NCBI GenBank assembly: GCA_025350695.1
Contig: JANXXI010000328.1
Location: 1-63,909 of the forward strand
DNA: 63,909 bases
Reading direction: 5' to 3'
Source: Acidobacteriota bacterium
GTDB lineage: Bacteria > Acidobacteriota > Terriglobia > Bryobacterales > Bryobacteraceae
Under the pieces are notes generated by a model that did not search any database, was not told the DNA's origin, and saw only the letters and a list, made by a program, of their open reading frames with translations. This document shows, in pieces, positions 1 through 63,909 of this stretch. Each line of letters opens with the position of its first letter. The stretch's first letter is position 1. Both the position numbers and the translations under genes were made by a program.

Positions 1-195
1 GGGATTGGTGCTTTGTTCGCGTTCAGTAAATCAAAAAAACACTACATTGGAATCATCTGGCAAGACGGCGCGGAGAAAGGAGGTATCACAATTGAGGTGA
101 GTAAGAATGACTTTCGCGGCGTTCTCACCGGCCTCGAAGGAGTGACCGGCAAGAAAGCCATCGACACCGACAACATCAAGAACCGGCCCAACTAA
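1..195 (+). CDS. C-terminal fragment of an unknown protein (cut by window edge)
   Basis: The reading frame is open from base 1 to a TAA stop, so only the last 64 or so residues are visible and the true start lies upstream. The visible part contains a short beta-like stretch (HYIGIIWQDG) and a charged C-terminus. I do not recognise the family. It converges on the phage-type gene on the minus strand and overlaps it by four bases. That overlap and the tRNA-Cys-linked element to the right suggest it could belong to the same integrated element, but this is inference. Confidence 0.5.
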   Translation, partial: GIGALFAFSKSKKHYIGIIWQDGAEKGGITIEVSKNDFRGVLTGLEGVTGKKAIDTDNIKNRPN

Positions 196-1556
196 TCTTC
201 TTCGTCAATCCACTTGGGAGCGGGAGTGAAGCCGACAAACGGCAGCGCTTTTTCCTTGAAGGATTTGTTTTCGTCGAACAGGTTGCGTGCAGAAAATGGC
301 ACGAACGATTTGCCAATGTGGACGCCACTTTGCAGTAGCTGATCTAGGGCGTCATCGTCTTTGTTGCGGATATGCCGGCCAAAGTGGTCTTTGTTGGAAA
401 GTTCTTCGAGAGTCAACGTGATCAGGGGGCTAGCTTTGCCTACCGCCATGCCGTAAGCATCATGCTTTGCGTGGTACACATCTTTCAAATAAGTTGGCAG
501 CGACCACCGTTGGCCATCCGAATCTTCAAGGTAAAACGCGTCTTTTGCACTTTCGACTTTTCGACCATGTGCATAGGCCCACATCGCGCCTAGCATTCCT
601 GTCACGAAGGTAAGGGCCATGGCGTAGGCCATGCGATGAGTAAATTCACGCTTCTCTCTGCTGTTTCCGGTTTTCTCGTACCCGTTCACGCCGAGCCTTG
701 TCTCTAGAGTTTTTGTTTTTGGAGGCAAGATAAGCCTCTTTGTGTCTACCGCCGCGCCGCCCAGCTCGCGCCAAGATCCAAGATTCCACCCGGTAGACCG
801 GTTAGTAACCATCAAAACATCCTTGGCAGTTTTGTCCCAAAACAAGTTGTCGTACACGAGTTGGCCCATTCGATTGTCCACTGAGTCCCAGGCGCGCGCC
901 AGCGCCTGCTGCTGTTCGGCGGTGGATGCGTCGGGACCTAACCGTTCGAGATCGTAGCGGGCCATGTCGGCGAACGCGCCCATTTTCATGCGGGGCACAG
1001 CCCATTCCATAACGGGCTTCATGCTGGCTTCCACGGCCGCAAAGGGCACACGCATGGTGGCGCCGACGTAATTGCCCTTTCTGAATTCTGTTAACATCCG
1101 CTCCACTATTTTTGTTCGATAGACGCTGTCCATCCTCGCGCGGCCACCGGCCCGAATCATGGCATCGACCTGTGCGGCTACGTTCTCACCCTGTGTCCCC
1201 GGCTTGTACCATTCCTTTAGCATTTTGGTCCCTCGGGCCATATTGAGGAAGGGTGCAGCAGGCGAGGTGACGATTGAAGTAAGGCCTTTCATCGGCGAAC
1301 CGTGCACGCCTTGGTAGATGCCCAGCGCGGCCCGCGAAATAACCGCGTCCGTGGAAACGAACGTCAAGTGAAACGCACTGAACCCAAGTTGAACTTGATT
1401 CAGGAAATTGCCCATGGAGCGAATCAAGCGGTAACTGGTCCACTTCGAAAGCCCCGGCGAAAGGTGATTATTGATGAGAGACACGAGCGGCGCCGGGCCG
1501 TGGTAAATTCCGGCCACCTCTGGCTTGCCGTCCTTGAACTGGCGCACGGTTGCCAC
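192..1556 (-). CDS. Phage-type large polyvalent protein, C-terminal portion (truncated)
   Basis: The 454-residue frame starts at a GTG and stays open for about 70 bases further upstream, so the N-terminus looks cut off rather than naturally begun. The region around residues 210-270 (ARAWDSVDNRMGQLVYDN and WNLGSWRELGG) resembles the C-terminal segment of very large phage or prophage polyvalent proteins (LPD38-like); this is from memory. A probable membrane helix (MAYAMALTFVTGMLGAMWAYA) follows near residue 315. The open frame runs into the truncated integrase on the other strand, so a deletion probably joined the two. Alternative: an intact protein of unknown function starting at the GTG. Confidence 0.45.
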   Translation of the reverse strand: MATVRQFKDGKPEVAGIYHGPAPLVSLINNHLSPGLSKWTSYRLIRSMGNFLNQVQLGFSAFHLTFVSTDAVISRAALGIYQGVHGSPMKGLTSIVTSPAAPFLNMARGTKMLKEWYKPGTQGENVAAQVDAMIRAGGRARMDSVYRTKIVERMLTEFRKGNYVGATMRVPFAAVEASMKPVMEWAVPRMKMGAFADMARYDLERLGPDASTAEQQQALARAWDSVDNRMGQLVYDNLFWDKTAKDVLMVTNRSTGWNLGSWRELGGAAVDTKRLILPPKTKTLETRLGVNGYEKTGNSREKREFTHRMAYAMALTFVTGMLGAMWAYAHGRKVESAKDAFYLEDSDGQRWSLPTYLKDVYHAKHDAYGMAVGKASPLITLTLEELSNKDHFGRHIRNKDDDALDQLLQSGVHIGKSFVPFSARNLFDENKSFKEKALPFVGFTPAPKWIDEED

Positions 1557-1582
1557 CGCGTCTTTGATTGATCGGCAAATAA

Positions 1583-2098
1583 CCTTCGGGGCTCCGTTGG
1601 TCGTCGGTGGATGTAAAGGGGAAGCGCATCACCATCGGCCAAGCGAAGACCGACGCTGGCCGCCGCACCCTGCCGACAACAGCACGTGCGGTTGACGCGC
1701 TGAGCCAGCTCACCACCTACACTGGCCCGGACTCGCATGTCTTTCCCGGCGACCGGCGGCGTGACAAGCCGATGAGTCAGCAAGCCATTTACCGCGCCCA
1801 CGCCAAAGCGTTGAAGGCTTCCGGGGTGCCACCTTTCGATTTCTATTCCTTGCGCCACACATTCGCGACCAGGGCCGTCGCTGGGGGAATGCCGGTGGAC
1901 GTGTTGGCCAAGATCCTCGGCCACACCACCGCGCGGATCGCGCTCGAATATTACAACCACACCGCGCCCATCCGGATCGCGGAGGAAATGGCCAAGCTTG
2001 AAAAACATCACGGAAATCTAGCGGCTGGTTACGGGATTGGCCCAGTAACCGACCGGGAACGTTCCGGGAAAACAACAACCCAGAAGGAGAACAGCTAA
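1583..2098 (+). pseudogene. Tyrosine recombinase (integrase), N-terminally truncated
   Basis: This is the catalytic half of a phage-type site-specific recombinase. Visible are the GLRW strand pair, the catalytic Lys in QAKTDAGRR, box II YSLRHTFATR with its catalytic Arg, LGHTT with the His, and the nucleophilic Tyr in LEYYNHT. The N-terminal DNA-binding domain and the first catalytic Arg (box I) are missing, because an in-frame TAA at 1580-1582 interrupts the frame. A GTG at 1607 could start a 163-residue piece, but it could not be an active recombinase. The gene ends 30 bases before the 3' end of tRNA-Cys, the classic position of an integrase next to its attachment site. Confidence 0.85.
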
Positions 2099-2128
2099 TG
2101 TGTAATCAGGTATTTAGAGATGAAGGAT

Positions 2129-2203
2129 TGGAGGCGCGGGTGGGAATCGAACCCACGAATAAGGGTTTTGCAGACCCTGGCCTTACCACTTGGCTACCGC
2201 GCC
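2129..2203 (-). tRNA. tRNA-Cys (GCA)
   Basis: Read on the minus strand, the segment folds as a cloverleaf. The acceptor stem is GGCGCGG/CCGCGCC, the anticodon loop is CTGCAAA with anticodon GCA, and the T loop is GGTTCGATTCC. The discriminator base is U, as expected for tRNA-Cys, and a CCA end is encoded at 2129-2131. A broken integrase sits immediately beyond the 3' end, so this tRNA is the likely integration target of the element to the left. Confidence 0.95.
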
Positions 2204-2229
2204 GTCGAACGTGTGAGCGTATAACCACT

Positions 2230-3957
2230 TTACGGGACAGAACCTTTCGCCGTCAAGGCGCCGGGTACCGGTACTATCGGTAGAAGTATACGGGAAGGGT
2301 ATTTTTTGCCGTGATATATCGTCTGTTTCGCCACTTGCATACGGGTTTCATCAACAATCGAACCGCCGGTATTCAGGTTCCGGTCGAAGCGGGGAAAATT
2401 GCTCGACGACACTTCTACCCGAATCTTATGTCCCGGCAAAAACACATTACTCGTCACGCCAGTTTCAATCCTCAATTTGTAGATCTTGCCGGGTTCGGCT
2501 AGCACCGGCTTGCTGAGAGATTCCCTGTAGCGAATCCGAAGCATTCCATCACACAAATTACGAGCAGTCCCATCCGGGAAAACATCCACTAATTTAGCTG
2601 TAAAATCGGTATCCGAAAAAGACGTAGAAGCATAAAGAATCAAATCGATAGATCCAGTCACTTCGACTTCTTTCTTAAGTACTCCCGAACTAAAAACCAG
2701 GACATCTTTGCGTCCCTCAACTTTGCGTTGATCCTTAGGTCCCCAAGGAAAAATAGCCGGGCTACAACACACCGCTCCGCCAACTGTTGGAGCCGGGTTA
2801 GCCGGGTCGTATTCGTACGAATCCTGATGGTCAGAGGCAAGCGGCCGTGGCAACAAAACACCGTCCCCGTTCAGGCTATTTGCCCCACGCTTACTGGAGA
2901 GGAAATACGAAGTGACTTTCGCCCGCTTCAAAGGCCATTCGTTCTCGTCCCGCCATTTATTTCGCCCCAGCACAAAAATCCTGAGCTTCGGCCCAGGAAA
3001 CGGTTTGGTTTGCGCGGAATTTTTCATCCAATGGTTGAACCATTCAAGTTGAAGCTTGGCCACGGGCAACGTTGAATCCGTCCCAAATGAGACGCCCTCA
3101 AACGGCGTGCTCATGTTGTGGGGCCAAGGTCCAATGGCCGAGTAGGCGAGCTTCCCCGCCCTTCGCAGTTCTGAGAAACTTTCCAAATCACCTTCGACGA
3201 AATTGTCGTACCAGCCACCCACGCTGAACACGGGAATCTTCATGTCCCGTAAATGTTCACGGACGCTCCGCGCCTTCCAAAATTCATCGAAGGTAGGATG
3301 CTCCATCACGGGTTGGTAGTAGAGCTTGCTCACCTGCCCGGTTGCCGCAATGTCGGCCAATCGTAACGGCAACGAGCGAACGTAACTTCCGAAGTCTGGC
3401 TTGAAATCAGGAGCCCTTAGATTCCCTGCCATCCACGACAGTCGATTGCCGACCTTCAAGGCGCCGCCCCGGGAATAGAAGCGATCCCGATAGTCGTCGT
3501 TTCCTGACACGATTGGAAAGATGGCCTTCAAGTGGGGATTGTTCAACAACGCCAGTTTCCACTGAACTATGCCGAGATACGAACCGCCAACCATACCCAC
3601 CTGCCCATCGCTCCAACTCTGCTTGGCGATCCACTCGAGCGTATCCTCTCCATCAGGCGCTTCCTGATCGTGGGAATTGAACACCCCGTCGGATTCGTAT
3701 TCGCCCCGGACATCCTGTACCACCACGGCATAACCATTTTCAACGAACAAACGATATCCGGAACCAAGCGTCGCACCTTTGTTGTAGGGTGTCCGCACCA
3801 AAATGGTGGGTAGCTTCGACGCGGCCTTTGCTCTGAAAATATTCGCGCTAAGGCCTACTCCGTCCCTCATCGGGATCTTCACTTTTGATGTTAAGTACGC
3901 CCCTTGGCCGAAGCAAAATCCGCAACAAAGAAGGGCGAAAAGTGCTGGTTTGGTCAT
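2230..3957 (-). CDS. CocE/NonD family hydrolase (S15 peptidase-like)
   Basis: Probably a secreted alpha/beta hydrolase acting on acyl esters or X-Pro peptides. A signal-peptide-like start (residues 1-18) is followed by the S15/CocE catalytic domain: nucleophile Ser126 in GGSYLG, Asp251 in GGWYDN and His280 in GPWPHN form the expected triad. The C-terminal part, from about residue 400, is the jelly-roll domain typical of the family (VTGSIDLILYAS near its start). At 575 residues it has the normal length for CocE-type enzymes. It stands alone, 7 bases downstream of the stop of the glycosyltransferase gene on the same strand. The substrate cannot be told from the sequence. Confidence 0.88.
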   Translation of the reverse strand: MTKPALFALLCCGFCFGQGAYLTSKVKIPMRDGVGLSANIFRAKAASKLPTILVRTPYNKGATLGSGYRLFVENGYAVVVQDVRGEYESDGVFNSHDQEAPDGEDTLEWIAKQSWSDGQVGMVGGSYLGIVQWKLALLNNPHLKAIFPIVSGNDDYRDRFYSRGGALKVGNRLSWMAGNLRAPDFKPDFGSYVRSLPLRLADIAATGQVSKLYYQPVMEHPTFDEFWKARSVREHLRDMKIPVFSVGGWYDNFVEGDLESFSELRRAGKLAYSAIGPWPHNMSTPFEGVSFGTDSTLPVAKLQLEWFNHWMKNSAQTKPFPGPKLRIFVLGRNKWRDENEWPLKRAKVTSYFLSSKRGANSLNGDGVLLPRPLASDHQDSYEYDPANPAPTVGGAVCCSPAIFPWGPKDQRKVEGRKDVLVFSSGVLKKEVEVTGSIDLILYASTSFSDTDFTAKLVDVFPDGTARNLCDGMLRIRYRESLSKPVLAEPGKIYKLRIETGVTSNVFLPGHKIRVEVSSSNFPRFDRNLNTGGSIVDETRMQVAKQTIYHGKKYPSRILLPIVPVPGALTAKGSVP

Positions 3958-3964
3958 GAGTAAC

Positions 3965-5059
3965 CTAGGATACCAAAATGTCCAAATATTTCTGAACCAC
4001 AGTCTTCAGACCCTGATGCTCTGCTATGTGCGCCGCGGCTGCCCTCCCAATATCCAGCCGCTGTGGCCGATTGCCGGCCAGGAACTTCATGTATTCAACA
4101 AGGGTCGCTTCTTCAGCGGCATTCAATGCCATCTTCAAACACGCGCCCACCGGGAATGAAGAAGTTTCCGGACCCTCGCTGACGATCACTGGTTTCCCCA
4201 TGCCCATCAAGCGAATCGTAATCCCGGAGGTCTCCCCGGCCGACGGATAGCGCAAATTGATGCCTATATCCACGGCGGCGCACAACGTAAGGAATTTCGC
4301 TTCGGGTGTATGCCCAATACGAATTACACCAGGAACCTGCGAGTAATGCTCCAAAGCCCGCTCCATGTCCAAAGATCCAGCCGCTCCCGCCAACAACAGA
4401 AACACTTTGGGATTCTTTCGCCGAACGTTTTCAAAGGCCCGCACCGTCACTGCGATTCGTTTAGCTTCCCGCAGATGTCCGAACACTCCAAAAACGCATG
4501 CGCTGGGCGTGGCGCCCCAGCTTGTCCGCAATCGCTCAACGACGACGGGATCCACCCAACCGCAAGGTTCGTAGAGATGCGGCACTTCCACGATTCTCGC
4601 CGCCGGCGCGTGCCGCAAAACCAGCTCGGCCGCTCCACGGTTGTGCACCACCACACATTCTGCACTCTCTGCGATTCTCCGCAGCATTGGGTATTGAAAA
4701 TAACGCGCGTCGGCCCCAGATCGCCGCCTATTCAGCCACAACTCCATCCCCAGCCCGCGAGACCATTCGCCATAGTTGTAAACAAACTCTTCCACATACG
4801 CCTGCTCATCCAACATCCCTAGGTGAAAGTGGTGCAGTACGGCGTCGTGAATGACCACAACCCCAGGGCGCGCGATCGCGAGCCGGTAAATGTCCCTATG
4901 AAGATGATTATTACCAATGTGGTAAATGGGCCGCCCCGTAGGCGAGGCGGGGTTCACCTCAACATTGGCCTCCCGACGCAGCTCCCGTACTAACCATTGC
5001 GAGTAATCGGCAACTCCGCTCCGGGCGGGTGGCATCGGCGAATAGTAGGAGATATTCAA
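3965..5059 (-). CDS. Glycosyltransferase, GT4-like (group 1)
   Basis: The 364-residue protein starts with a typical GT-B first strand and donor/acceptor loop (SYYSPMPPARSGVADYS). It carries a C-terminal nucleotide-sugar site with the EX7E-type region (GETSGITIRLMGMGKPVI, about residues 275-292). It is a cytosolic, retaining glycosyltransferase that probably moves a sugar from an NDP donor; the acceptor is unknown. Its ATG overlaps the end of the upstream YggS-like gene by four bases, so the two are translationally coupled. It is not near the main polysaccharide locus and may serve another glycan. Confidence 0.82.
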   Translation of the reverse strand: MNISYYSPMPPARSGVADYSQWLVRELRREANVEVNPASPTGRPIYHIGNNHLHRDIYRLAIARPGVVVIHDAVLHHFHLGMLDEQAYVEEFVYNYGEWSRGLGMELWLNRRRSGADARYFQYPMLRRIAESAECVVVHNRGAAELVLRHAPAARIVEVPHLYEPCGWVDPVVVERLRTSWGATPSACVFGVFGHLREAKRIAVTVRAFENVRRKNPKVFLLLAGAAGSLDMERALEHYSQVPGVIRIGHTPEAKFLTLCAAVDIGINLRYPSAGETSGITIRLMGMGKPVIVSEGPETSSFPVGACLKMALNAAEEATLVEYMKFLAGNRPQRLDIGRAAAAHIAEHQGLKTVVQKYLDILVS

Positions 5060-5718
5060 AGCTTCTTCCGTTTCCCGAATAGCGCCGTCCCCACACGAAT
5101 GTCTGTCGAGCCCTCTTCGATTGCCACTTCCAGGTCATTCGACATGCCCATTGAAAGACGCGGCAAGTTCCACTTCGCAGCCAACTCCCTTAAACGTATG
5201 AAATAGGGCCGAGCCGTCTCCGCATCTTCCGACCAAGGCGGCATGGTCATCAAGCCAAGCAGAGTCAGATTTGGACAACTTCTTATAGCTTCCACCAAGG
5301 CGCCCAAATCGTCGGGACCCACGCCGTGCTTTGCCTCTTCCTCAGACAACTTCACTTCCACCATTACTTCAAGTGGCTTTCCCAGCGCATCCAGCCTCTT
5401 AGCCAATTTTGCGCTATCCACGGTTTGGATCACCTGAAACATCTCCGCAGCCTTGCCCGCTTTGTTCGATTGCAGGTGTCCAATCAAGTGAAAACGCGCG
5501 CCCCCCAGCTGCCCCACATGCGGATACTTGCCTTCGAACTCCTGCACATAGTTTTCGCCGAAATCGCGCAGCCCCGCTTCGTGGGCCTCAACGATCACTT
5601 GGTACGGAAATATTTTCGTGACGGCAATCAAGCGAATTTCCGTCAAGCGTCGACCGGCTCGGGCAGACGCCCGTTCCATTCTGCTTTGGACTTGCTCAAT
5701 GTTTTCTTTGAAGCTCAA
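5056..5718 (-). CDS. YggS/PROSC-family PLP-binding homeostasis protein
   Basis: At 220 residues it has the family's usual size. Lys35 in LIAVTKIFP is the pyridoxal-phosphate lysine. GENYVQE, FHLIGHLQSNK, LLGLMTMPP and the C-terminal MGMSNDLEVAIEEGSTDIRVGT are the family's conserved blocks. The cofactor contacts the barrel through SMGMSND and the RVGTALFG end. The role known for the family is PLP homeostasis, with no clear catalytic activity. It is divergent from the nuclease-like gene across 42 bases and leads a two-gene unit with the glycosyltransferase. Confidence 0.93.
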   Translation of the reverse strand: MSFKENIEQVQSRMERASARAGRRLTEIRLIAVTKIFPYQVIVEAHEAGLRDFGENYVQEFEGKYPHVGQLGGARFHLIGHLQSNKAGKAAEMFQVIQTVDSAKLAKRLDALGKPLEVMVEVKLSEEEAKHGVGPDDLGALVEAIRSCPNLTLLGLMTMPPWSEDAETARPYFIRLRELAAKWNLPRLSMGMSNDLEVAIEEGSTDIRVGTALFGKRKKL

Positions 5719-5744
5719 ACCGCAATTTTACCAGTCCGAACCTG

Positions 5745-5750
5745 TATACT
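5745..5750 (+). promoter_or_regulatory. Candidate -10 box between divergent genes
   Basis: TATACT lies 10 bases before the GTG start of the nuclease-like gene, so a transcript would have a leader of only a few bases. The overlapping palindrome GTATAC also gives a TATACA -10 for the divergent YggS gene. No clear -35 element is visible, and expression would need measuring. Confidence 0.4.
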
Positions 5751-5760
5751 GAAATCAATT

Positions 5761-7296
5761 GTGATCAGCACATCCCGTGCTCCGCGGCGTGCTACCCCGC
5801 AAGAGCTCGATCAAGCCGTTCGGCGATTCATCACTACCGCAAAACAGCCCGTCCTGGAAGAACCAGGAGACGAGCCTTTCCCGCTCGATCCCGATCGCTA
5901 TTCCTTCGAACCCGCGGCCACCCACTTGGTGGTAACGGTATGGGACGACCAGCGTAATCTAACCCGCCGCGCCATTTCTATTGAAGATGAACGGCCAGGC
6001 CGCCTGAAGCTAACCATCGAACGCTTCGGCGGCAAACTAGGGTCGATCACACTCTATGATGCCGCCCGCCCCACCAACCTGGCCTTACCGCTCCACGGCC
6101 GGCGCCTCGTATTCCGCGAACAATTCCGAATGATGCTGAAGCGGGAAATGCCCGGTTGGAAACTGGAAACACTAACCAGCGAAATCGACCTGCAACATAC
6201 GCTATCACCCAAATTCCCCAGGGCTCTGCTGCATCAGGGAACCAACGCCTGGGCAGCCGTCGCGTCACCTCCCGATTGTGGTGAGCCGGATGAAATCCTT
6301 ACCTACGGCCTGATCTGGCTCGATTATGTCCGCCGCCGCGAACCTAAATTGACCGTTCAAGGCCTGCTGATCTTTCTACCTGCCGACCAAGCCAAGGTCA
6401 CCGCCCTTAGGCTGCAGTGGCTCGATCCAGCCAAAGCGGTGTACCAACTCTTCATCTTCAACCAAACCTTCTCGGTTCAACTTGCGGACTTAACCGACTG
6501 GGGCAATCTATTGAGCAGGCTCGACATCTGCCGCCGACCGCTTGAAGAAACACAGTCGCCCATCTCATCCTTGGTGGAACAAACACTGGCCCTCGACGGC
6601 GTCGAAGGAATTGAAAGCGGCGCCGGCACAATGAGCCTTAGGGTCAATGGGCTGGAATTTGGCGTATTCGCCGGCGGGCAATTCGACTTCGGTCTGGACC
6701 ATAAAAGACCGGCCGCGAATCACCACTGGGATGAAATTCGGCAAACAGTCGAGATCCTGCGGCAACTGCGTCACGCCGATAGTCAAGATAAGCAGAATCG
6801 GATTTACACGCGCCAACCCGAGCGGTGGCTCGAATCTGGGGTCCGCAAGAGCCTGCCCCAAATTGAACCATGGTTCCACGCGTCTCCGGTTTACGGCCAA
6901 GTCCCGACGTTCTCCGGACCGGACCGCGGTATCATCGACCTTCTCGCGGCGGATCGTCATGGCCGCCTAACTGTCATGGAAATAAAGGCTTCTGAGGATC
7001 CCAACCTGCCCTTGCAGGCCCTCGACTACTGGATCCGGGTCAACTGGCATGCCACCCGGGGAGAGTTCTCGCCACTGGGATATTTCCCTGGAATTCCGCT
7101 TCGCCGGGAATCGCCAGCGTTGATGCTAATTGCTCCGGCCTTGAAATTCCATCCCACCACTGAAACCCTATTGCGATTTTTCTCGTCCAAAGTGAGAGTG
7201 GAAAGGCTCGGACTCGCGCTAGAATGGCGCCAAGGGGTGCGAGTGTTGTTCCGGCTGTCCGGCTCAAGCAGCGCATCGACTGGGGAGACCACGTGA
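5761..7296 (+). CDS. Unknown protein with a PD-(D/E)XK nuclease-like motif
   Basis: I chose the GTG at 5761 because the frame upstream runs through the YggS gene and a -10 box sits just before this codon. The 511-residue protein has an uncharacterised N-terminal part. Around residues 380-425 it has a PD-(D/E)XK-like core: Asp393 in GIIDLL, then Glu407-Ile-Lys409 in VMEIKAS, followed by LPLQALDYW with the helix often seen in NucS or RecB-type nucleases. So a DNA-handling role is possible, but the rest of the protein is unfamiliar. It overlaps the next gene by four bases (GTGA), which indicates a coupled pair. Confidence 0.6.
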   Translation: MISTSRAPRRATPQELDQAVRRFITTAKQPVLEEPGDEPFPLDPDRYSFEPAATHLVVTVWDDQRNLTRRAISIEDERPGRLKLTIERFGGKLGSITLYDAARPTNLALPLHGRRLVFREQFRMMLKREMPGWKLETLTSEIDLQHTLSPKFPRALLHQGTNAWAAVASPPDCGEPDEILTYGLIWLDYVRRREPKLTVQGLLIFLPADQAKVTALRLQWLDPAKAVYQLFIFNQTFSVQLADLTDWGNLLSRLDICRRPLEETQSPISSLVEQTLALDGVEGIESGAGTMSLRVNGLEFGVFAGGQFDFGLDHKRPAANHHWDEIRQTVEILRQLRHADSQDKQNRIYTRQPERWLESGVRKSLPQIEPWFHASPVYGQVPTFSGPDRGIIDLLAADRHGRLTVMEIKASEDPNLPLQALDYWIRVNWHATRGEFSPLGYFPGIPLRRESPALMLIAPALKFHPTTETLLRFFSSKVRVERLGLALEWRQGVRVLFRLSGSSSASTGETT

Positions 7297-8159
7297 ATCA
7301 TTTTCTGACGACTGTTGGAAAGGCCATCTCGAAGTTAAATCCGAATGAGGTAAGAACGCAATCCGAACGGCCAGTGCATATTGGATTGGCTGCGGTGCAT
7401 GAATTCCGCCAAGCTGAAATGCGCCGCTTCCTGCTGGCCGATGGCATGACTAAGGATCGAATGCTCCAGTCGGCCGAACACCTTCATCAGATTTCCCCGG
7501 AGGTGACGATCCCTCAATTCGACATCGACTTGTGGGAAGAAGGCATCCCTCGTCCGAAGCACGGTTTCACCTTCTACCCGTCCAATCCACAAAGGACGGT
7601 GGAACAGATTCTTGAGCAAAAGGAAGATCTTGGCCTTGCTCTTGCCCGCCAGTTCCCAGCATTCCGGCCAGCTGTTGTAGAAAAAATAATTCTTGGCATT
7701 TGTCAGGAAAACGCTATGTTCGCCGCCGCTACTTCACTTCCCGGCATGATCCCAGGAGTTGCGCTGCCGCTTGCCGTGGGCGAGTTCGCGAGCGACACCG
7801 CGTTCTTGACGATGAATCAAATGCGCATGGCGTTCATGTTGGCTGGCGCGAGCGACCGCCATATCGGCTACAGGGAACAAAAATCGGAAATTGCATCAGT
7901 GATCGCGGGCGCTTTCGGTTGGCGCGCCGTGGCTCGTGAATGCGTCGGCAAAATTCCCTTCGGCGGCGGCATCATACCCAAAGCCGCCATCGCTTACGCA
8001 GCAACCTGGGTTGTGGGCAAATCGCTCGAACGACTCTATAGCATTGGCTACGGATACACGCGAAGCGAACGCCACAAAGTATACGATGTGGGTTTCGAGC
8101 GTGGTAAACAAGTCGCCACCAAATTCCTCGAAAAAGCCAGAGGAAAAGCAGCAAGTTGA
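7293..8159 (+). CDS. Membrane-associated protein, DUF697-like C-terminal half
   Basis: I place the start at GTG 7293, with the ribosome-binding site GGGGAGA eight bases ahead and a GTGA overlap with the previous stop. An ATG at 7224 would lie deep inside the upstream gene. The product has 288 residues. Residues 140-265 carry two to three hydrophobic stretches (ATSLPGMIPGVALPLAV, GGGIIPKAAIAYAATWVVG) around a TMNQMRMAFMLA segment. That pattern recalls the DUF697 (YcjF/GTPase-associated) family. The N-terminal half is soluble and unknown. Coupling to the nuclease-like gene suggests a shared task, possibly at the membrane. Confidence 0.5.
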   Translation: MNHFLTTVGKAISKLNPNEVRTQSERPVHIGLAAVHEFRQAEMRRFLLADGMTKDRMLQSAEHLHQISPEVTIPQFDIDLWEEGIPRPKHGFTFYPSNPQRTVEQILEQKEDLGLALARQFPAFRPAVVEKIILGICQENAMFAAATSLPGMIPGVALPLAVGEFASDTAFLTMNQMRMAFMLAGASDRHIGYREQKSEIASVIAGAFGWRAVARECVGKIPFGGGIIPKAAIAYAATWVVGKSLERLYSIGYGYTRSERHKVYDVGFERGKQVATKFLEKARGKAAS

Positions 8160-8175
8160 AGGCTGAACATCCAAG

Positions 8176-8913
8176 ATGAGCAAACCAGTAGCCGTAATCA
8201 CCGGCGCCTCGCGCGGCATAGGACGCGGCATCGCGATTGAACTCGCGGCAACACACCGCATAGTGGCCACTTACAAAGGGCGCCTTGACGGCGCCCAATC
8301 CCTAGCCGCCGAAACCGGCGCCGCTATCTTTCAATGCGACGTTGGCAGCGCCGAAGACCGCAAGAACTTACTAGCCTTCACGAAGCAAACCTTCGGCCGT
8401 CTGGATTTGTTGGTGAACAATGCCGGCATGCCGCAGCGAGAGCGCAAAGACATCCTTGAAGCTAGCGAAGAAAGCTTCGATGAGATCATCAACACGAACC
8501 TGAGGGGCCCCCATTTTTTGACGCAAGCAGCCGCCCAGTGGATGCTTGAACAAGGCAGCGGACGGATTGTGTTCATCACGTCCATCAGTTCCTATGCAGC
8601 CTCAGTAGCCCGTGCGGAATATTGCCTGTCGAAGGCCGCTCTTAGTATGTCAGTGGCGTTATACGCGGCGCGTCTGGCCCAAGCAGGAATTAAGGTTTTC
8701 GAAATCCGCCCCGGTGTCATTCGAACAGACATGATTGCCGCCGTGGAAAAAGTTTATGAGGAACGCATCGCGGGCGGTCTGCTCCCGCAGCGCCGCATGG
8801 GCGAAGCCGCCGACGTGGCCAAGGCCGTGCGTTCCATTGCCGATGGACTGCTCGATTACTCAACCGGCCAAGTAATCAACGTGGACGGCGGCTTCCACTT
8901 GCGGACTTTGTAA
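8176..8913 (+). CDS. Short-chain dehydrogenase/reductase (3-ketoacyl-ACP-reductase type)
   Basis: A classical 245-residue SDR. It has the NAD(P) Rossmann motif TGASRGIG (residues 9-16), NNAG at 81-84, and the catalytic Ser136, Tyr149 and Lys153 (YCLSK). The RPGVIRTDM block after strand 6 and the C-terminal GQVINVDGG are standard for FabG-like enzymes. The arginine in the first loop suggests NADP use. Such proteins reduce or oxidise a wide range of carbonyls, so the true substrate is open. It starts 16 bases after the DUF697-like gene and its 3' end overlaps the convergent ArsR-AHSA1 gene by 38 bases. Confidence 0.88.
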   Translation: MSKPVAVITGASRGIGRGIAIELAATHRIVATYKGRLDGAQSLAAETGAAIFQCDVGSAEDRKNLLAFTKQTFGRLDLLVNNAGMPQRERKDILEASEESFDEIINTNLRGPHFLTQAAAQWMLEQGSGRIVFITSISSYAASVARAEYCLSKAALSMSVALYAARLAQAGIKVFEIRPGVIRTDMIAAVEKVYEERIAGGLLPQRRMGEAADVAKAVRSIADGLLDYSTGQVINVDGGFHLRTL

Positions 8914-9676
8914 CCGCGGGTTTCTCAACAAAGAGCTTCAGGCCTTTACCAATCAGTTGAAACCAGCCGTCTTGCTTCGACGCTTCGCAGCCTGGGCTCT
9001 CTTTGCCCATAGTGGAATCCGAAACACGAACCAGGACCCCTTGCGGCGCCTCGTCGATCGCAAAGCGAACCATCGATGTTGCCGGGCCCCCGAATGCCGG
9101 AGTGAGATGCCCCACCAGATCGACGGATTTTTCCGGGTCGATAGCCATTACGGTAAACCAAAGCACACCTGCCCCGTTGCCCCAATCTTCAAACACGCGG
9201 CCACCCACGTGCGGCTCCATAGTGAAGTGCTTGGCATCCGGATTAACGAAGAAATCACGACGCCACCATTTGTCCATCTCGGTGGTCAGAGCCTTCCAAA
9301 CACGTTCGCGACTTGCCAAGATCTGTACATCAAAAGCAACCTTATGAATCCCTACTTGCATCTTATTTTCTCCTTCTATCTTCTCTTTCAGATCCAGTAA
9401 TGCGTCTGCACGCTTCGCTTCAAATGGTTTCACCCACCTCTTGCAAACCACGCGAATCGGCACAGGGTTTAGATAGTTCCAACGAGTACGGCCCTCGCGT
9501 CGAACGGTAACCAGCCCAGAACGCACCAGCACGCTCAAATGTTTCATCACGGCAAAGCGAGTTTGCGGAAATTCGTCTGTGATGTGGCCCGTCGTCAGCG
9601 GTTCCGCTCGCAATAAATCGAGTATTCGGCGCCGCGTCGGATCGGACAGCGCCATCCAAACAGAAGCGTCCTGCAT
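8876..9676 (-). CDS. ArsR-type HTH regulator fused to an AHSA1/SRPBCC domain
   Basis: The first 95 or so residues are a winged helix of the ArsR family (LSDPTRRRILDLL and TRFAVMKHLSVLVRSGLVTVRREGR). After a charged linker comes an AHSA1-like START fold of about 130 residues (ILASRERVWKALT, WWRRDFF, GGRVFEDWG, GWFQLIGKG). The HTH and SRPBCC parts often sit in two adjacent genes; here they are one chain of 266 residues. The fold could bind a hydrophobic ligand that controls DNA binding. A 24-bp palindrome touching the start codon suggests autoregulation. It is convergent with the SDR gene and overlaps its 3' end. Confidence 0.86.
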   Translation of the reverse strand: MQDASVWMALSDPTRRRILDLLRAEPLTTGHITDEFPQTRFAVMKHLSVLVRSGLVTVRREGRTRWNYLNPVPIRVVCKRWVKPFEAKRADALLDLKEKIEGENKMQVGIHKVAFDVQILASRERVWKALTTEMDKWWRRDFFVNPDAKHFTMEPHVGGRVFEDWGNGAGVLWFTVMAIDPEKSVDLVGHLTPAFGGPATSMVRFAIDEAPQGVLVRVSDSTMGKESPGCEASKQDGWFQLIGKGLKLFVEKPAVTKSASGSRRPR

Positions 9677-9698
9677 ATGTTACCCAATGGTCACATAT
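9675..9698. promoter_or_regulatory. Palindromic operator candidate at the ArsR-AHSA1 start codon
   Basis: On the plus strand, ATATGTTACC, a 4-base spacer (CAAT) and GGTCACATAT form an inverted repeat with 9 of 10 positions symmetrical. It overlaps the start codon (complement of 9674-9676) of the regulator. ArsR-family proteins bind imperfect palindromes of this size as dimers, and binding here would block transcription or translation of its own gene. Found by eye. Confidence 0.6.
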
Positions 9699-9837
9699 CA
9701 CACGCCAAACAAGCAACACCCCGCAAGTACGACAATTGCAATGGGAGGCAGATGTTTAAAATCGCCCCTTCAAATGGAAGAGCAGTCCGTAGTACTCGAA
9801 GTACCGATTGTTTTAGTACAAAACCCCTGTTGCGCGG

Positions 9838-9866
9838 TTGTCAAGATTGGAACGGTTGGTTAGGAT
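9838..9866 (+). promoter_or_regulatory. Sigma-70-type promoter candidate for the hybrid kinase gene
   Basis: TTGTCA at 9838-9843 and TAGGAT at 9861-9866 are separated by exactly 17 bases. Transcription would start near 9873, about 20 bases before the ATG at 9893. It is the only good match in the 216-base divergent spacer. Confidence 0.5.
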
Positions 9867-9892
9867 GAATGAGCTAACCAAAGAATAACGGC

Positions 9893-12091
9893 ATGAAATT
9901 TGACCCTAGTGAGTATTTCAAAAATTCGTCAGAACGGGTACCCTCTCCCAGTGGGTGGCGGCCGTCGCTTTCAAGTTGGAGTCCACGGAGGGCCTTCCGC
10001 GATTTTCTCTTAAATAAATGGATGCCCATGCTGGCGTCCTTAAGCTTCGGGCTCCCAAGCGACGCTCAAACCACCCAATCGACTGAGCCAACAGCAAGCT
10101 CCGCCGCCGCTCTGGTCGCCCTAGCCGCATCTTTTGGAGCGGCCGGCTACGCGATATCCCGATTCCAGGCCAAACAGACGGAACCACGCGTTTCAGAAGC
10201 GGATTTGATCACTCGAAACTTGGTTTTCAGTGCAAAAGAAGCAATTTTCGTGATGAGTGAGGCCGGGGCTATCCATAGCTTGAATCCGGCAGCCGAGCGA
10301 CTATTCGGTTATCCCGAAGGTCAGATTCGGGGTCAAAACATTTCTGCCCTGATTCCGCCTCCAGACCGTTCCCGCAAAAGAGCAAGCTACATTCAAAACC
10401 CTGGTAGTCATGAGTTGGTGGGTGTTCGACAGGACGGAGGGCGCTTTCCGATTGAAACGTCTTTCAGCGAAATCCAATTGGGCGGTAAGGGCCTCTTTTC
10501 CCTAATTATTCGTGATATTAGCCACACTAGGCAAAAATCCGAGGAAACCGACTCCCGCAAGGCGTTCTTGTCCGATGTATTGCATGACGCCGCAACGATA
10601 CTCTTCGTTACCGACCATGAGGGAACCATCGTTCAATTCAACCAGACCTGCGAGAATCTCACGGACTTCTCGTTCGGCGAAATTAGAAACCAAAAGATAT
10701 GGGACATCGTCGCCGCCCCCGCCGATGTTGAATCATTCAAACAAGATTTCCTCGGCCTATTTGCCGGCCCGTTCCCCTTACAGCGCAACTCTATTTGGGC
10801 CGCCAGGGACTATTCCCACAAAACACTTGCCCTGACATACACAGCAATCAAAGATGAGTGGGGCCGGCCAAAGTTTTTGATCGGCGCCGGCCATCAGTTG
10901 GTGGCCAACCATCGGGATCTCGATTCGCAATCCTGCCATAACCAAAAAATGGAAGCGGTTGGTCGATTCGCCGGTGGCTTGGCTCATGACTTCAATAATC
11001 TGCTTACGGCTATCACCGGTTACAGCGGATTACTGTTAGGATCACTCGAAGAAGCCAACCCATTGCGTAAGGATGTGGAGGAAATTCAAAAAGCCTCCGA
11101 TCGGGGCTCCGTGATTACCCGCCAGCTACTGGCCGTTAGCCGCCGGCAGGTATTGAAGCCCGTGGATTTCGATCTTAACGAAGTCTTGAACGACATGGAA
11201 ATGTTGATTAGACGAATTCTGGGCGATCGAATTGGAATTGAATTCGATCTCACGCCACAAAAGAGCATGCTGCATGCTGATCAAGGTCAAATTGAACAAG
11301 CCATCATCAACATTGTGGTGAATGCCAGGGAAGCCATGCCCGGTGGTGGTAAAGTGTCAATTTCCACGCAGTTTTTTTCCCTCCCCCACGGAGATAGCGA
11401 GGTCGACCAGCCGCTGGCGCCTGGTTCCTATTTCTGCCTCAAACTCTCCGACAATGGCCGGGGCATGGATGAAGAAACCCTGCAGCACATTTTTGAACCG
11501 TTCTTTACCACCAAAGAACCATCGAAAGGCGCAGGCATGGGATTGGCCACGGTCTACGGCATCATTAGACAAAGCGAAGGAGCGTTAAAAATAACCAGCC
11601 GCCCCGGCTCCGGAAGCAGCGTATTTGTCTACCTTCCCACGGCGGAAACGCTCACCCGACGGCGTCGGCCCGAGAAGACCGTGTTGCAAATCGTGCCCAC
11701 CGGAAGCGAAACCATTCTGCTGGTGGAAAGCGATGTTACCCTTCGCCAGACTCTCTCTAAAGGCCTGGCACGCTTTGGGTACCGTATAATCGAAGCCTCT
11801 TCGGGCGCCGAAGCCAGAGAAATCAGCCGCGAATGGGAGGGCCGCATCCATTTGTTGATCGCAGACGCACTTATGCCGAATGTTGGCGGCCCCGATCTGG
11901 CCAGAACCATTCGCATGCAGCGTTCCGACACTAAGGTGCTTTACGTTTCGTCTGAGCCCGAAGAATCCGTGATTCGTTACGGGCTATCTTTAGGGAATAC
12001 TTATTTAGTTTCCGATGCTTTCGACGGGGAACATTTCGCACAAAGAGTCCGGGAAGTGCTGGACACTAAGTCAATGTCCATGGGGGCCTAA
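9893..12091 (+). CDS. PAS-PAS hybrid histidine kinase with C-terminal receiver
   Basis: A 732-residue signalling protein. A hydrophobic stretch near residues 65-90 may anchor it to the membrane. Two PAS domains follow, at about 105-210 and 225-335. The H-box [11 protein letters not shown] carries the phospho-acceptor His365. The ATPase has N ([11 protein letters not shown]), G1 (DNGRGMD), F and G2 ([11 protein letters not shown]) boxes. A receiver at about 605-725 has Asp658 (LLIADALMP). The conserved receiver Lys is absent (YLVSDAF where KP is usual), and one acidic-pocket residue is Ser. No response regulator lies beside it, so it is an orphan or an internal-relay kinase. Its end overlaps dinB by four bases. 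Confidence 0.9.
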
Positions 12092-13332
12092 TCTTTTCCC
12101 GGCCTCCTGACAGGTTCATTGGTTGGATTGGGAATCGCCTCGTGTACCTTCTCCCGGAACTTTCCGCGCATTCCACCCGCCAAGGTTACGCTATCGTTAC
12201 CAAATCGCTCCCGCATTTTATCGGCCGCCGCGAACACTTTCCCAAGCCGCTCAGTTTGCGCCCCTTCAAGCAAGTCCATTTGCGCGGCTTGCCCTTCAAA
12301 CCCCGATAGATGAACACCCAGCAATCGAATTGTACATCCCGCTTTCCAACTCGTCCGAAACAGATGCTTCACCACCCGGACGATCTCGGTATCCAGTTGC
12401 GTTGGACGCGGCAAGGATTTGGCACGCGTAATGGTTGAGAAATCCTTGTACCGCAGTTTCAATTGCACCGTCTTGGCATGAAAACCGTGGTCCCGCAATC
12501 GCCTCCCAACCATCTCTGAAAGTCTTGCCAACGTCGCTTCCAAAACTACCGCATCGGAGGTATCTTCGTTGAACGTACGTTCATGGCTGATCGACTTCGG
12601 ATCCTCGGCAACTCCAATCTCGGAATCATACCAACCACCCGCATCTTCGCCTTTCGCTTTGCCCGCCAGCGCGATTCCCAGCCGGCCGAAATGTTCGGAA
12701 AGAAAGGTCTCATCCAATCTCGCCAGATCCCGAACCTTTCGAATTCCGTACTGTGCAAGAGTAGCTTCACTCACCTTCCCTACCCCAGGAATCTTGCGGA
12801 CATCAAGCGGACCCAAAAAGGACGCCTCCATCTCCGGTAAAATCCAAAGAACACCGTTCGGCTTTGCCTGATCACTAGCAACTTTCGAGACCAGCCTTGA
12901 CCGTGACGCCCCGATGGAATTGTTCAACCCCGTGGCCTGCCTGATCTTTTCATGAAGCTTGTGCGCGGCGGCAATGGGCGGTCCATATAGCCGTTCCGTT
13001 CCGGTCATATCCAAATATGCTTCGTCGATTGACGCCATGGAAACCTGCGGTGTGAAATCGTGCAGGACCTGAGCCACTTTCTTTGAACACTCCCGATAAC
13101 GATCTAAATTCCCCTCAAGGAAAATCGCATGGGGGCAAAGCTTATAGGCAGTACGCAAGGGCATGGCGGAGTGAACGCCGAATTTCCTGGCCGCGTAAGA
13201 GGCCGCCGACACAACGCCTCTAGCCTCCGAACGGCCCCCGACCACCACGGCTTTGCCTTTTAGCGACGGATCGTACAGTTCTTCAACCGATACGAAGAAC
13301 GCGTCCATGTCGATGTGGAAAACGAGGCGCAT
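12088..13332 (-). CDS. dinB: DNA polymerase IV (Y-family)
   Basis: An error-prone translesion polymerase, 414 residues. The metal-binding residues are Asp8 in HIDMDAFF and Asp103-Glu104 in SIDEAYLD. The steric and nucleotide-contact motifs AASYAARKFGVHSAMP and the helix-hairpin-helix segment (IPGVGKVSEATLAQYGI) follow. The little-finger domain lies after residue 240. No LexA-type box is visible upstream, since the start lies only 33 bases from the next gene's stop on the same strand. The C-terminus ends in PVRRPGKD without a clear clamp-binding motif. Confidence 0.95.
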   Translation of the reverse strand: MRLVFHIDMDAFFVSVEELYDPSLKGKAVVVGGRSEARGVVSAASYAARKFGVHSAMPLRTAYKLCPHAIFLEGNLDRYRECSKKVAQVLHDFTPQVSMASIDEAYLDMTGTERLYGPPIAAAHKLHEKIRQATGLNNSIGASRSRLVSKVASDQAKPNGVLWILPEMEASFLGPLDVRKIPGVGKVSEATLAQYGIRKVRDLARLDETFLSEHFGRLGIALAGKAKGEDAGGWYDSEIGVAEDPKSISHERTFNEDTSDAVVLEATLARLSEMVGRRLRDHGFHAKTVQLKLRYKDFSTITRAKSLPRPTQLDTEIVRVVKHLFRTSWKAGCTIRLLGVHLSGFEGQAAQMDLLEGAQTERLGKVFAAADKMRERFGNDSVTLAGGMRGKFREKVHEAIPNPTNEPVRRPGKD

Positions 13333-13365
13333 TCGGGAAACCTATAGTGTAAATCATTACACATC

Positions 13366-14193
13366 TTAAGATCGTGTCGCTACGGCCAGTCGAGGGATGC
13401 CGGCCAAGTCGTTCACAAAGTGAACGCCAGTCCAACCGGCGGCCAACATTATGGAAACGGCTTCCATCTGGTGGATTCCAATCTCGGCCATGAACATGCC
13501 GCCTGGTTGCAAAATTCGTCTTGCGTCAGCAAACAATCGAGGGTAAATTGCCAAGCCATCCGCACCTGCAAATAACGCCTGCATCGGTTCCCAATCCTTA
13601 ACCTCTGGTTCAATGCCCGACCTATCCAGCTCAGGAACATAGGGAGGATTGGAAACAAGGAGCTCCATGCTTTGATCAGCAATGGCGCTTGCTAAATCGC
13701 AGTGAATCAAGGAAACTGCCGCTTTGTAGGCTTCCACATTTGAGCGGGCGATTTGTAGCGCATCGGCAGAAATGTCGGTGGCGACCACCGCTGTGTTCAA
13801 TTCGAGAGCCAGCGTGACGGCAATCGCGCCAGAGCCAACGCCAACGTCGACAATTCTTTTCGCGGCGGGGCACTCCGCCAACACAGTTTCAATCAAATGT
13901 TCCGTTTCCGGCCGAGGAATTAGCACTCCGGGCTCGACTCTGAATTCCCTGCCCCAAAACTCCTGTTTTTTTGTGATGTACTGCGTTGGCATGCGCTTCA
14001 ACCGCTGATGAAGATAGCGGCCATAGTGGATCCAACTAAGTTCCGTTAGTTCGCTTTCAGGATGGGCAAGAAAATAGGAACGATCTTTGCCAGTTGCATG
14101 GAGCAGCAGCACTTCAGCCGTCAAACGGGGCGATGCAATGCCACCGTCTTCAAGGAGCTTAGCGCCCTGCTTTAGCGCCGTCCGCAGATCCAT
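13366..14193 (-). CDS. prmC: Release-factor glutamine methyltransferase
   Basis: Methylates the Gln of the GGQ motif of release factors. The SAM-binding motif [11 protein letters not shown] lies at residues 116-126 and the substrate-Gln-binding NPPY at 182-185. The N-terminal helical domain (about residues 1-75) that recognises the factor is present. Length 275 is usual. Its start overlaps the end of prfA by 35 bases, so the two genes are coupled, as in many bacteria. Confidence 0.95.
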
Positions 14194-15268
14194 TTTGTTC
14201 CATCTGCTTTTTCATCTTCTCCGCCGTGTAGTAGGTTATGAGTCCATCGATCAGCACCTCAACGCGGCCTTCCATCACTTGATCCAACTGATGAAGAGTT
14301 AGCCCAATGCGATGATCGGTGACTCGGTTCTGCGGGAAATTATAGGTGCGGATCTTTTCACTACGATCCCCGGAACCAACCATACTCTTGCGTTCGGCCC
14401 CAATCGCGGCATTCTGCTTGTCCAGTTCCAACTCGTACAGCCGGGCCCGCAGAACACGCATGCCCTTCGCTTTATTCTTGATCTGCGATTTTTCGTCTTG
14501 GCAACTAACCACAAGCCCCGTCGGGATGTGCGTTAAGCGAACCGCGGAATACGTAGTGTTCACCGATTGGCCACCCGGACCGGACGAACAGAAAGTGTCA
14601 ATACGGATGTCCTTATCCTGAACGTTGATTTCCACTTCATCCGCTTCTGGAAGCACAGCCACGGTAACGGCCGAGGTGTGTACCCTGCCCTGCGTTTCCG
14701 TTTGCGGTACGCGCTGCACGCGATGAACTCCGCTTTCGTATTTCAGCTTGCTGTACACCTTCTGCCCACTCACAAGCGCCATGATTTCCTTCATGCCGCC
14801 AACAGAAGATTCCGAAGAATCCGTTATTTCCACTTTCCAATGTTGCAACTCGGCGTAGCGGCAATAGAGCCGGAAAATCTCCGCCGCGAACAGGGTCGCC
14901 TCGTCGCCACCAGTTCCTGCCCTAATTTCCAGAACAACGTTCCGGTCATCGTTAGGATCCTTAGGTAACAACAAAACTTTCAGCTCGTCTTCAAACCTCG
15001 TGAGTACAGGTTCCAGACGCAGAATCTCTTCCTCGGCCATGGCCCGCAGTTCGGGATCGGTCTCCTGTTTCATACCGTTGGCTTCTTCAAGGTTTTTTGA
15101 AGCAGTCCGATACTCGCGGTATTTTGAAACAACTTCTTCTAGATCAGAACGCCTTTTGGCAGCCTTGCGGTAAGCCTCTCCATCATTGATCAAGACCGGA
15201 TCAGCCATCTGCAGTTCTAGTTCAACAAAACTCTTCTCTAGTAATTCCAATTTATCTTGATATTGCAT
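14159..15268 (-). CDS. prfA: Peptide chain release factor 1
   Basis: Reads UAA and UAG stop codons and releases the peptide. The GGQ motif is at residues 232-234 (GPGGQSVN). The codon-recognition loop reads Pro188-Gln189-Thr190, fitting the PxT pattern of RF1 rather than the SPF of RF2; E. coli RF1 has PAT. Length 369 and the [20 protein letters not shown] block leave no doubt. It is coupled to prmC, and the DUF1385 gene lies 75 bases upstream on the same strand. Confidence 0.97.
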
Positions 15269-15343
15269 TCAGCTCGAATCTCATTTTCAGTGGCGTTCTC
15301 ATTCAGCATTTCATCAGACGTTGAGAAAAGTGAGTGAGCAACG

Positions 15344-16324
15344 CTAGGCAAGCACGGCCCGTCCGCCCTGCTTGCGTTCCAGTTCCATGGCGCCCTGCAA
15401 CGCTTGGATAGCGATAGCCGTTTGCTCGTCGGAAGGGGGCTGGGTGGTGATGCGTTGCAGCCACATGCCCGGCTGCGTTACTAGAGCCATGGCTGAACCT
15501 TGCTTCCTGGCCGCGAAGCGGATCACTTCGTAGCTAAGGCCCACAATCGGCAACGTCAAAACCACGCGAGCCGCGAGTTTTACCCAAACATTTTCAAAAG
15601 GAAGGAACATGTAAATCAACATGGATAGAAACATCAAGGTCATCAGGAAGCTGGTGCCGCAACGCGGATGCCAAGTGACAAACTTTTGCGCATTCTCGAC
15701 TGTGACGGGCTTGCCCGATTCAAAATTGAAAACCACCTTGTGTTCGCCGCCGTGAAATTCAAATAGGCCACGCATTTCCTTGCTTTTCGAGAGCAACCAC
15801 ATCAAGCCAACTAAAATACCGATGCGAATCAAACCATCCACAAAGTTGAAAAAAATCAGGTTACTTAAAGCTGGAACAACGGGCTTCAAACTGGTAGTGA
15901 TCAACAACGGTAACCCTTTGTAGAGCACCAAAGCGAAGACTATCGAAAAGACGATGTTCAGCTTCATCATCCAATCCGGAATCACCGTCTTTTCACCCGT
16001 CTTTTCATCGGGAGGCAGCGCCGTTTGCGCTGAAAAATTCATAACCTTGACGCCCAGCCAAAGCGCGTGGCCAAGCGTGCCAATCCCGCGTAGTACGGGA
16101 AGTTTAAAGATGGGATACTTCTCCGAGAGCCGTTCCAGGTAACCTTCCTGAGTAATGATTTGCCCATCGTGCTGCCGCACGGCCACGCAATAGCTATGCG
16201 GAGCGCGCATCATGACACCCTCCATCACGGCTTGACCGCCGATTAGAGTAGTTTCCTCTCCATTTTCCATTACGGGCAACAACTGCGTGGCAGCGGCCAG
16301 ACGGAAATATTGTTTCCATTGCAC
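15344..16324 (-). CDS. DUF1385 family membrane protein (YqhQ-like)
   Basis: A 326-residue integral membrane protein of unknown function. The conserved N-terminal block IGGQAVMEGVMMRAP (about residues 28-42) defines the family. Four or so membrane segments follow (for example NIVFSIVFALVLYKGLPLL and GLIRIGILVGLMWLLS). A second conserved block, FHGGEHKVVF, with a later TWHPRCGTSFL, lies in the loop and may bind metal. In many bacteria this gene sits just before prfA-prmC, as here, which argues for co-expression rather than a known shared function. Confidence 0.9.
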   Translation of the reverse strand: MQWKQYFRLAAATQLLPVMENGEETTLIGGQAVMEGVMMRAPHSYCVAVRQHDGQIITQEGYLERLSEKYPIFKLPVLRGIGTLGHALWLGVKVMNFSAQTALPPDEKTGEKTVIPDWMMKLNIVFSIVFALVLYKGLPLLITTSLKPVVPALSNLIFFNFVDGLIRIGILVGLMWLLSKSKEMRGLFEFHGGEHKVVFNFESGKPVTVENAQKFVTWHPRCGTSFLMTLMFLSMLIYMFLPFENVWVKLAARVVLTLPIVGLSYEVIRFAARKQGSAMALVTQPGMWLQRITTQPPSDEQTAIAIQALQGAMELERKQGGRAVLA

Positions 16325-16444
16325 GAGTTCGGATCTCCTCTATAACCAGTATAACTTGCGAGGGTTAGCTCGGAAGCCTAGCGACAACCTAAATAGTCAC
16401 CCTGGCTGTTTGATTCCGCCCGGGCACGATTGGTTGCGAGAACG

Positions 16445-16471
16445 ATAAGGTGTCTCTTGTCAGCACCTTAT
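16445..16471. repeat. Inverted repeat (8-bp arms) in a 215-bp intergenic region
   Basis: ATAAGGTG (16445-16452) and CACCTTAT (16464-16471) are perfect arms around an 11-base loop. It lies 70 bases past the stop of the NtrC-like gene and 120 bases ahead of the DUF1385 gene. Neither strand shows a U-run after it, so an operator is as likely as a terminator. Confidence 0.4.
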
Positions 16472-16539
16472 GGGAACACCAACAGCCGTAGATTGGCGTT
16501 TAGCGAAAAAAGTGGGATTAGTTGTGAATAGCAAAAACA

Positions 16540-17976
16540 CTACGCAGCCGATGTCTGCTTCGGACAGATAGCTAACTTCTTGATCTTGTACAAAAGGGCC
16601 TTGTAGTCGATCTGAAGCAGCGATGCGGCCTTTTTTCGATTCCACTGCGTCGAGTTCAGCGCGGAGAGAATTGCGTCTGCTTCGGCTTGCTGTTTTGCCC
16701 GAGTAACTTGTTCCAGGATCGGTCCTGAAGACTCTAGTTTTCGGATTGGACTCAACATTTGTGGTCCGTTGGGTTTTGAAACAGCGTTCCTGATCTTTCC
16801 GTAAATCTCGCGGGCGATCGATTCGGCGTCACCTAGCACGATCAGCCGCCGCATAATGTTCTCCAGTTCGCGAACGTTTCCGGGCCAGTTATAACCAACT
16901 AGAGCCGCTCTGAGCAGCGCGGGGATTGGAAGAAAGTTGTCGCCGGAGTGGCGCAGAAGCAGGACCTCGGCCAAAGGAAGGATATCTTCCTTCCGCTCCC
17001 GCAACGGTGGCAAATGCAAATTCACGACGTTAATTCTGTAGTACAGGTCCTCTCGAAAGGTTCGCTCCACAATTGCGTTTTCAAGGTTATGATGCGTAGC
17101 GGCGATTACCCGGACATCGGCCCTGATCGTTTCGCGGCCCCCAATCCTTTTGAATTCCTTATCCTGCAATACATGCAGCAGCTTGGCTTGCAACTTGAAG
17201 TCGAGATCGCCAATTTCATCAAGCATTAGAGTTCCGCCATCGGCTAACTCAAACATGCCCACCTTCCGCTGAAAGGCTCCAGTGAAGGCCCCGCGTTCAT
17301 ACCCGAAAAGTTCGCTTTCAAGTAATTCGGATGGTAGCGCAGCGCAGTTCAACTTGAGAAAGATCTTACCGGACCGCTCCGACTGAGCATGCATCTCGCG
17401 CGCGATAACCTCTTTGCCTGTTCCCGTTTCCCCCTGAATCAATACTGGAACATCTGACCTTCCAACATGTATCGCCAATTGGCGCACGGCCTTCATCGAT
17501 TCCGATTGACCGAAGAACACCGAATTGGAAGACCGGGGAGTGTCCCCTGCTTTCTTTACGTGCGTTAATGCCCTATAGAGCGCTGATTGAAGATCATCGG
17601 AACCGATGGGATTCGTTAAGAAGTCAGTAGCACCCCGCCTCATCGCATCGACCACTTTGGAAGTGGAAGAAACATCGGAGACTACGATAACCGGCATGTG
17701 TGGCCGAAACCGGCGTATTTCGCTGAGTGTGTCGATACCGCCAAGGTTATCAAGGTATAGGTCCAGCAAAACCGCATCTATCCGTCCTTGGGAGTTCCCA
17801 AGGCTGTTCAGAACTCCATTGCTGTCCTTCGCCGCTTCCACCCGGTAACCTAAGCTACTGAGCGTCCTCTCCAGGTTTGCCCTGAGTTGAACTTCGCTTT
17901 CGGTAATTAGTATCGTTTCGTTCATTGTAGACGGTGCGCTCAATGCTTCGATCAACGGGGGCGGTTGCACAATCAT
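16540..17976 (-). CDS. Sigma-54-dependent response regulator (NtrC family)
   Basis: Order of domains: receiver (about residues 18-135, Asp72 in LLDLYLD), AAA+ ATPase (Walker A GETGTGKE 182-189, GAFTGA loop 229-234 that touches sigma-54), and a Fis-type HTH at the end (WNRKKAASLLQIDYKALLYKIKK). It should activate sigma-54 promoters. The receiver is unusual: the conserved Lys is Asn in FLTNPIG and the acidic pair reads ES. The ATG at residue 18 is an equally good start. The gene is divergent from the exopolysaccharide operon across 340 bases, so it is the prime candidate to control it. No partner kinase is adjacent. Confidence 0.93.
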   Translation of the reverse strand: MIVQPPPLIEALSAPSTMNETILITESEVQLRANLERTLSSLGYRVEAAKDSNGVLNSLGNSQGRIDAVLLDLYLDNLGGIDTLSEIRRFRPHMPVIVVSDVSSTSKVVDAMRRGATDFLTNPIGSDDLQSALYRALTHVKKAGDTPRSSNSVFFGQSESMKAVRQLAIHVGRSDVPVLIQGETGTGKEVIAREMHAQSERSGKIFLKLNCAALPSELLESELFGYERGAFTGAFQRKVGMFELADGGTLMLDEIGDLDFKLQAKLLHVLQDKEFKRIGGRETIRADVRVIAATHHNLENAIVERTFREDLYYRINVVNLHLPPLRERKEDILPLAEVLLLRHSGDNFLPIPALLRAALVGYNWPGNVRELENIMRRLIVLGDAESIAREIYGKIRNAVSKPNGPQMLSPIRKLESSGPILEQVTRAKQQAEADAILSALNSTQWNRKKAASLLQIDYKALLYKIKKLAICPKQTSAA

Positions 17977-18314
17977 CAGCGTTGTTTACAACTCTGTCGC
18001 AATCTCGCAGGTTTAAGCTTATTACTTTGTAAAGCCAAACACTTAGGAATGAATCCCACTTTCTTTCCACATTAAGTACTAACAGTACTATCGCTAAATA
18101 CCCGCAGTTGGTAACTCCAGAATAACCGATTGCCTAGGAAAGTCAAGAGTTTCGAGGCTATTGGACCTTAGACTTCGGTACGGGGATTGGGTACTGGTAA
18201 GTTCCGAAAAGTGGGAAGAATACTCATTAATTAGTACTGGAACTCATATGTCTCCACATGTAATTCCTTGGACTTATTGGCCACTTTGGAGCGCAATCGC
18301 TGAAGGAGTATTAC
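17977..18314. promoter_or_regulatory. Divergent control region upstream of the exopolysaccharide operon
   Basis: AGTACT occurs at 18075-18080, 18084-18089 and 18233-18238; the first pair, three bases apart, forms a 15-bp palindrome. TTGGCCACTTTGGAGC at 18277-18292 has the GG-N10-GC spacing of a sigma-54 promoter but matches the rest of the consensus poorly. AAGGAG at 18303-18308 is the likely ribosome-binding site for the TTG start of the exporter. I found no RNA gene or reading frame here. Confidence 0.4.
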
Positions 18315-19019
18315 TTGCGAATGTGTAAGTTACGAGAGTCCGACAATTTGTTGGCAACTAACGTGCACGTAAGTCGTAAAGCCATGTTCAAATCAAAGCC
18401 TATAAACCTTCTGTGCTTGGCAACCATCTTTTCGCTCGTCGGGACGTGTCAGGGCGCGCCCGGTGAAACCAGCAAGGCGTCTACGATACCATCCCCTACA
18501 AGTGAGGGGGGAGAGAGTTTACAACCTCCTTCGGGCTACGTCATTGGGGCGGGCGACATTCTGGGAATCAACGTTTGGCATGAACCCGAAGCTTCTGTAT
18601 TGTCCACCGTCGTACGTTCCGATGGATTGATTTCACTGCCACTTATCAAAGAGTTTGAGGCCGCTGGATTGACGCCAAAACAGCTCGAGAAAGCTTTAAC
18701 CGAAAAGCTTTCCAAGCAAATTCGCCAGCCAGATGTAACGGTCCTAGTAAAAGAAATCCATAGTGAACGAATCTACCTCATTGGTGCCCTTAAAAAAGAA
18801 TCGCAACTTACTCTAAAATCCTCACTTACCGTTCTACAGGCGATCGCAGAATCCGGCGGACTTACAGACTACGCCAAGAAAGCCAAAATCTATGTCTTAC
18901 GCAAGGAAAACGGCAAATCCATCAAGATTCCTTTCGATTACACTGCCGTGATACGCGGCGACCACATGGAGCAAAACATCGCCTTGAAGCCGGGCGACAC
19001 GATCGTGGTTCCCCAATAA
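18315..19019 (+). CDS. Polysaccharide export protein (Wza-like, Poly_export/SLBB)
   Basis: Outer-membrane or periplasmic polysaccharide exporter. The Poly_export domain begins at YVIGAGDILGINVWHE and continues to the DGLISLPLI block. A single SLBB-like domain follows (IYLIGALKKESQL ... LTVLQAIAESGGLTDYAKK), and the protein ends in ALKPGDTIVVPQ. At about 210-234 residues it is shorter than Wza and lacks the C-terminal helix, as is common in acidobacteria and PEP-CTERM-type loci. Start: TTG at 18315 has AAGGAG six bases ahead, but the ATG at 18384 gives a cleaner signal peptide (MFKSKPINLLCLATIF). First gene of the locus. Confidence 0.9.
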   Translation: MRMCKLRESDNLLATNVHVSRKAMFKSKPINLLCLATIFSLVGTCQGAPGETSKASTIPSPTSEGGESLQPPSGYVIGAGDILGINVWHEPEASVLSTVVRSDGLISLPLIKEFEAAGLTPKQLEKALTEKLSKQIRQPDVTVLVKEIHSERIYLIGALKKESQLTLKSSLTVLQAIAESGGLTDYAKKAKIYVLRKENGKSIKIPFDYTAVIRGDHMEQNIALKPGDTIVVPQ

Positions 19020-19092
19020 CCGTCCGAATAAATACCACTTTTTGGGAATCTTGTCCAAACTCTTTCCCTAATGGAAACAAAGTTATTAACCA

Positions 19093-20547
19093 ATGTTCAG
19101 AGCAACAATAATACGCAAAAGCGCACATCAAATTCTTAACCTAGCGCTCCTGTTCTGCGCATCCGGCCTTGCGTCTAAAGGCCAAGTCGTTACTGGAATC
19201 GAAGGTGAGGGGCGCCGTAACGGATTCGACATTTACGGAGCCTCTGGCTCAGTCGGATACTCCTCGTACCCTGGTAGTTTCAATATCACAGGAATAGTCC
19301 CCAATATCCAGGGAGGATACACCGCATCGGCGAATGCCTCGCTAAGCTACGCAACAGGAGGACCTCGATTGAGATTCGGTACACAGTATACGCCTTCCTA
19401 TGCTGGCGCCTTTTACGGATCCAATCTTAATTCTTTTAATCAGAGTCTAGCTGTGGAACTCGCGTCTAGGTTGAATGTCAAATGGGCATTTACATTGAGT
19501 GGCAACGCCGAAGAGACAACTCTCAACCAGTTTGTGTTCAAGCAAAATGGATTTACCGGATTCGTAACCGCGCAAGGAACGCCCGATCAATTCGCCAGAG
19601 GCATCATCGATGGATCAAGTGCCGGATTAGTTGGGATCCCGCAAACGCTTGTTTATGGATCAAGAGTTCTGAACTTTGGAGCCAATGCCAGTGCTAGTTA
19701 CAAGCCAACCACAAGATTAGGCTTGGTCACCACTCTAGGATTCAACGAATCGGTAGCCCGGCGTTCCAGTCAAACGGAAGCAGCATTCTTGATACCTCGC
19801 ACAACATTTGAATTTGCCTCGGTAGCCCCTACCTACTCGTTGAGTGAGCGCGACGAACTTGGCGGCAAAGTCGAGGTCACCGCCACAAAGAGCCGCGTGA
19901 GTGATTTCCGGGCCTACTCCTACGTTGGTTCGTATGGGCGCAGGTTAACCGAGCATCTGTTCGCCAATGCGCAACTCGGCCTTAGTAATTTCAGTTATGC
20001 TGGCCGCGACGGTGGACGCACATATATCGGTACAGGAATTCTAGGCTACAGGAATAATCGTGGCCAAACATGGGCCATTACTGCTAGCCGCAAATCCGGA
20101 GACCTTTACGGGTTAACCTCTTCATCCTCCAATTCCATATTTGGCGCCTGGTTCTATCGCAAGCGGGGGTCTAAATTTGGATTCCAAGCTTACGGTGGAG
20201 AAGAACGATTGTCAGGCGGGTCGCTTGGCGGACTAACAGTTGCGCAGGCCAGCGGCGGAGTTCTGCGGTCGTTGGGAAGATTGACCACTACAAGTTTCTC
20301 TTATGCCTTTATGAGCGCCTCAAAAACAGAACTGCTCAACTACAATGGCGGCACAACACATGCCGTGCGCTTAGCTGTATTTTGGGTTCCACGACAATTG
20401 GAACAAGGCCCAAAAACGAGGGACGAATTCCAAACGGCTTTCCAAAGTTTCGATCAAAATCCCAAAGATTCGGTACTCAGTTTCCAACCGCCGGAAGTGA
20501 AATCAATGAGTTGGAAGCCTTGGGCGTTGGCCCCGGAGTTGCAGTGA
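19093..20547 (+). CDS. Outer-membrane beta-barrel protein of the polysaccharide locus
   Basis: 484 residues with a signal peptide (residues 1-30, LALLFCASGLASKGQ). The rest alternates polar and hydrophobic residues in short Gly/Tyr/Ser-rich strands (for example FTLSGNAEETTL, NFGANASASYKP, FKFGFQAYGGE-like hairpins), as in outer-membrane porins. The last 70 residues leave the barrel pattern. I do not recognise a named family. Its position between exporter and chain-length gene resembles the locus-specific barrel of PEP-CTERM-type exopolysaccharide loci, so a secretion-pore role is a reasonable guess. Confidence 0.7.
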   Translation: MFRATIIRKSAHQILNLALLFCASGLASKGQVVTGIEGEGRRNGFDIYGASGSVGYSSYPGSFNITGIVPNIQGGYTASANASLSYATGGPRLRFGTQYTPSYAGAFYGSNLNSFNQSLAVELASRLNVKWAFTLSGNAEETTLNQFVFKQNGFTGFVTAQGTPDQFARGIIDGSSAGLVGIPQTLVYGSRVLNFGANASASYKPTTRLGLVTTLGFNESVARRSSQTEAAFLIPRTTFEFASVAPTYSLSERDELGGKVEVTATKSRVSDFRAYSYVGSYGRRLTEHLFANAQLGLSNFSYAGRDGGRTYIGTGILGYRNNRGQTWAITASRKSGDLYGLTSSSSNSIFGAWFYRKRGSKFGFQAYGGEERLSGGSLGGLTVAQASGGVLRSLGRLTTTSFSYAFMSASKTELLNYNGGTTHAVRLAVFWVPRQLEQGPKTRDEFQTAFQSFDQNPKDSVLSFQPPEVKSMSWKPWALAPELQ

Positions 20548-20598
20548 TCAACAACGATGGTGACAACAAGATGTTGACTGGGAAGCAATAGGATTTCC

Positions 20599-22317
20599 GT
20601 GCAAAGAAAACAAGGAACAACGATAGGAACGCAATTTTCGCCTCTCTCGGTAGCGAGGATGCTTTGGAAACACCGGCCCGGCATTTTGCTTTTGTGGGCG
20701 TTTCTCTCAGTCATCGCGTTTCTGCTGGTCTCGAGAAGACCCAACATCTATCGGGCGGAAGCAGTGATTCTAGTCGACACGCAAAAAATTCCGGAGACTT
20801 TCGTTTCGTCAACAGTGCAAGTTTCTCTTCAAGACAGCATCAATTCCATCGGTAAACAGGTTCTTAGTACAGACAACTTGATGAAGATCATTGATGACTT
20901 CGATCTATATCCCACGACGAAAGAAAAGAGGTCGGTTGAGGAGTTGGTCGATAGGATACGAACCAAAGATCTAAACGTTAAGCTGGAACGCAGCCTCAAT
21001 GGAAATCGCTCAGGCGCGTTCCGTATATCCTTCGACGGCTTGGATCCCAACGTTGCCGCTCGAGTCGTCAATCGCGTGACCGAACTGTTCGTTAGAGAAA
21101 ACCGGAAAACTCGAGGAGAAAGAGCCCAAGGCACCACCGAGTTCATCGAAACACAACTTGAACAGGCAAAGAAAACCCTTGAGGAACAAGAGGCCAGCCT
21201 GAGCCAATACAAACTGAAATGGTCCGGCGAACTTCCGCAGCAAGAGTCGGTGTTGATGTCCACGCTGTCCATGAAGCGGGCCGAATTACAAAGCAACCAG
21301 GAAGCGCAGAATCGTGCTGAGCAGAACCGCTTAATGCTCGAAAATTCAATTTCTTATGCTGAAACGTCACTGGGTGCGGCAAGCCGTACCCTAGCGCAGG
21401 CTCTCAATGCTCCTCCACCTACAGTTAGGGGAGTTCCCACCGTGCCTGGCCAGGAACCGCCGCCGTTGGCTTCCGTGGTGCTTGAGGCCCAATTGAGCGC
21501 CGCCAGATTGCGTTATTACGATGATCACCCGGAAGTGAAACGGCTGCAGCTCGACCTCGAACAAGTAAAAGCAGCAGAGGCCAAGACCGCTTCGGCAACA
21601 GCGGCCTACGCTGCTGCCCAGCGAGCCAAGAATCCTGTGGAAAAAACTGAAAAGGCACCGGAGAGGTTTTCGGTTACGCCTTCCCAAGCCGATATCACTC
21701 TGCTGAAGGACGACGTGAAAAGGGAAAAGGACCGATTAGCAAACTTGAGGGCGCAGTATGACGTGGTCAACAAGGAGATCGCCACACGAAAAGTAGATCG
21801 CCAAAGCTTGTTAGCTCAAATTGAGGATCATCAAATTCGAGTTAGCAAGTTACCAATCCGCGAACAGCAAATGGCCGCCCTGACCAGAGATTACGAAATT
21901 TCCAAACTGAACTATCGCAACCTCCATGACAAAAAAGTGTCCGCAGGCATATCGGCCGAAATGGAGCGTAGCGAACAATCAGAGAGGTTCACCATCGCTG
22001 AGCCACCTCGCGTTCCAACTACGCCAGTTGCACCCAATCGCCTTCTGTATAATTTGGTGGGCTGCCTGGCGGCGTTGGCTGCAAGCTTAGTCTTCTTCTT
22101 GAGCCTTGAATTACAGAAAGATAGATTCCTTGGCGAATGGGAACTGTCACCTCATGTCTCCGTCCTTGGAAGAATCCCCAACATCGCGCGGCTGCCCGTG
22201 AATCGACAAGCGCCGGGCAAAGTTGGATTGTTCAGTGGAATATCCGTGATCCTATTTGTTCTTACGTCCGCAGGCCTGTTGGCAACATTATTACTAGCCA
22301 GTGGAGGAACGAATTAA
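20599..22317 (+). CDS. Chain-length determinant / co-polymerase (Wzz-GumC type)
   Basis: 572 residues starting at GTG. An N-terminal Wzz domain has a first membrane helix at about residues 28-46 (GILLLWAFLSVIAFLLV). A long periplasmic coiled coil spans about 180-430 (QLEQAKKTLEEQEASLSQYK). Two membrane helices lie near residues 477-500 and 543-568. The PxxP-like IAEPPRVPTTPVAPNR precedes the second helix, as in the family. The cytoplasmic kinase domain is not fused but lies in the next gene, whose ATG overlaps this stop (TAATG). It should set polymer length with the Wzy polymerase. Confidence 0.92.
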   Translation: MQRKQGTTIGTQFSPLSVARMLWKHRPGILLLWAFLSVIAFLLVSRRPNIYRAEAVILVDTQKIPETFVSSTVQVSLQDSINSIGKQVLSTDNLMKIIDDFDLYPTTKEKRSVEELVDRIRTKDLNVKLERSLNGNRSGAFRISFDGLDPNVAARVVNRVTELFVRENRKTRGERAQGTTEFIETQLEQAKKTLEEQEASLSQYKLKWSGELPQQESVLMSTLSMKRAELQSNQEAQNRAEQNRLMLENSISYAETSLGAASRTLAQALNAPPPTVRGVPTVPGQEPPPLASVVLEAQLSAARLRYYDDHPEVKRLQLDLEQVKAAEAKTASATAAYAAAQRAKNPVEKTEKAPERFSVTPSQADITLLKDDVKREKDRLANLRAQYDVVNKEIATRKVDRQSLLAQIEDHQIRVSKLPIREQQMAALTRDYEISKLNYRNLHDKKVSAGISAEMERSEQSERFTIAEPPRVPTTPVAPNRLLYNLVGCLAALAASLVFFLSLELQKDRFLGEWELSPHVSVLGRIPNIARLPVNRQAPGKVGLFSGISVILFVLTSAGLLATLLLASGGTN

Positions 22318-23708
22318 TGAGCCCGAATCGCGATGAAGCCATGGCGGGACTGGAACTTTTGCCCGCGGATGAGACCGTACACTCCAATGGCAATGGGATC
22401 ACTACTTCCACTAATGGCCATTCTAAATACGCTAACGGGACGGAGGGGGCCGGTGGGCTCAGGCTCAACTCATCTCTCCATGAATTTCAATCCGGCGATC
22501 CCTTCCCACTTGGATTAGGAACTGTCCCCAAGGAGTTCAGAAGAGAGTTCGCGTTTTCCGCCAAAACTGTCTCAATCGACCAGCCAGCTATCAAGAGTGA
22601 CGTCGGAACCACAACTAGTCGTTTGGCGGAAAGTCATCGTCCCGCCCCTCCCGAGCCCACCGTTCCACGCTTGGATCATTCTTCAAACGGCGTAGCCTAT
22701 GAAGTGCACAAAGTCGCGTTCAGCTCGTTATTCATGGAAGACCTTGAAACAACAAGAGGCGCCTGGATAACCTCGCCCGACAGCGAGCCGATACCTGACC
22801 CGCCTGCAACTACCGCTGCTATGAGCAAGGAAATCCCAATCGAACAGGATGGAAACGCACTTGGGTTGGACGACCCCATCACTGAATTCCCCAAGCCATT
22901 TCAAAATGAGCCATTCCAGGGTGGCATTCCCGGACTGGATAGTTCCCCTTATCGCACGGTGTGGCTGACTATTCCAGACGACGGACCAATCTTCCCTTTC
23001 GATGGAGTCGATCCCAGAGTAGCTGAGCAGTATCGCATACTTCGCACGGCAATTTTGCTTCATCCGAGCCAGCCCAAAGTGATCGCCATTTCAAGCGGAA
23101 GCGCCGGAGATGGAAAAACGCTTACCGCCATTAATTTCGCCGGGATCGTAGCAATGAAGGACGAAGTTAAGATCTTGATCGTGGAAGCTGACTTAAGAAA
23201 GTGTTCGCTCGCCCCGACTCTTGGCCTCGAAGCATCTCCTGGTTTAGCAGAAGTTCTAAGCGGGAAAGCGTCCCTTGAGGAAGCAATTATCAGAGCTGGA
23301 CAACTTCCCAATTTTCACATTCTCACCGGCGGTGAGGTGAAACTAAACCCCGCCGAATTGCTCGACTCACCTCAGTTCCGGCAGTTCGTGGAAGACGTCC
23401 GGCAAATGTTCACCTATGTAGTATTCGACACTACTCCGGCCGCCTCCGTCGCGGATTTCAAACTTGTGATGCAAGTCAGTGATGGGGTTTTGATGGTCGT
23501 CAGACCGGAGCACACCGATAGACCGGCGTTTCAAAGGGCATTCGAACTCATTCCCGAAAAGAAATTACTCGGGGCGGTGATTAATGCTTTTGAGGACTGG
23601 TTTCTCTGGAACAAGGTGGAAAGCAACTACTACTATTCAGGCGAGCGAAAAGCGCCCAAGAAGGCTCAACCGTTTTTCCGTTGGCGGCGCCGGGCCACAA
23701 AGGTCTGA
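22317..23708 (+). CDS. BY-type tyrosine kinase (CpsD/Wzc-C like), separate protein
   Basis: Start ATG overlaps the previous stop by one base, with GGAGG ten bases ahead; product 463 residues. Residues 1-210 are low-complexity and variable. The P-loop kinase carries Walker A (GSAGDGKT, about 261-268), Walker A' (ILIVEADLRKC) and Walker B (YVVFDTTPA). The short C-terminal tail has three tyrosines in a row (NYYYSG, about 436-441), where autophosphorylation would occur. It switches the chain-length protein in trans, as in Gram-positive CpsC/CpsD pairs. The long N-terminal tail is unusual. Confidence 0.92.
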   Translation: MSPNRDEAMAGLELLPADETVHSNGNGITTSTNGHSKYANGTEGAGGLRLNSSLHEFQSGDPFPLGLGTVPKEFRREFAFSAKTVSIDQPAIKSDVGTTTSRLAESHRPAPPEPTVPRLDHSSNGVAYEVHKVAFSSLFMEDLETTRGAWITSPDSEPIPDPPATTAAMSKEIPIEQDGNALGLDDPITEFPKPFQNEPFQGGIPGLDSSPYRTVWLTIPDDGPIFPFDGVDPRVAEQYRILRTAILLHPSQPKVIAISSGSAGDGKTLTAINFAGIVAMKDEVKILIVEADLRKCSLAPTLGLEASPGLAEVLSGKASLEEAIIRAGQLPNFHILTGGEVKLNPAELLDSPQFRQFVEDVRQMFTYVVFDTTPAASVADFKLVMQVSDGVLMVVRPEHTDRPAFQRAFELIPEKKLLGAVINAFEDWFLWNKVESNYYYSGERKAPKKAQPFFRWRRRATKV

Positions 23709-23806
23709 GCGTCATTGAGTGGGCAGCTGTTGCGCCCTTTGTACGATTTCAAGTCTTTTATTTTTCAATGGTTTAAGAAATTTCCTGTAAGAGAAGGGGC
23801 GAAGCT

Positions 23807-24376
23807 ATGTCTGAATCCTGCAATTGGTACGCAGTCCAAACAAGATCAAATATGGAACAATGCGTGGTTGGAGAGCTGGTGGGCAAAGGAATTGAAAACT
23901 TCTACCCCGCTTACGATGAGTTACATCAGTGGGCCGATCGGAAAAAATTAGTGACAAAACCGCTGTTTCCAGGCTACGTCCTCATCCGCTGCGCGAGTTC
24001 TTCGCAGGCGAAATTGCGTGTCTTGCAGACACATGGCGTCGTAAGAATTCTTGGCTCTGGGCGGCAGAGTGAACCGATCCCTGACGAGCAAGTCATGGGG
24101 GTTCAGCAAATGCTGGCAAGTGGCAAGCCTTGCTTCCCGCACCCCTTCTTACGCGCCGGAGCCAGAGTGCGTGTTCGCCGTGGCCCGCTCAAAAATCTCA
24201 TCGGGACTCTAGTGCGTATCAAACAACACACAAGGCTGGTTTTATCCGTCGACCTAATCGCCCAATCAGTTGCGACGGAAGTGGATATGAACGACGTCGA
24301 AGTCATCAGCCCGGCTCCCTACGCAGCCGGCATGGCTCGAGCCTTCGATTCAATTTCGTCGCTTAACCGGATGTAA
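23807..24376 (+). CDS. NusG-like transcription antiterminator (UpxY/RfaH type)
   Basis: 189 residues. The NGN domain begins with WYAVQTRSNMEQCVV and holds the KPLFPGYVLIR block. The C-terminal KOW segment AGARVRVRRGPLKNLIG is clear (about residues 110-125). NusG paralogues of this kind keep RNA polymerase from stopping within long polysaccharide operons. Its place inside the operon, after the kinase and before the sugar genes, fits control of the downstream 18 kb. GAAGGGGCG lies just ahead of the ATG. No conserved loading sequence could be identified. Confidence 0.9.
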   Translation: MSESCNWYAVQTRSNMEQCVVGELVGKGIENFYPAYDELHQWADRKKLVTKPLFPGYVLIRCASSSQAKLRVLQTHGVVRILGSGRQSEPIPDEQVMGVQQMLASGKPCFPHPFLRAGARVRVRRGPLKNLIGTLVRIKQHTRLVLSVDLIAQSVATEVDMNDVEVISPAPYAAGMARAFDSISSLNRM

Positions 24377-24436
24377 ACTCCGTCGAGAGTCACCGAACTT
24401 AGAATTGACATTTTCACAAACCGGGAAGAAAACCTG

Positions 24437-24721
24437 ATGTTTCCAAACTTAAAACTGCAAATCTGGAGAACTGGCCTGCGCCAGAACCGCGTTGCGCAAA
24501 TGGTGGATATCGACGAGACGATGCTTAGCAAAATCTTGAACGGCTTCCGCGAACCCTCGGTCGAACTCCAAGGCAAGCTGGCTTCTCTGCTGGATTGCGA
24601 TGCCGCCTGGTTGTTTGAAAAACAGGAGAGTTCGCGCGAATCAGTGCGGAAGCAAATCGGGACCTCCGCACTTGACGGAAGCCATATCTATCCCTCCGCT
24701 GTTGACGGCACGCCGAAATGA
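24437..24721 (+). CDS. Small XRE-type helix-turn-helix protein
   Basis: 94 residues. The first 60 form a Cro/C1-type HTH (LKLQIWRTGLRQNRVAQMVDIDETMLSKILNGFREPSVELQGKLASLL). The tail is polar and has no visible second domain. GGGAAG lies upstream of the ATG. It lies 60 bases after the antiterminator, and together they form a two-gene regulatory insert in the locus. It could repress the operon or a phage-like target; the sequence does not say. Confidence 0.8.
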   Translation: MFPNLKLQIWRTGLRQNRVAQMVDIDETMLSKILNGFREPSVELQGKLASLLDCDAAWLFEKQESSRESVRKQIGTSALDGSHIYPSAVDGTPK

Positions 24722-24800
24722 AGGTAGCGGTTCCTAGTAAACCATTCGGGGCCGCGTAGCTGCCTAACAAACCATCGACGTAAACACCACAGAGAATCCA

Positions 24801-25979
24801 ATGGATATGCCGGTCACCCCCATACTCGGCCCTGAAAGGCCAACAGGTCTTTCCAGATTCTACAGCAGCATGCGCCGCTGGCCCTTTTCCATTAAGATGC
24901 ACCTGTGGGCGCAGCAACTCTTTGTCTATTCACTCTACGTTTGCGGAGCCTTTTGGTGGGCCAAGCGCAGCCTTCGCAAAAACGGCTCGGTGGTAGTGCT
25001 TACGTTTCATCGCGTACTCCAAGACTCGGTATTCGAGAACTCCTCAGTACTTCGTGGAGTTGTCGTCCGGGAGAACTCCTTTCGTGAATTGGCTGAATAC
25101 GTCGCAAAGTATTACGAAGCTATCAAGATCGGCCAAAACCTTCCTGGCAGACCGGCTGACCGGTTGCGGGTTGCTTTTACTTTTGACGACGGATGGGCCG
25201 ACAACTATGCCGTGGCCTTGCCCATCGCCAAACGCTTCCAAATACCGCTCACTATCTTCGTATGCCCAGGCCTAATAGGCTCGGACGAACCATTTTGGCC
25301 GGAACGTATGACCAGCCTTTCCGCCAAGTCCGGGGGTGTAATACTCAAACGGGAAATTGACGAATTGATTGAGATCCTGAAGAAATATTCTCCGGAAGAG
25401 CGAGAGGAAGCCATAAAGGAATTGCTCAAATCCAATGGCGTCGAGCAACCCGAGCCGGGACATTTAGGGGGAAAGTGGACCTTGTCATGGGAAGAGATTG
25501 TTGAAATGAATCAGTCGAACGTAACCTTCGGCTCCCACACTCAAACACATCAAATTCTAACCACCCTACACTCCCCCAGAATTCAATCCGAGATTGGCCT
25601 TTCGAAGGCAGCTCTGGAACATGCCTTGGGGACTTCCTGCGAACTTTTCGCATATCCCAATGGAAACTGGAACCCGATGATTCGCGATTTGGTGGCCGCG
25701 GAAGGTTTCAAACTGGCGTTTACAACCGAAAGAGGCGCTTGGACACCTTCCTGTGATCCGCTCGCCATTCCAAGGGCGAATGTTTACGAGGGGAACATCG
25801 TCCGCGCGAATGGAACCTTCTCGGCCCCCATGTTTGAATACACCACATTTTGGAAAGTCTGGCTCGCCATGAAACGGAAGAATAGCAAGAGTCGACAGGC
25901 AGAGCCAGTCGCCGCGACCCGCTCAGCAAATCCTCAGTCAGCTTCCAACGAGTCACACTTGCCCGCCTGTCAGGACTAA
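24801..25979 (+). CDS. Polysaccharide deacetylase (NodB homology)
   Basis: 392 residues. The NodB domain carries TFDDG at residues 127-131 (metal and catalytic Asp) and the metal-binding SHTQTH (His246, His250). The insertion between TFVCPG and these histidines makes it longer than the minimal domain. An N-terminal hydrophobic stretch (LFVYSLYVCGAFWW) may anchor it. It probably removes acetyl groups from the amino sugars of the polymer or a lipid-linked intermediate. It stops two bases before the polymerase gene. Confidence 0.9.
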   Translation: MDMPVTPILGPERPTGLSRFYSSMRRWPFSIKMHLWAQQLFVYSLYVCGAFWWAKRSLRKNGSVVVLTFHRVLQDSVFENSSVLRGVVVRENSFRELAEYVAKYYEAIKIGQNLPGRPADRLRVAFTFDDGWADNYAVALPIAKRFQIPLTIFVCPGLIGSDEPFWPERMTSLSAKSGGVILKREIDELIEILKKYSPEEREEAIKELLKSNGVEQPEPGHLGGKWTLSWEEIVEMNQSNVTFGSHTQTHQILTTLHSPRIQSEIGLSKAALEHALGTSCELFAYPNGNWNPMIRDLVAAEGFKLAFTTERGAWTPSCDPLAIPRANVYEGNIVRANGTFSAPMFEYTTFWKVWLAMKRKNSKSRQAEPVAATRSANPQSASNESHLPACQD

Positions 25980-25981
25980 CT

Positions 25982-27328
25982 ATGCATTTTGGTCTCGAAC
26001 TCTTTACTATCGGAATCTGCTATCTGGCGTTTCTTGTGGCCGTCGTTCTTTCAATTTTCTGGAAGCCGGTTGCAGGGATCTTCTACCTGATCCCCATCAT
26101 CCCCCAGCAAACCATGCGGTACCGTATGGATCAATATCCATTCGGATCCAACGTAGTGATCCTAACTCTCGTCGCCGTAGCGATCGGATTGAAATTGCGG
26201 GGCGTCCCACTTTTTGGCAAGCTTCCATGGCGGGGTCTGTTGATATCTCACGTTGTTTTTCTATCGATCTCCGCCTGTTTGGGTTCGTTGTATCTCAATG
26301 TACCAATGCCATTCATGCCCTCCGACCCACGGTTTAATGAGTGGAAAGCTTACGTCATTATGCCGTGGATGGTGTTTCTCGTCGCCGGAGCCGTAACCAA
26401 CATAAAGGACTTGAAAATAGTCCTGATGCTACTCTGCCTTGGAATCTTACTAACCGACAAGGCCGCCTGGGAGGCTGTGTCAGGCCGAGACTATTCGGCT
26501 TACTCCGATGAACTCCGTGATCCCGGCCCAATGGGCTACGCGGGCGCAAACGGACTAGGGGCCTTTTTAGCCCAGAGCGCCGTCTTTATGGTTGCCATCG
26601 CCACCTACGCGCCCTCTCGGAACTGGAAATTGCCGGCATACGCGCTAGCGCTATTTTCCCTAATTTGCCTGCTCTTCAGCCTCTCCCGAGGAGGGTATCT
26701 GGCCTTTGCCGTTGGTTACTTGTTCGTCTGTCTTACATGCCAGCGTAAACTGCTAATCCTAACCGTCGTCTTCGCCACCAGTTGGCTCGCTTTCGTACCT
26801 GAAGCGGTTAAGGAAAGGGTCGGCATGACCACCAATGAGACAGGCGACTTGGACCATTCTTCGGAAACCCGGGTCAACCTGTGGGAGGACGCGTTCACAT
26901 TGCTTGAATCGAATCCACTCACGGGAACGGGCTACTTGACGTACGCCTACATGGGCCGCGTCGGAGATTACAAGGATACGCACAACATTTACGTCAAAGT
27001 CCTGGTCGAAACCGGTTGGGTAGGCTTGATAATGTTCCTGGGCCTGATCTTCCGCTTCATTTGGACAGGTTTGCGTCTGTTTGCAACTTCGCTCGATCCG
27101 GTCCTTGCGGGCCTTGGTATGGGACTGGCCGGCTGGGTCATTTGTTCGGCCACCGCTAACTTTTTCGGAGACCGCTGGAACTATTTTCAAGTCAACGGTT
27201 ACATGTGGGTGCTCGCTGGCCTCACCGCCAAAGCTTTGCAGTTGTTGGAAGAACTGGATTTGTCCGAATCAGAAACAGCGCCCGAAGTGATGGAAAGCAT
27301 ACCGGAGCCATCCGAAGTATTGGCCTAA
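25982..27328 (+). CDS. O-antigen ligase / polymerase family protein (Wzy candidate)
   Basis: 448 residues with about ten to twelve membrane segments. The large loop and the block around VNLWEDAFTLLESNPLTGTGYLTYAYMGRV ... DTHNIYVKVLVETGWVGLIMFLGL is the Wzy_C signature of the family. It is the likely polymerase in this Wzx/Wzy-type locus, although ligase and polymerase cannot be told apart by sequence. It begins two bases after the deacetylase stop, and the next gene starts 15 bases after its own stop. Confidence 0.85.
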   Translation: MHFGLELFTIGICYLAFLVAVVLSIFWKPVAGIFYLIPIIPQQTMRYRMDQYPFGSNVVILTLVAVAIGLKLRGVPLFGKLPWRGLLISHVVFLSISACLGSLYLNVPMPFMPSDPRFNEWKAYVIMPWMVFLVAGAVTNIKDLKIVLMLLCLGILLTDKAAWEAVSGRDYSAYSDELRDPGPMGYAGANGLGAFLAQSAVFMVAIATYAPSRNWKLPAYALALFSLICLLFSLSRGGYLAFAVGYLFVCLTCQRKLLILTVVFATSWLAFVPEAVKERVGMTTNETGDLDHSSETRVNLWEDAFTLLESNPLTGTGYLTYAYMGRVGDYKDTHNIYVKVLVETGWVGLIMFLGLIFRFIWTGLRLFATSLDPVLAGLGMGLAGWVICSATANFFGDRWNYFQVNGYMWVLAGLTAKALQLLEELDLSESETAPEVMESIPEPSEVLA

Positions 27329-27342
27329 CCGCCCTCCATAGC

Positions 27343-28488
27343 ATGACCATCCTGCAATTGATTAGCAGCGCCGGATTTTACGGAGCCGAACGAATGCTGA
27401 TTTCGCTTGCCCAAGCATCTCAACGGATGGGCGCCAAAATCCTGATCGGCGTATTCGAAGATGCAAGGCATCCCAAACCGGAAATCGCAGAAAGGGCGTC
27501 CCAATGCGGATTAAAAGTTGAACTAGTACGATGCAATGGCAGATTCGACATAACTCCGGTTGCCCGGATCCGTTCGATAGTGAACCAATCCCAAGTTGAC
27601 GTCATCCACTCCCATGGATACAAGGCTGATCTCTACGGATTCGCAGCGCGGCGCACCACTACCGCGGCACTGGTCTCTACTTGCCACAACTGGCCCGATC
27701 CATCACAGATCATGCAAGCTTACGCCGCAGCCGACCGTTTCGTATTGCGAAGATTTGAAGCCGTGGCATCCCCTTCCCCCCAGGTAAAACAGATTTTGGA
27801 AAACTCCGGCATCGAACCCGCCAAGCTCACGTTCATTTCCAATGGGATTGATCTGGAGCAGTTCCGCAACGCCGCACCCTCGCTTCGCAATGAACTTAAA
27901 TGCCATGGAAAACAAATTGTCGGCTTCGTCGGCCGCCTTGTAAAAGAAAAAGGCGGAGACGTACTTATCGATGCGGCCCGGACGATTCTAAAAAGCTGCC
28001 CCGAAGCCCGTTTTGTTTTTGTCGGAGAAGGAGACTGCGATGCCAAATGGCGGCAATTGAGTGAACAACTTGGCGTGGCCGACAAGGTTCTATTCGCCGG
28101 CAAAAGGAAGGATATGCCCGGCGTTTACGCTTCGTTCGATCTACTTGTGTTGCCCTCCTTCAATGAAGCAATGCCCATGTGTATTCTTGAAGCAATGGCC
28201 GCCTCGAAACCAGTCGTGGCTTCAAACGTCGGTGCGGTAGCTGATCTGGTTTTACCTGGTCTCACAGGCTCGTTAGTTCCACCGGCAAACTCCACACGCT
28301 TGGCGGACCAAATCATCGAGCTGCTGAAAGATCCAACAAAAGCAGCTCAGTTTGGACGAAACGGTTATTGTCACGTGGACGCCAGCTATAGTTCCCAAAC
28401 CATGGCTCGAAATTATCAGAACCTGTACAACAGAGCCGTCTCGGTCGCCCACCCCCTTCCCGTCCTAAAAAACGCGGCCCATAACTAA
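27343..28488 (+). CDS. Glycosyltransferase, GT4 family
   Basis: I take ATG 27343, since the frame upstream overlaps the polymerase gene. Product 381 residues. GT-B fold with the loop SSAGFYGAERML near the N-terminus. The C-terminal domain holds VGRLVKEKGGDVLIDA and the EX7E motif region FNEAMPMCILEAMAASKPVVAS. It is a cytosolic sugar transferase working on the lipid-linked repeat unit. No signal or membrane anchor is visible. Confidence 0.88.
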   Translation: MTILQLISSAGFYGAERMLISLAQASQRMGAKILIGVFEDARHPKPEIAERASQCGLKVELVRCNGRFDITPVARIRSIVNQSQVDVIHSHGYKADLYGFAARRTTTAALVSTCHNWPDPSQIMQAYAAADRFVLRRFEAVASPSPQVKQILENSGIEPAKLTFISNGIDLEQFRNAAPSLRNELKCHGKQIVGFVGRLVKEKGGDVLIDAARTILKSCPEARFVFVGEGDCDAKWRQLSEQLGVADKVLFAGKRKDMPGVYASFDLLVLPSFNEAMPMCILEAMAASKPVVASNVGAVADLVLPGLTGSLVPPANSTRLADQIIELLKDPTKAAQFGRNGYCHVDASYSSQTMARNYQNLYNRAVSVAHPLPVLKNAAHN

Positions 28489-28489
28489 T

Positions 28490-29554
28490 ATGAAAAGACC
28501 TGCCGGCAAAGTCACTATCGTTTCCGCATGCCGCAATGAAATTCGCCATATCGCTGAATTTGTCGAGTCCATTCTCTCTCAAGAAATGGGCGGACTTAAT
28601 TGGGAAATTATCATTGCCGACGGAATGAGCACCGACGGGACTAAACCGCGTATCGAAAAATACGCAGCCGCAAATCCCCGTCTACGGGTCATAGATAATC
28701 CGGGCCGCATTGTATCCACCGGTCTAAACGCGGCGATCGCCGCCGCTCAGGGCAATATCATCATTCGCATGGATGCCCACACCCGCTATGCGCCGGACTA
28801 CTGCAGCCAATGCGTCGCCACACTTTTTGAGACCGAAGCAGAAAACGTTGGCGGTCCCGCTCGAACCGAATCAAACGGCATTTGGCAGCGGGCAGTGGCC
28901 GCGGCCTATCACTCCCGCTTCTCTACCGGCGGCGCCAAATTTCATGACCCCAATTATGAAGGCTACGTCGATACCGTCACCTACGGGTGTTGGAAGAAAT
29001 CAACCCTGCTGCAGTTAGGCGGGTTCGACGAAGCCATGATTCGCAACCAGGATGATGAATTGAACCTTCGCCTGATTCGCGCCGGTGGAAAGGTATGGCA
29101 GAATCCACGCATTCAATCCTGGTATTCGCCTCGGGCAACTTTGGGGGCACTGTTTAATCAGTACTTTCAGTATGGTTTCTGGAAAGTAGCGGTGATCCGC
29201 AAACATGGTTCACCCGGCTCATGGCGGCACATGGTTCCTGCCCTTTTTGCGCTCGCCAATATCAGCCTTGCGCTGGCGGTTATGCTCACAGCCACCGTGG
29301 GCGCGAAAACATTCATGGTCATTTTCGCCGCGCTTTGGGCCGGGATGGTAGCACTCTATTCAATACTGGCTCTAGTCTTCTCCGTCTCTGCCGCCCGCCA
29401 AAACGGATGGGATCTGTTGCCCTATTTGCCGTTCGTTTTCGCCGCTTACCATTTGTCTTACGGTGCAGGATTCCTAGGTGGACTCTACCGCTTTCGGACC
29501 GCCCAAGCCGCCTCATTTTCCAACGACTCCGTTTTTGCCCGCATCACACGATAA
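28490..29554 (+). CDS. Glycosyltransferase, GT2 family, with C-terminal membrane helices
   Basis: 354 residues. The GT-A domain begins VTIVSACRNE, has the DGMSTDGT loop, and the DXD motif is in RMDAHTRY (about residues 95). RNQDDELNLRLIRAGGK forms the ED-type catalytic block. Two to three membrane helices follow after residue 240 (LFALANISLALAVML, FMVIFAALWAGMVALYSILALVF), so it is anchored on the inner face of the membrane. ATG starts one base after the previous stop. Confidence 0.88.
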   Translation: MKRPAGKVTIVSACRNEIRHIAEFVESILSQEMGGLNWEIIIADGMSTDGTKPRIEKYAAANPRLRVIDNPGRIVSTGLNAAIAAAQGNIIIRMDAHTRYAPDYCSQCVATLFETEAENVGGPARTESNGIWQRAVAAAYHSRFSTGGAKFHDPNYEGYVDTVTYGCWKKSTLLQLGGFDEAMIRNQDDELNLRLIRAGGKVWQNPRIQSWYSPRATLGALFNQYFQYGFWKVAVIRKHGSPGSWRHMVPALFALANISLALAVMLTATVGAKTFMVIFAALWAGMVALYSILALVFSVSAARQNGWDLLPYLPFVFAAYHLSYGAGFLGGLYRFRTAQAASFSNDSVFARITR

Positions 29555-29576
29555 CTAAAGCCAACCTCAACTGCTC

Positions 29577-30179
29577 ATGCGTGATTTTATTGAAAAACTC
29601 GTGGCGCTGTTCATCATCGTTTTGACCAGTCCTGTGCTCGTGCTAGTCGCCCTCGCCATTTGCATCGATTCGCCCGGCAATCCTTTTTACCGGGCCAATC
29701 GAATCGGTAAGGACGGTCGTCCCTTCAGCATGTGGAAATTCAGAACCATGGTGAAGAATGCGCGTCACCTTGGCCCGCCCGTCACTGGCAACAACGACCC
29801 TCGGTTGCTGAGAATTGGCGGGTTTCTGCGTCGCGCCAAGCTTGACGAATTGCCTCAGTTCTTCAATGTTCTGGTAGGCGACATGACCCTGATTGGCCCC
29901 CGCCCGGAAGCACCTGAATTTGTTCACTTCTATACGCCCGAACAACGCCAAGTATTGGCTTATAAACCAGGAATTACCGGACGAGTGCAACTCGATTCCG
30001 GCGACGAATCACAAAACATTCCCGCCGGCCCCGAAGCCGGTGATTATTATGTCCGTCACCTAATGGCCGGCAAACTTTCCTCGGACATCGCTTACATGCA
30101 AAACCGAACAGCGATCTCCGACCTTAGAATTCTTTTTTCAACCGCCGGCTACGTTTTCCGCTCTATCGCCCGTAAATAA
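29577..30179 (+). CDS. Undecaprenyl-phosphate phosphosugar transferase (small PGT, PglC-like)
   Basis: Primes the repeat unit by moving a phospho-sugar from a UDP-sugar to undecaprenyl phosphate. 200 residues with one re-entrant membrane helix (residues 8-29) followed by SMWKFRTM and the catalytic Asp90-Glu91 in KLDELPQFFNVLVGDMTLIGPRPE. This is the minimal PglC-like form, without the four-helix domain of WcaJ. Its neighbours downstream are an aminotransferase and a UDP-sugar 4,6-dehydratase, which would make the matching amino sugar. Confidence 0.92.
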   Translation: MRDFIEKLVALFIIVLTSPVLVLVALAICIDSPGNPFYRANRIGKDGRPFSMWKFRTMVKNARHLGPPVTGNNDPRLLRIGGFLRRAKLDELPQFFNVLVGDMTLIGPRPEAPEFVHFYTPEQRQVLAYKPGITGRVQLDSGDESQNIPAGPEAGDYYVRHLMAGKLSSDIAYMQNRTAISDLRILFSTAGYVFRSIARK

Positions 30180-30211
30180 GAACCAACGAATTACTGTCCT
30201 CGGAGGGCTTC

Positions 30212-31423
30212 GTGTCACAACAAAACTATATCGCCTACCATAAACCATCAATAGGAACAGAAGAGATCGAAGAGGTTGTCGCCACCATGCAGTCGGGGTG
30301 GCTCACCACTGGGCCTCGCACCATGCAGTTTGAAAAGGAATTTCGCGAATACGTGAACGCCCCCCACTCACTTGGCGTGAATTCCTGCACTGCTGGACTC
30401 CATCTGGCGCTCGCCGCGCTCAATCTGAGAAAGGGAGATGAAGTCATCACTACTCCTCTTACCTTTTGCGCCACCGTCAATGTGATCATTCACGTCGGAG
30501 CAACGCCAGTGCTGGCCGACATCCTTCCTGACTGCAACATCGACCCCGCTTCGGTCGCGAGGCGCATCACTCCAAGAACCCGGGCCATCATCCCGGTTCA
30601 CTTCGCAGGGCTTCCCGTGGATATGGACGCCATTTGGACTCTGGCGCGCCGCCACCGTCTCCACGTCATTGAAGACTGCGCCCATGCCATCGGTTCCTTC
30701 TACCGTGGTTGGCCCATTGGCGCCGGCAATCCGGAAAGCGGCGCCCAAAGCGACGCCTGCGCCTTTAGTTTTTACGCCACCAAGAACATCACAACGGGCG
30801 AAGGCGGTATGGTCACCACTCACGACGAAACCTTTGCCGAAAGGATGAAGGTTTTGTGTCTGCACGGAATCAGCAAGGACGCATGGAAGCGTTATTCGGC
30901 GCAAGGCCAATGGAAGTATGAGGTGCTGGAACCGGGTTTCAAATACAACCTTGGCGATATTCAATCAGCGTTGGGTATCCATCAACTCAAGAAACTCCCA
31001 CGCTTCCTTGAAACCAGAAGGCGGTACGCAAAACTCTACAGCGAGCTTCTTGGAGGAATGGCTGAACTGGAAATCCCCCTCGAAAAAGCCGATTGCGAAC
31101 ATGCTTGGCACTTATATGTGATCAAGCTGAACTTGGACGCGATAACTATCAACCGCGATGAATTTATCGCGCTGATGAAGGAAAGAGGCATCGGAACCAG
31201 CGTTCATTTTATTCCAATTCCCTTGCATCCGTTCTTTGCTCCCTACGCGCACCTAGCGCAGAATCAGTGCCCGGTGACCATGGCGATGTATCCCAGAATC
31301 CTTTCTCTCCCGCTCTATCCCGCAATGACCGAAAAAGAAGTAATCCACGTGGCGAACGAAGTGAAAAGCCTTGTCCGGTCAGTCAGTAAGACAACCACCC
31401 TTGCCGTCGCTGGAGGCCGTTAA
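30212..31423 (+). CDS. DegT/DnrJ/EryC1-family sugar aminotransferase
   Basis: 403 residues starting at GTG, with GGAGGG nine bases ahead. A PLP-dependent enzyme of the PglE/ArnB type: Lys191 in YATKNITTGEGG binds the cofactor, and VIEDCAHAIGS is the Asp-containing PLP motif. It would convert a 4-keto sugar nucleotide to the 4-amino form. It is followed directly by the 4,6-dehydratase whose product it needs; stop and start overlap (TAATG), indicating one pathway. Confidence 0.9.
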   Translation: MSQQNYIAYHKPSIGTEEIEEVVATMQSGWLTTGPRTMQFEKEFREYVNAPHSLGVNSCTAGLHLALAALNLRKGDEVITTPLTFCATVNVIIHVGATPVLADILPDCNIDPASVARRITPRTRAIIPVHFAGLPVDMDAIWTLARRHRLHVIEDCAHAIGSFYRGWPIGAGNPESGAQSDACAFSFYATKNITTGEGGMVTTHDETFAERMKVLCLHGISKDAWKRYSAQGQWKYEVLEPGFKYNLGDIQSALGIHQLKKLPRFLETRRRYAKLYSELLGGMAELEIPLEKADCEHAWHLYVIKLNLDAITINRDEFIALMKERGIGTSVHFIPIPLHPFFAPYAHLAQNQCPVTMAMYPRILSLPLYPAMTEKEVIHVANEVKSLVRSVSKTTTLAVAGGR

Positions 31424-33369
31424 TGTCCAAACCATTTGCGCTTTTACGCTGGCGTTTCTACGCCGCATTTGGCCAACTGGCCGTCATAGCCCTGGCGTTT
31501 ATCGCCTCTTGGCTTTTGCGCTTTGAATTCGTCTTTCCGAAAAACGAACAATTGAACTTTCAGGAAGGACTGCTCATCACCATCATGGTCAAAATGGTGA
31601 TCTTCTCTTTCATGGGATTACACATGATGAGTTACTGGGAACACCAAGGTTTCCCAGAGCTTGTCCGGTTGTTCGAATACAACGTTCTGACATCACTTGC
31701 CACCAGCCTTGCCATCTACTTCGTCATCGGTGGAGAATTCCCGCGATCCGTCTATATTTTAGATTTCCTGCTGTGCCTGTTCTTTAGCGGAGCCGTTCGG
31801 TTCTCCGTCCGTTTGCGCCGGGAACTACGCGCGCGATTGGCAACGCCCAGAGATCAACGCGGCATTCTTATTTACGGCGGCGGCGTGGCAGGCATCGCGC
31901 TCGCCCGGGAAATACGCGACAATCCCAAATTACGTTACAAAGTGATCGGCTTCATCGATGATGATCTGCGCAAGATCGGAGCTAGACTGGCCGGCATCCC
32001 CGTATTGGGTTCAGGCGTGGATGCTAGGCAGATCTGTCAAAAACAAGCAGCTGCGGGCAACCCCGTGTCGGAAATAGTAGTGGCAATGCCCTCGGCCAGC
32101 GGCAAAGATATCAGAGCCGCCGTCGCCCGCGGCAAGCAGACCGGAACAACAACCCGTATCGTTCCCGGCTTGGGTGAGTTGATTAGCGGGATCTTGGCCG
32201 TTCGCCGCATGAGAGAGATTTCTGTCAGTGACTTGCTTGGTAGAGATGCCGTCGAGCTCGATATGGACGTTGTCCGCCGAGCAATTCAAGGCCGATCGGT
32301 TCTCGTCACAGGCGCCGCCGGTTCCATTGGGAGTGAGCTGTGCAACCAGTTGGCGAAATTTGGCCCTCGGCAACTCATTGCGCTTGACCAAGCCGAAAGC
32401 GAACTATTCCGTTTAGAACATGACCTGCGCGCTAAATATCCCGAGTTAAACCTTGTCGCCCAAGTAGGTGATATTCGCGACGCCAGGCACGTTGAACTGA
32501 TCATTGAGCAATATGCCGTGAACACAATCTGCCACGCCGCCGCCTATAAGCACGTGCCAATCATGCAACGGCAGGTTTGTGAAGCAGTCCGCAACAATGT
32601 ACTTGGAACCTGGAATCTGGCTCAAGCTGCGTGGCGGCTTAACGTGTCCACGTTTCTCATGATCTCTACCGACAAGGCAGTGAACCCAACCAGCATCATG
32701 GGCTTGACCAAACGCATCGCGGAACTTATGGTCTGCGCCCATCGCTCGGAATTGAACCCCGGGCATCATACGAAATTCGTTTGTGTCCGCTTCGGAAACG
32801 TGCTTGTCAGTAACGGCAGCGTCGTGCCCATCTTCCAGAAGCAGATTGCCGCCGGTGGACCGGTCACCGTCACGCACCCTGATATGCGGCGCTACTTCAT
32901 GACCGTTCAAGAAGCCGTGCAGTTGGTTTTGCAGGCTTCCACCATGGGCAAGAAATCAGAAATCTTTGTCCTCGACATGGGTAAGCCCGTAAAGATTGTT
33001 GACCTCGCGACAGACATGATTTCTCTGGCTGGATTCGTTCCCGGCGAAGACATTGAAATCCGCTTTACCGGTTTGCGCCCCGGCGAAAAACTGTTCGAGG
33101 AAATCAGCCTCGAAGGGGAACACATCATGCCCACCGACCATTCCAAAATCCGCATTTTTCAAGGCCGCCAACTCACGTTCGATCAATTGGCGCCCTGGGT
33201 GTGCAATCTACAGAACTTGTTGTGGCGCAGAGATGAGTTGGCAATTCTTGAGCACATGAAACTCCTAGTGCCTGAATACCACCCTTACATCGAAGAGACC
33301 ATACAGATTGGAGAAGTAGAACACCAGGGCGCGGCTGTCCTCCGTCGCGCCTTCAAAGCGGTCAGCTAA
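31423..33369 (+). CDS. Membrane-bound UDP-sugar 4,6-dehydratase (PglF/WbpM/CapD type)
   Basis: 648 residues. Four or so N-terminal membrane helices are followed by a first Rossmann region (LIYGGGVAGIALAREI) and then the catalytic SDR domain with VTGAAGSIGSE (about residue 294). STDKAVNPTSIMGLTKR (about 415-431) has the Met in place of Tyr that marks inverting or WbpM-like dehydratases. It should turn UDP-GlcNAc into a 4-keto-6-deoxy intermediate for the aminotransferase upstream. The length matches the long WbpM form. Confidence 0.92.
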   Translation: MSKPFALLRWRFYAAFGQLAVIALAFIASWLLRFEFVFPKNEQLNFQEGLLITIMVKMVIFSFMGLHMMSYWEHQGFPELVRLFEYNVLTSLATSLAIYFVIGGEFPRSVYILDFLLCLFFSGAVRFSVRLRRELRARLATPRDQRGILIYGGGVAGIALAREIRDNPKLRYKVIGFIDDDLRKIGARLAGIPVLGSGVDARQICQKQAAAGNPVSEIVVAMPSASGKDIRAAVARGKQTGTTTRIVPGLGELISGILAVRRMREISVSDLLGRDAVELDMDVVRRAIQGRSVLVTGAAGSIGSELCNQLAKFGPRQLIALDQAESELFRLEHDLRAKYPELNLVAQVGDIRDARHVELIIEQYAVNTICHAAAYKHVPIMQRQVCEAVRNNVLGTWNLAQAAWRLNVSTFLMISTDKAVNPTSIMGLTKRIAELMVCAHRSELNPGHHTKFVCVRFGNVLVSNGSVVPIFQKQIAAGGPVTVTHPDMRRYFMTVQEAVQLVLQASTMGKKSEIFVLDMGKPVKIVDLATDMISLAGFVPGEDIEIRFTGLRPGEKLFEEISLEGEHIMPTDHSKIRIFQGRQLTFDQLAPWVCNLQNLLWRRDELAILEHMKLLVPEYHPYIEETIQIGEVEHQGAAVLRRAFKAVS

Positions 33370-33395
33370 CTCGCACACCACTCTAGCACTCAGCC

Positions 33396-34691
33396 ATGCA
33401 AGACACAATGTCAGGCAGTATCGTTACCGACCGAACCGAAGGGATAGAATCCCGCGGCGCTATGGCCATCAAACACAAAGTACACCCGCCAATTCGAGTC
33501 TTCATGATGGACCTTCTGTCCATCGTGCCCTATTACACGGGACACCTCTGCTCAGCCCTCGATCAAGTTGAGGGTTTGGATGTAACGCTGGGATCCATAA
33601 CGTACCACTTAGATAAGGAGTTCTTTAACAGGCAAGGCGTGCGGACGCACCCAGGAGCGTTCGACGTAATCTCGAATCTTCCGATCAAATCGGCCTTAGC
33701 CCGTCGCGTACTCAAAACGGCGGAGTGGGTCATGAATATGGCAGCTCTTTGCGTTCGCTTCGCCATCTCCAAGCCTGACCTAATTCACGCGCAGTTCCTG
33801 CCTATGATTTCGCTGAGAGTTCCTCTGGAGATATGGTTTTTAAAACTAGCCAGGCTGCGAGGCATCAAGATCGTTTACACCGTTCACAACATTTTGCCTC
33901 ACGATTCAGGCCAACAACAAAAAGCCACGTTTCAAATAATCTACTCCCTGGCCGACCGCCTAATCTGCCACGATGAGCCTGCGCTGAAACGGCTGGTTCA
34001 TGAGTTCCGCATTGACCCGAAAAAGATTTCGATTGTGCCGCACGGTCCTCTATTCGACAACTTTCCTACTCTCGCCCGGGGCAAGGCAAGGAAACGGTTG
34101 AACATTGCCGAACAGCAAGTGATGGTTCTTTGGCAAGGAATCTTACGCCCCTATAAAGGCGTTCCTTTTCTGTTGGATGCTTGGTCAGAAGCATTGCGGA
34201 CCATGTCGAACGGTGAAGCTAGCCTTGCGATTGTGGGGAACGGCGAAGACCAACTAATGAAGGAGCTTCAACAACAAATCGCCGCGATGAATGATTCCGA
34301 GACAGTGAAACTCGATCTGCGATTTATTCCGATCGAGGAAATGAACGAGCTTTATGGCGATGCGGATGTCATCGTATATCCCTACAGTGAGGTAACGACA
34401 AGCGGCGCATTAATGACCGGTATTTGCCAAGGAAAGGCCATTGTCGCCACTAACCTCCCGGCGTTCTCTCAGCTTCTGATAGACAATGTGAACGGTCTTT
34501 TGGTGCAATATGGCGACACGAAGGAATTGGCGTATGCTCTTCGTCGTTTGATTCAAGACAGAGCGCTCCGGCTGCGTTTAGGATCCGCGGCGACCGAGTC
34601 ACATGCTGGCCGTAATCAATGGGCGACGATTGCCGAGCAGACTCTGGCTTGCTATAGATCCACGCTCGAACCCCTTGAGGCAATACGATGA
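33396..34691 (+). CDS. Glycosyltransferase, GT4-like
   Basis: 431 residues. The GT-B fold is inferred from MMDLLSIVPYYTGHLCSAL, VYTVHNILPHDSG, and the C-terminal LWQGILRPYKGVPFLLDAW with YSEVTTSGALMTGICQGKAIVAT. The EX7E-type residues in this last block are partly unusual (SEVTTSGAL), so the donor site differs somewhat from the other four GT4 enzymes of the locus. Its last four bases overlap the start of the flippase gene (ATGA). Confidence 0.85.
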   Translation: MQDTMSGSIVTDRTEGIESRGAMAIKHKVHPPIRVFMMDLLSIVPYYTGHLCSALDQVEGLDVTLGSITYHLDKEFFNRQGVRTHPGAFDVISNLPIKSALARRVLKTAEWVMNMAALCVRFAISKPDLIHAQFLPMISLRVPLEIWFLKLARLRGIKIVYTVHNILPHDSGQQQKATFQIIYSLADRLICHDEPALKRLVHEFRIDPKKISIVPHGPLFDNFPTLARGKARKRLNIAEQQVMVLWQGILRPYKGVPFLLDAWSEALRTMSNGEASLAIVGNGEDQLMKELQQQIAAMNDSETVKLDLRFIPIEEMNELYGDADVIVYPYSEVTTSGALMTGICQGKAIVATNLPAFSQLLIDNVNGLLVQYGDTKELAYALRRLIQDRALRLRLGSAATESHAGRNQWATIAEQTLACYRSTLEPLEAIR

Positions 34692-36211
34692 GTGCAGTGG
34701 TGGTCGCGCCAATTTCAGATAAGCCTCAAGTTTCAAGCGAACTGAAACAATTCCTCCAGCAGTCTTCCCATTACGTCATCGGATTCGGGGGAGGCTTAGC
34801 GCTGGGCTTCATATCGTTTCCGATTTTCACCCGCGTTTTCTCGGTGGCCGATTATGGAAGGATCGAATACGTCTCGAAACTTCTGCTGCTGCTAACTGCC
34901 CTATCGAAAGCTGGGATGCAAAATTCCGTTCTCCGCTTTTTCGATCAGAAAACTTTCGATACCGACAAGGAAGCCGCCAGGCGCTACTATTCAACAGTGT
35001 TCTTCGGAGTAACCGCTACGGCTGCCGCCGTTACGATTCCCTTGCTGTTAAGCGGCTTTCTACCCGAGTCCGTCAAGAGTCCCGTCATCTCCGTGTTGAT
35101 CTTTGCGTCCTCCCTGATCTTCGTCCGCGCAATGCAATCCATTCTACTTTCATTCCTCAGAATCGAGGAGCGAACCGTCGCCGTTAACGTCTTGAACATC
35201 GTTATCAAGGCGACGACTCTGGCCGGCGTTCTCCTACTTCTCTTCATGGGGGCCAGCGCCTCGGTACGGACCTACTTTCTAGTGGTGATGGGCGTGGAAT
35301 CGGCGATAGTGTTGGGCATAACCGGTTGGTTGATTAGCCGTGGCCTCCTTCGGCTGCGCAGCTTCGATCCAGCATTGTTCCGCACTGCCGCGCTGTTTGG
35401 ATTACCCATGATTCTTCATGAAACGTCAAGCATCTTTCTTGATGCAGGGGACCGCGTTATGGTCGAACATTACCTGGGTCCCGACCCACTGGGACTCTAT
35501 TCGGTAGCCTACGGCTTGTCGGCTCAATTGAATACTGTTCTGATGGTCCCGCTTAACATGGCCATTGTTCCCGTATATATGCGGTTGTGGAACACCGAGG
35601 GCAGGGTTAAGACGTCGGAGTTTTTGAACACCTCGCTGGATCTGTTTCTGATGACCGGGGCAGGAGTAATGGCGATCGTATTTGTCTTGTCTCGGGACAC
35701 GGTCACGTTGATGGCTTCATCCAAATATCAGGGAGCCGATGCTTTGATTCCCATCATCGTCGCCGGTTTGCTGTTTTCCGCGGCGCAGATGTTCTTGAAC
35801 GCCGGCTTGATGATTCACAAGAAGACCTACGCCATGGCAGGCGTTTTGGCCATATCGGCCGCAATCAATTTTGGGATGAACGCCTGGCTGCTTCCAAAGA
35901 TCGGTTTGCAAGCAGCGGCCATCGCAACTCTTGTCAGCTACGCCTTCTGCACGTTTGTCTTGGCTTGGATGACAAACCAAGTACTGCCCCTCAAACTGGC
36001 GGTCAAACCGCTATGCGGATACTCCTTTGCCGCCATCGTTGTGTGCCTTTCGGTTTCCAGACTTGAGTTCGGAAACGCCTTTTTGAATTGTATTGGAAAA
36101 TCCATCCTCTGCGTGTCAATCTATTACGCGATCCTGTACGCTATCGACAGCCGCGTAAGAACAATGTCCTTTAAAGCATGGGCGCACCTCAGTCCACAAG
36201 CGCCCAAATAA
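34688..36211 (+). CDS. Polysaccharide flippase (Wzx-type, MATE-like)
   Basis: 507 residues with about 12-14 membrane segments and the polysaccharide-synthesis-flippase pattern (HYVIGFGGGLALGFISFPIFTRVFS at the start, and RTAALFGLPMILHETSSIFLDAGDRVMVEHYLG). It would move lipid-linked repeat units across the inner membrane before polymerisation. It overlaps the preceding GT4 gene by four bases. A matching Wzy-like protein is encoded 9 kb upstream. Confidence 0.9.
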   Translation: MSAVVVAPISDKPQVSSELKQFLQQSSHYVIGFGGGLALGFISFPIFTRVFSVADYGRIEYVSKLLLLLTALSKAGMQNSVLRFFDQKTFDTDKEAARRYYSTVFFGVTATAAAVTIPLLLSGFLPESVKSPVISVLIFASSLIFVRAMQSILLSFLRIEERTVAVNVLNIVIKATTLAGVLLLLFMGASASVRTYFLVVMGVESAIVLGITGWLISRGLLRLRSFDPALFRTAALFGLPMILHETSSIFLDAGDRVMVEHYLGPDPLGLYSVAYGLSAQLNTVLMVPLNMAIVPVYMRLWNTEGRVKTSEFLNTSLDLFLMTGAGVMAIVFVLSRDTVTLMASSKYQGADALIPIIVAGLLFSAAQMFLNAGLMIHKKTYAMAGVLAISAAINFGMNAWLLPKIGLQAAAIATLVSYAFCTFVLAWMTNQVLPLKLAVKPLCGYSFAAIVVCLSVSRLEFGNAFLNCIGKSILCVSIYYAILYAIDSRVRTMSFKAWAHLSPQAPK

Positions 36212-36232
36212 TATTACTTGAAGCCCAATCCA

Positions 36233-37420
36233 ATGCCCACTTCAGCAGCCCCAGCAAAGTCAGTCCATCCCGCGGCAACCGAACCGCGGCACGTCCTATT
36301 TCTGTTTGATCAGCTATGCAATTTAGATGGAGGAGCCGAACGTTCTTTACTAAAGCTCACCCAACATTTGCCCAGCCGATACAGAGCATCCATAGTCACC
36401 TTTTCCGAATCCAAAGATCCGTCGTTTTTGACCAATTTCCAATGCCCAGTCAAAGTCCTGCCTCTTGAAAAAGCGATTGGCTGGAGGAGCCTGAAGGCCG
36501 CGATCGAGCTTAGAAAATACATCAAACGAGAAAAAGTATCTGTCGTTCAAACTTTTTTTGCGACCTCTGACTTGTGGGGCGCCACCGTCGCCAAATTGAG
36601 CGGCTGTCCCGTTATTATTTCCAGCCGTCGCGACATGGGCTTCCTGAGAAATCTGAAACATCAAGTCGCCTACAAACTCTTGGCCCCCTTGTACGATGCG
36701 GTTCACACAGTTTCGTCGGCTGTAAGAGACTATACAATCGAACAGGATGGCGTCAAGCCCGAGCGGGTGATAACGATCGTCAACGGCGTCGATGTCCGTC
36801 CGCTTCCTTCCCTCACCGATCTCGCCGTTTTCCGCTCTAGGCTTGGGTTGGAAGGGAAAGGACCACTAATCACTGACGTCGGCTCTGTGAAAGCGGTGAA
36901 GGGTTACAATGTCCTTGCGAAGGCAGCCAAGCTGGTTTGCGCAAAATATCCCAAGGCCATGTTCGTAATCGCCGGTGCCGTTCCGGAAATTGAATACCTC
37001 AGACAGCTTCAAACCCTGATTGAGGAGATGGGCCTGTCCAACAACTTCCGCTTCATGGGTCGTATCGACGACTCGTTTCCTCTCCTTCAAATCAGCGACA
37101 TTTTTTGCCATCTCTCGCTAACCGACGGCCTCTCCAATTCCTTGCTTGAGGCGATGGAAGCGCAATTACCGTGCGTCATCAGCCGCGTCGGTGGCAATCC
37201 GGAAGTTGTCGTTGACGGGGAAAGCGGTTTCATCGTCCCGCCTGGTGAGCACGCCGAGGCCGCCGAACGAATTCTGGAACTGCTCGACCATCCGGCTAAG
37301 GCGCGTCAAATGGGGAGAATGGGACGTCGGATTATTGAAACCGAGTTTACGGCGGTTGGCATGGCTCTCAGTTTGGCAGGGCTTTATGACGAACTTTTAA
37401 GGTCTAAGCAGTTACAGTAA
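36233..37420 (+). CDS. Glycosyltransferase, GT4 family (paralogue A)
   Basis: ATG 36233 (or TTG 36218 in the same frame) starts a protein of about 395 residues. GT-B with FDQLCNLDGGAERSL near the start and SLTDGLSNSLLEAMEAQLPCV (EX7E) near the end. It closely resembles the GT4 protein at 40210-41466 along the whole length (both contain TSDLWxxxxAK, SSRRDMG and GLSNxLLEAM blocks), so the two are likely tandem duplicates separated by the beta-helix gene. Confidence 0.88.
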   Translation: MPTSAAPAKSVHPAATEPRHVLFLFDQLCNLDGGAERSLLKLTQHLPSRYRASIVTFSESKDPSFLTNFQCPVKVLPLEKAIGWRSLKAAIELRKYIKREKVSVVQTFFATSDLWGATVAKLSGCPVIISSRRDMGFLRNLKHQVAYKLLAPLYDAVHTVSSAVRDYTIEQDGVKPERVITIVNGVDVRPLPSLTDLAVFRSRLGLEGKGPLITDVGSVKAVKGYNVLAKAAKLVCAKYPKAMFVIAGAVPEIEYLRQLQTLIEEMGLSNNFRFMGRIDDSFPLLQISDIFCHLSLTDGLSNSLLEAMEAQLPCVISRVGGNPEVVVDGESGFIVPPGEHAEAAERILELLDHPAKARQMGRMGRRIIETEFTAVGMALSLAGLYDELLRSKQLQ

Positions 37421-37435
37421 GTTCAAAATAAGACT

Positions 37436-40105
37436 ATGAAACTATTTAGGAATCGACCGGCACATTCGTTATGTTTTTGCCTTGTAGCGGCTTCAGCTGC
37501 CCTTTCTGCGCCACGACTTTTTTATTCCGACCTTGAGAGTGGTCCCAACACAAAGGGCGAAAATAACACCGGGGTTTATGTTTCTGTCTACGGCAAAGGA
37601 TTCGGTTCGGTCAAAGGCTCGGCATACGTAACCATTGGCGAAGGTAAGGCGGCAAATTATCCAATCTGGAAAGATGACAAGATTACATTTCAATTGGGAT
37701 CGGCTGCAACGACCGGCAATATCGTGGTGGTCACTGCTTCAGGCTCGTCGAATCCCCTGCCCTTCACCGTCCGTGCTGGTAACATATACTTCGTTTCCCC
37801 GAACGGCAAAGACTCCAACAACGGCTCTTTTGCGGCCCCTTTGAAAACTCTACTAAAAGCGCGGGACTCGTTTCTGAAAGCCGGAGACACCGCATACCTC
37901 ATGGACGGATTCACGCAACCCGATGATGATGGCCAAGGTTGGCGAACAACATTCCTTCTACGCACCGGCGGTACCCCTGACGCTCCAATAGGAGTTGTTG
38001 CTTATCCAGGAGCCAAAGCAACGTTCGGCACGGTTGACGGGCCGAACAGCTCTATCCGCACCACCACCGAGCCTCCTGGCTATTGGACTTTTGCCGGCCT
38101 CACGTTACGGGCAGTCTCGGAAGCAGCGGCTATTTACGGCGGAGCAGGCTGGCGATTCGTGGCCAACGACATGTCCTGCCCTAATGGCTTTGAAGCGTCC
38201 GCTTGCTTTGAATTTAGCGTCGCAAGCAACGTAAAGATGCTTGGTAACACGGTTCACGATGCAGGTCGCCCTACGGCCTCGGCACTCTACCATGGCGTGT
38301 ACTTCTCATCCGATACCAACTTTGTGGAAGTTGGCTGGAATCACATTTACAACGTTCGCGGCTGCCGCGGAATTCAGATTCACTCCTCTCCCCTTCAAGG
38401 CGGCGGCCCAAAAGATCCAACCGGCCACAGCCAGTACGGCATCGTTATCCATGACAACCTGATTCACGATACCCAATGCGACGGCATTATTCTCGCGACA
38501 ATCGACCCTTCCAAAGGGAAGGTCGAGATCTACAACAATGTGATCTACAACGCCGGCACGGGGCCAAACAATCCTGAAAAATCCGGCAACTGGGCTTGCA
38601 TTAACGCACAAACTTATACCAATACCGGTCCGACTGGATCCGGTGTTGTAGAGATTTACAACAACACAATGTTCAATTGCGGAACCTTCGCCAATCCGCC
38701 CTATAACGATTCGCGCAGCGCGATTGCATACAACGGCCCTAACGCCAACATCACCGTCCGGCTGCGCAATAACCTCGTCTATCAAACTTCAGGCATTCCC
38801 TATCTGAAGATTTTCAAACCAGGGAACGCCTCCCAGTGCGGCAATGCGGAAAACTGTCCGTGGGTGTATGGTTCCAACAATCTCTTTTATGGAGTAGGGG
38901 CTCCTCCCGGCAGTCCAAATCTAACAAACACGATTGGAAATAAGGACCCGCTGCTCGGGAACTTGCGGACCGCCGATTTCCGAATTGCGGTCAACAGCCC
39001 CGCCCGCCGCGCCGGGGTGGATACAGGGCTCGCCACGGATCGCCTCGGCGTTCCGCGCGGCGGAAAGAATGGCTTCGATATCGGGGCTCATCAATATTCC
39101 GACACGACGGTGGCGGCCTTGAACTGCCCATCGGAGGCCGTCTTCACACCCGCCAAAATAAACTGCGATATTTCCGTGGAGGGTGAAATACCTGATGGAG
39201 GATTGCAAGTGCAACTGGCGAGCTTAGAGCCAAGCATTGCCGCTCCGGCTAGTGTCACGATTCCCGCCGGCGCCAATCACGCCGCGGTTGAGATCCAGGT
39301 AAATGCAGTACAAAGCCGAGTCCAAAGCACCATCTCCGCAAACTTAGGTGACGTCATGACCAGCACCCTAATCTGGCTGTTGCCTCCCGGCGATACTGCT
39401 CCCCTTATGTTGAAAGTGGCGAACGCCGCCAGCTTTCTTCCGGACGGAATCAGCCCTGGTGCGATTGTCACCCTATTCGGTTTTAACATGGGTCCCAGGG
39501 CGGGATCGGGCCTTTATGCCGACGGGTCGAGCATTGCGACTTCGCTTTCGGGCACGCGTGTCCTATTCGACGGAAATCCCGCGCCGCTCGTGTATGTGCA
39601 AGCGGGTCAAATCACCGCGACGGTACCTTACAATCTGACAGCAGGAAATACCGTTTTCCTTCAAGTGGAAGCCCAAGGTCAGCGATCAAACCCGCTTACG
39701 TTGCCGTCCCTTTCGGTCACCCCGGGCCTGTTTACTCTCAACGCCAGTGGCTTGGGTCAAGGCTTATTTATTAATCAGGACGGGTCCATAAACTCGCCCT
39801 TTCGCCCGGCGCCTCGCGGCTCCACTATATTGTTTTTTGCGGCTGGATTGGGGCAAACGGATCCTCCTGTCACCGGAAATCAGATCGGCCCCGCAGCGTC
39901 AGCCAAACCGACTCAACCCATGTGGGTGAAATTGGGGGATCTGACAGCGCCGCTTGGGACTGTTGCGCCTCGGACAGATTTCCCCGGGTTGTTTCAAATG
40001 GCGGTGCAAGTACCGCAAGACGCCATCACGGGAAATGCCGTGCCCTTTCAATTAGCCGTCGGTGAGCAAACCAGCCAATCCGGCGTAACCATCGCCATCA
40101 TCTAA
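37436..40105 (+). CDS. Secreted parallel beta-helix protein with IPT/TIG and TIGR03437 domains
   Basis: 889 residues with a signal peptide (about 1-24). An IPT/TIG-like Ig domain (LFYSDLESGPN ... FTVRAG) comes first. Then about 115-535 is a right-handed beta-helix with many Asn/Gly turns (EIYNNVIYNAG, GNTVHDAG). The C-terminal 240 residues are the Solibacter-type domain (ISPGAIVTLFGFNMGP, QITATVPYNLTAGNT, LFFAAGLGQTDPPV). Beta-helices of this sort are often lyases or epimerases on polysaccharides, but no active site can be named here. It lies inside the polysaccharide locus between two GT4 paralogues. Confidence 0.85.
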   Translation: MKLFRNRPAHSLCFCLVAASAALSAPRLFYSDLESGPNTKGENNTGVYVSVYGKGFGSVKGSAYVTIGEGKAANYPIWKDDKITFQLGSAATTGNIVVVTASGSSNPLPFTVRAGNIYFVSPNGKDSNNGSFAAPLKTLLKARDSFLKAGDTAYLMDGFTQPDDDGQGWRTTFLLRTGGTPDAPIGVVAYPGAKATFGTVDGPNSSIRTTTEPPGYWTFAGLTLRAVSEAAAIYGGAGWRFVANDMSCPNGFEASACFEFSVASNVKMLGNTVHDAGRPTASALYHGVYFSSDTNFVEVGWNHIYNVRGCRGIQIHSSPLQGGGPKDPTGHSQYGIVIHDNLIHDTQCDGIILATIDPSKGKVEIYNNVIYNAGTGPNNPEKSGNWACINAQTYTNTGPTGSGVVEIYNNTMFNCGTFANPPYNDSRSAIAYNGPNANITVRLRNNLVYQTSGIPYLKIFKPGNASQCGNAENCPWVYGSNNLFYGVGAPPGSPNLTNTIGNKDPLLGNLRTADFRIAVNSPARRAGVDTGLATDRLGVPRGGKNGFDIGAHQYSDTTVAALNCPSEAVFTPAKINCDISVEGEIPDGGLQVQLASLEPSIAAPASVTIPAGANHAAVEIQVNAVQSRVQSTISANLGDVMTSTLIWLLPPGDTAPLMLKVANAASFLPDGISPGAIVTLFGFNMGPRAGSGLYADGSSIATSLSGTRVLFDGNPAPLVYVQAGQITATVPYNLTAGNTVFLQVEAQGQRSNPLTLPSLSVTPGLFTLNASGLGQGLFINQDGSINSPFRPAPRGSTILFFAAGLGQTDPPVTGNQIGPAASAKPTQPMWVKLGDLTAPLGTVAPRTDFPGLFQMAVQVPQDAITGNAVPFQLAVGEQTSQSGVTIAII

Positions 40106-40128
40106 ATAAAGGCTGGGTGTGGCCCGAT

Positions 40129-40148
40129 TGAACGGCATAGCCGGTTCA
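40129..40148 (+). terminator. Weak hairpin after the beta-helix gene
   Basis: TGAACGGC-ATA-GCC-G-GTTCA forms an eight-pair stem with one bulged G, 24 bases after the stop, followed by TTACTT. The U-run is short, so it may be an attenuator or chance. Confidence 0.3.
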
Positions 40149-40209
40149 TTACTTCATGCACGCCATTACCAGCTATTAACTGCATTGAAGATAGGGCACA
40201 ATTGATGGT

Positions 40210-41466
40210 ATGGCTACCGCACTGACCTCCAGTACAAGGCGCGGCTCTGCGTTGAAAAACAAGCAAAAAGAAATGGCTGCCCGGGTTGCGCCTGCTTTGC
40301 CCCGCAAGAGCAAAGTGCGCAAAATCCTATACATCATCGACAGTATGTTCGGCGTTGGCGGCGCCGAACTGGCCTTGTTGCGCATGGTGAAACATCTGCC
40401 GCCGGACCGATTCGAGTGCTGCGTGGTTACTTTTCATACCAGTGAATGCGCCCGCCACCTTCTCGATCAGTTCCCTTGCAGGGTCTATCATTGGCAACTG
40501 AACAACACCTACGACTTGAACGCTTGGAAGGTGGCCCAGCAACTCTTTAAGTTGGTAAAACGGGAACGCTTCGATGTGGTCCACACGATCTTTGAAACAT
40601 CAGACCTTTGGGCCGGACCAATTGCCAAGGCAGCGGGAGCGAGGGTTCTGGTTTCCAGCCGGCGCGATATGGGAATTCTGCGGAGACGCCACCACAAGGT
40701 GGGTTATAGGCTGCTGAACGGGATTTACGATCAAATCCAAACCGTTTCCGAATCTGTTCGGCGATACACGATCGACACCGACAAAGTGGATCCGGCGCGA
40801 ACTATTGCCATTCACAATGGTATTGACGCCAAGCAAACCGCCTTGCCTGCTGACGTGGAACGTCTTCGGGGGCAATTGCAGTTTGACCCATCACTGCCAG
40901 TAGTAATCTGCGTAGCGAACTTTCGTCATGTGAAGGGAATTGACGTTTTGGTTAGGGCAATCAACCTGGCGCAGAAACAGACGCCGGCGCAGTACCTGAT
41001 TGTGGGCCATTTCGGCAAAAATGCGATTGATTCGGAATACTCTAGAAGCGTCATGGCCTTGACCAGGGAATTGGGAAATGAGGGCCACACACGCTTCCTT
41101 GGCGAATCGAATGAAGTGCCAACGCTGTTGAAGCTGGCTGATTTGTTCGTGCTCCCTTCAAGAAGCGAGGGGCTTTCCAACGCCCTGCTTGAAGCCATGC
41201 AAATGGGGTTGCCGTGCGTGGCGACAACCGTCGGCGGCAACCCGGAAGTAATCGTCCAGAGCGAGACAGGCTTCCTTGTACCTTCGGAAGACCACGAGAC
41301 AATGGCGGAGAAAATTGTAGTTCTGTTGGCCGATTCCGCGTTGCGGAAAAGAATGGGAGAGGCAAGCCGCCAGCGCATTTCGCAACACTTCACCACAGAG
41401 GCAATGGTGGGAAAGATTCTTGACGCCTACGAACAATTGTTTGTGGAGAAGCGCCTGCCGTCATGA
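40210..41466 (+). CDS. Glycosyltransferase, GT4 family (paralogue B)
   Basis: 418 residues. A 35-residue basic tail precedes the GT-B core, which opens with YIIDSMFGVGGAELALLRM. C-terminal SRSEGLSNALLEAMQMGLPCVATTVGGNPEV holds the EX7E pair. Its likeness to 36233-37420 is spread over the whole length, which argues for duplication and divergence within the locus. It overlaps the next gene by four bases (ATGA). Confidence 0.88.
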   Translation: MATALTSSTRRGSALKNKQKEMAARVAPALPRKSKVRKILYIIDSMFGVGGAELALLRMVKHLPPDRFECCVVTFHTSECARHLLDQFPCRVYHWQLNNTYDLNAWKVAQQLFKLVKRERFDVVHTIFETSDLWAGPIAKAAGARVLVSSRRDMGILRRRHHKVGYRLLNGIYDQIQTVSESVRRYTIDTDKVDPARTIAIHNGIDAKQTALPADVERLRGQLQFDPSLPVVICVANFRHVKGIDVLVRAINLAQKQTPAQYLIVGHFGKNAIDSEYSRSVMALTRELGNEGHTRFLGESNEVPTLLKLADLFVLPSRSEGLSNALLEAMQMGLPCVATTVGGNPEVIVQSETGFLVPSEDHETMAEKIVVLLADSALRKRMGEASRQRISQHFTTEAMVGKILDAYEQLFVEKRLPS

Positions 41467-42260
41467 AAGCGATCTCCCTTGGATATCACGACGTAGTCGA
41501 ACAGCTAGACCAGAGCGATGATTCCGTTCGGCGCGCGCCGGCGTACTATGCACTTGACCGAAAGACTTTTCAGAAACACTTGGATGAGATCCGGACGCGA
41601 AAACCTATTCCGCAGGTAACATTCATTGAAGCCAAAAAACAATGGGGGACGCAGGTCCCGGTTTTTCTCACGTTTGATGACGGGGCCGAATGCGCTTATA
41701 CCTGTATTGCCGAAGAACTGGAAGCCCGAGACTGGCGCGGTCACTTCTTTGTCACAAGTAGCTGGATCGGAACTCCCGGGTTCATGGATTCCTCGCAGAT
41801 TAGGGAACTGCGCAAGCGAGGCCACATAATCGGCAGTCATACACACACTCATCCGGAGCGGATGTCCAACCTCACCCAACCACAACTGGCTTCGGAGTGG
41901 TCAGTGAGCTGTAACATTCTTGAACAGATCCTAGGCGAGCGAGTAAAGACTGCCTCCGTTGCCGATGGCTATTATTCAAAGAAAGTTGGCCAATCAGCGG
42001 CTGCGGCAGGGATTGAAGTATTGTTCAATTCCGAACCGGTAAAATCGGTGGGCGAGGAGCACGGTTGCCTGATCCTAGGCCGTTATGCGGTCAAGTCGGT
42101 GACGGCTCCGAAAGGCTCCGGGGATTTAGCAACCGGGGCCATATTGCCCTGCTTTGCACAACTGGGCCTTTGGGAGGCGAAGAAAGTAGCCAAGGCAATT
42201 GCCGGCAAGTCTTACTTGTCGGTTCGCCGGTTACTTCTGTCGGCAAGGACTCGCGGCTGA
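41463..42260 (+). CDS. Polysaccharide deacetylase (NodB homology), second copy
   Basis: 265 residues. TFDDG at 70-74 and SHTHTHP with His126 and His130 form the metal site. It is smaller than the deacetylase at 24801 and differs in most other residues, so it is not a recent copy. It starts in an ATGA overlap with the GT4 gene. It may act on the sugar added by that enzyme. Confidence 0.9.
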   Translation: MKAISLGYHDVVEQLDQSDDSVRRAPAYYALDRKTFQKHLDEIRTRKPIPQVTFIEAKKQWGTQVPVFLTFDDGAECAYTCIAEELEARDWRGHFFVTSSWIGTPGFMDSSQIRELRKRGHIIGSHTHTHPERMSNLTQPQLASEWSVSCNILEQILGERVKTASVADGYYSKKVGQSAAAAGIEVLFNSEPVKSVGEEHGCLILGRYAVKSVTAPKGSGDLATGAILPCFAQLGLWEAKKVAKAIAGKSYLSVRRLLLSARTRG

Positions 42261-42265
42261 GAGGC

Positions 42266-42997
42266 ATGCCGCTTCTAACGTATACCCAACCATTCTTTGC
42301 TCTGCTCTTGACTGTAGTTGTCGGTCTGATCCTCGCGGACAGGCCAAAATCCCGTCCCTATCTTTTAGCAACATCCTTCTTGTTATTCCTTTTCTGCTGG
42401 CCGCCCGCTGCTTGGGTTGGGCTACAACCCCTAGAATCCGGCTACTTTCAAACCCCGCCTTCCGACCGCGACGTTGACGCAATTGTCGTTCTTTCCTCCG
42501 CGGTCTTCCTTCCAAGTCCACCCCGTCCGACCGCCATTTTAGGCGCCGACACCTACGAGCGCTGCAAGTACGCCGCGTGGCTGAACACGCATTGGAAGCA
42601 AGTTCCAGTGCTGGCCTCAGGCGGCGGTTCCAACGGCGGCACTCCTTATGCAGTGACGATGGGCGAGGCGCTGGTCGCCGACGGCGTTCCGGCCTCCATG
42701 ATTTGGACAGAGCAGGGATCGAAATCCACCTACGAGAACGCAGTCAATTCGGCGGCGATTCTACACCAACACGGAATTCGTCGCATTGCTCTTGTAACCG
42801 AGGCCTATCACATGCGGCGCGCCGAAGCCGTGTTCCGAAAACAGGGTTTTGAGGTAGTGCCGGCGCCCTGCGGATTTCGCGCATACGCAGTGCGCGCCCA
42901 TGACTTTCTGCCAAGCTGGGAAGCTATTTCATGGAATGAAGATTCCATGCACGAGGCGATCGCCTTATTTTGGTATTGGGCGAATGGCAGGATTTGA
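42266..42997 (+). CDS. YdcF/ElyC-like DUF218 membrane protein
   Basis: ATG 42266 lies six bases after the previous stop with GAGAGG ahead. The 243-residue product has one or two N-terminal membrane helices (ALLLTVVVGLILA and LLATSFLLFLFCWPPAAWVG). The DUF218 core follows: DAIVVLSSAV, VLASGGGSNGG, GVPASMIWTEQGSKSTYENA and ALVTEAYHMRRA. Proteins of this family act in envelope biogenesis (E. coli ElyC), but the reaction is not settled. It is the last gene of the locus; a U-rich terminator was not found after it. Confidence 0.82.
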   Translation: MPLLTYTQPFFALLLTVVVGLILADRPKSRPYLLATSFLLFLFCWPPAAWVGLQPLESGYFQTPPSDRDVDAIVVLSSAVFLPSPPRPTAILGADTYERCKYAAWLNTHWKQVPVLASGGGSNGGTPYAVTMGEALVADGVPASMIWTEQGSKSTYENAVNSAAILHQHGIRRIALVTEAYHMRRAEAVFRKQGFEVVPAPCGFRAYAVRAHDFLPSWEAISWNEDSMHEAIALFWYWANGRI

Positions 42998-43197
42998 ATT
43001 CGAAGTCGCTGCCGCCAAGCAGCTTGCCCGAGTTGTTAGGCTGACCAATCCTGTTCCCCAACCAGATCGGCCACTCAAGTGATTCACGTTAACAGCCAAC
43101 TGAATATTCGCAACACCTCAGGTCGACCCGATACCGCCTGCCGAGGCAAGCGGTTTTGGTTTGAAGAGTAGTTCGGCCCGATTCGCCGCCGCCCGCC

Positions 43198-44130
43198 TCA
43201 TCCAACGTTCAGAACCTGCAACGCCGAGTATCGGGGGTAGTCCCCATCAACATCGACAAACAGGCCGCTCCTTCCACTTCATTCGGCCCCTTGTGCTCGC
43301 TGAGAAAACAAAATAACATTCACTGATAAGAGCGGCAAATAAGGCAGCGCCTTCGGGGCGTGAACACGCGCAAGCCCCAGGGTCCCACTGCTACAAAGCC
43401 ACCGTTATAAGCCAAGAACATTCGCGCGCCACAAGGCAGCAGTTGCCGAACCGATTTTGCGCCCTGGCAAGTAACCAACCTCGACGAATCGACGGCGTTC
43501 TCCCCTTCTCCGTTGCGCGCAACAAACAGACCATCCAACTTCCGCAACCCCAACCCATCCCCTCGCGATTTCTCCCGCCACAACTGCGCCACATCGGCAG
43601 GCTTACCCAGTATCATCCGCCGACCTGGGAGTCCATCGCAAAGATACGCCATGGCAGATCAAACTCATTCGGTGTCTGAATCCAATAGTTTCCGCGAAGA
43701 AATTCCACACGGTCATCACCATCAACATCCATCAACGCTAGTCCAGTCTGATAAGACGCAGTGCGGATGGAGTAGAGGTCCGTGATAGCCCACGCGCCTT
43801 CGCCCAATGCAGGAGGTTCTTAGGACCGCACTGGTATACCGCGTTGATTCATCACAAAACCTTTGCGCCCGAACAAAGTCGCCGCCAGGCAATCCGGCAT
43901 CTCAACTTCGGTATCAATCAAATGCTTTTTCCACAGAGGAGCCTCGAACCAAACCAGATTGCGCTTACCATGCCCCTCTGTTACGACTATGTCTTGTAGC
44001 CCATCCATGTTCACATCAACCAAACATTCGCCGGAACCAAGTCCGCCAACAGGTGTGAAAATTCTTTTTTGCAATCCCGATGGGAGACTCCATTCACACC
44101 ACTGCTCCCCCAAGTCACTAGCTTTGTTGA
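43198..44130 (-). pseudogene. Decayed FG-GAP/VCBS-repeat protein
   Basis: Pieces of one protein are spread over several frames on the minus strand. 44113-43820 holds LVDVNMDGLQDIVVTEGHG, then 43807-43613 holds LALMDVDGDDRVEFLRGNYWIQTP, then 43652-43320 holds GLFVARNGEGENAV. A last piece (GLFVDVDGDYPRYSALQVLN) ends at a TGA near 43198. The DxDxDG-type calcium loops are those of FG-GAP propellers. A stop after ..GIPVRS and frame changes separate them, so no full product is possible. The upstream start was not found. The 200 bases between 42998 and 43197 hold nothing I can name. Confidence 0.75.
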
Positions 44131-44270
44131 GAAATAGAGCACTACTCCATGAATAGATTCGCTCTTACTTTTTAGAAGCCAGTGCGAACTCCACTGTCCA
44201 AGCAAGGGCAGCGAAAAAAAGATTCAAATTGGTACCGACTTTTTCCTCACGAAATGATATTCTACCCAGG

Positions 44271-45104
44271 ATGCAATCTCTCGTCGATCTTTTATCAAAC
44301 CGCCGCCAAGATGTGAACCTCGATGTCGCGGCCCTTGAAGTAGCAATGATCGAGTACCCCGAGATTACGCCTGATCCTTTTGTGGAAATCCTTGATTCGT
44401 ACGCTGTGGAACTTTCCGAACGCCTCAGCTCCCACGCCGACGCCGAAGAGTTCATCGACGTAGCCGGCGCCTACATGTTTGACGAGTTGGGATTCACCGG
44501 CAATCAAGAGGACTACTACAATCCCCGCAACAGCTGCCTCAACGAAGTAGTGACCGCGCGGATCGGCAACCCCATTGCCCTTTCCGTAGTCTACATGGAA
44601 ATCGCTCGCAGACTAGCCCGCCCGGTTCATGGAATTGCCTTGCCTGGACATTTTTTTGTGAAGTACGAAGAAGGCGACTTCAAAGCCTACATCGACGTTT
44701 TCCACGGTGGACGCATCGTCAGCGAAACAGAATGTTTCGAATTGGCCAGTTCGATTGTCAGTGTCCCGGTAAACGATCCCACCTATTTAGCCCCTGTGGA
44801 AAACCGCCAAGTAATAGTGAGAATGCTCAATAACCTTCGAGCAATCTACCTCAGGAACCGAGAATACAACAAAGCCTTCGAGGTCCTTTCGCTGCTCCTC
44901 GAAGCCACTCCAAACTCGGGGGACTGTTACCTCCAGCGAGGCGTGGTCAACATAGAGCTTCGCAAATTCGATGGCGCGAAAATCGATCTACAGCGATACC
45001 TCATCCTTGAGCCGATGGCTCTAGACCGTGGAGCGGTAGAGCAGCAAATCCGAGTGATTGATCAGTGGCTCTCCAAACGTAAAGTACCCGAACCCGTCAC
45101 CTAG
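44271..45104 (+). CDS. SirB1-like protein (transglutaminase-like fold plus TPR tail)
   Basis: ATG 44271 is preferred over a TTG at 44229, which would add 14 unlikely residues. Product 277 residues. The first 200 residues match the SirB1/YchA family (YMFDELGFTGNQEDYYNPRNSCLNEVVTARIGNPIALSVVYMEIARRL, then GHFFVKY). A TPR-like segment follows near 205-260 (LRAIYLRNREYNKAFEVLSLLLEATP). The catalytic Cys of true transglutaminases is replaced by the SCLN segment; the role is unknown. Monocistronic, divergent from the FG-GAP remnant. Confidence 0.85.
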   Translation: MQSLVDLLSNRRQDVNLDVAALEVAMIEYPEITPDPFVEILDSYAVELSERLSSHADAEEFIDVAGAYMFDELGFTGNQEDYYNPRNSCLNEVVTARIGNPIALSVVYMEIARRLARPVHGIALPGHFFVKYEEGDFKAYIDVFHGGRIVSETECFELASSIVSVPVNDPTYLAPVENRQVIVRMLNNLRAIYLRNREYNKAFEVLSLLLEATPNSGDCYLQRGVVNIELRKFDGAKIDLQRYLILEPMALDRGAVEQQIRVIDQWLSKRKVPEPVT

Positions 45105-45121
45105 ACCCTTTCGGCTTCCTC

Positions 45122-45898
45122 TCATTCCCCAACAATCAAAATAGGCACACCCACCGAAGGATTGAAGCGCAATTTCACGGTGTTTGCCGTCTTGCCATCG
45201 GCGGTCAAAATCACATCCACGTTGCCCGCACTGCCAAGCGAGCGCGGCACAGCGATGTTGATCTGATCCAGCCCCGCGTAACTCCCCTGCGCCCCGGAAT
45301 AATCAGGCGTGATCGTTGTGTTGCCGATCTTCACTTGAACCGATTTGGCGTTCCGTAACCCGGTGCCGTACACGAGTAAATACAGTTGGTCACTCCCCAT
45401 GTCGATGTCGGCCGGAACATAAAGCTTCTGTGCACCGTCGTACTTCGCCAACGCTTCGTACTTCCGTTCCCCTTTCGATGTCACCCGCAACAGATTCCCC
45501 GCCGCCACACCCTTGCCATCGGCATTGGCGCTGAACAATGCTGGCGAAACATCGGCAATCACGATGGTCGTCTTCGTCGTGGTCCCGTCCGCACTCGAGA
45601 TCACTACCGGAGCATCGCCGTTGGGCACGCCCGCCGGAATCACAAAATTCACCTGCGTCGCGGAGACATAGTAAAGCGGAGCGGCAATTCCAGCCACAGT
45701 CACTTTAGAGCCGGCTAACACCAGCGGAAGTGGATCGCCGCCTTGCTGGGAACTCGTGGCCAGCTTCGATCCATAAGCCACCGCAATCGACTGCGGCGCA
45801 AATGACGTGTTGAAATAACTGGCGCCGTTCACCAACTGCATCTGAGCAAAAGAAATGGAGCCCGCGAACAAGAAGAGAATGGGTAGGCGATTCTGCAT
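45122..45898 (-). CDS. Secreted TIGR03437-domain protein
   Basis: 258 residues with a signal peptide (FLFAGSISFAQ). Almost the whole mature part is the Solibacter-type domain (NGASYFNTSFAPQSIAVAYGSKLA, LYYVSATQVNFVIPAG, YLLVYGTGLRNA, YAGLDQINIAVPRSL). No other domain is present, in contrast to the C-terminal copy in the beta-helix protein. Probably extracellular or surface attached; the function is unknown. Confidence 0.88.
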   Translation of the reverse strand: MQNRLPILFLFAGSISFAQMQLVNGASYFNTSFAPQSIAVAYGSKLATSSQQGGDPLPLVLAGSKVTVAGIAAPLYYVSATQVNFVIPAGVPNGDAPVVISSADGTTTKTTIVIADVSPALFSANADGKGVAAGNLLRVTSKGERKYEALAKYDGAQKLYVPADIDMGSDQLYLLVYGTGLRNAKSVQVKIGNTTITPDYSGAQGSYAGLDQINIAVPRSLGSAGNVDVILTADGKTANTVKLRFNPSVGVPILIVGE

Positions 45899-45976
45899 AG
45901 ATAAAACAGTCCTCAGGGTGCCATCGGCAATTTCCGTCTAAAACTTTACCCTCCCAGTGCGAAAATTAAAGAGCCC

Positions 45977-46543
45977 ATGGCAAAACAACCGGAAATCTAC
46001 CTGATTCGCCACGGCGAAACCGAATGGAGCCGCACCGGGCAACATACCGGACGCACCGACATCGACCTCACCGAAGCAGGCCGTCAGCAAGCCATTGGGA
46101 TCGCCGAACGGCTTCGCGGCAAGCAATTCGCCCTCATTCTTAACAGTCCTCTCCGTCGGGCGGCTGAAACCTGCCGCCTTGCCGGATACGAAGGGATATC
46201 CCAACCCGAACCTAACCTAATGGAGTGGAATTACGGCCAATACGAAGGCCGCACCTCCGATCAGATTCGCGAAGAGGTCCCCAACTGGACCGTCTGGACG
46301 CACCCCGTCCCCGCAGGTGAAACCAAGGACGAAGTCGCCGCCCGCGCCTTAGCCGTCATCCAGCGCGCCCAGGCAGCCACGGGTGACGTTGCCTTGTTCT
46401 CCCACGGCCACCTGCTGCGCGTCCTAATAGCCACGTGGTTAGGGCTACCACCTGAAGGCGGTCGATTCTTCGCCCTAGCTACATCCTCCATTACCGTCCT
46501 GGGGCATGAACGCGACGTACCCGTGATTCAATTACGCCCTTAG
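45977..46543 (+). CDS. Histidine phosphatase superfamily protein
   Basis: 188 residues. LIRHGETEW carries the phospho-acceptor His12, RTDIDLTEAG is the family loop, and LFSHGHLLR holds the second His. The arginine pair (SPLRRAAET) completes the site. The family covers phosphoglycerate mutases, cobalamin-pathway and sugar phosphatases, so the substrate is open. Divergent from the TIGR03437 gene. Confidence 0.9.
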   Translation: MAKQPEIYLIRHGETEWSRTGQHTGRTDIDLTEAGRQQAIGIAERLRGKQFALILNSPLRRAAETCRLAGYEGISQPEPNLMEWNYGQYEGRTSDQIREEVPNWTVWTHPVPAGETKDEVAARALAVIQRAQAATGDVALFSHGHLLRVLIATWLGLPPEGGRFFALATSSITVLGHERDVPVIQLRP

Positions 46544-46576
46544 TACCTGAAGCGACGCAAAGCTTCCGCCGATTCT

Positions 46577-48184
46577 ATGAAGAGCGGAATGAATCTCCCT
46601 CGCCTGGTTGGCATAGCTCTTGTTACCCTCTCAACTGCCCACGCAGTTTCGATCAAGCAATCCACCATCAGCCTTACCGCTGACGAACAAGCTTGCACCC
46701 TTGGCCGTCCGCAAGAGGTTTTCCAACCATCCGTGCAGCAAGTTTTCTTCGGCTTCATTGGCCTGCAAATCAGACCAGGCGAAGAAGTCCTTATCGAATG
46801 GGTTGATCCAAAGGGCGACATAGCGCAAGCGACGCCATACGAGGGGCTGCCCACATCCGCAAAGCTCTGTTTCCTGACGCAACTCCCCATTGCCGGATTC
46901 GACGCTGCCGACAAACCAGGCAAGTGGCGCATCCAGGTAAGCGCCAGCGGCCGCGTCATTCACAAACGCGAATTTCAAATCGCCGACGATCCCAATAGAA
47001 GCCTGCTACACATCAGCCGTGTAGAACGCGCCATCAGCGCGCGAGGCACTGAACTCAGCTTAACGGGCGCGGGCTTTGAAGCCACTTCTGTCATCCACAT
47101 CGCCCAATATACGGCTACCGGTGGCTGGAAATATTTGTACCGCCTGGAACCCACCAGTTCCCGATCGGGTCAGCTGAAAGCGGTGCAAACAGGAACCATT
47201 CCCACCGGCGAATACATCGTGATCGTGCGTAATGCCGACAATCGAATGAGTCAACCAGCACGTATGCTCATCGCCTCCGACGTGGGCTACAAGTTGCCAT
47301 TGGCCGCAGGAGAACCGTGGATGATTACCCAAGGCCCCTATGGCGGATTTTCCCACTTCAGCCGGACATCGCAAGCGTGGGACATTGCCCCAATCGGCGA
47401 TCTTCGCAAATGCGTGGTGGCGATGCGCGGCGGTGTCGCCTACACGTTCGACGGAGGCTGGAGGCAGACCCAACACATCCGGTCCTTCGGGAACTACATC
47501 ACCATCGCTCACGACAACGGCGAATTTAGCCACTACGGGCATCTTTCGAGCGGCACCTTCCAGGTAGCGAATGGGCAACGAGTAGAACAGGGCCAAGCGC
47601 TTGCCGTCGTGGGGAACTCCGGCTATACGTTTGGGGCCGGCGGCGGGCGCCATATCCACGTTCAAATAACGCGCGAATTCAGCATCTCCGCACCCAGCAT
47701 TCCTTTCCGTTTCGATGATTTGCCGGATTCTTTGAGGAGTGGCCATCGCACCGTGATCTCAAAGAATTCTTCGCCCCTGTGCAATTGCGCTGGGGCCGTG
47801 GCCCAAGGAAAAGGGGCAGCGGCGCAAACAGTAACCGCAGTCGCCGTGAAGGGAAATAAGCTAGCAGGGGCAGTACAAGTTGAGCAGTGGTGGACGCAAG
47901 TGCTGCAAGTGTCCCCCCGTTCCAATTTGCTTGAGGTTAGCCTCAGTTGGAAGGCCGAAGGCCGGGACTTGAACTTGCACTTAATCAGCCCAACAGGCAA
48001 GCATTACGGACCGCATTACAGCACCGAAGGTTACTCCGCCGTCACAGGCGCCGAAAAGATCAGCCTCAACAAGCCCGAAGCAGGCTATTGGCGCGTGTCA
48101 GTTCGTGGAATGCAGGGCCCACCCGGCGAGATTCAGTTTGAAGTGGAAAGCTCCGCCGCTCTGGCCAAATTGGCGTCCCGCTGA
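46577..48184 (+). CDS. M23 (LytM-type) metallopeptidase with C-terminal PPC-like domain
   Basis: 535 residues with a signal peptide (about 1-24). The Zn peptidase domain lies at about 240-370. His260 and Asp269 sit in SHFSRTSQAWD, and HYGHL begins at His319. HIH at 359-361 completes the HxH motif. These fit active-type M23 peptidases that cut peptidoglycan cross-links. The N-terminal 200 residues are beta-rich, and the C-terminal 130 form a PPC-like beta-sandwich (DLNLHLISPTGKHYG, AGYWRVSVRGM). It lies alone 33 bases after the phosphatase gene. Confidence 0.88.
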   Translation: MKSGMNLPRLVGIALVTLSTAHAVSIKQSTISLTADEQACTLGRPQEVFQPSVQQVFFGFIGLQIRPGEEVLIEWVDPKGDIAQATPYEGLPTSAKLCFLTQLPIAGFDAADKPGKWRIQVSASGRVIHKREFQIADDPNRSLLHISRVERAISARGTELSLTGAGFEATSVIHIAQYTATGGWKYLYRLEPTSSRSGQLKAVQTGTIPTGEYIVIVRNADNRMSQPARMLIASDVGYKLPLAAGEPWMITQGPYGGFSHFSRTSQAWDIAPIGDLRKCVVAMRGGVAYTFDGGWRQTQHIRSFGNYITIAHDNGEFSHYGHLSSGTFQVANGQRVEQGQALAVVGNSGYTFGAGGGRHIHVQITREFSISAPSIPFRFDDLPDSLRSGHRTVISKNSSPLCNCAGAVAQGKGAAAQTVTAVAVKGNKLAGAVQVEQWWTQVLQVSPRSNLLEVSLSWKAEGRDLNLHLISPTGKHYGPHYSTEGYSAVTGAEKISLNKPEAGYWRVSVRGMQGPPGEIQFEVESSAALAKLASR

Positions 48185-48188
48185 CCAT

Positions 48189-49076
48189 TCATTCCAGCTC
48201 TTTCATGTACGCCACAAACCGCCGGGCATAATCATCCAAGGTCTCGAGCGTCCCACCATGCAACAGCGGGGAACACATCTCATAGGCCACGGAAACCCCG
48301 GGCCCAAGCCCCCGCAAGAACCCCGCGTAGTCAATGAATCCCTCGCCCATTGGCACGGCTTGCACATAGGGGGTAGCGGCCTCGTAATTCACCAGTTGGG
48401 GCTGATATTTGTACCTGGGCCGCAGCTGGTAGTCCGCCACGGTAGTGTGAATCGTCATGCTGGCCATCTTCCGCGATGACTCTCCTAACGAAGCCCCATG
48501 CAGCGCCGGAGCCCAAGCATCATACATAGCCTTGCAGTTCGTATGCCCAACCGCTGCTATCAGATCGTGCATCGTCTCCCAACCGCAAGCCATATCATGA
48601 TGGTTCTGAACCCCGACTACCACACCATGCTTTGCCGCCCGGTCCGAGCATTCGCGCAGAGCCGCAACCAACCTTCCCCAAGCCAAGTCATACTTAAGCG
48701 CCGGATGATCGTAACCGCTAAACACACGCACCATGCGCCCCCCAAGCGCCCCAGCCATTCGAGCAAGCTGCTCAACATGGGCAATCTGAAACTCCACTTG
48801 AGGAACTTCGCCATGCTCAGCATCGGCCGTGAAGTTGGTGTATCCGGCAAGCAACACATGCCGCAACCCGGCCGCCTCAATCGTATGGCGCAACTCAGCC
48901 AACTTCGCGTCGTCGTAATCCAGCACGCTCAGGTGCGGACGCTTCGCGCCCAGCATTACACCGTCAAATCCAAGCTCCCCGGCCCGAACCACAAATTCCG
49001 GCAACGATAACGACGCCTGCCCCCACGATCCGGAATAACTCACCGAGTGCAACAGTAAAGGTCGCGCCATGCTCAT
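48189..49076 (-). CDS. Sugar-phosphate isomerase/epimerase-like TIM barrel
   Basis: 295 residues. AP-endonuclease-2/xylose-isomerase-like fold: GELGFDGVMLG near the start, RMVRVFSGYDHPAL, GVQNHHDMACGWETMHDLI (metal His), and the closing YEMCSPLLHGG with its Glu. It lacks a signal peptide, unlike the homologue at 50894. The start ATG overlaps the end of the NHL-propeller gene by four bases, so they form one unit. Confidence 0.82.
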   Translation of the reverse strand: MSMARPLLLHSVSYSGSWGQASLSLPEFVVRAGELGFDGVMLGAKRPHLSVLDYDDAKLAELRHTIEAAGLRHVLLAGYTNFTADAEHGEVPQVEFQIAHVEQLARMAGALGGRMVRVFSGYDHPALKYDLAWGRLVAALRECSDRAAKHGVVVGVQNHHDMACGWETMHDLIAAVGHTNCKAMYDAWAPALHGASLGESSRKMASMTIHTTVADYQLRPRYKYQPQLVNYEAATPYVQAVPMGEGFIDYAGFLRGLGPGVSVAYEMCSPLLHGGTLETLDDYARRFVAYMKELE

Positions 49077-49996
49077 TTTCCCGGCACAAACTTCTGTACC
49101 CGCCAGTTTCGGATCTCCGCCACGTAGATCGCTCCTTGTGAATCAATCGCCATATGATGCGGAAATTCGAACAGCCCTGAAGTTTTGCCCAACCCGCCGC
49201 CAATCTCGCCCAGCATCTTTCCGTTCATATCCACCTTGATCACCCGATTGTTCACCCCGTCGCACAGGAACATGACGTTCTCTTTCGTTGAATAGGCCAG
49301 CCCCCACGGCGAACCCAGATTCGTCCATTTTGAAAGAAACTTGCCGTCTTCGGTAAATATTTGTACGCGATTGTTGCTGCGGTCCGCCACGTACACCTTG
49401 CCCTTGCCATCCAGCACGACGTCGTGGACTAGATCGAACTGCCCATCGCCAGTACCCTTGCTGCCCCATTGCATCTGCCACACGCCATCCTTGCCGAACT
49501 TGGCGACGCGCGAATTCACGTAGCCGTCAGATACCAGGAAATCCCCATTCGGGAAGAATCGCAAACCCGTTGGCCGGTTGAAGGCGGTCTTCGATTGGTT
49601 ATCACCGGCAGTCTTCCCAGCATTGGCAATCACCATCAACAGCTTTCCTTCGCGAGTGAATTTCATCACCGCGTGGCCAGCCACATCCACCAGCCACACA
49701 TTGCCGTCAGGGTCAATCTGGATGCCGTGCGAAGAAACAATTGGAACCTCAGGCCAAGATTGCAACATCTTTCCATCCCGGTCAAATTCCACTACCCCAT
49801 GCGGTCCGCGGTTGAAAACCCAAACATGGTCGTTCTTGTCAACGGCCACGCCTGAGACCTCTCCAAAGTTCCAACCCTTGGGTAGTTTGGCCCAATTGTC
49901 CACCACTTTGTAAGGAAGCTTGGGGCCAGTTGCAAGTTGCGCCATCAACGCCGGCGCCAAAGCGGCAACAAATAAGATTTGCTTGATCATCGGCAC
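49073..49996 (-). CDS. NHL-repeat six-bladed beta-propeller (secreted)
   Basis: 307 residues, signal peptide at 1-19 (MIKQILFVAALAPALMA). Six NHL-type blades are visible, for example VSGVAVDKNDHVWVFNRG, HGIQIDPDGNVWLVDVAGHAVMKF, GKVYVADRSNNRVQIF and MAIDSQGAIYVAEIRNWRVQKF. Such proteins include peptidyl-alpha-hydroxyglycine lyase-like members, but active-site residues are not clear. Same strand and coupled to the isomerase gene downstream. Confidence 0.88.
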   Translation of the reverse strand: MPMIKQILFVAALAPALMAQLATGPKLPYKVVDNWAKLPKGWNFGEVSGVAVDKNDHVWVFNRGPHGVVEFDRDGKMLQSWPEVPIVSSHGIQIDPDGNVWLVDVAGHAVMKFTREGKLLMVIANAGKTAGDNQSKTAFNRPTGLRFFPNGDFLVSDGYVNSRVAKFGKDGVWQMQWGSKGTGDGQFDLVHDVVLDGKGKVYVADRSNNRVQIFTEDGKFLSKWTNLGSPWGLAYSTKENVMFLCDGVNNRVIKVDMNGKMLGEIGGGLGKTSGLFEFPHHMAIDSQGAIYVAEIRNWRVQKFVPGK

Positions 49997-50058
49997 GACA
50001 ATAGCCGATGCGAGGGAAGGGTGTCAATACCCAGTCGAAGCAGGATAAACTATTTCAC

Positions 50059-50827
50059 ATGAAGCGTAGAAATTTTCTCGCCGGTTCGCTGGCCGGCGCC
50101 AGCGGCTATTCGATTATGGTGAATGCCGTCGGCTTGCCACCACTAACCGACGAACAGAAGCGGAAATTTCGGGATCAGCGGGCCTTTCCACAATAGCCCC
50201 AACCGGCGCTAAAGCTGGCCTGTGGGCTCCCGAGCCCAACATGACGCTGGTGGATCTTTCCTGCGATGTCTTCGTCGCCGGCGGTGGCTTAGCGGGAATT
50301 TGCGCCGCAATCTCCGCCGCGAGGCATGGCGCAAAAGTAATTCTGGTGCAGAACCGCTCCCGCCTGGGAGGCAATTCCTCAAGTGAAGTCAAAATGCACG
50401 TCGTCGGCGCAAATTCGCACAAAGGCCGCGGCGTTGGCGCGAATCCGGCTTGCTCGAAGAAATCCGCCTCCAGGACGCTGTTCAAAATCCGCAGCGCTGT
50501 TGGGAGATGTGGGACCTGCTTTTGTACGACAAGGTGATCAGTGGACCCAACATTAAGTTGCTTCTTGAAAGCACTCTTTACCGCGCGGACTCGAAAGAAG
50601 GTAAGCTAACCACGGCCTACGTCCACAACGATTCCACCGAACTGCTGTACCGCATCCACGCAAAATATTTCGTCGATGCCACCGGCGATTCCGAGGAGAA
50701 AGGTAACTACCAGCGCGTGAATCGCCATCAGTTCTCCGCAGTGAACGCGTCTGCTATCAGGGTGCGCGTCACGGCAACCAACGGCGACGAATTGGCCCGG
50801 ATCTTCGAGGTGCGGTGTTACGCCTGA
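50059..50827 (+). pseudogene. FAD-dependent oxidoreductase, frameshifted with internal deletion
   Basis: The start (50059) has a Tat-like leader (MKRRNFLAGSLAGASG) that stops at 50194. A shifted frame holds the FAD motif FVAGGGLAGICAAISAARHGAKVILVQ with LGGNSSSEV. A third frame has DLLLYDKV ... YFVDATGDSEE and then jumps to what looks like the protein's C-terminus (RVTATNGDELARIFEVRCYA). A normal family member is several hundred residues longer, so a central part is deleted. It cannot make an active enzyme. Confidence 0.85.
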
Positions 50828-50835
50828 AAATGGAA

Positions 50836-50869
50836 ACGGCTCGCGAGTTTCGGTAACCTCGCGAGCCGT
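50836..50869 (-). terminator. Rho-independent terminator of the 50894-51733 gene
   Basis: ACGGCTCGCGAG, a ten-base loop and CTCGCGAGCCGT give a perfect 12-bp stem. On the minus strand it lies 25 bases past the stop and is followed by TTCCATTTT. It also stands nine bases beyond the pseudogene end on the plus strand, where no U-run follows. Confidence 0.85.
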
Positions 50870-50893
50870 GAACTAACCGTTCCCTTAGAGCGA

Positions 50894-51733
50894 CTAGGAA
50901 ATCCCAGCCAACACTCCACGCATGTAGGCGAAAGATTCCTTCATGCCCGGCAGCGGCGTCTTCAGATTAATTTCGTACTCAAGCATCACGCCAGCCGTGT
51001 ATTTCATAGCCTTCAACTGCTTGAATATCTTAACTAACGGCAATACGCCTTGCCCCACCGCCACCTGACTGTCCTTATTCATCGGATCCTTCAAATCCTT
51101 CACATGCATGTCGTGCAGCCGGGGACCCGCTTCTTTGATTGATTCCAAAATGTCCACGCCCGTGCGCGATGTGTGTCCTATGTCGATACACAGTCCCATT
51201 CGCGGATCCATGTTCTTCACTTCCTTCAGAACCGACTGCGGACTGGGAAAGACTTTGTCCTCAGGGCCGTGGTTGTGGATCGCGGCCTTAATGTTGTACT
51301 TTTTCACGTATCTTTCGATGATCGGAAGGTTCTTCACAGTAGGAGCCATTACCATTAAGGGAAAGCCCATCGCCTTGGCATAATCGAAATTAAGCTTTAC
51401 CTCAGCATCCTCTTCGGTCTTAAAAGAAACGTTGCCGCCACCCAAAATCTGTAGTCCGGCGTCTTCGAATTCCTTGCGAGCCGCCGCCCATTCCTCAGGC
51501 GTAGCTTTCAGCTTGGCGTGAAAATCTTTGATATTGACGTACTTCACGTCCAACTCTTTCAAAGCAGCAATCGCTTCGGTGCGGGACATGCTTCGCAACG
51601 AATACGAAGCGACTCCGAGCTTAAAGCCAGCAGCCGTATCCATGGGGTGCGCATGCACTCCAACCGCAGCCAAGGGAAGCGCAGCCGCTGTGCGCAAAAT
51701 ATCGCGGCGTGAAAGAGAAAGTTCCAGAGACAT
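50894..51733 (-). CDS. Tat-exported sugar-phosphate isomerase/epimerase-like protein
   Basis: 279 residues. The leader SRRDILRTAAALPLAAVGVHA has a twin-arginine motif. The AP-endonuclease-2-like TIM barrel follows, with VKYVNIKDFHAKL, IHNHGPEDKVFPSP, LCIDIGHTSRTG and MLEYEI supplying metal ligands. It probably isomerises or epimerises a sugar in the periplasm. It has its own terminator and is separate from the isomerase at 48189. Confidence 0.87.
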   Translation of the reverse strand: MSLELSLSRRDILRTAAALPLAAVGVHAHPMDTAAGFKLGVASYSLRSMSRTEAIAALKELDVKYVNIKDFHAKLKATPEEWAAARKEFEDAGLQILGGGNVSFKTEEDAEVKLNFDYAKAMGFPLMVMAPTVKNLPIIERYVKKYNIKAAIHNHGPEDKVFPSPQSVLKEVKNMDPRMGLCIDIGHTSRTGVDILESIKEAGPRLHDMHVKDLKDPMNKDSQVAVGQGVLPLVKIFKQLKAMKYTAGVMLEYEINLKTPLPGMKESFAYMRGVLAGIS

Positions 51734-51752
51734 TACTGATCAGCATATCAAA

Positions 51753-52472
51753 TCAGGTAGCCAGGTTCTTCTCCGCCCAATTCAACATCTCCACCTGCCG
51801 ATCTCGCTTGCCAAGCCCTACTTCAAGGTTTACGTAACGAACTCCGAGCTTTGCTGCAAGACGAGAGAACGATCCGTCATCCGTTGGCGGCGCCCGGTTT
51901 TGCAGCACTACATTGAACGGCGAGCCGGACAATACCTGATAGTCGGCTTCGCTCGTGCAAAGAAAGAACTCGTGGGTGTTGGCGGCATCCGCCAGACTGG
52001 TTTTATCGCTGATCGGAACCTCGTCCTGAACCGAATAACCTCGGGCGTTGTTATGTAGGGCAAGTAACAAGCCGCCCACCGGAGGCAGAATTAACCGCAG
52101 CAGCTTTTCCCTGTCGCGATCCAACCGCTCAATCAGATAAAGCCGCTCCGCCCACGAGATTCGCGGATTCAACTTGTCGATGTTCGCCAACGCACCAACG
52201 TGCGACCAGACTCGATTCGGGTCAAACTGCAAGCCCCCCTGAACGAAATTGCGTTGATCGTTATCCACCAGAAACGCGACGCCCGCATTCGTCTTCATGT
52301 GCGCGGTCAACACGTCGCGCGCTGTAGATTCGTCGCCATGAATATGCAAGTATCGCCGGTTGGACCGCCCGTTACGAATTACGTGCAACCGTAGTCCGCC
52401 GCCACTCAGTTGTTTCGATCCGGCAAACGGCGCCATTCCCAACGCAGCAAGTGCTTCCCGTCTGGTTCTCAT
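51753..52472 (-). CDS. Unknown protein with twin-arginine-like leader
   Basis: I use the ATG at 52472, which gives MRTRREALAALGMAPF, a leader often seen on exported proteins of this group; an upstream in-frame start would overlap the divergent sulfatase promoter. Product 239 residues. Recognisable features are YLHIHGDESTARDVL, GLLLALHNNARGYSVQDEVPISD and LNWAEKNLAT. I do not recognise the family; the His-containing blocks might bind metal. Stop is 20 bases from the start of the Tat isomerase gene on the same strand. Confidence 0.6.
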   Translation of the reverse strand: MRTRREALAALGMAPFAGSKQLSGGGLRLHVIRNGRSNRRYLHIHGDESTARDVLTAHMKTNAGVAFLVDNDQRNFVQGGLQFDPNRVWSHVGALANIDKLNPRISWAERLYLIERLDRDREKLLRLILPPVGGLLLALHNNARGYSVQDEVPISDKTSLADAANTHEFFLCTSEADYQVLSGSPFNVVLQNRAPPTDDGSFSRLAAKLGVRYVNLEVGLGKRDRQVEMLNWAEKNLAT

Positions 52473-52480
52473 ACATTCAG

Positions 52481-52488
52481 TGTATAAT
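52481..52488 (+). promoter_or_regulatory. Divergent promoter core between sulfatase and unknown gene
   Basis: TG followed directly by TATAAT (52483-52488) lies 10 bases before the sulfatase ATG, so that mRNA would be nearly leaderless. On the minus strand the same region reads TTATACA about eight bases ahead of the ATG of the unknown gene. Only 25 bases separate the two starts. Confidence 0.55.
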
Positions 52489-52497
52489 TGCCTTTCC

Positions 52498-54336
52498 ATG
52501 AATCGACGTTGTTTTCTTGCATCCATCGCCGGGGCGGTCTTCGCCGCTGACACTTCCAAGCCCAATATCTTGTGGCTTACCTGCGAAGACATGAGCCCCA
52601 ATCTGGGTTGCTTTGGCGATACCTATGCCGTCTCTCCGAACCTGGACCGTTTTGCCAGGACCGCGTTGCGCTATACCACTGCCTGGTCCAACGCCCCCGT
52701 CTGCGCGCCTGCCCGCACTACGATCATCAGCGGCATCTATCCTCCATCCAGCGGCGCTGAACATATGCGCTCTGAAACGCGTCTTCCCGCCGGCATGAAA
52801 ATGTTCCCCAACTTTCTGCGCGACGCCGGATATTATTGCTCAAACAACGCCAAGGAAGATTACAACCTGGTCAAAACCGGCGAGGTGTGGGATGACTCAT
52901 CGAACAAAGCCCACTGGCGGAATCGTAAATCCGGCCAACCTTTTTTCTCCGTCTTCAATCATTTGATCACTCACGAAAGCCAGATCCGCACACGTCCCCA
53001 CGATTGGCGGCATAACTTGGCCAAGGCTCCCCTGCCCTCCTACTTTCCCGATACAAAGGAAGTCCGCCAAGACATCGCCCAAAACTACGACAACATCACC
53101 ACGATGGATACGCAGGTCGGTGACCTACTCGCTGATTTGGAAAAGGATGGCTTGGCTGAGGATACGATTGTCTTCTTCTATTCCGATCACGGCTCGGGCA
53201 TGCCCCGCAGCAAGCGCACTCCTTACAACTCCGGCCTGCATGTGCCGTTGATGGTGCGCATCCCTGAAAAGTTCAAGCATCTGGCGACGCCAGACTACAA
53301 GGTTGGCACCACCGCCAGCCGCCCTATCAGCTTCGTCGACCTCGCCCCCACCGTCCTTAGTCTGGCCGGCATCAAGCCGCCCGATTATCACCAGGGCCAT
53401 GCGTTCCTCGGCAAGTACGCTGCGCCGGAACAAACGTATGTTTATGGCTTCCGCGGCCGGATGGATGAACGGTACGACCTGATGCGGACGCTGCGCGACA
53501 AGCGCTACGTATATGTGCGGAACTTCATGCCGCATCGAATCTACGGGCAACACATTTCCTACCAATTCGAAACCCCCACGACCGCGGTGTGGAAGAAGAT
53601 GTTTGACGAAGGCAAGCTTACGCCCGTGCAGCAGAAGTTCTGGCAAACCAAGCCGCCCGAGGAACTGTTCGACTTAACCACTGACAAAGACGAGGTGAAA
53701 AACCTGGCAAGTTCTCCGGCGCACAAGCCTATCCTCGAACGCATGCGGAAAGCGCAACGTGACCTGGCATTGAAGATTCGCGACGTAGGATTCCTTCCCG
53801 AGTGCGCCATCCATTCGAGAGCGGGAAAGGGCGCGCCGTATGACGTCGGCCACGACGACGCCCGCTATCCATTCGCCCGTGTGTTCGATATGGCCGACGC
53901 CGCGACGATGCTGAGCGAAAGCGCGATCCCCAAGCTGGTAGCCGGACTCAAGGACCCCGATAGCGCGGTCCGCTACTGGGCTGGCATCGGCTTCTTGGCG
54001 CGGGGCGCGAAGGCCGTGCAGGCGCATTCCAGCGCGCTGCGGCAGGCATTGAGTGACGAAGCTCCGGAAGTCCGCATCGCCGCGGGCGAGGCTTTGGGAC
54101 GTTATGGTTCCGACGCTGAGTCAACGGAAGCCGCGCAAGTCTTGCTGAAACTTTCGGATATCGAAAAGAACGGGCCGTACGTTGCAATGATGGCGCTGAA
54201 CGGGATCGACTACATGGGCCCGAGGGCAGCCGGTTTCAAGGATCAAGTAGCTAAGCTACCAAAAACCACGAAAGGGTATCCGCAGAAGTTGAGCGGTTAC
54301 GTACCAAACATCCTCGAGCATATTGCGAGTAAATGA
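52498..54336 (+). CDS. Sulfatase (arylsulfatase/heparan-sulfatase type)
   Basis: 612 residues from ATG 52498 with a short leader (MNRRCFLASIAGAVFA). The CxPxR motif is Cys69-Ala-Pro-Ala-Arg, where Cys is converted to formylglycine. Asp31 (TCEDM), the FYSDHGSGMPRSKRTPYNSGLHVPL block and KDEVKNLASSPA mark the sulfatase fold. The final 150 residues contain HEAT-like repeats (AIPKLVAGLKDPDSAVRYWAGIGFLARGAKA). Probably exported to desulfate a host or environmental glycan. It starts from the divergent promoter. Confidence 0.93.
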   Translation: MNRRCFLASIAGAVFAADTSKPNILWLTCEDMSPNLGCFGDTYAVSPNLDRFARTALRYTTAWSNAPVCAPARTTIISGIYPPSSGAEHMRSETRLPAGMKMFPNFLRDAGYYCSNNAKEDYNLVKTGEVWDDSSNKAHWRNRKSGQPFFSVFNHLITHESQIRTRPHDWRHNLAKAPLPSYFPDTKEVRQDIAQNYDNITTMDTQVGDLLADLEKDGLAEDTIVFFYSDHGSGMPRSKRTPYNSGLHVPLMVRIPEKFKHLATPDYKVGTTASRPISFVDLAPTVLSLAGIKPPDYHQGHAFLGKYAAPEQTYVYGFRGRMDERYDLMRTLRDKRYVYVRNFMPHRIYGQHISYQFETPTTAVWKKMFDEGKLTPVQQKFWQTKPPEELFDLTTDKDEVKNLASSPAHKPILERMRKAQRDLALKIRDVGFLPECAIHSRAGKGAPYDVGHDDARYPFARVFDMADAATMLSESAIPKLVAGLKDPDSAVRYWAGIGFLARGAKAVQAHSSALRQALSDEAPEVRIAAGEALGRYGSDAESTEAAQVLLKLSDIEKNGPYVAMMALNGIDYMGPRAAGFKDQVAKLPKTTKGYPQKLSGYVPNILEHIASK

Positions 54337-54394
54337 ACCGCGTTTGTATTTGAAGGCTAATCAGAAGCTAAAAAATGCCGTGCGTAGTAAGTGG

Positions 54395-54403
54395 GGCGGA
54401 CCC
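54395..54403 (+). repeat. Left copy of a 9-bp direct repeat (possible target duplication)
   Basis: GGCGGACCC sits immediately before the left inverted repeat. The same nine bases (plus CC) follow the right inverted repeat at 56195-56203. Confidence 0.5.
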
Positions 54404-54580
54404 CCATAAGCGCTAACTTTAAGCCCCAACTATGGAGGCAGTTGAGCGCGACGTCGGAAGGAGCAATACCCCGGCGGAGAACTCGCATTTCCGAGATCGG
54501 GACTTCTGGACCGCGTTACGTTCGATGGAGTTTTGTACGAGTTGCGCGTGACACGGCCCCGGGGCGGCGGTAGCGCTTCC

Positions 54581-55105
54581 TCAAATCCCAGAAACGTCTT
54601 GCCCGAGTCGCTTAAATTGATTCACGACGCTGGCTTTCCGCAAAAAACAATAAATGACAGTCAACTCCACTATGGCCATCAAATAGGGGGTCACTAACGC
54701 GGCAAAACGCGCGCCAGCTAGTTGATCCGCGTTTGAATATCGGAAAGGGCCACGAGAAGGCTCGGGATGCAAACCATGTTGCATGATCGTAAAGGCTGTC
54801 CAGACCAAGCAAAGCAACCAGAACCACAATGCTGCATACCGCGCCCAATTGTGTCGTTGGCGAAGTGCCAATATTACATAAATGAACCCAATCCCGAGAC
54901 AAAAAAGTACGGCACACCACATCCAGGGCAATGGTGATCGTGCTAGCACCGCCTGGCGGATGTTAAGGAGGCTCGCAATCAGAAAGACAATACCGAAGAA
55001 GCCCAGACCCACATACGTCACTGCGATGGTTTTGCTGAATGCCTTGACCGCAATCCTGTTTGTCGAGGTGACGCTAGATGAGGCAGTCGGACCACCGGTT
55101 TCCAT
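54581..55105 (-). CDS. Unknown four-helix membrane protein
   Basis: 174 residues with four membrane segments: VTYVGLGFFGIVFLIASLL, PWMWCAVLFCLGIGFIYVILAL, YAALWFWLLCLVWTAFTIM and LVTPYLMAIVELTVIYCFL. The N-terminus is Ser/Thr-rich, and the last 15 residues are basic. No family was recognised. It lies inside the candidate mobile segment and its 5' end is 350 bases from the small gene on the plus strand. It is not linked to the sulfatase. Confidence 0.6.
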   Translation of the reverse strand: METGGPTASSSVTSTNRIAVKAFSKTIAVTYVGLGFFGIVFLIASLLNIRQAVLARSPLPWMWCAVLFCLGIGFIYVILALRQRHNWARYAALWFWLLCLVWTAFTIMQHGLHPEPSRGPFRYSNADQLAGARFAALVTPYLMAIVELTVIYCFLRKASVVNQFKRLGQDVSGI

Positions 55106-55455
55106 TTATTTTCCTTCCGATCAATTTTACTCCTTCTGAAATGCAGGAAAGTATCTGTGGACCTCTGGGCGAATTGTCGGCCACTCGGAAGTTGGGCTCT
55201 GGGGAGCCCTCAATGCCGGGCCGAACCCCGAATCTGAAAAGTATTGGACGAGTCCGCGATGATCCAGACAAAGGCTCTCCGGTTAGCCCTTTCGCGAGCC
55301 TCACGGCCCTACGTGGTCACTGACGAAGGCTGGGCGAGAGCATTAGGAAGTTACCAGATCACCTGCAGCACCGGGGTATGATGTGTCGCGCGGAAACCGC
55401 AAAGGCCTCCATTCTTAAACAAGAATGCTAGATTGATGTTGAGGGTCCGACTCCG
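55106..55455. other. 350-bp spacer inside the candidate element
   Basis: No convincing gene. One copy of a 27-bp sequence lies at 55169-55195 (second copy at 56094-56120). A 60-codon frame near 55139 lacks any visible domain. Confidence 0.4.
55169..55195 (+). repeat. Direct repeat, copy 1 of 2
   Basis: A 27-bp sequence starting GCGAAT and holding GTCGGC and ACTCGGA matches 56094-56120 at 23 positions. The two copies flank the 55456-55983 gene in the same orientation. Confidence 0.5.
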
Positions 55456-55983
55456 ATGCACAGTTTTGCTGAGCTTATTGATCGCTGCACTGCATTCACC
55501 CTGAACCGTCTTGCGCAGACAAATGAGAAGGTCATTCAAGAGCTACAAACGAGCGCGGCGACTACTTTGGTCAAAGCCCTTCAGATGATTCGGCTACAGA
55601 AAATAATCTCAGCAGTTGGCATGTTTTCGATCTTTGAGGCGATGCTCCAAGACCGCCTCGATTGTGCAGATGGCTTCCGCGAGGCTCAGAACATCCTCGA
55701 CGCGGCAGGCGAGCCGACGTTGAAAGAACAGTTTGGCGATCTTCTGCTAGCTATCAACGTTCTCAAGCATGGACGCGGACGTAGTTATGATGCTTTGGTC
55801 GTAAAGGCCGACCGGCTGCCGTTCAGGGTTAAGGGGCCCGAAGAGGCTTTCTTCTTCGAGGGGGACGTGTCGGAAGTGGGGACGCTAATAGATGTTGACG
55901 ATGGGTTCGTACTCGGTTGCGCGGACGTCATTCGCCGCGTGTCCGAGAGCGTGCAGAAAGCACGGCCAGGAACTTTCCTCTGA
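55456..55983 (+). CDS. Small helical protein of unknown function (possibly HEPN-like)
   Basis: 175 residues, mostly helical. The segment LLLAINVLKHGRGRSYDAL (about residues 95-113) recalls the helix with a conserved His/Arg pair of HEPN-type proteins, but this is only a resemblance and no Rx4-6H motif could be confirmed. The C-terminal 60 residues are acidic and hydrophobic (FFFEGDVSEVGTLIDVDDGF). It is flanked by direct repeats and lies in the candidate mobile segment with a membrane protein gene on the other strand. Confidence 0.6.
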   Translation: MHSFAELIDRCTAFTLNRLAQTNEKVIQELQTSAATTLVKALQMIRLQKIISAVGMFSIFEAMLQDRLDCADGFREAQNILDAAGEPTLKEQFGDLLLAINVLKHGRGRSYDALVVKADRLPFRVKGPEEAFFFEGDVSEVGTLIDVDDGFVLGCADVIRRVSESVQKARPGTFL

Positions 55984-56093
55984 GGCAATTCGATTGTACT
56001 CAACAGGGCGGCGAAGACACCGGGCACTACCGTTGGCAGCAAGCAGGGCCAAATGCATCGCTGTTGCATCCTGTGAGAGAGCCTGTCTGCCGA

Positions 56094-56120
56094 GCGAATG
56101 GTCGGCTACTCGGAGATTGG
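56094..56120 (+). repeat. Direct repeat, copy 2 of 2
   Basis: Second copy of the 27-bp sequence at 55169, 23 of 27 bases identical, same strand, 110 bases past the end of the small gene. Confidence 0.5.
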
Positions 56121-56180
56121 CCGCAAACGGAGTTCTCGAAAACCAAATTGGAACCACAGGTTCGATTCGACGAAGCTTAG

Positions 56181-56203
56181 GTTAGCGCTTATGCGGCGGA
56201 CCC
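56181..56203. repeat. Right inverted repeat and right copy of the 9-bp repeat
   Basis: GTTAGCGCTTATGC (56181-56194) is the inverted partner of 54404-54417. GGCGGACCC (56195-56203) repeats 54395-54403. A related GGAGGACCCCCTG lies 20 bases further on, 56215-56225. Confidence 0.5.
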
Positions 56204-56263
56204 CCTGGTCTGCGGAGGACCCCCTGATCCGACTGTCCAGGAGCGGACCACAGCATCGAAGCA

Positions 56264-57334
56264 CTACCTAAATTCATCCAAAAGCTTCTGCAACTCCGCA
56301 TTGCCAGGACAAAGCTTTTCATAAGGAACACTAATAAGAGCCTCATCCGGCGTGTTGTTCATCTCATGCACATCGCCAACCGACTCATCCAGATACAGTA
56401 ACCCCGTCGGCACTTCTCCCTTCCCTTGTTGCTCCTGCAAATAGCTATAAACTTTCTGTCGATTCGTCGGATCATACCCCTCAGGCAAGGTCCGAAACTT
56501 CACCACGCTCCCGTCATGCATCGTCACACTGGTCGATTCGGTCACATGCCCATTGGCCATGCCAATATGCGCCACAATCTCGGAAGCCGGCGGCACAAAG
56601 TCAGACTCCGTCGCCTTGTACTGATGCTGCCGCGAATACAGGTAGCTCTTCGTCGAACCGGCATGATCGTTAAACGTCACGCAAGGCGACACCACATCAA
56701 TTAACGCAAATCCACGATGCGAAAAGGCAGCCTTCAGAATCGGCACAAGCTGCTCTTTGTCGCCGGAAAAACTACGGGCCACGAACGTCGCCCCCAAGCT
56801 CAGCGCCAGCATCACCGGGTCAATCGGAGACATGCGATTTGCCTCACCCTTCTTGCTCTTAGACCCAATATCAGCGGACGCCGAAAACTGCCCCTTAGTC
56901 AAACCATACACGCCGTTATTTTCGATCACGTAGGCCATGCGCAAATTACGCCGAATGGCGTGCGCCATGTGCCCCATGCCGATGGAAAGCGAATCCCCGT
57001 CGCCGGAAACGCCAATGTAAAGCAGCTCACGATTGGCGGCGTTCGCGCCCGTCGCTATCGCCGGCATACGTCCGTGCGCCGAGTTGAACCCATGCGCGCC
57101 ACTCACGAAATAGGTTGGAGTTTTCGACGAACAACCAATGCCGCTCAACTTCGCGATGCGGTGAGGCGGCGTCGATAGTTCCCAAAATGCGCGGATGATG
57201 GCGGCGGTAATGGAATCATGCCCGCACCCCGCGCACAAGGTTGACATGGAACCTTCATAGTCGCGAACGGTCAGCCCCAAATTGTTCTTCTTCAGGCTGG
57301 GGTGCATTGCTACTGGTTTTACGATGGACGGCAT
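56264..57334 (-). CDS. korB: 2-oxoacid:ferredoxin oxidoreductase, beta subunit
   Basis: 356 residues. Binds thiamine diphosphate and Mg: CAGCGH at 34-39, GDGD at 111-114 and NNGVYGLT at 139-146. It decarboxylates a 2-oxoacid to the acyl-CoA and passes electrons to ferredoxin. The cluster with a gamma-alpha subunit and a FeS flavoprotein suggests a 2-oxoglutarate (Kor) enzyme rather than pyruvate. Substrate choice cannot be proven here. Its start is 15 bases from the alpha gene stop, so the two are co-transcribed. Confidence 0.9.
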   Translation of the reverse strand: MPSIVKPVAMHPSLKKNNLGLTVRDYEGSMSTLCAGCGHDSITAAIIRAFWELSTPPHRIAKLSGIGCSSKTPTYFVSGAHGFNSAHGRMPAIATGANAANRELLYIGVSGDGDSLSIGMGHMAHAIRRNLRMAYVIENNGVYGLTKGQFSASADIGSKSKKGEANRMSPIDPVMLALSLGATFVARSFSGDKEQLVPILKAAFSHRGFALIDVVSPCVTFNDHAGSTKSYLYSRQHQYKATESDFVPPASEIVAHIGMANGHVTESTSVTMHDGSVVKFRTLPEGYDPTNRQKVYSYLQEQQGKGEVPTGLLYLDESVGDVHEMNNTPDEALISVPYEKLCPGNAELQKLLDEFR

Positions 57335-57349
57335 CAGTTTTCCTCGGAC

Positions 57350-59170
57350 CTAACTCAACTGGCCCAAAATTCCTTCAATCACGTGGCGTGCGCTCAATGG
57401 AAAGCCGCCATAAACAAGAACGGACCGCAACTTGCTCTTGGCGACCGGCGTCTCAATGGTCAGCAGTGAGCGTAACTGCGCATCGCGGTTCTGTTCGATG
57501 ACGAACGTGTACTCGTGCTCTTCAAGAAAGTTCACAACTTCATCACTGAAGGGGAAACCGCGAACACGCAAGAAATCAGCCGGAATACCGCGATCAGCCA
57601 ATAGATCAAGCGCTTCAAGCACAGCGCCTTCACAACCGCCGAGTGTCAGCACACCGAACTTAGCGCCTTCGCGCTTCTTGATGATGGGAGCCGGCACAAA
57701 CTTCGCCGATGCTTTGTGCTTCTGCGTCAGCCGGTCCACTACTTCCTGATACTCATCGGGGATTTCCGTATAGACGCCATACTTGTTGTGACCCGAGCCA
57801 CGCACGAAGTACGCGCCCTTCGAATTCACGCCAGGCAAAGTCCGCGCGGCCACGAAGTTTTCGTCTTCATTGAAATAGCGTTGGAACTTCGGCAACGCTT
57901 CAATCTCTTCGTTCGTAAGCACGCGGCCGCGGTTGGGCTTGTAATTATCGTCCCACTTCATGCGTGGCACAACCCAATCGTTCATGCCAATATCCAAATC
58001 ACTCAGCATAATTACAGGCGTTTGGAAATACTCCGCCAGATCGAACGCCTTCACCGCAAACTCAAAACACTCGTGCGGATTTGCCGGAAACAACAAGATA
58101 TGTTTTGTATCGCCGTGCGACGCATAAGCGCAACTCATCAGGTCGCCCTGCTGCGTGCGCGTTGGCATGCCCGTCGACGGACCCACGCGCTGCACGTCGA
58201 TTATGACGGCCGGAATCTCGGCATAATAGGCCAAGCCAAGCAATTCATTCATCAACGAAATGCCCGGGCCTGATGTGGACGTAAACGCCCGCGCGCCATT
58301 CCATGAGGCCCCAATCACCATTCCGATCGCCGCCAGTTCGTCTTCCGATTGCAGGATGCAGAAATTGTTCTTACCGGTCTCTTTGTCCTTGCGGAACTGC
58401 TCGCAGAAGCCCTTGAAGGCATCCATCACTGAGGTTGATGGCGTAATAGGATACCAGGCGGCAACCGTCGCCCCGGAATAAACGCAGCCCAGCGCTGTAG
58501 CGGTATTTCCGTCAATCAGGATCTTGTCGTCGTTCGAATGCATCCGGGCCAGCCGGAATGGTAGCGGGCATTGGAAATTATTCGTGGCGTAGTCATGGCC
58601 CAGTTTCAGGGCGGTATTGTTGGAAGCCATCAGCTTCGGTTTAGCGGAAAATTTTTCCAGCAGCAGTTCTTCCACTATCTTCATGTCCACCTGAATCAGC
58701 GCGCACAACGCACCGGCATAGGCGATGTTCTTCATCAGAATCCGTTCCCGCGGATCGTTGAAGTGTTTGTTACAGAGCTCCGCCAGTGGCACGCCGATGA
58801 AGTTAACGTCGTCACGATGCAACTCAGGATCAAGCGGCCAACTGGAATCATAAAGCAGATACCCGCCGCTGCGCAATTCCTTCACATCACGGTCATAAGT
58901 CTGCGAGTTCATCGCAATCATAAGATCGTAATCAAGAGCCCTGGCGTTGTACCCATCTTTGCTGACACGGATTTCATACCAGGTTGGCAAGCCCTGAATA
59001 TTCGAGGGGAATAGATTCTTTCCGGTGACGGGAATCCCCATACGGAATATTGCCTGCATCAATAGCCCATTGGCCGACGCCGATCCCGTTCCGTTCACAT
59101 TCGCCACCTTCATGGCGAAGTCGTTTATACCAATACTGGTGCTGGTGCTGTGGTCGACGATTGGTTGCAC
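57350..59170 (-). CDS. korA: 2-oxoacid:ferredoxin oxidoreductase, gamma-alpha fusion subunit
   Basis: I chose GTG 59170, with AGGA ahead, because the frame further upstream runs inside the flavoprotein gene. Product 606 residues. The gamma-type domain (VANVNGTGSASANGLLMQAI) comes first, followed by the alpha domain (GCVYSGATVAAWYPITPSTSVMDAF, EDELAAIGMVIGASWNGARAFTSTSGPG). Its start overlaps the flavoprotein gene by 46 bases. Together the three genes form one electron-transfer unit. Confidence 0.9.
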   Translation of the reverse strand: MQPIVDHSTSTSIGINDFAMKVANVNGTGSASANGLLMQAIFRMGIPVTGKNLFPSNIQGLPTWYEIRVSKDGYNARALDYDLMIAMNSQTYDRDVKELRSGGYLLYDSSWPLDPELHRDDVNFIGVPLAELCNKHFNDPRERILMKNIAYAGALCALIQVDMKIVEELLLEKFSAKPKLMASNNTALKLGHDYATNNFQCPLPFRLARMHSNDDKILIDGNTATALGCVYSGATVAAWYPITPSTSVMDAFKGFCEQFRKDKETGKNNFCILQSEDELAAIGMVIGASWNGARAFTSTSGPGISLMNELLGLAYYAEIPAVIIDVQRVGPSTGMPTRTQQGDLMSCAYASHGDTKHILLFPANPHECFEFAVKAFDLAEYFQTPVIMLSDLDIGMNDWVVPRMKWDDNYKPNRGRVLTNEEIEALPKFQRYFNEDENFVAARTLPGVNSKGAYFVRGSGHNKYGVYTEIPDEYQEVVDRLTQKHKASAKFVPAPIIKKREGAKFGVLTLGGCEGAVLEALDLLADRGIPADFLRVRGFPFSDEVVNFLEEHEYTFVIEQNRDAQLRSLLTIETPVAKSKLRSVLVYGGFPLSARHVIEGILGQLS

Positions 59171-60930
59171 AGTGTGTTTCCTACAAGGGGAATAGTCAAG
59201 TCTAGTTTCAGCATGTCCCAAGCGGCCGTGGGACAGCGTTCGGCGCATAGGCCGCAGTGGACGCAAACATCTTCGTCCTTAACCATCAGCCGTTTGGTTT
59301 GCGGCAGCGGTTCAGAGGCATACAGCGCCTGATCCAGATTAGTTGCCGGAGCCGAAAGCCGAGTCCGCAATTCGTCTTCTTCACCATCGCGCGCGATAGT
59401 TAAACAAAGAACCGGGCAGATGTCGATGCAGGCATCGCATTCAATGCAGCGTTTAGCGGTGAATACAGTTTCAATGTCGCAATTCAAACAGCGCTGCACT
59501 TCACGCGCGGTCTGTTCAGCTGTGAAGCCAGTCTCCACTTCAACATTCAAATTCTTGAATCGCTCCACCAGATCGACGTGAGTCATTTTCTGGCGTTTGG
59601 ATGGATTGAAATCGTTGTGGTAGCTCCACTCGCTAAGACCCATCTTCTGCGGAATCAAGTTCATTCCCACCGGAAGCCGTTCGCTGGTGGCGATGCCCTG
59701 GCAGTGATTGTGTACAGAAACCGCCGCTTGGTGGCCATGCTCCACGGCCCATATAATATTCTTCGGGCCAAACGCCGCGTCGCCGCCAAAGAACACACCC
59801 GGACGCGCCGATTCAAATGTCACCTTGTCGACTTTGGGCATGTCCCACTTGTCGAACTCGATCCCCATGTCGCGCTCGATCCAAGGGAAAGCGTTGTCCT
59901 GCCCGATAGCGAGAATTACGTCGTCGGCCGGCAGAAACACCGTATCTATCACGGTGGATTTCTTCGCGTCCGCATCCCATTCCAGGCGCTCGAACTCCAT
60001 ACCTTTCAATTTGCCGTTTTCAACGACAAACCTCTTGGGCGCGTGGTTGATAACAATTTCCACGCCTTCTTCCTCGGCGTCTTCCAGTTCCCAGGGCGAT
60101 GCCTTGAAGTAGGCGCGGGGCCGTCGCGCCATCACCTTAATGTCCTTGCCACCCATCCGCAGGGACGAACGGCAACAATCCATAGCCGTGTTCCCCACGC
60201 CGATGATCAGAACTTTTTCCCCAATCGAAGTCACATGGTCGAATGCGATAGATTCCAGCCAGTCGATACCCAAATGGATCCGATCTGTTTCATCGCGGCC
60301 GGGCAATTCCAGATTCTTACCACGTGGTGCGCCGCTTCCCACAAATACCGCATCATATTCGCTCGCGATAGCTTTCAAGCTCTTCACAGGCGAACCGTAA
60401 CGGATATCCACACCCATGTTAAGGATGTAACCTATCTCGTCATCCAAAACTTGTTCCGGCAAACGGAACGACGGAATATTAGTCCGCATCAGACCGCCCG
60501 GCTTGTCCTGCTTTTCAAAAATCGTGACTTCGTAGCCAAGCGGCATCAAGTCATTGGCCACCGTCAACGAAGCGGGGCCGGCGCCAATGCACGCCACTCG
60601 CTTACCATTTTTCTTTTCGGGGGCAGTGGGCAGCCGGTCAGTAATGTCGTCGCGATGGTCGGCGGCAACGCGCTTCAGCCGGCAAATGGCAACGGGCTTG
60701 GCGTCTTCAAGACGCCCGCGGCGGCATGCCGGTTCACATGGACGGTCACAAGTGCGGCCCAACACGCCAGGGAACACGTTCGATTCCCGGTTCAGCATGT
60801 AGGCATCGCTATAACGGCCTTGGGCTATCATGCGGATATATTCGGGCACGTTGGTGTGCGCAGGGCAACCCCATTGGCAATCGACTACTTTATGGAAGTA
60901 GTCTGGATTGCGAACGTCGGTAGGTTTCAA
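59125..60930 (-). CDS. GltD-like flavoprotein with two 4Fe-4S clusters (NAD(P)H:ferredoxin type)
   Basis: 601 residues. The N-terminal GltD-like region has Cys18, 22 and 61-69 (cysteine cluster for a FeS site). FAD motif GAGPAS is at 116-121 and the pyridine-nucleotide motif GVGNTAM at 244-250. The C-terminus carries two ferredoxin clusters: Cys495/498/501/505 and Cys556/559/562/566. Similar fused reductases couple NAD(P)H to ferredoxin. Placed first in the unit with korA and korB, it may supply or drain their electrons, replacing a separate ferredoxin. Confidence 0.88.
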   Translation of the reverse strand: MKPTDVRNPDYFHKVVDCQWGCPAHTNVPEYIRMIAQGRYSDAYMLNRESNVFPGVLGRTCDRPCEPACRRGRLEDAKPVAICRLKRVAADHRDDITDRLPTAPEKKNGKRVACIGAGPASLTVANDLMPLGYEVTIFEKQDKPGGLMRTNIPSFRLPEQVLDDEIGYILNMGVDIRYGSPVKSLKAIASEYDAVFVGSGAPRGKNLELPGRDETDRIHLGIDWLESIAFDHVTSIGEKVLIIGVGNTAMDCCRSSLRMGGKDIKVMARRPRAYFKASPWELEDAEEEGVEIVINHAPKRFVVENGKLKGMEFERLEWDADAKKSTVIDTVFLPADDVILAIGQDNAFPWIERDMGIEFDKWDMPKVDKVTFESARPGVFFGGDAAFGPKNIIWAVEHGHQAAVSVHNHCQGIATSERLPVGMNLIPQKMGLSEWSYHNDFNPSKRQKMTHVDLVERFKNLNVEVETGFTAEQTAREVQRCLNCDIETVFTAKRCIECDACIDICPVLCLTIARDGEEDELRTRLSAPATNLDQALYASEPLPQTKRLMVKDEDVCVHCGLCAERCPTAAWDMLKLDLTIPLVGNTLCNQSSTTAPAPVLV

Positions 60931-61163
60931 TCGATCCTCCGTCTTCTGGGCGCAGTACTCGTTAGTAGCTCGGCGGCTAACATCAGATCATCTTATGAAG
61001 GTGGCTTTCTTGCGCTGCTTTTCTTCGGTCAGAGACGATGCCGGTAACTTCCTTGTAACAACAGGCCCAACCGAAAAGCCTATCAAATTTACGAGTTGCG
61101 TTCCAGTGGTTGCCCGGAATAGTTAACGGATGCAACCTCAGGTTACATAATTAACCTTTATCT

Positions 61164-62522
61164 CTACTGGTTTTCTTTCAATTTAACCGGAGGAGGAGGA
61201 TCTTCCACCTTTCGCCAACCTCCAGTTTTCGTCTGCGAATCGGGAGTCGTAATGCTACCTGTCGGGGCGGTTCCGCCCAATGCCGGATTTGGACCTCGCG
61301 GACCACTACCCGTTCCATCCGCAACCGGCCGGCGGCGTATCACCGGGCGATCGGAATCGGAAGCGTCATCCCTGTTGGAACGGCTTCGAGGGTTGCTCGA
61401 TGGCCGGTCATCAATCGAAGAATAGCTCGGCTCCGCCTTCCCCGTCGCACTTGAAGACGCGAAATAGGTCTTGCGGTATCGGACGTCGGCATTAGGGTAG
61501 CGGTCTCGAATCACCGCAGCCAAGTCCACGCTGATGCTGCGCTCCTGTCCGGGCCGCGCATCGTCAGGCGAGAGGAAATAAAGCGTGTAGCGTTGCCTCA
61601 TGCGGGTCAGCGTATTTTCCAAAGCGAAGGCATCACTCACGGGGAAACTGTCGCCGCCGGAATCCTGGGCGATCTCAGCTGTGTGTGCCGACTTGGTGCG
61701 TGGGCCGCCAACGCCCCCTCCGCCTCCGGGATAACCGCCGCCACCACCGGGATAACCGCCTCCTCCTCCAGGCATCGGAAAACCAATACCACCGCGGCTA
61801 CGGCCACCACCACCGCGCCTTTGACCGCCCTGCGGGTAGCCGCCACGCTGCGGAATCATCCCACGATTTTGCATCGCATCGGGCGCAAGCAACGCATTCA
61901 ACACGGTGTCTGATTGGCCAAATGCCCTTCCCACTCCGAATTCGTCCACTTGGAACGCACCCTCGGTTTGATCATCGGTAACAATGATCACAGTCTTGCG
62001 AGCTTCCTTGCGTCCGGAACGCTCCATATATTCAGCCGCATCAAATAGGGCCCTTGTAATGTCCGTGCCGCCGTTGAACTTTTCCTGTCGCAGCAAGGTG
62101 CGGAATTCCGATTCCACCGCATCCAGTCCCTTTCGCAATGGCATGCGCATCCGGGTCTGCCGATCGAAAACCATGATTCCAATTCGGTCATCCTCACGTA
62201 GGACGTGCATGGCCGTGCGCGAAGCTGAGGCGATCTTTTCCACATGAGGGCGCATGCTGCCGCTAACGTCCAGCAGGAACAGCACGTCGATGGGCATGTT
62301 TTCTTTGGCAAAATTCTTCACCTCACGCAACCGGCCTTCGTCGCGGATCTCGAAATCCTGAGCACGTAGACTCGTGATTGCATGATTTGTACTATCTAGC
62401 GCCTGGACGTCCACCCGCACCAAAGCAACATCGCTGCGGAACACCACGGGGGCTTCCGTGGGTTGGGCCCAAGCGGTCACGGAGGCGAACAACAGGGTCG
62501 AAATCGAGAAAAGCTTACGCAT
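61164..62522 (-). CDS. VWFA-domain protein of the acidobacterial family
   Basis: ATG 62522 gives a clean signal peptide (KLFSISTLLFASVTAWAQ), 452 residues. The VWA MIDAS motif is DVSGS, followed by the usual GIMVFD and TVIIVTDD. After residue 240 comes a Gly/Pro/Arg-rich repeat region (GGGGGYP units). The C-terminus is Ser/Arg-rich and disordered. Members of this family are secreted or membrane-linked and frequent in acidobacteria; the role is unknown. Confidence 0.88.
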   Translation of the reverse strand: MRKLFSISTLLFASVTAWAQPTEAPVVFRSDVALVRVDVQALDSTNHAITSLRAQDFEIRDEGRLREVKNFAKENMPIDVLFLLDVSGSMRPHVEKIASASRTAMHVLREDDRIGIMVFDRQTRMRMPLRKGLDAVESEFRTLLRQEKFNGGTDITRALFDAAEYMERSGRKEARKTVIIVTDDQTEGAFQVDEFGVGRAFGQSDTVLNALLAPDAMQNRGMIPQRGGYPQGGQRRGGGGRSRGGIGFPMPGGGGGYPGGGGGYPGGGGGVGGPRTKSAHTAEIAQDSGGDSFPVSDAFALENTLTRMRQRYTLYFLSPDDARPGQERSISVDLAAVIRDRYPNADVRYRKTYFASSSATGKAEPSYSSIDDRPSSNPRSRSNRDDASDSDRPVIRRRPVADGTGSGPRGPNPALGGTAPTGSITTPDSQTKTGGWRKVEDPPPPVKLKENQ

Positions 62523-62644
62523 GAGACCTACTTTTTTATCCGTCATTTGGACGTAGTCTGGCAACTAGATGTTACCGTAACTTAATTAAACCCAAGTGCT
62601 GGAAATTCGTTGTGGTGACGTAAATTAACGATTTTGACATCCGT

Positions 62645-63586
62645 CTAAATTGAGGCGCCTTTCATCAGACGAATCGAACCGTTGGTGGTGGAAAGGTCGA
62701 TATGAGGCCCACCCGAACCGATCGTTCCTTCCAAATGCTTCTTAGATGAAGAACTTCCGCCAGTGACGGCCAAATCACTAGTAACGTTGGAATTCGATGT
62801 CTGTGCATCGACCCTGGCATTGGTGTTTGAAGGCACCCGCAAGTGAATGTGGCCGTTGTTGGTCGACGCGCGAATGTCGCTCCTGACCTGGTCAACCGTA
62901 AGTTCCACGGGCCCATTGGAGGTGGTGGCCTTTACCAGAGCATTCGACGGTATGTCGAACAAACGCGCCTTTATGCCTCCGTTCGTTGTCTTGGCGTTGA
63001 ATTCGCCGTGCAAGTTGTCCGCATCCACTGTTCCGTTGCTAGTGGCCACGCGCGCGCCGCCTGTGACATCGGCAATATCCACGTTTCCGTTAGTAGTCAT
63101 GATATCCACTAATCCTTTTACAGATTTGGCGCCGACTGTCCCGTTGCTCGTCCGAATCTTTGCCGTCCCCTCAACGCTAGAAAGCTGAATGCTTCCATTT
63201 GAAGAAACCAGATCCGTAGCCACCTGGCGCGGCACACGAATAATGTATTTGGCTCCGGCATTGCTATTAGACCGGTCAACAGGAGGAATGGTCCGGATAC
63301 TCACCACGCCGGTTGAAGCCTGAACATCAATCTTGATCTCATCGAGGTAGGCTTTGGTTCTGGCGTACTTGGTTCCCGAAATGTCTACCTCGTTCTTGTC
63401 CCAGCCGGAGATTTCGACGGAACCGTTCATATTTTCGATGGAAAAGCGACCGCCCTGATTAAGGGGTTTTGTGTAGTGGAAATCTTGTTTTTCGGAAGCC
63501 GTAGCCGCCCAAACTCCATCGGTATCGCAACCGGTCAACGAAAGAAAAAACGGAATGGCGGTGACCGCCAGCAATTGTTTACACAT
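62645..63586 (-). CDS. DUF4097 lipoprotein (beta-helix adhesin-like)
   Basis: 313 residues. The lipobox is LTGC (Cys20), so it is anchored in the membrane. Residues 50-300 form a repeated right-handed beta-helix with the recurrent (T/S)SNG(T/N) turns (IRTSNGTVGAKSV, IMTTNGNVDIADV, VATSNGTVDADNL). DUF4097 proteins are common in this phylum. It lies 120 bases from the VWFA start and may share its transcript. Possibly an envelope sensor or stress protein; not proven. Confidence 0.9.
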   Translation of the reverse strand: MCKQLLAVTAIPFFLSLTGCDTDGVWAATASEKQDFHYTKPLNQGGRFSIENMNGSVEISGWDKNEVDISGTKYARTKAYLDEIKIDVQASTGVVSIRTIPPVDRSNSNAGAKYIIRVPRQVATDLVSSNGSIQLSSVEGTAKIRTSNGTVGAKSVKGLVDIMTTNGNVDIADVTGGARVATSNGTVDADNLHGEFNAKTTNGGIKARLFDIPSNALVKATTSNGPVELTVDQVRSDIRASTNNGHIHLRVPSNTNARVDAQTSNSNVTSDLAVTGGSSSSKKHLEGTIGSGGPHIDLSTTNGSIRLMKGASI

Positions 63587-63909
63587 TACATCCTCCTAGG
63601 TGACTGTGGTTAGATACGAATCAAATTGAAAATCGTTCCATCGAAAGACTCATGTTACGCTAAAACTTTAGCCCTCGATTGTACCCCGTTCGGCGCCGAC
63701 TCCTGATCGATATAGAGAAACTTGTAACCCTCAACCGCGGCGAGATCGCCATACGCCGCTGATCGGGCCGGCTGGCATTTGAGTGGGGTCTGTTTCTGTC
63801 TCAACTGTCTTAACTGCAGCGATTCCGCAACCGAAAAAGTGAGTGGGGCGGAAAGGCTTGATTCTAACGGGCGCTGAGCGTTAGGGAGAGCAGGGGCGGA
63901 GCTACCAGC
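63587..63909. other. 323-bp window-edge region without a gene
   Basis: No reading frame of note. GAGTGGGG occurs at 63781 and again at 63841, and CTAACG/CGTTAG form arms with a 9-base gap at 63864-63884. AGTGGGGCGGA at 63842-63852 also occurs at 54390-54400. These could be remnants of an insertion, but I cannot say of which kind. Confidence 0.3.

Follow-up and report, generated by a model that had tools for sequence, protein, structure and literature searches.

The window, a stretch of 63,909 nucleotides from a soil Acidobacteriota bacterium of the Bryobacteraceae, carries 20 open reading frames between positions 18384 and 42997, all on the + strand and either separated by gaps of no more than 104 bases (the longest being 40106-40209) or overlapping by 1-4 bases (Table 1). 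The overlaps claimed in the preliminary description are real at four junctions, 22317 and 31423 (1 base each) and 34688-34691 and 41463-41466 (4 bases each), and every part that it had named in a one-direction, 25-kb Wzx/Wzy locus was found. A priming transferase, Wzx, Wzy, a co-polymerase and an OPX protein, the set that marks the Wzx/Wzy pathway, are encoded together. On the basis of signal sequence, overlaps and spacing, we favour ATG 18384 rather than TTG 18315 as the probable OPX start; the same features favour starts at 22317 for the BY-kinase, whose annotated 5' end appears to lie too far upstream, at 27343 (corrected from 27205) for one GT4 glycosyltransferase, and at 42266 (corrected from 42065) for the DUF218 protein. 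A genome of the same genus, G013, carries 18 of the 20 operon genes together with the divergent regulator, so the locus is more than a chance assembly; the fourth GT4 gene and the DUF218 gene had no match in the stretches of G013 that were read.

Table 1. Features of the polysaccharide locus and the adjoining regulator, with positions in the window
Feature	Position	Strand	Basis
NtrC-like response regulator, divergent, carrying a sigma-54 interaction domain	16540..17976	-	Pfam Sigma54_activat + Response_reg + HTH_8
Sigma-54-like -24/-12 site TTGGCAACTAACGTGCA	18351..18367	+	conserved in same-genus genome
Short OPX (D1D2) exporter protein, 211 aa	18384..19019	+	PF02563 + SLBB
18-stranded outer-membrane beta-barrel, proposed exit pore	19093..20547	+	AlphaFold, fold comparison
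Polysaccharide co-polymerase / chain-length protein	20599..22317	+	TIGR03007 220.3 (cut-off 278.85)
Separate BY-kinase	22317..23708	+	TIGR01007 122 > 108.05
UpxY-type NusG paralogue (antiterminator)	23807..24376	+	NF033644 108 > 100
Small HTH regulator	24437..24721	+	PF01381
Polysaccharide deacetylase	24801..25979	+	PF01522
Wzy-type polymerase	25982..27328	+	PF04932
GT4 glycosyltransferase	27343..28488	+	PF00534
GT2 glycosyltransferase	28490..29554	+	PF00535
Small priming phosphoglycosyl transferase, 200 aa	29577..30179	+	PF02397
DegT/DnrJ aminotransferase	30212..31423	+	PF01041; PseC-like 375 < 423.5
Membrane-bound nucleotide-sugar 4,6-dehydratase	31423..33369	+	PF02719 + CoA_binding_3
GT4 glycosyltransferase	33396..34691	+	PF13692
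Wzx flippase	34688..36211	+	PF01943/PF13440 (Polysacc_synt)
GT4 glycosyltransferase	36218..37420	+	PF00534
Secreted TIG ... Soli_cterm protein, 889 aa	37436..40105	+	PF01833, TIGR03437
GT4 glycosyltransferase	40210..41466	+	PF00534
Polysaccharide deacetylase	41463..42260	+	PF01522
DUF218 / ElyC-like membrane protein	42266..42997	+	PF02698

The chain-length protein matched TIGR03007 and Wzz, both below cut-off, and about 440 residues separate its first and second hydrophobic segments. The BY-kinase matched the VpsO, CapB and Wzc kinases in the PDB, and the NusG paralogue scored above the cut-off for UpxY antiterminators. The 889-aa TIG ... Soli_cterm protein is a candidate polymer-acting or matrix protein. 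Its family co-occurs with the locus. A structure model of this protein built from three sequences reached a pLDDT of 40 and was discarded as unusable.

The OPX protein matched Poly_export with 80.4 bits (threshold 28). No hydrophobic segment was called in its 211 residues, and its cysteine motif, VGTC, departs from the canonical lipobox consensus. When the OPX profile was aligned with Wza chains, the alignment ended at residue 230-254 of 329-394, which is the end of D2, while against short solved export proteins (185-186 aa; 9n9a, 7xfd) it left no more than the last 1-3 residues unaligned. As predicted from these alignments, the protein consists of the periplasmic domains D1 and D2 alone and is without D3 and the membrane-spanning D4 of Wza, so the pore would have to come from some other protein.

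The barrel gene lies downstream of the OPX gene at a spacing of 73 bases. Its product had been described as a barrel of no nameable family, and it indeed gave no match in Pfam or NCBIfam. Structure prediction, the check named beforehand, yielded an AlphaFold model of exactly 18 strands (pLDDT 77, pTM 0.73, with a pLDDT of at least 90 for 217 of 484 residues). AlgE was the joint best solved structure by VIA-align (Z 19.4, rmsd 4.6, 315 aligned), tied with OprD-family porins (Z 19.6-18), which are importers of small molecules. The Foldseek TM-scores were low, the query-normalised values being at most 0.43 among the best 50 rows, and PgaA (4y25) ranked 22. Wzi, PgaA and TIGR03016-type chains fell outside the best 50 VIA-align rows, an absence to which no evidential weight was given. 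Searched by sequence against solved structures, the barrel had three weak matches to other barrels, none of them a polysaccharide porin. An AlgE-like fold has likewise been published for EpsX (PMC9601211).

The pairing of the two genes was examined in 80 OPX loci, gathered by a scan with a profile from an OPX alignment (A2) and sharing 11 contigs with that profile. Since the profile was built from OPX genes of barrel loci, it leans towards coupled loci. An iterated barrel profile found a match in 60 of the 80 loci, and 55 of its 62 matches were directly 3' of OPX; a barrel relative thus occupied this position in 55/80 loci, and in 46/69 outside the contigs used for the profile. A profile from family barrels alone matched 20 of 4563 ORFs across the 80 loci. 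Ten of these 20 were on contigs that, by their equal lengths, were taken to have supplied the profile, and of the 10 new matches nine were directly 3' of OPX and one was 1.6 kb further. Among the 273 ORFs of the window, both profiles matched the barrel only; a contig scan with the single barrel sequence gave 55 pattern matches, none of which was confirmed. No recognisable barrel was present in 20 of the 80 loci, including 13 of the 26 closest (L069-L094), and in two of the loci (L070 and L072) an NHL/Soli_cterm protein, not a barrel, stood between the OPX and chain-length genes.

Co-occurrence was also evident at the level of genomes. The window-type OPX was present in 30 of 200 family genomes, and these included 21 of the 22 that bear the barrel; without the 11 profile-source genomes, 10 of 11 barrel genomes were among 19/189 with this OPX (p 8e-11). 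The barrel was not confined to unrelated settings, the finding that had been named as refuting its proposed role, as OPX or other polysaccharide genes were present in the stretch read at 18 of its 23 places in the family; at the remaining five it stood apart from recognised polysaccharide genes. Loci titled as acidobacterial made up 52 of the 80, and 32 of these had a barrel-profile match; loci of this kind are therefore no rarity among acidobacteria. The preliminary description had remarked that few have been described there; a search of literature listings, which included papers on acidobacterial exopolysaccharides (e.g. PMC5259719), showed no description of such a locus.

The operon may form a single transcript. 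All 14 terminator-like sites on the + strand in 17900-46000 were within ORFs; none lay in a gap, where one splitting the operon had been named as a contrary outcome, and counts covering both strands were near those of shuffles (17 against an expected 25.1, sd 4.9; 13 against 11.1, sd 3.7). Sigma-70-like promoters in 17900-37500 gave no signal (16 vs 14.2 expected). Rfam at gathering scores found only tRNA over the window, with known RNA leaders absent, and the folding of 18150-18330 was of ordinary stability (z 0.02). Only 16 bases separate the end of the sigma-54-like site from the OPX ATG, which is awkwardly short. Of 27 close loci, 17 had a sigma-54-like motif near the start of OPX. Over 76 OPX loci the mean weighted score was barely higher than that of shuffled sequence (12.13 vs 11.91), and six loci scored at least 14 (1.6 expected). 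Directly before barrel genes the motif was at chance (2/13 vs 1.2 expected; 0/9 vs 0.7). A stricter motif occurred at 3 places in the whole genome, equal to the 3 of the reversed control, so the motif alone defines no regulon. Shared sigma-54 control of the operon and the PEP-CTERM genes was rejected, the motif preceding 1 of 29 such genes (2.1 expected). The divergent regulator, whose copy in G013 is 71% identical and also adjoins the OPX gene, likely regulates the operon. It is not PrsR, since its TIGR02915 score is below the curated cut-off (327.8 < 502.6), and it ranks tenth among the 44 TIGR02915 matches of the genome. Control of the operon would fall to sigma-54 with this regulator and to the UpxY-type antiterminator.

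We consider it probable that this is a Wzx/Wzy operon secreting an exopolysaccharide, with the short OPX and the barrel as its exporter. The small phosphoglycosyl transferase would prime undecaprenyl phosphate, the glycosyltransferases would finish the repeat unit, and Wzx would then flip it; Wzy would polymerise it under the chain-length protein and the separate BY-kinase, and the deacetylases would trim the polymer. An OPX with D1 and D2 only would be unable to span the outer membrane; it would contact the barrel, and the polymer, presumably an exopolysaccharide, would leave through it. The barrel as polymer pore, first suggested in the preliminary description, is the best-supported reading, given the 18 predicted strands, the AlgE-like fold (with the OprD tie), the truncated OPX and the conserved pairing.

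Gene types like those of the window also make up the XrtA/PEP-CTERM locus (TIGR03027, TIGR03007, TIGR03018, TIGR03016), and the locus might be its acidobacterial version, making a glycan for PEP-CTERM proteins or an exosortase-sorted matrix. For the OPX, chain-length protein, kinase and Wzy, the models ranking first or second were those of the XrtA system. An exosortase (one match, on contig C215) and 29 PEP-CTERM matches occur in the genome, and 184 of the 200 genomes of the family carry an exosortase. However, all these model scores missed their cut-offs (TIGR03027, 145.7 < 180; TIGR03007, 220.3 < 278.85; TIGR03018, 118.7 < 230.65), the barrel gave no TIGR03016 match, the window had no exosortase match, and G013 carries the locus with no exosortase match at all. 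The rank and score of the regulator and the absence of motif enrichment before PEP-CTERM genes also argue against this reading, which we regard as unlikely. The Wzx/Wzy assignment is upheld.

It is quite unlikely that the polymer exits otherwise and that the barrel is a nutrient porin or, like Wzi of group 1 capsules, serves in surface anchoring or as a lectin-like protein. Wzi is also 18-stranded and found in capsule loci (PMC9601211), OprD-type porins tie with AlgE, and the barrel stands alone at the five places above, but an OPX without D3 and D4 needs a pore from another protein, and its pairing and co-occurrence with the barrel also speak against this reading. That the locus makes an O-antigen or another LPS- or capsule-type surface glycan, with the Wzy_C protein as ligase or glycosylation enzyme, is very unlikely: Wzy_C is common to polymerases, O-antigen ligases and O-glycosylation enzymes, and TIGR03097 and TfpM matched below cut-off, but an OPX, a chain-length protein with separate BY-kinase and a barrel belong to long-polymer export and not to O-antigen, and none of the 20 proteins matched an Lpt or lipid A family.

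With rather less than even confidence, the exporter reading may be widened to an unnamed, widespread family of OPX-partner pores, spanning Acidobacteriota, Myxococcota, Nitrospira, Rokubacteria and several proteobacterial classes and grading into TIGR03016, with sigma-54 over the polysaccharide operon in the Bryobacteraceae-like lineage of the window. This would reverse the pattern of proteobacteria, where it is the PEP-CTERM genes that have the sigma-54 promoter. Distant barrel relatives in four loci (L104, L116, L135 and L139) matched TIGR03016 below cut-off. With a profile built on these barrels, the gene adjoining OPX can be singled out; further barrels near unmatched OPX genes were declared outside the scope of PMC9603273. 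Exopolysaccharide has been proposed as an aid to the persistence of Acidobacteria in soil (PMC5259719), and the operon supplies a gene list ready for use. The general picture of how polymer leaves the cell is unchanged by it.

The locus differs from the Wza-Wzc architecture of the E. coli group 1 capsule in having no D3-D4 part, a kinase that is a separate protein, and an extra barrel. The Wzx/Wzy logic, OPX D1 and D2 and a BY-kinase are common to both (PMC9601211). In VpsN/VpsM of Vibrio cholerae a short OPX is coupled to a barrel, as in the window (PMC9601211); VpsO is the best solved relative of the window kinase. The composite OPX/barrel translocon of M. xanthus likewise combines a short OPX without a membrane-spanning part, an adjacent 18-stranded barrel, an AlgE-like fold and a Wzx/Wzy pathway; the window barrel differs from those of M. 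xanthus in having no curated family match. Homologues of the three M. xanthus barrels are reported to be confined to myxobacteria (PMC9603273), and the string 'acidobacteri' is absent from the main text of that paper and of PMC9601211. The arrangement is thus of an already known kind, the recently described composite OPX/barrel translocon, and this third polysaccharide export route gains a major phylum of soil, in which the barrel of the window lies outside Pfam and NCBIfam.

The 20 ORFs between 18384 and 42997 are all on the + strand. Neighbours overlap at four junctions, by 1 or 4 bases each, and no gap exceeds 104 bases. Pfam and NCBIfam gave the gene order OPX (Poly_export plus SLBB), an unassigned protein, chain-length protein, BY-kinase, UpxY-type NusG paralogue, small HTH protein, polysaccharide deacetylase, Wzy_C, GT4, GT2, Bac_transf, DegT aminotransferase, membrane nucleotide-sugar dehydratase, GT4, Wzx, GT4, TIG/Soli_cterm protein, GT4, second deacetylase, and DUF218 protein. 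The preliminary description had claimed a complete one-direction polysaccharide locus with several short overlaps, and all the part types that it named were found. A terminator splitting the operon was also looked for, and every + strand terminator-like site was within an ORF. Read from the sequence, the listed starts of OPX, the BY-kinase, one GT4, and the DUF218 protein were too far upstream; signal sequence and spacing gave better ones. The barrel, to which the preliminary description could give no family name, had no match in Pfam or NCBIfam. The locus is real, complete, and well explained: the export system is of a known kind, this acidobacterial member of it is new, and its barrel is uncatalogued.

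Positions of features in the window and in related loci
Feature	Location	Strand
Divergent sigma-54-type regulator	16540-17976	-
Intergenic region	17977-18330
Inverted repeat	18077-18089
Sigma-54-type -24/-12 site	18351-18367
OPX (better start 18384)	18384-19019	+
Barrel	19093-20547	+
BY-kinase, better start	22317	+
One GT4, better start	27343	+
TIG/Soli_cterm protein	37436-40105	+
DUF218 protein, better start	42266	+
Weak second barrel-profile match, own genome (L068, L159)	G000:C262:13284-13562
NHL-repeat/Soli_cterm proteins	L070:9839-12895; L072:10513-13572
Sigma-54-like core near OPX start, related loci	L069, L070, L072, L073, L075, L078-L081, L084, L086, L088-L090, L093, L094

The distribution of the barrel was analyzed at E 1e-5. 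Matches were present in 22 of 200 family genomes, own genome counted, at 23 places: ten had OPX directly 5' of the barrel (window counted), one had OPX 4 kb off on the opposite strand, seven had chain-length, kinase, or priming transferase genes with no OPX in the stretch, and five, one of them on a 3.5-kb contig, had neither OPX nor other polysaccharide genes. Occurrence in unrelated settings only, which was looked for, was thus not seen, polysaccharide genes or OPX accompanying the barrel in the stretch read at 18 of the 23 places. In a phylum-wide sample, 16 of 396 genomes matched, but in 14 the match was weak and partial. The second barrel-profile match in the own genome scored 36 bits. 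Near barrels apart from polysaccharide genes (L032, L035, L046), response-regulator or sigma-54-activator-like ORFs were seen by eye.

The pairing was also investigated in the best 80 of 304 loci fetched by the OPX profile, A2. This sample has two biases: the OPX genes that make up A2 come from barrel-bearing genomes, and 11 of the 80 contigs, to judge by their equal lengths, were among the earlier barrel contigs. A profile from the family barrels alone gave 20 matches among 4563 ORFs, 10 of them on contigs already used in that profile; nine of the 10 new matches, which included gamma- and deltaproteobacterial loci, were directly 3' of OPX, and one was a further 1.6 kb away. Three rounds of iteration gave 62 matches, 55 of them directly 3' of OPX, in 60 of the 80 loci, and without the 11 known contigs the iterated profile matched in 50 of 69 loci, directly 3' of OPX in 46. 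Because outer-membrane barrels are alike in composition and repeat pattern, the iterated matches indicate proteins of one kind at a shared position, not proven descent. Some distant members had TIGR03016 and BBP2_2 matches below cut-off, and one had generic barrel families above it. Counting against the pairing, no barrel-profile match was obtained in 20 of the 80 loci; 13 of these were within L069-L094, the closest loci fetched, and nine had less than 4 kb of sequence on the 3' side. In L070 and L072, an NHL-repeat/Soli_cterm protein (ScyF-like, sub-cut-off) lies between OPX and the chain-length gene, the position of the barrel in other loci.

At the genome level, 21 of the 22 barrel genomes fell among the 30 of 200 whose best OPX reached 232 bits or more against A2; this threshold was placed at a gap in the score list after the list was known, and 11 of those barrel-bearing genomes had supplied the A2 rows. 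Without these 11, 10 of 11 barrel genomes were among the 19 genomes with window-type OPX out of 189 (p 8e-11), and thus the barrel and window-type OPX go together even when not neighbours. Relatives of the secreted 889-aa TIG/Soli_cterm protein (E 1e-30) were present in 17 of the 200 genomes, 12 of them among the 30 (p 5e-8); without the A2 genomes the case was weaker (4 of 9 genomes falling among the 19 out of 189, p 0.007). The protein was on the window-type-OPX contig in seven genomes, own included, with three copies in one. Family members were noted in G197, G014, and G169 loci. A parallel beta-helix and a polymer cutting or epimerising role are guesses.

The same-genus genome G013 contained 18 of the 20 operon genes; its barrel was 42% identical and the remaining products 50-76%. 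In the two G013 stretches no match was obtained for the fourth GT4 or for the DUF218 gene, although the deacetylase preceding DUF218 was matched. The divergent regulator was also present, on the far side of the locus. The own genome assembly has 391 contigs (7.19 Mb).

The sigma-54-type site before OPX was kept in G013 amid a diverged intergenic region, and the own genome encodes sigma-54; on both strands of the window (128 kb), three sites scored above it and one equal. The generic core NTGG-N9-TGC(A/T), picked after inspecting weighted-score matches, was present between -200 and +150 relative to the start of the OPX ORF in 17 of the 27 closest loci (window plus L069-L094) versus 1.9 expected by density, and in 7 of 53 other OPX loci (4.1 expected). 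Of the 251 ORFs other than OPX in L069-L094, 35 had it (Fisher p 8e-8 versus OPX starts). After dropping loci with OPX at least 80% identical the count was 13 of 23, and at 70% it was 8 of 18. Three copies near OPX starts are TTGGTCCCGAACGTGCA. Three results count against a promoter: only 16 bases separate the end of the window site from the OPX ATG, so that the leader would be about 6 bases long; in the 76 testable OPX loci the weighted score averaged barely above shuffles; and a stricter motif was no commoner genome-wide than its reversed control. The inverted repeat GTACT-AAC-AGTAC lies in a block that G013 retains in part and may be bound by the divergent regulator.

In a comparison with the XrtA/PEP-CTERM system, the OPX, chain-length protein, kinase, and Wzy of the locus all scored below the XrtA cut-offs. 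The own genome has one exosortase, on a contig other than that of the locus and adjoined by an EpsI-like gene (named by eye), and 29 PEP-CTERM matches (L149-L152, L164-L190), one with a sigma-54-like motif upstream, which is chance level. Since exosortases were found in 184 of 200 family genomes and G013 has the locus with no exosortase match, co-occurrence of the two is uninformative.

AlphaFold (36 sequences; mean pLDDT 77.1, pTM 0.73) predicted exactly 18 strands in the barrel, from residue 44 to 431, with an uncertain C-terminal tail. The Foldseek matches were generic barrels, their TM-scores were low, and among them the polysaccharide transporter PelBC ranked second and PgaA 22nd; VIA-align gave AlgE a Z of 19.4 (rmsd 4.6, 315 aligned), with OprD-family porins level. 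A predicted fold in common with AlgE or porins shows no function. The suggestion that the barrel may be the polymer pore was supported: the predicted strands, the short OPX, and the OPX pairing favour it, though AlgE stands no higher than the porins.

The alignment of the OPX profile with Wza chains ended at residue 230-254 of 329-394, so that the match omits D3 and the membrane-spanning helix. The Wza domain boundaries follow the usual description of the protein and PMC9601211, whose 280-aa limit lies above the 211 aa of OPX. The same OPX domain weakly matched the next Wza domain because SLBB domains repeat. In the short solved export proteins 9n9a and 7xfd (185-186 aa), the match ended 1-3 residues from their end. 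The separate kinase aligned best with VpsO and other BY-kinases. An OPX ring would sit in the periplasm and the 18-stranded barrel in the outer membrane; the simplest reading is a composite translocon, as proposed for the M. xanthus pairs EpsX/EpsY and WzpX/WzaX. Acidobacteria are not named in the main text of PMC9601211 or PMC9603273; the latter reports such barrels close to most class 3 OPX proteins of myxobacteria (115 of 162), and homologues of its three query barrels in myxobacteria only. Like EpsX/EpsY and WzpX/WzaX, the window locus pairs a short OPX with a barrel predicted to have 18 strands.
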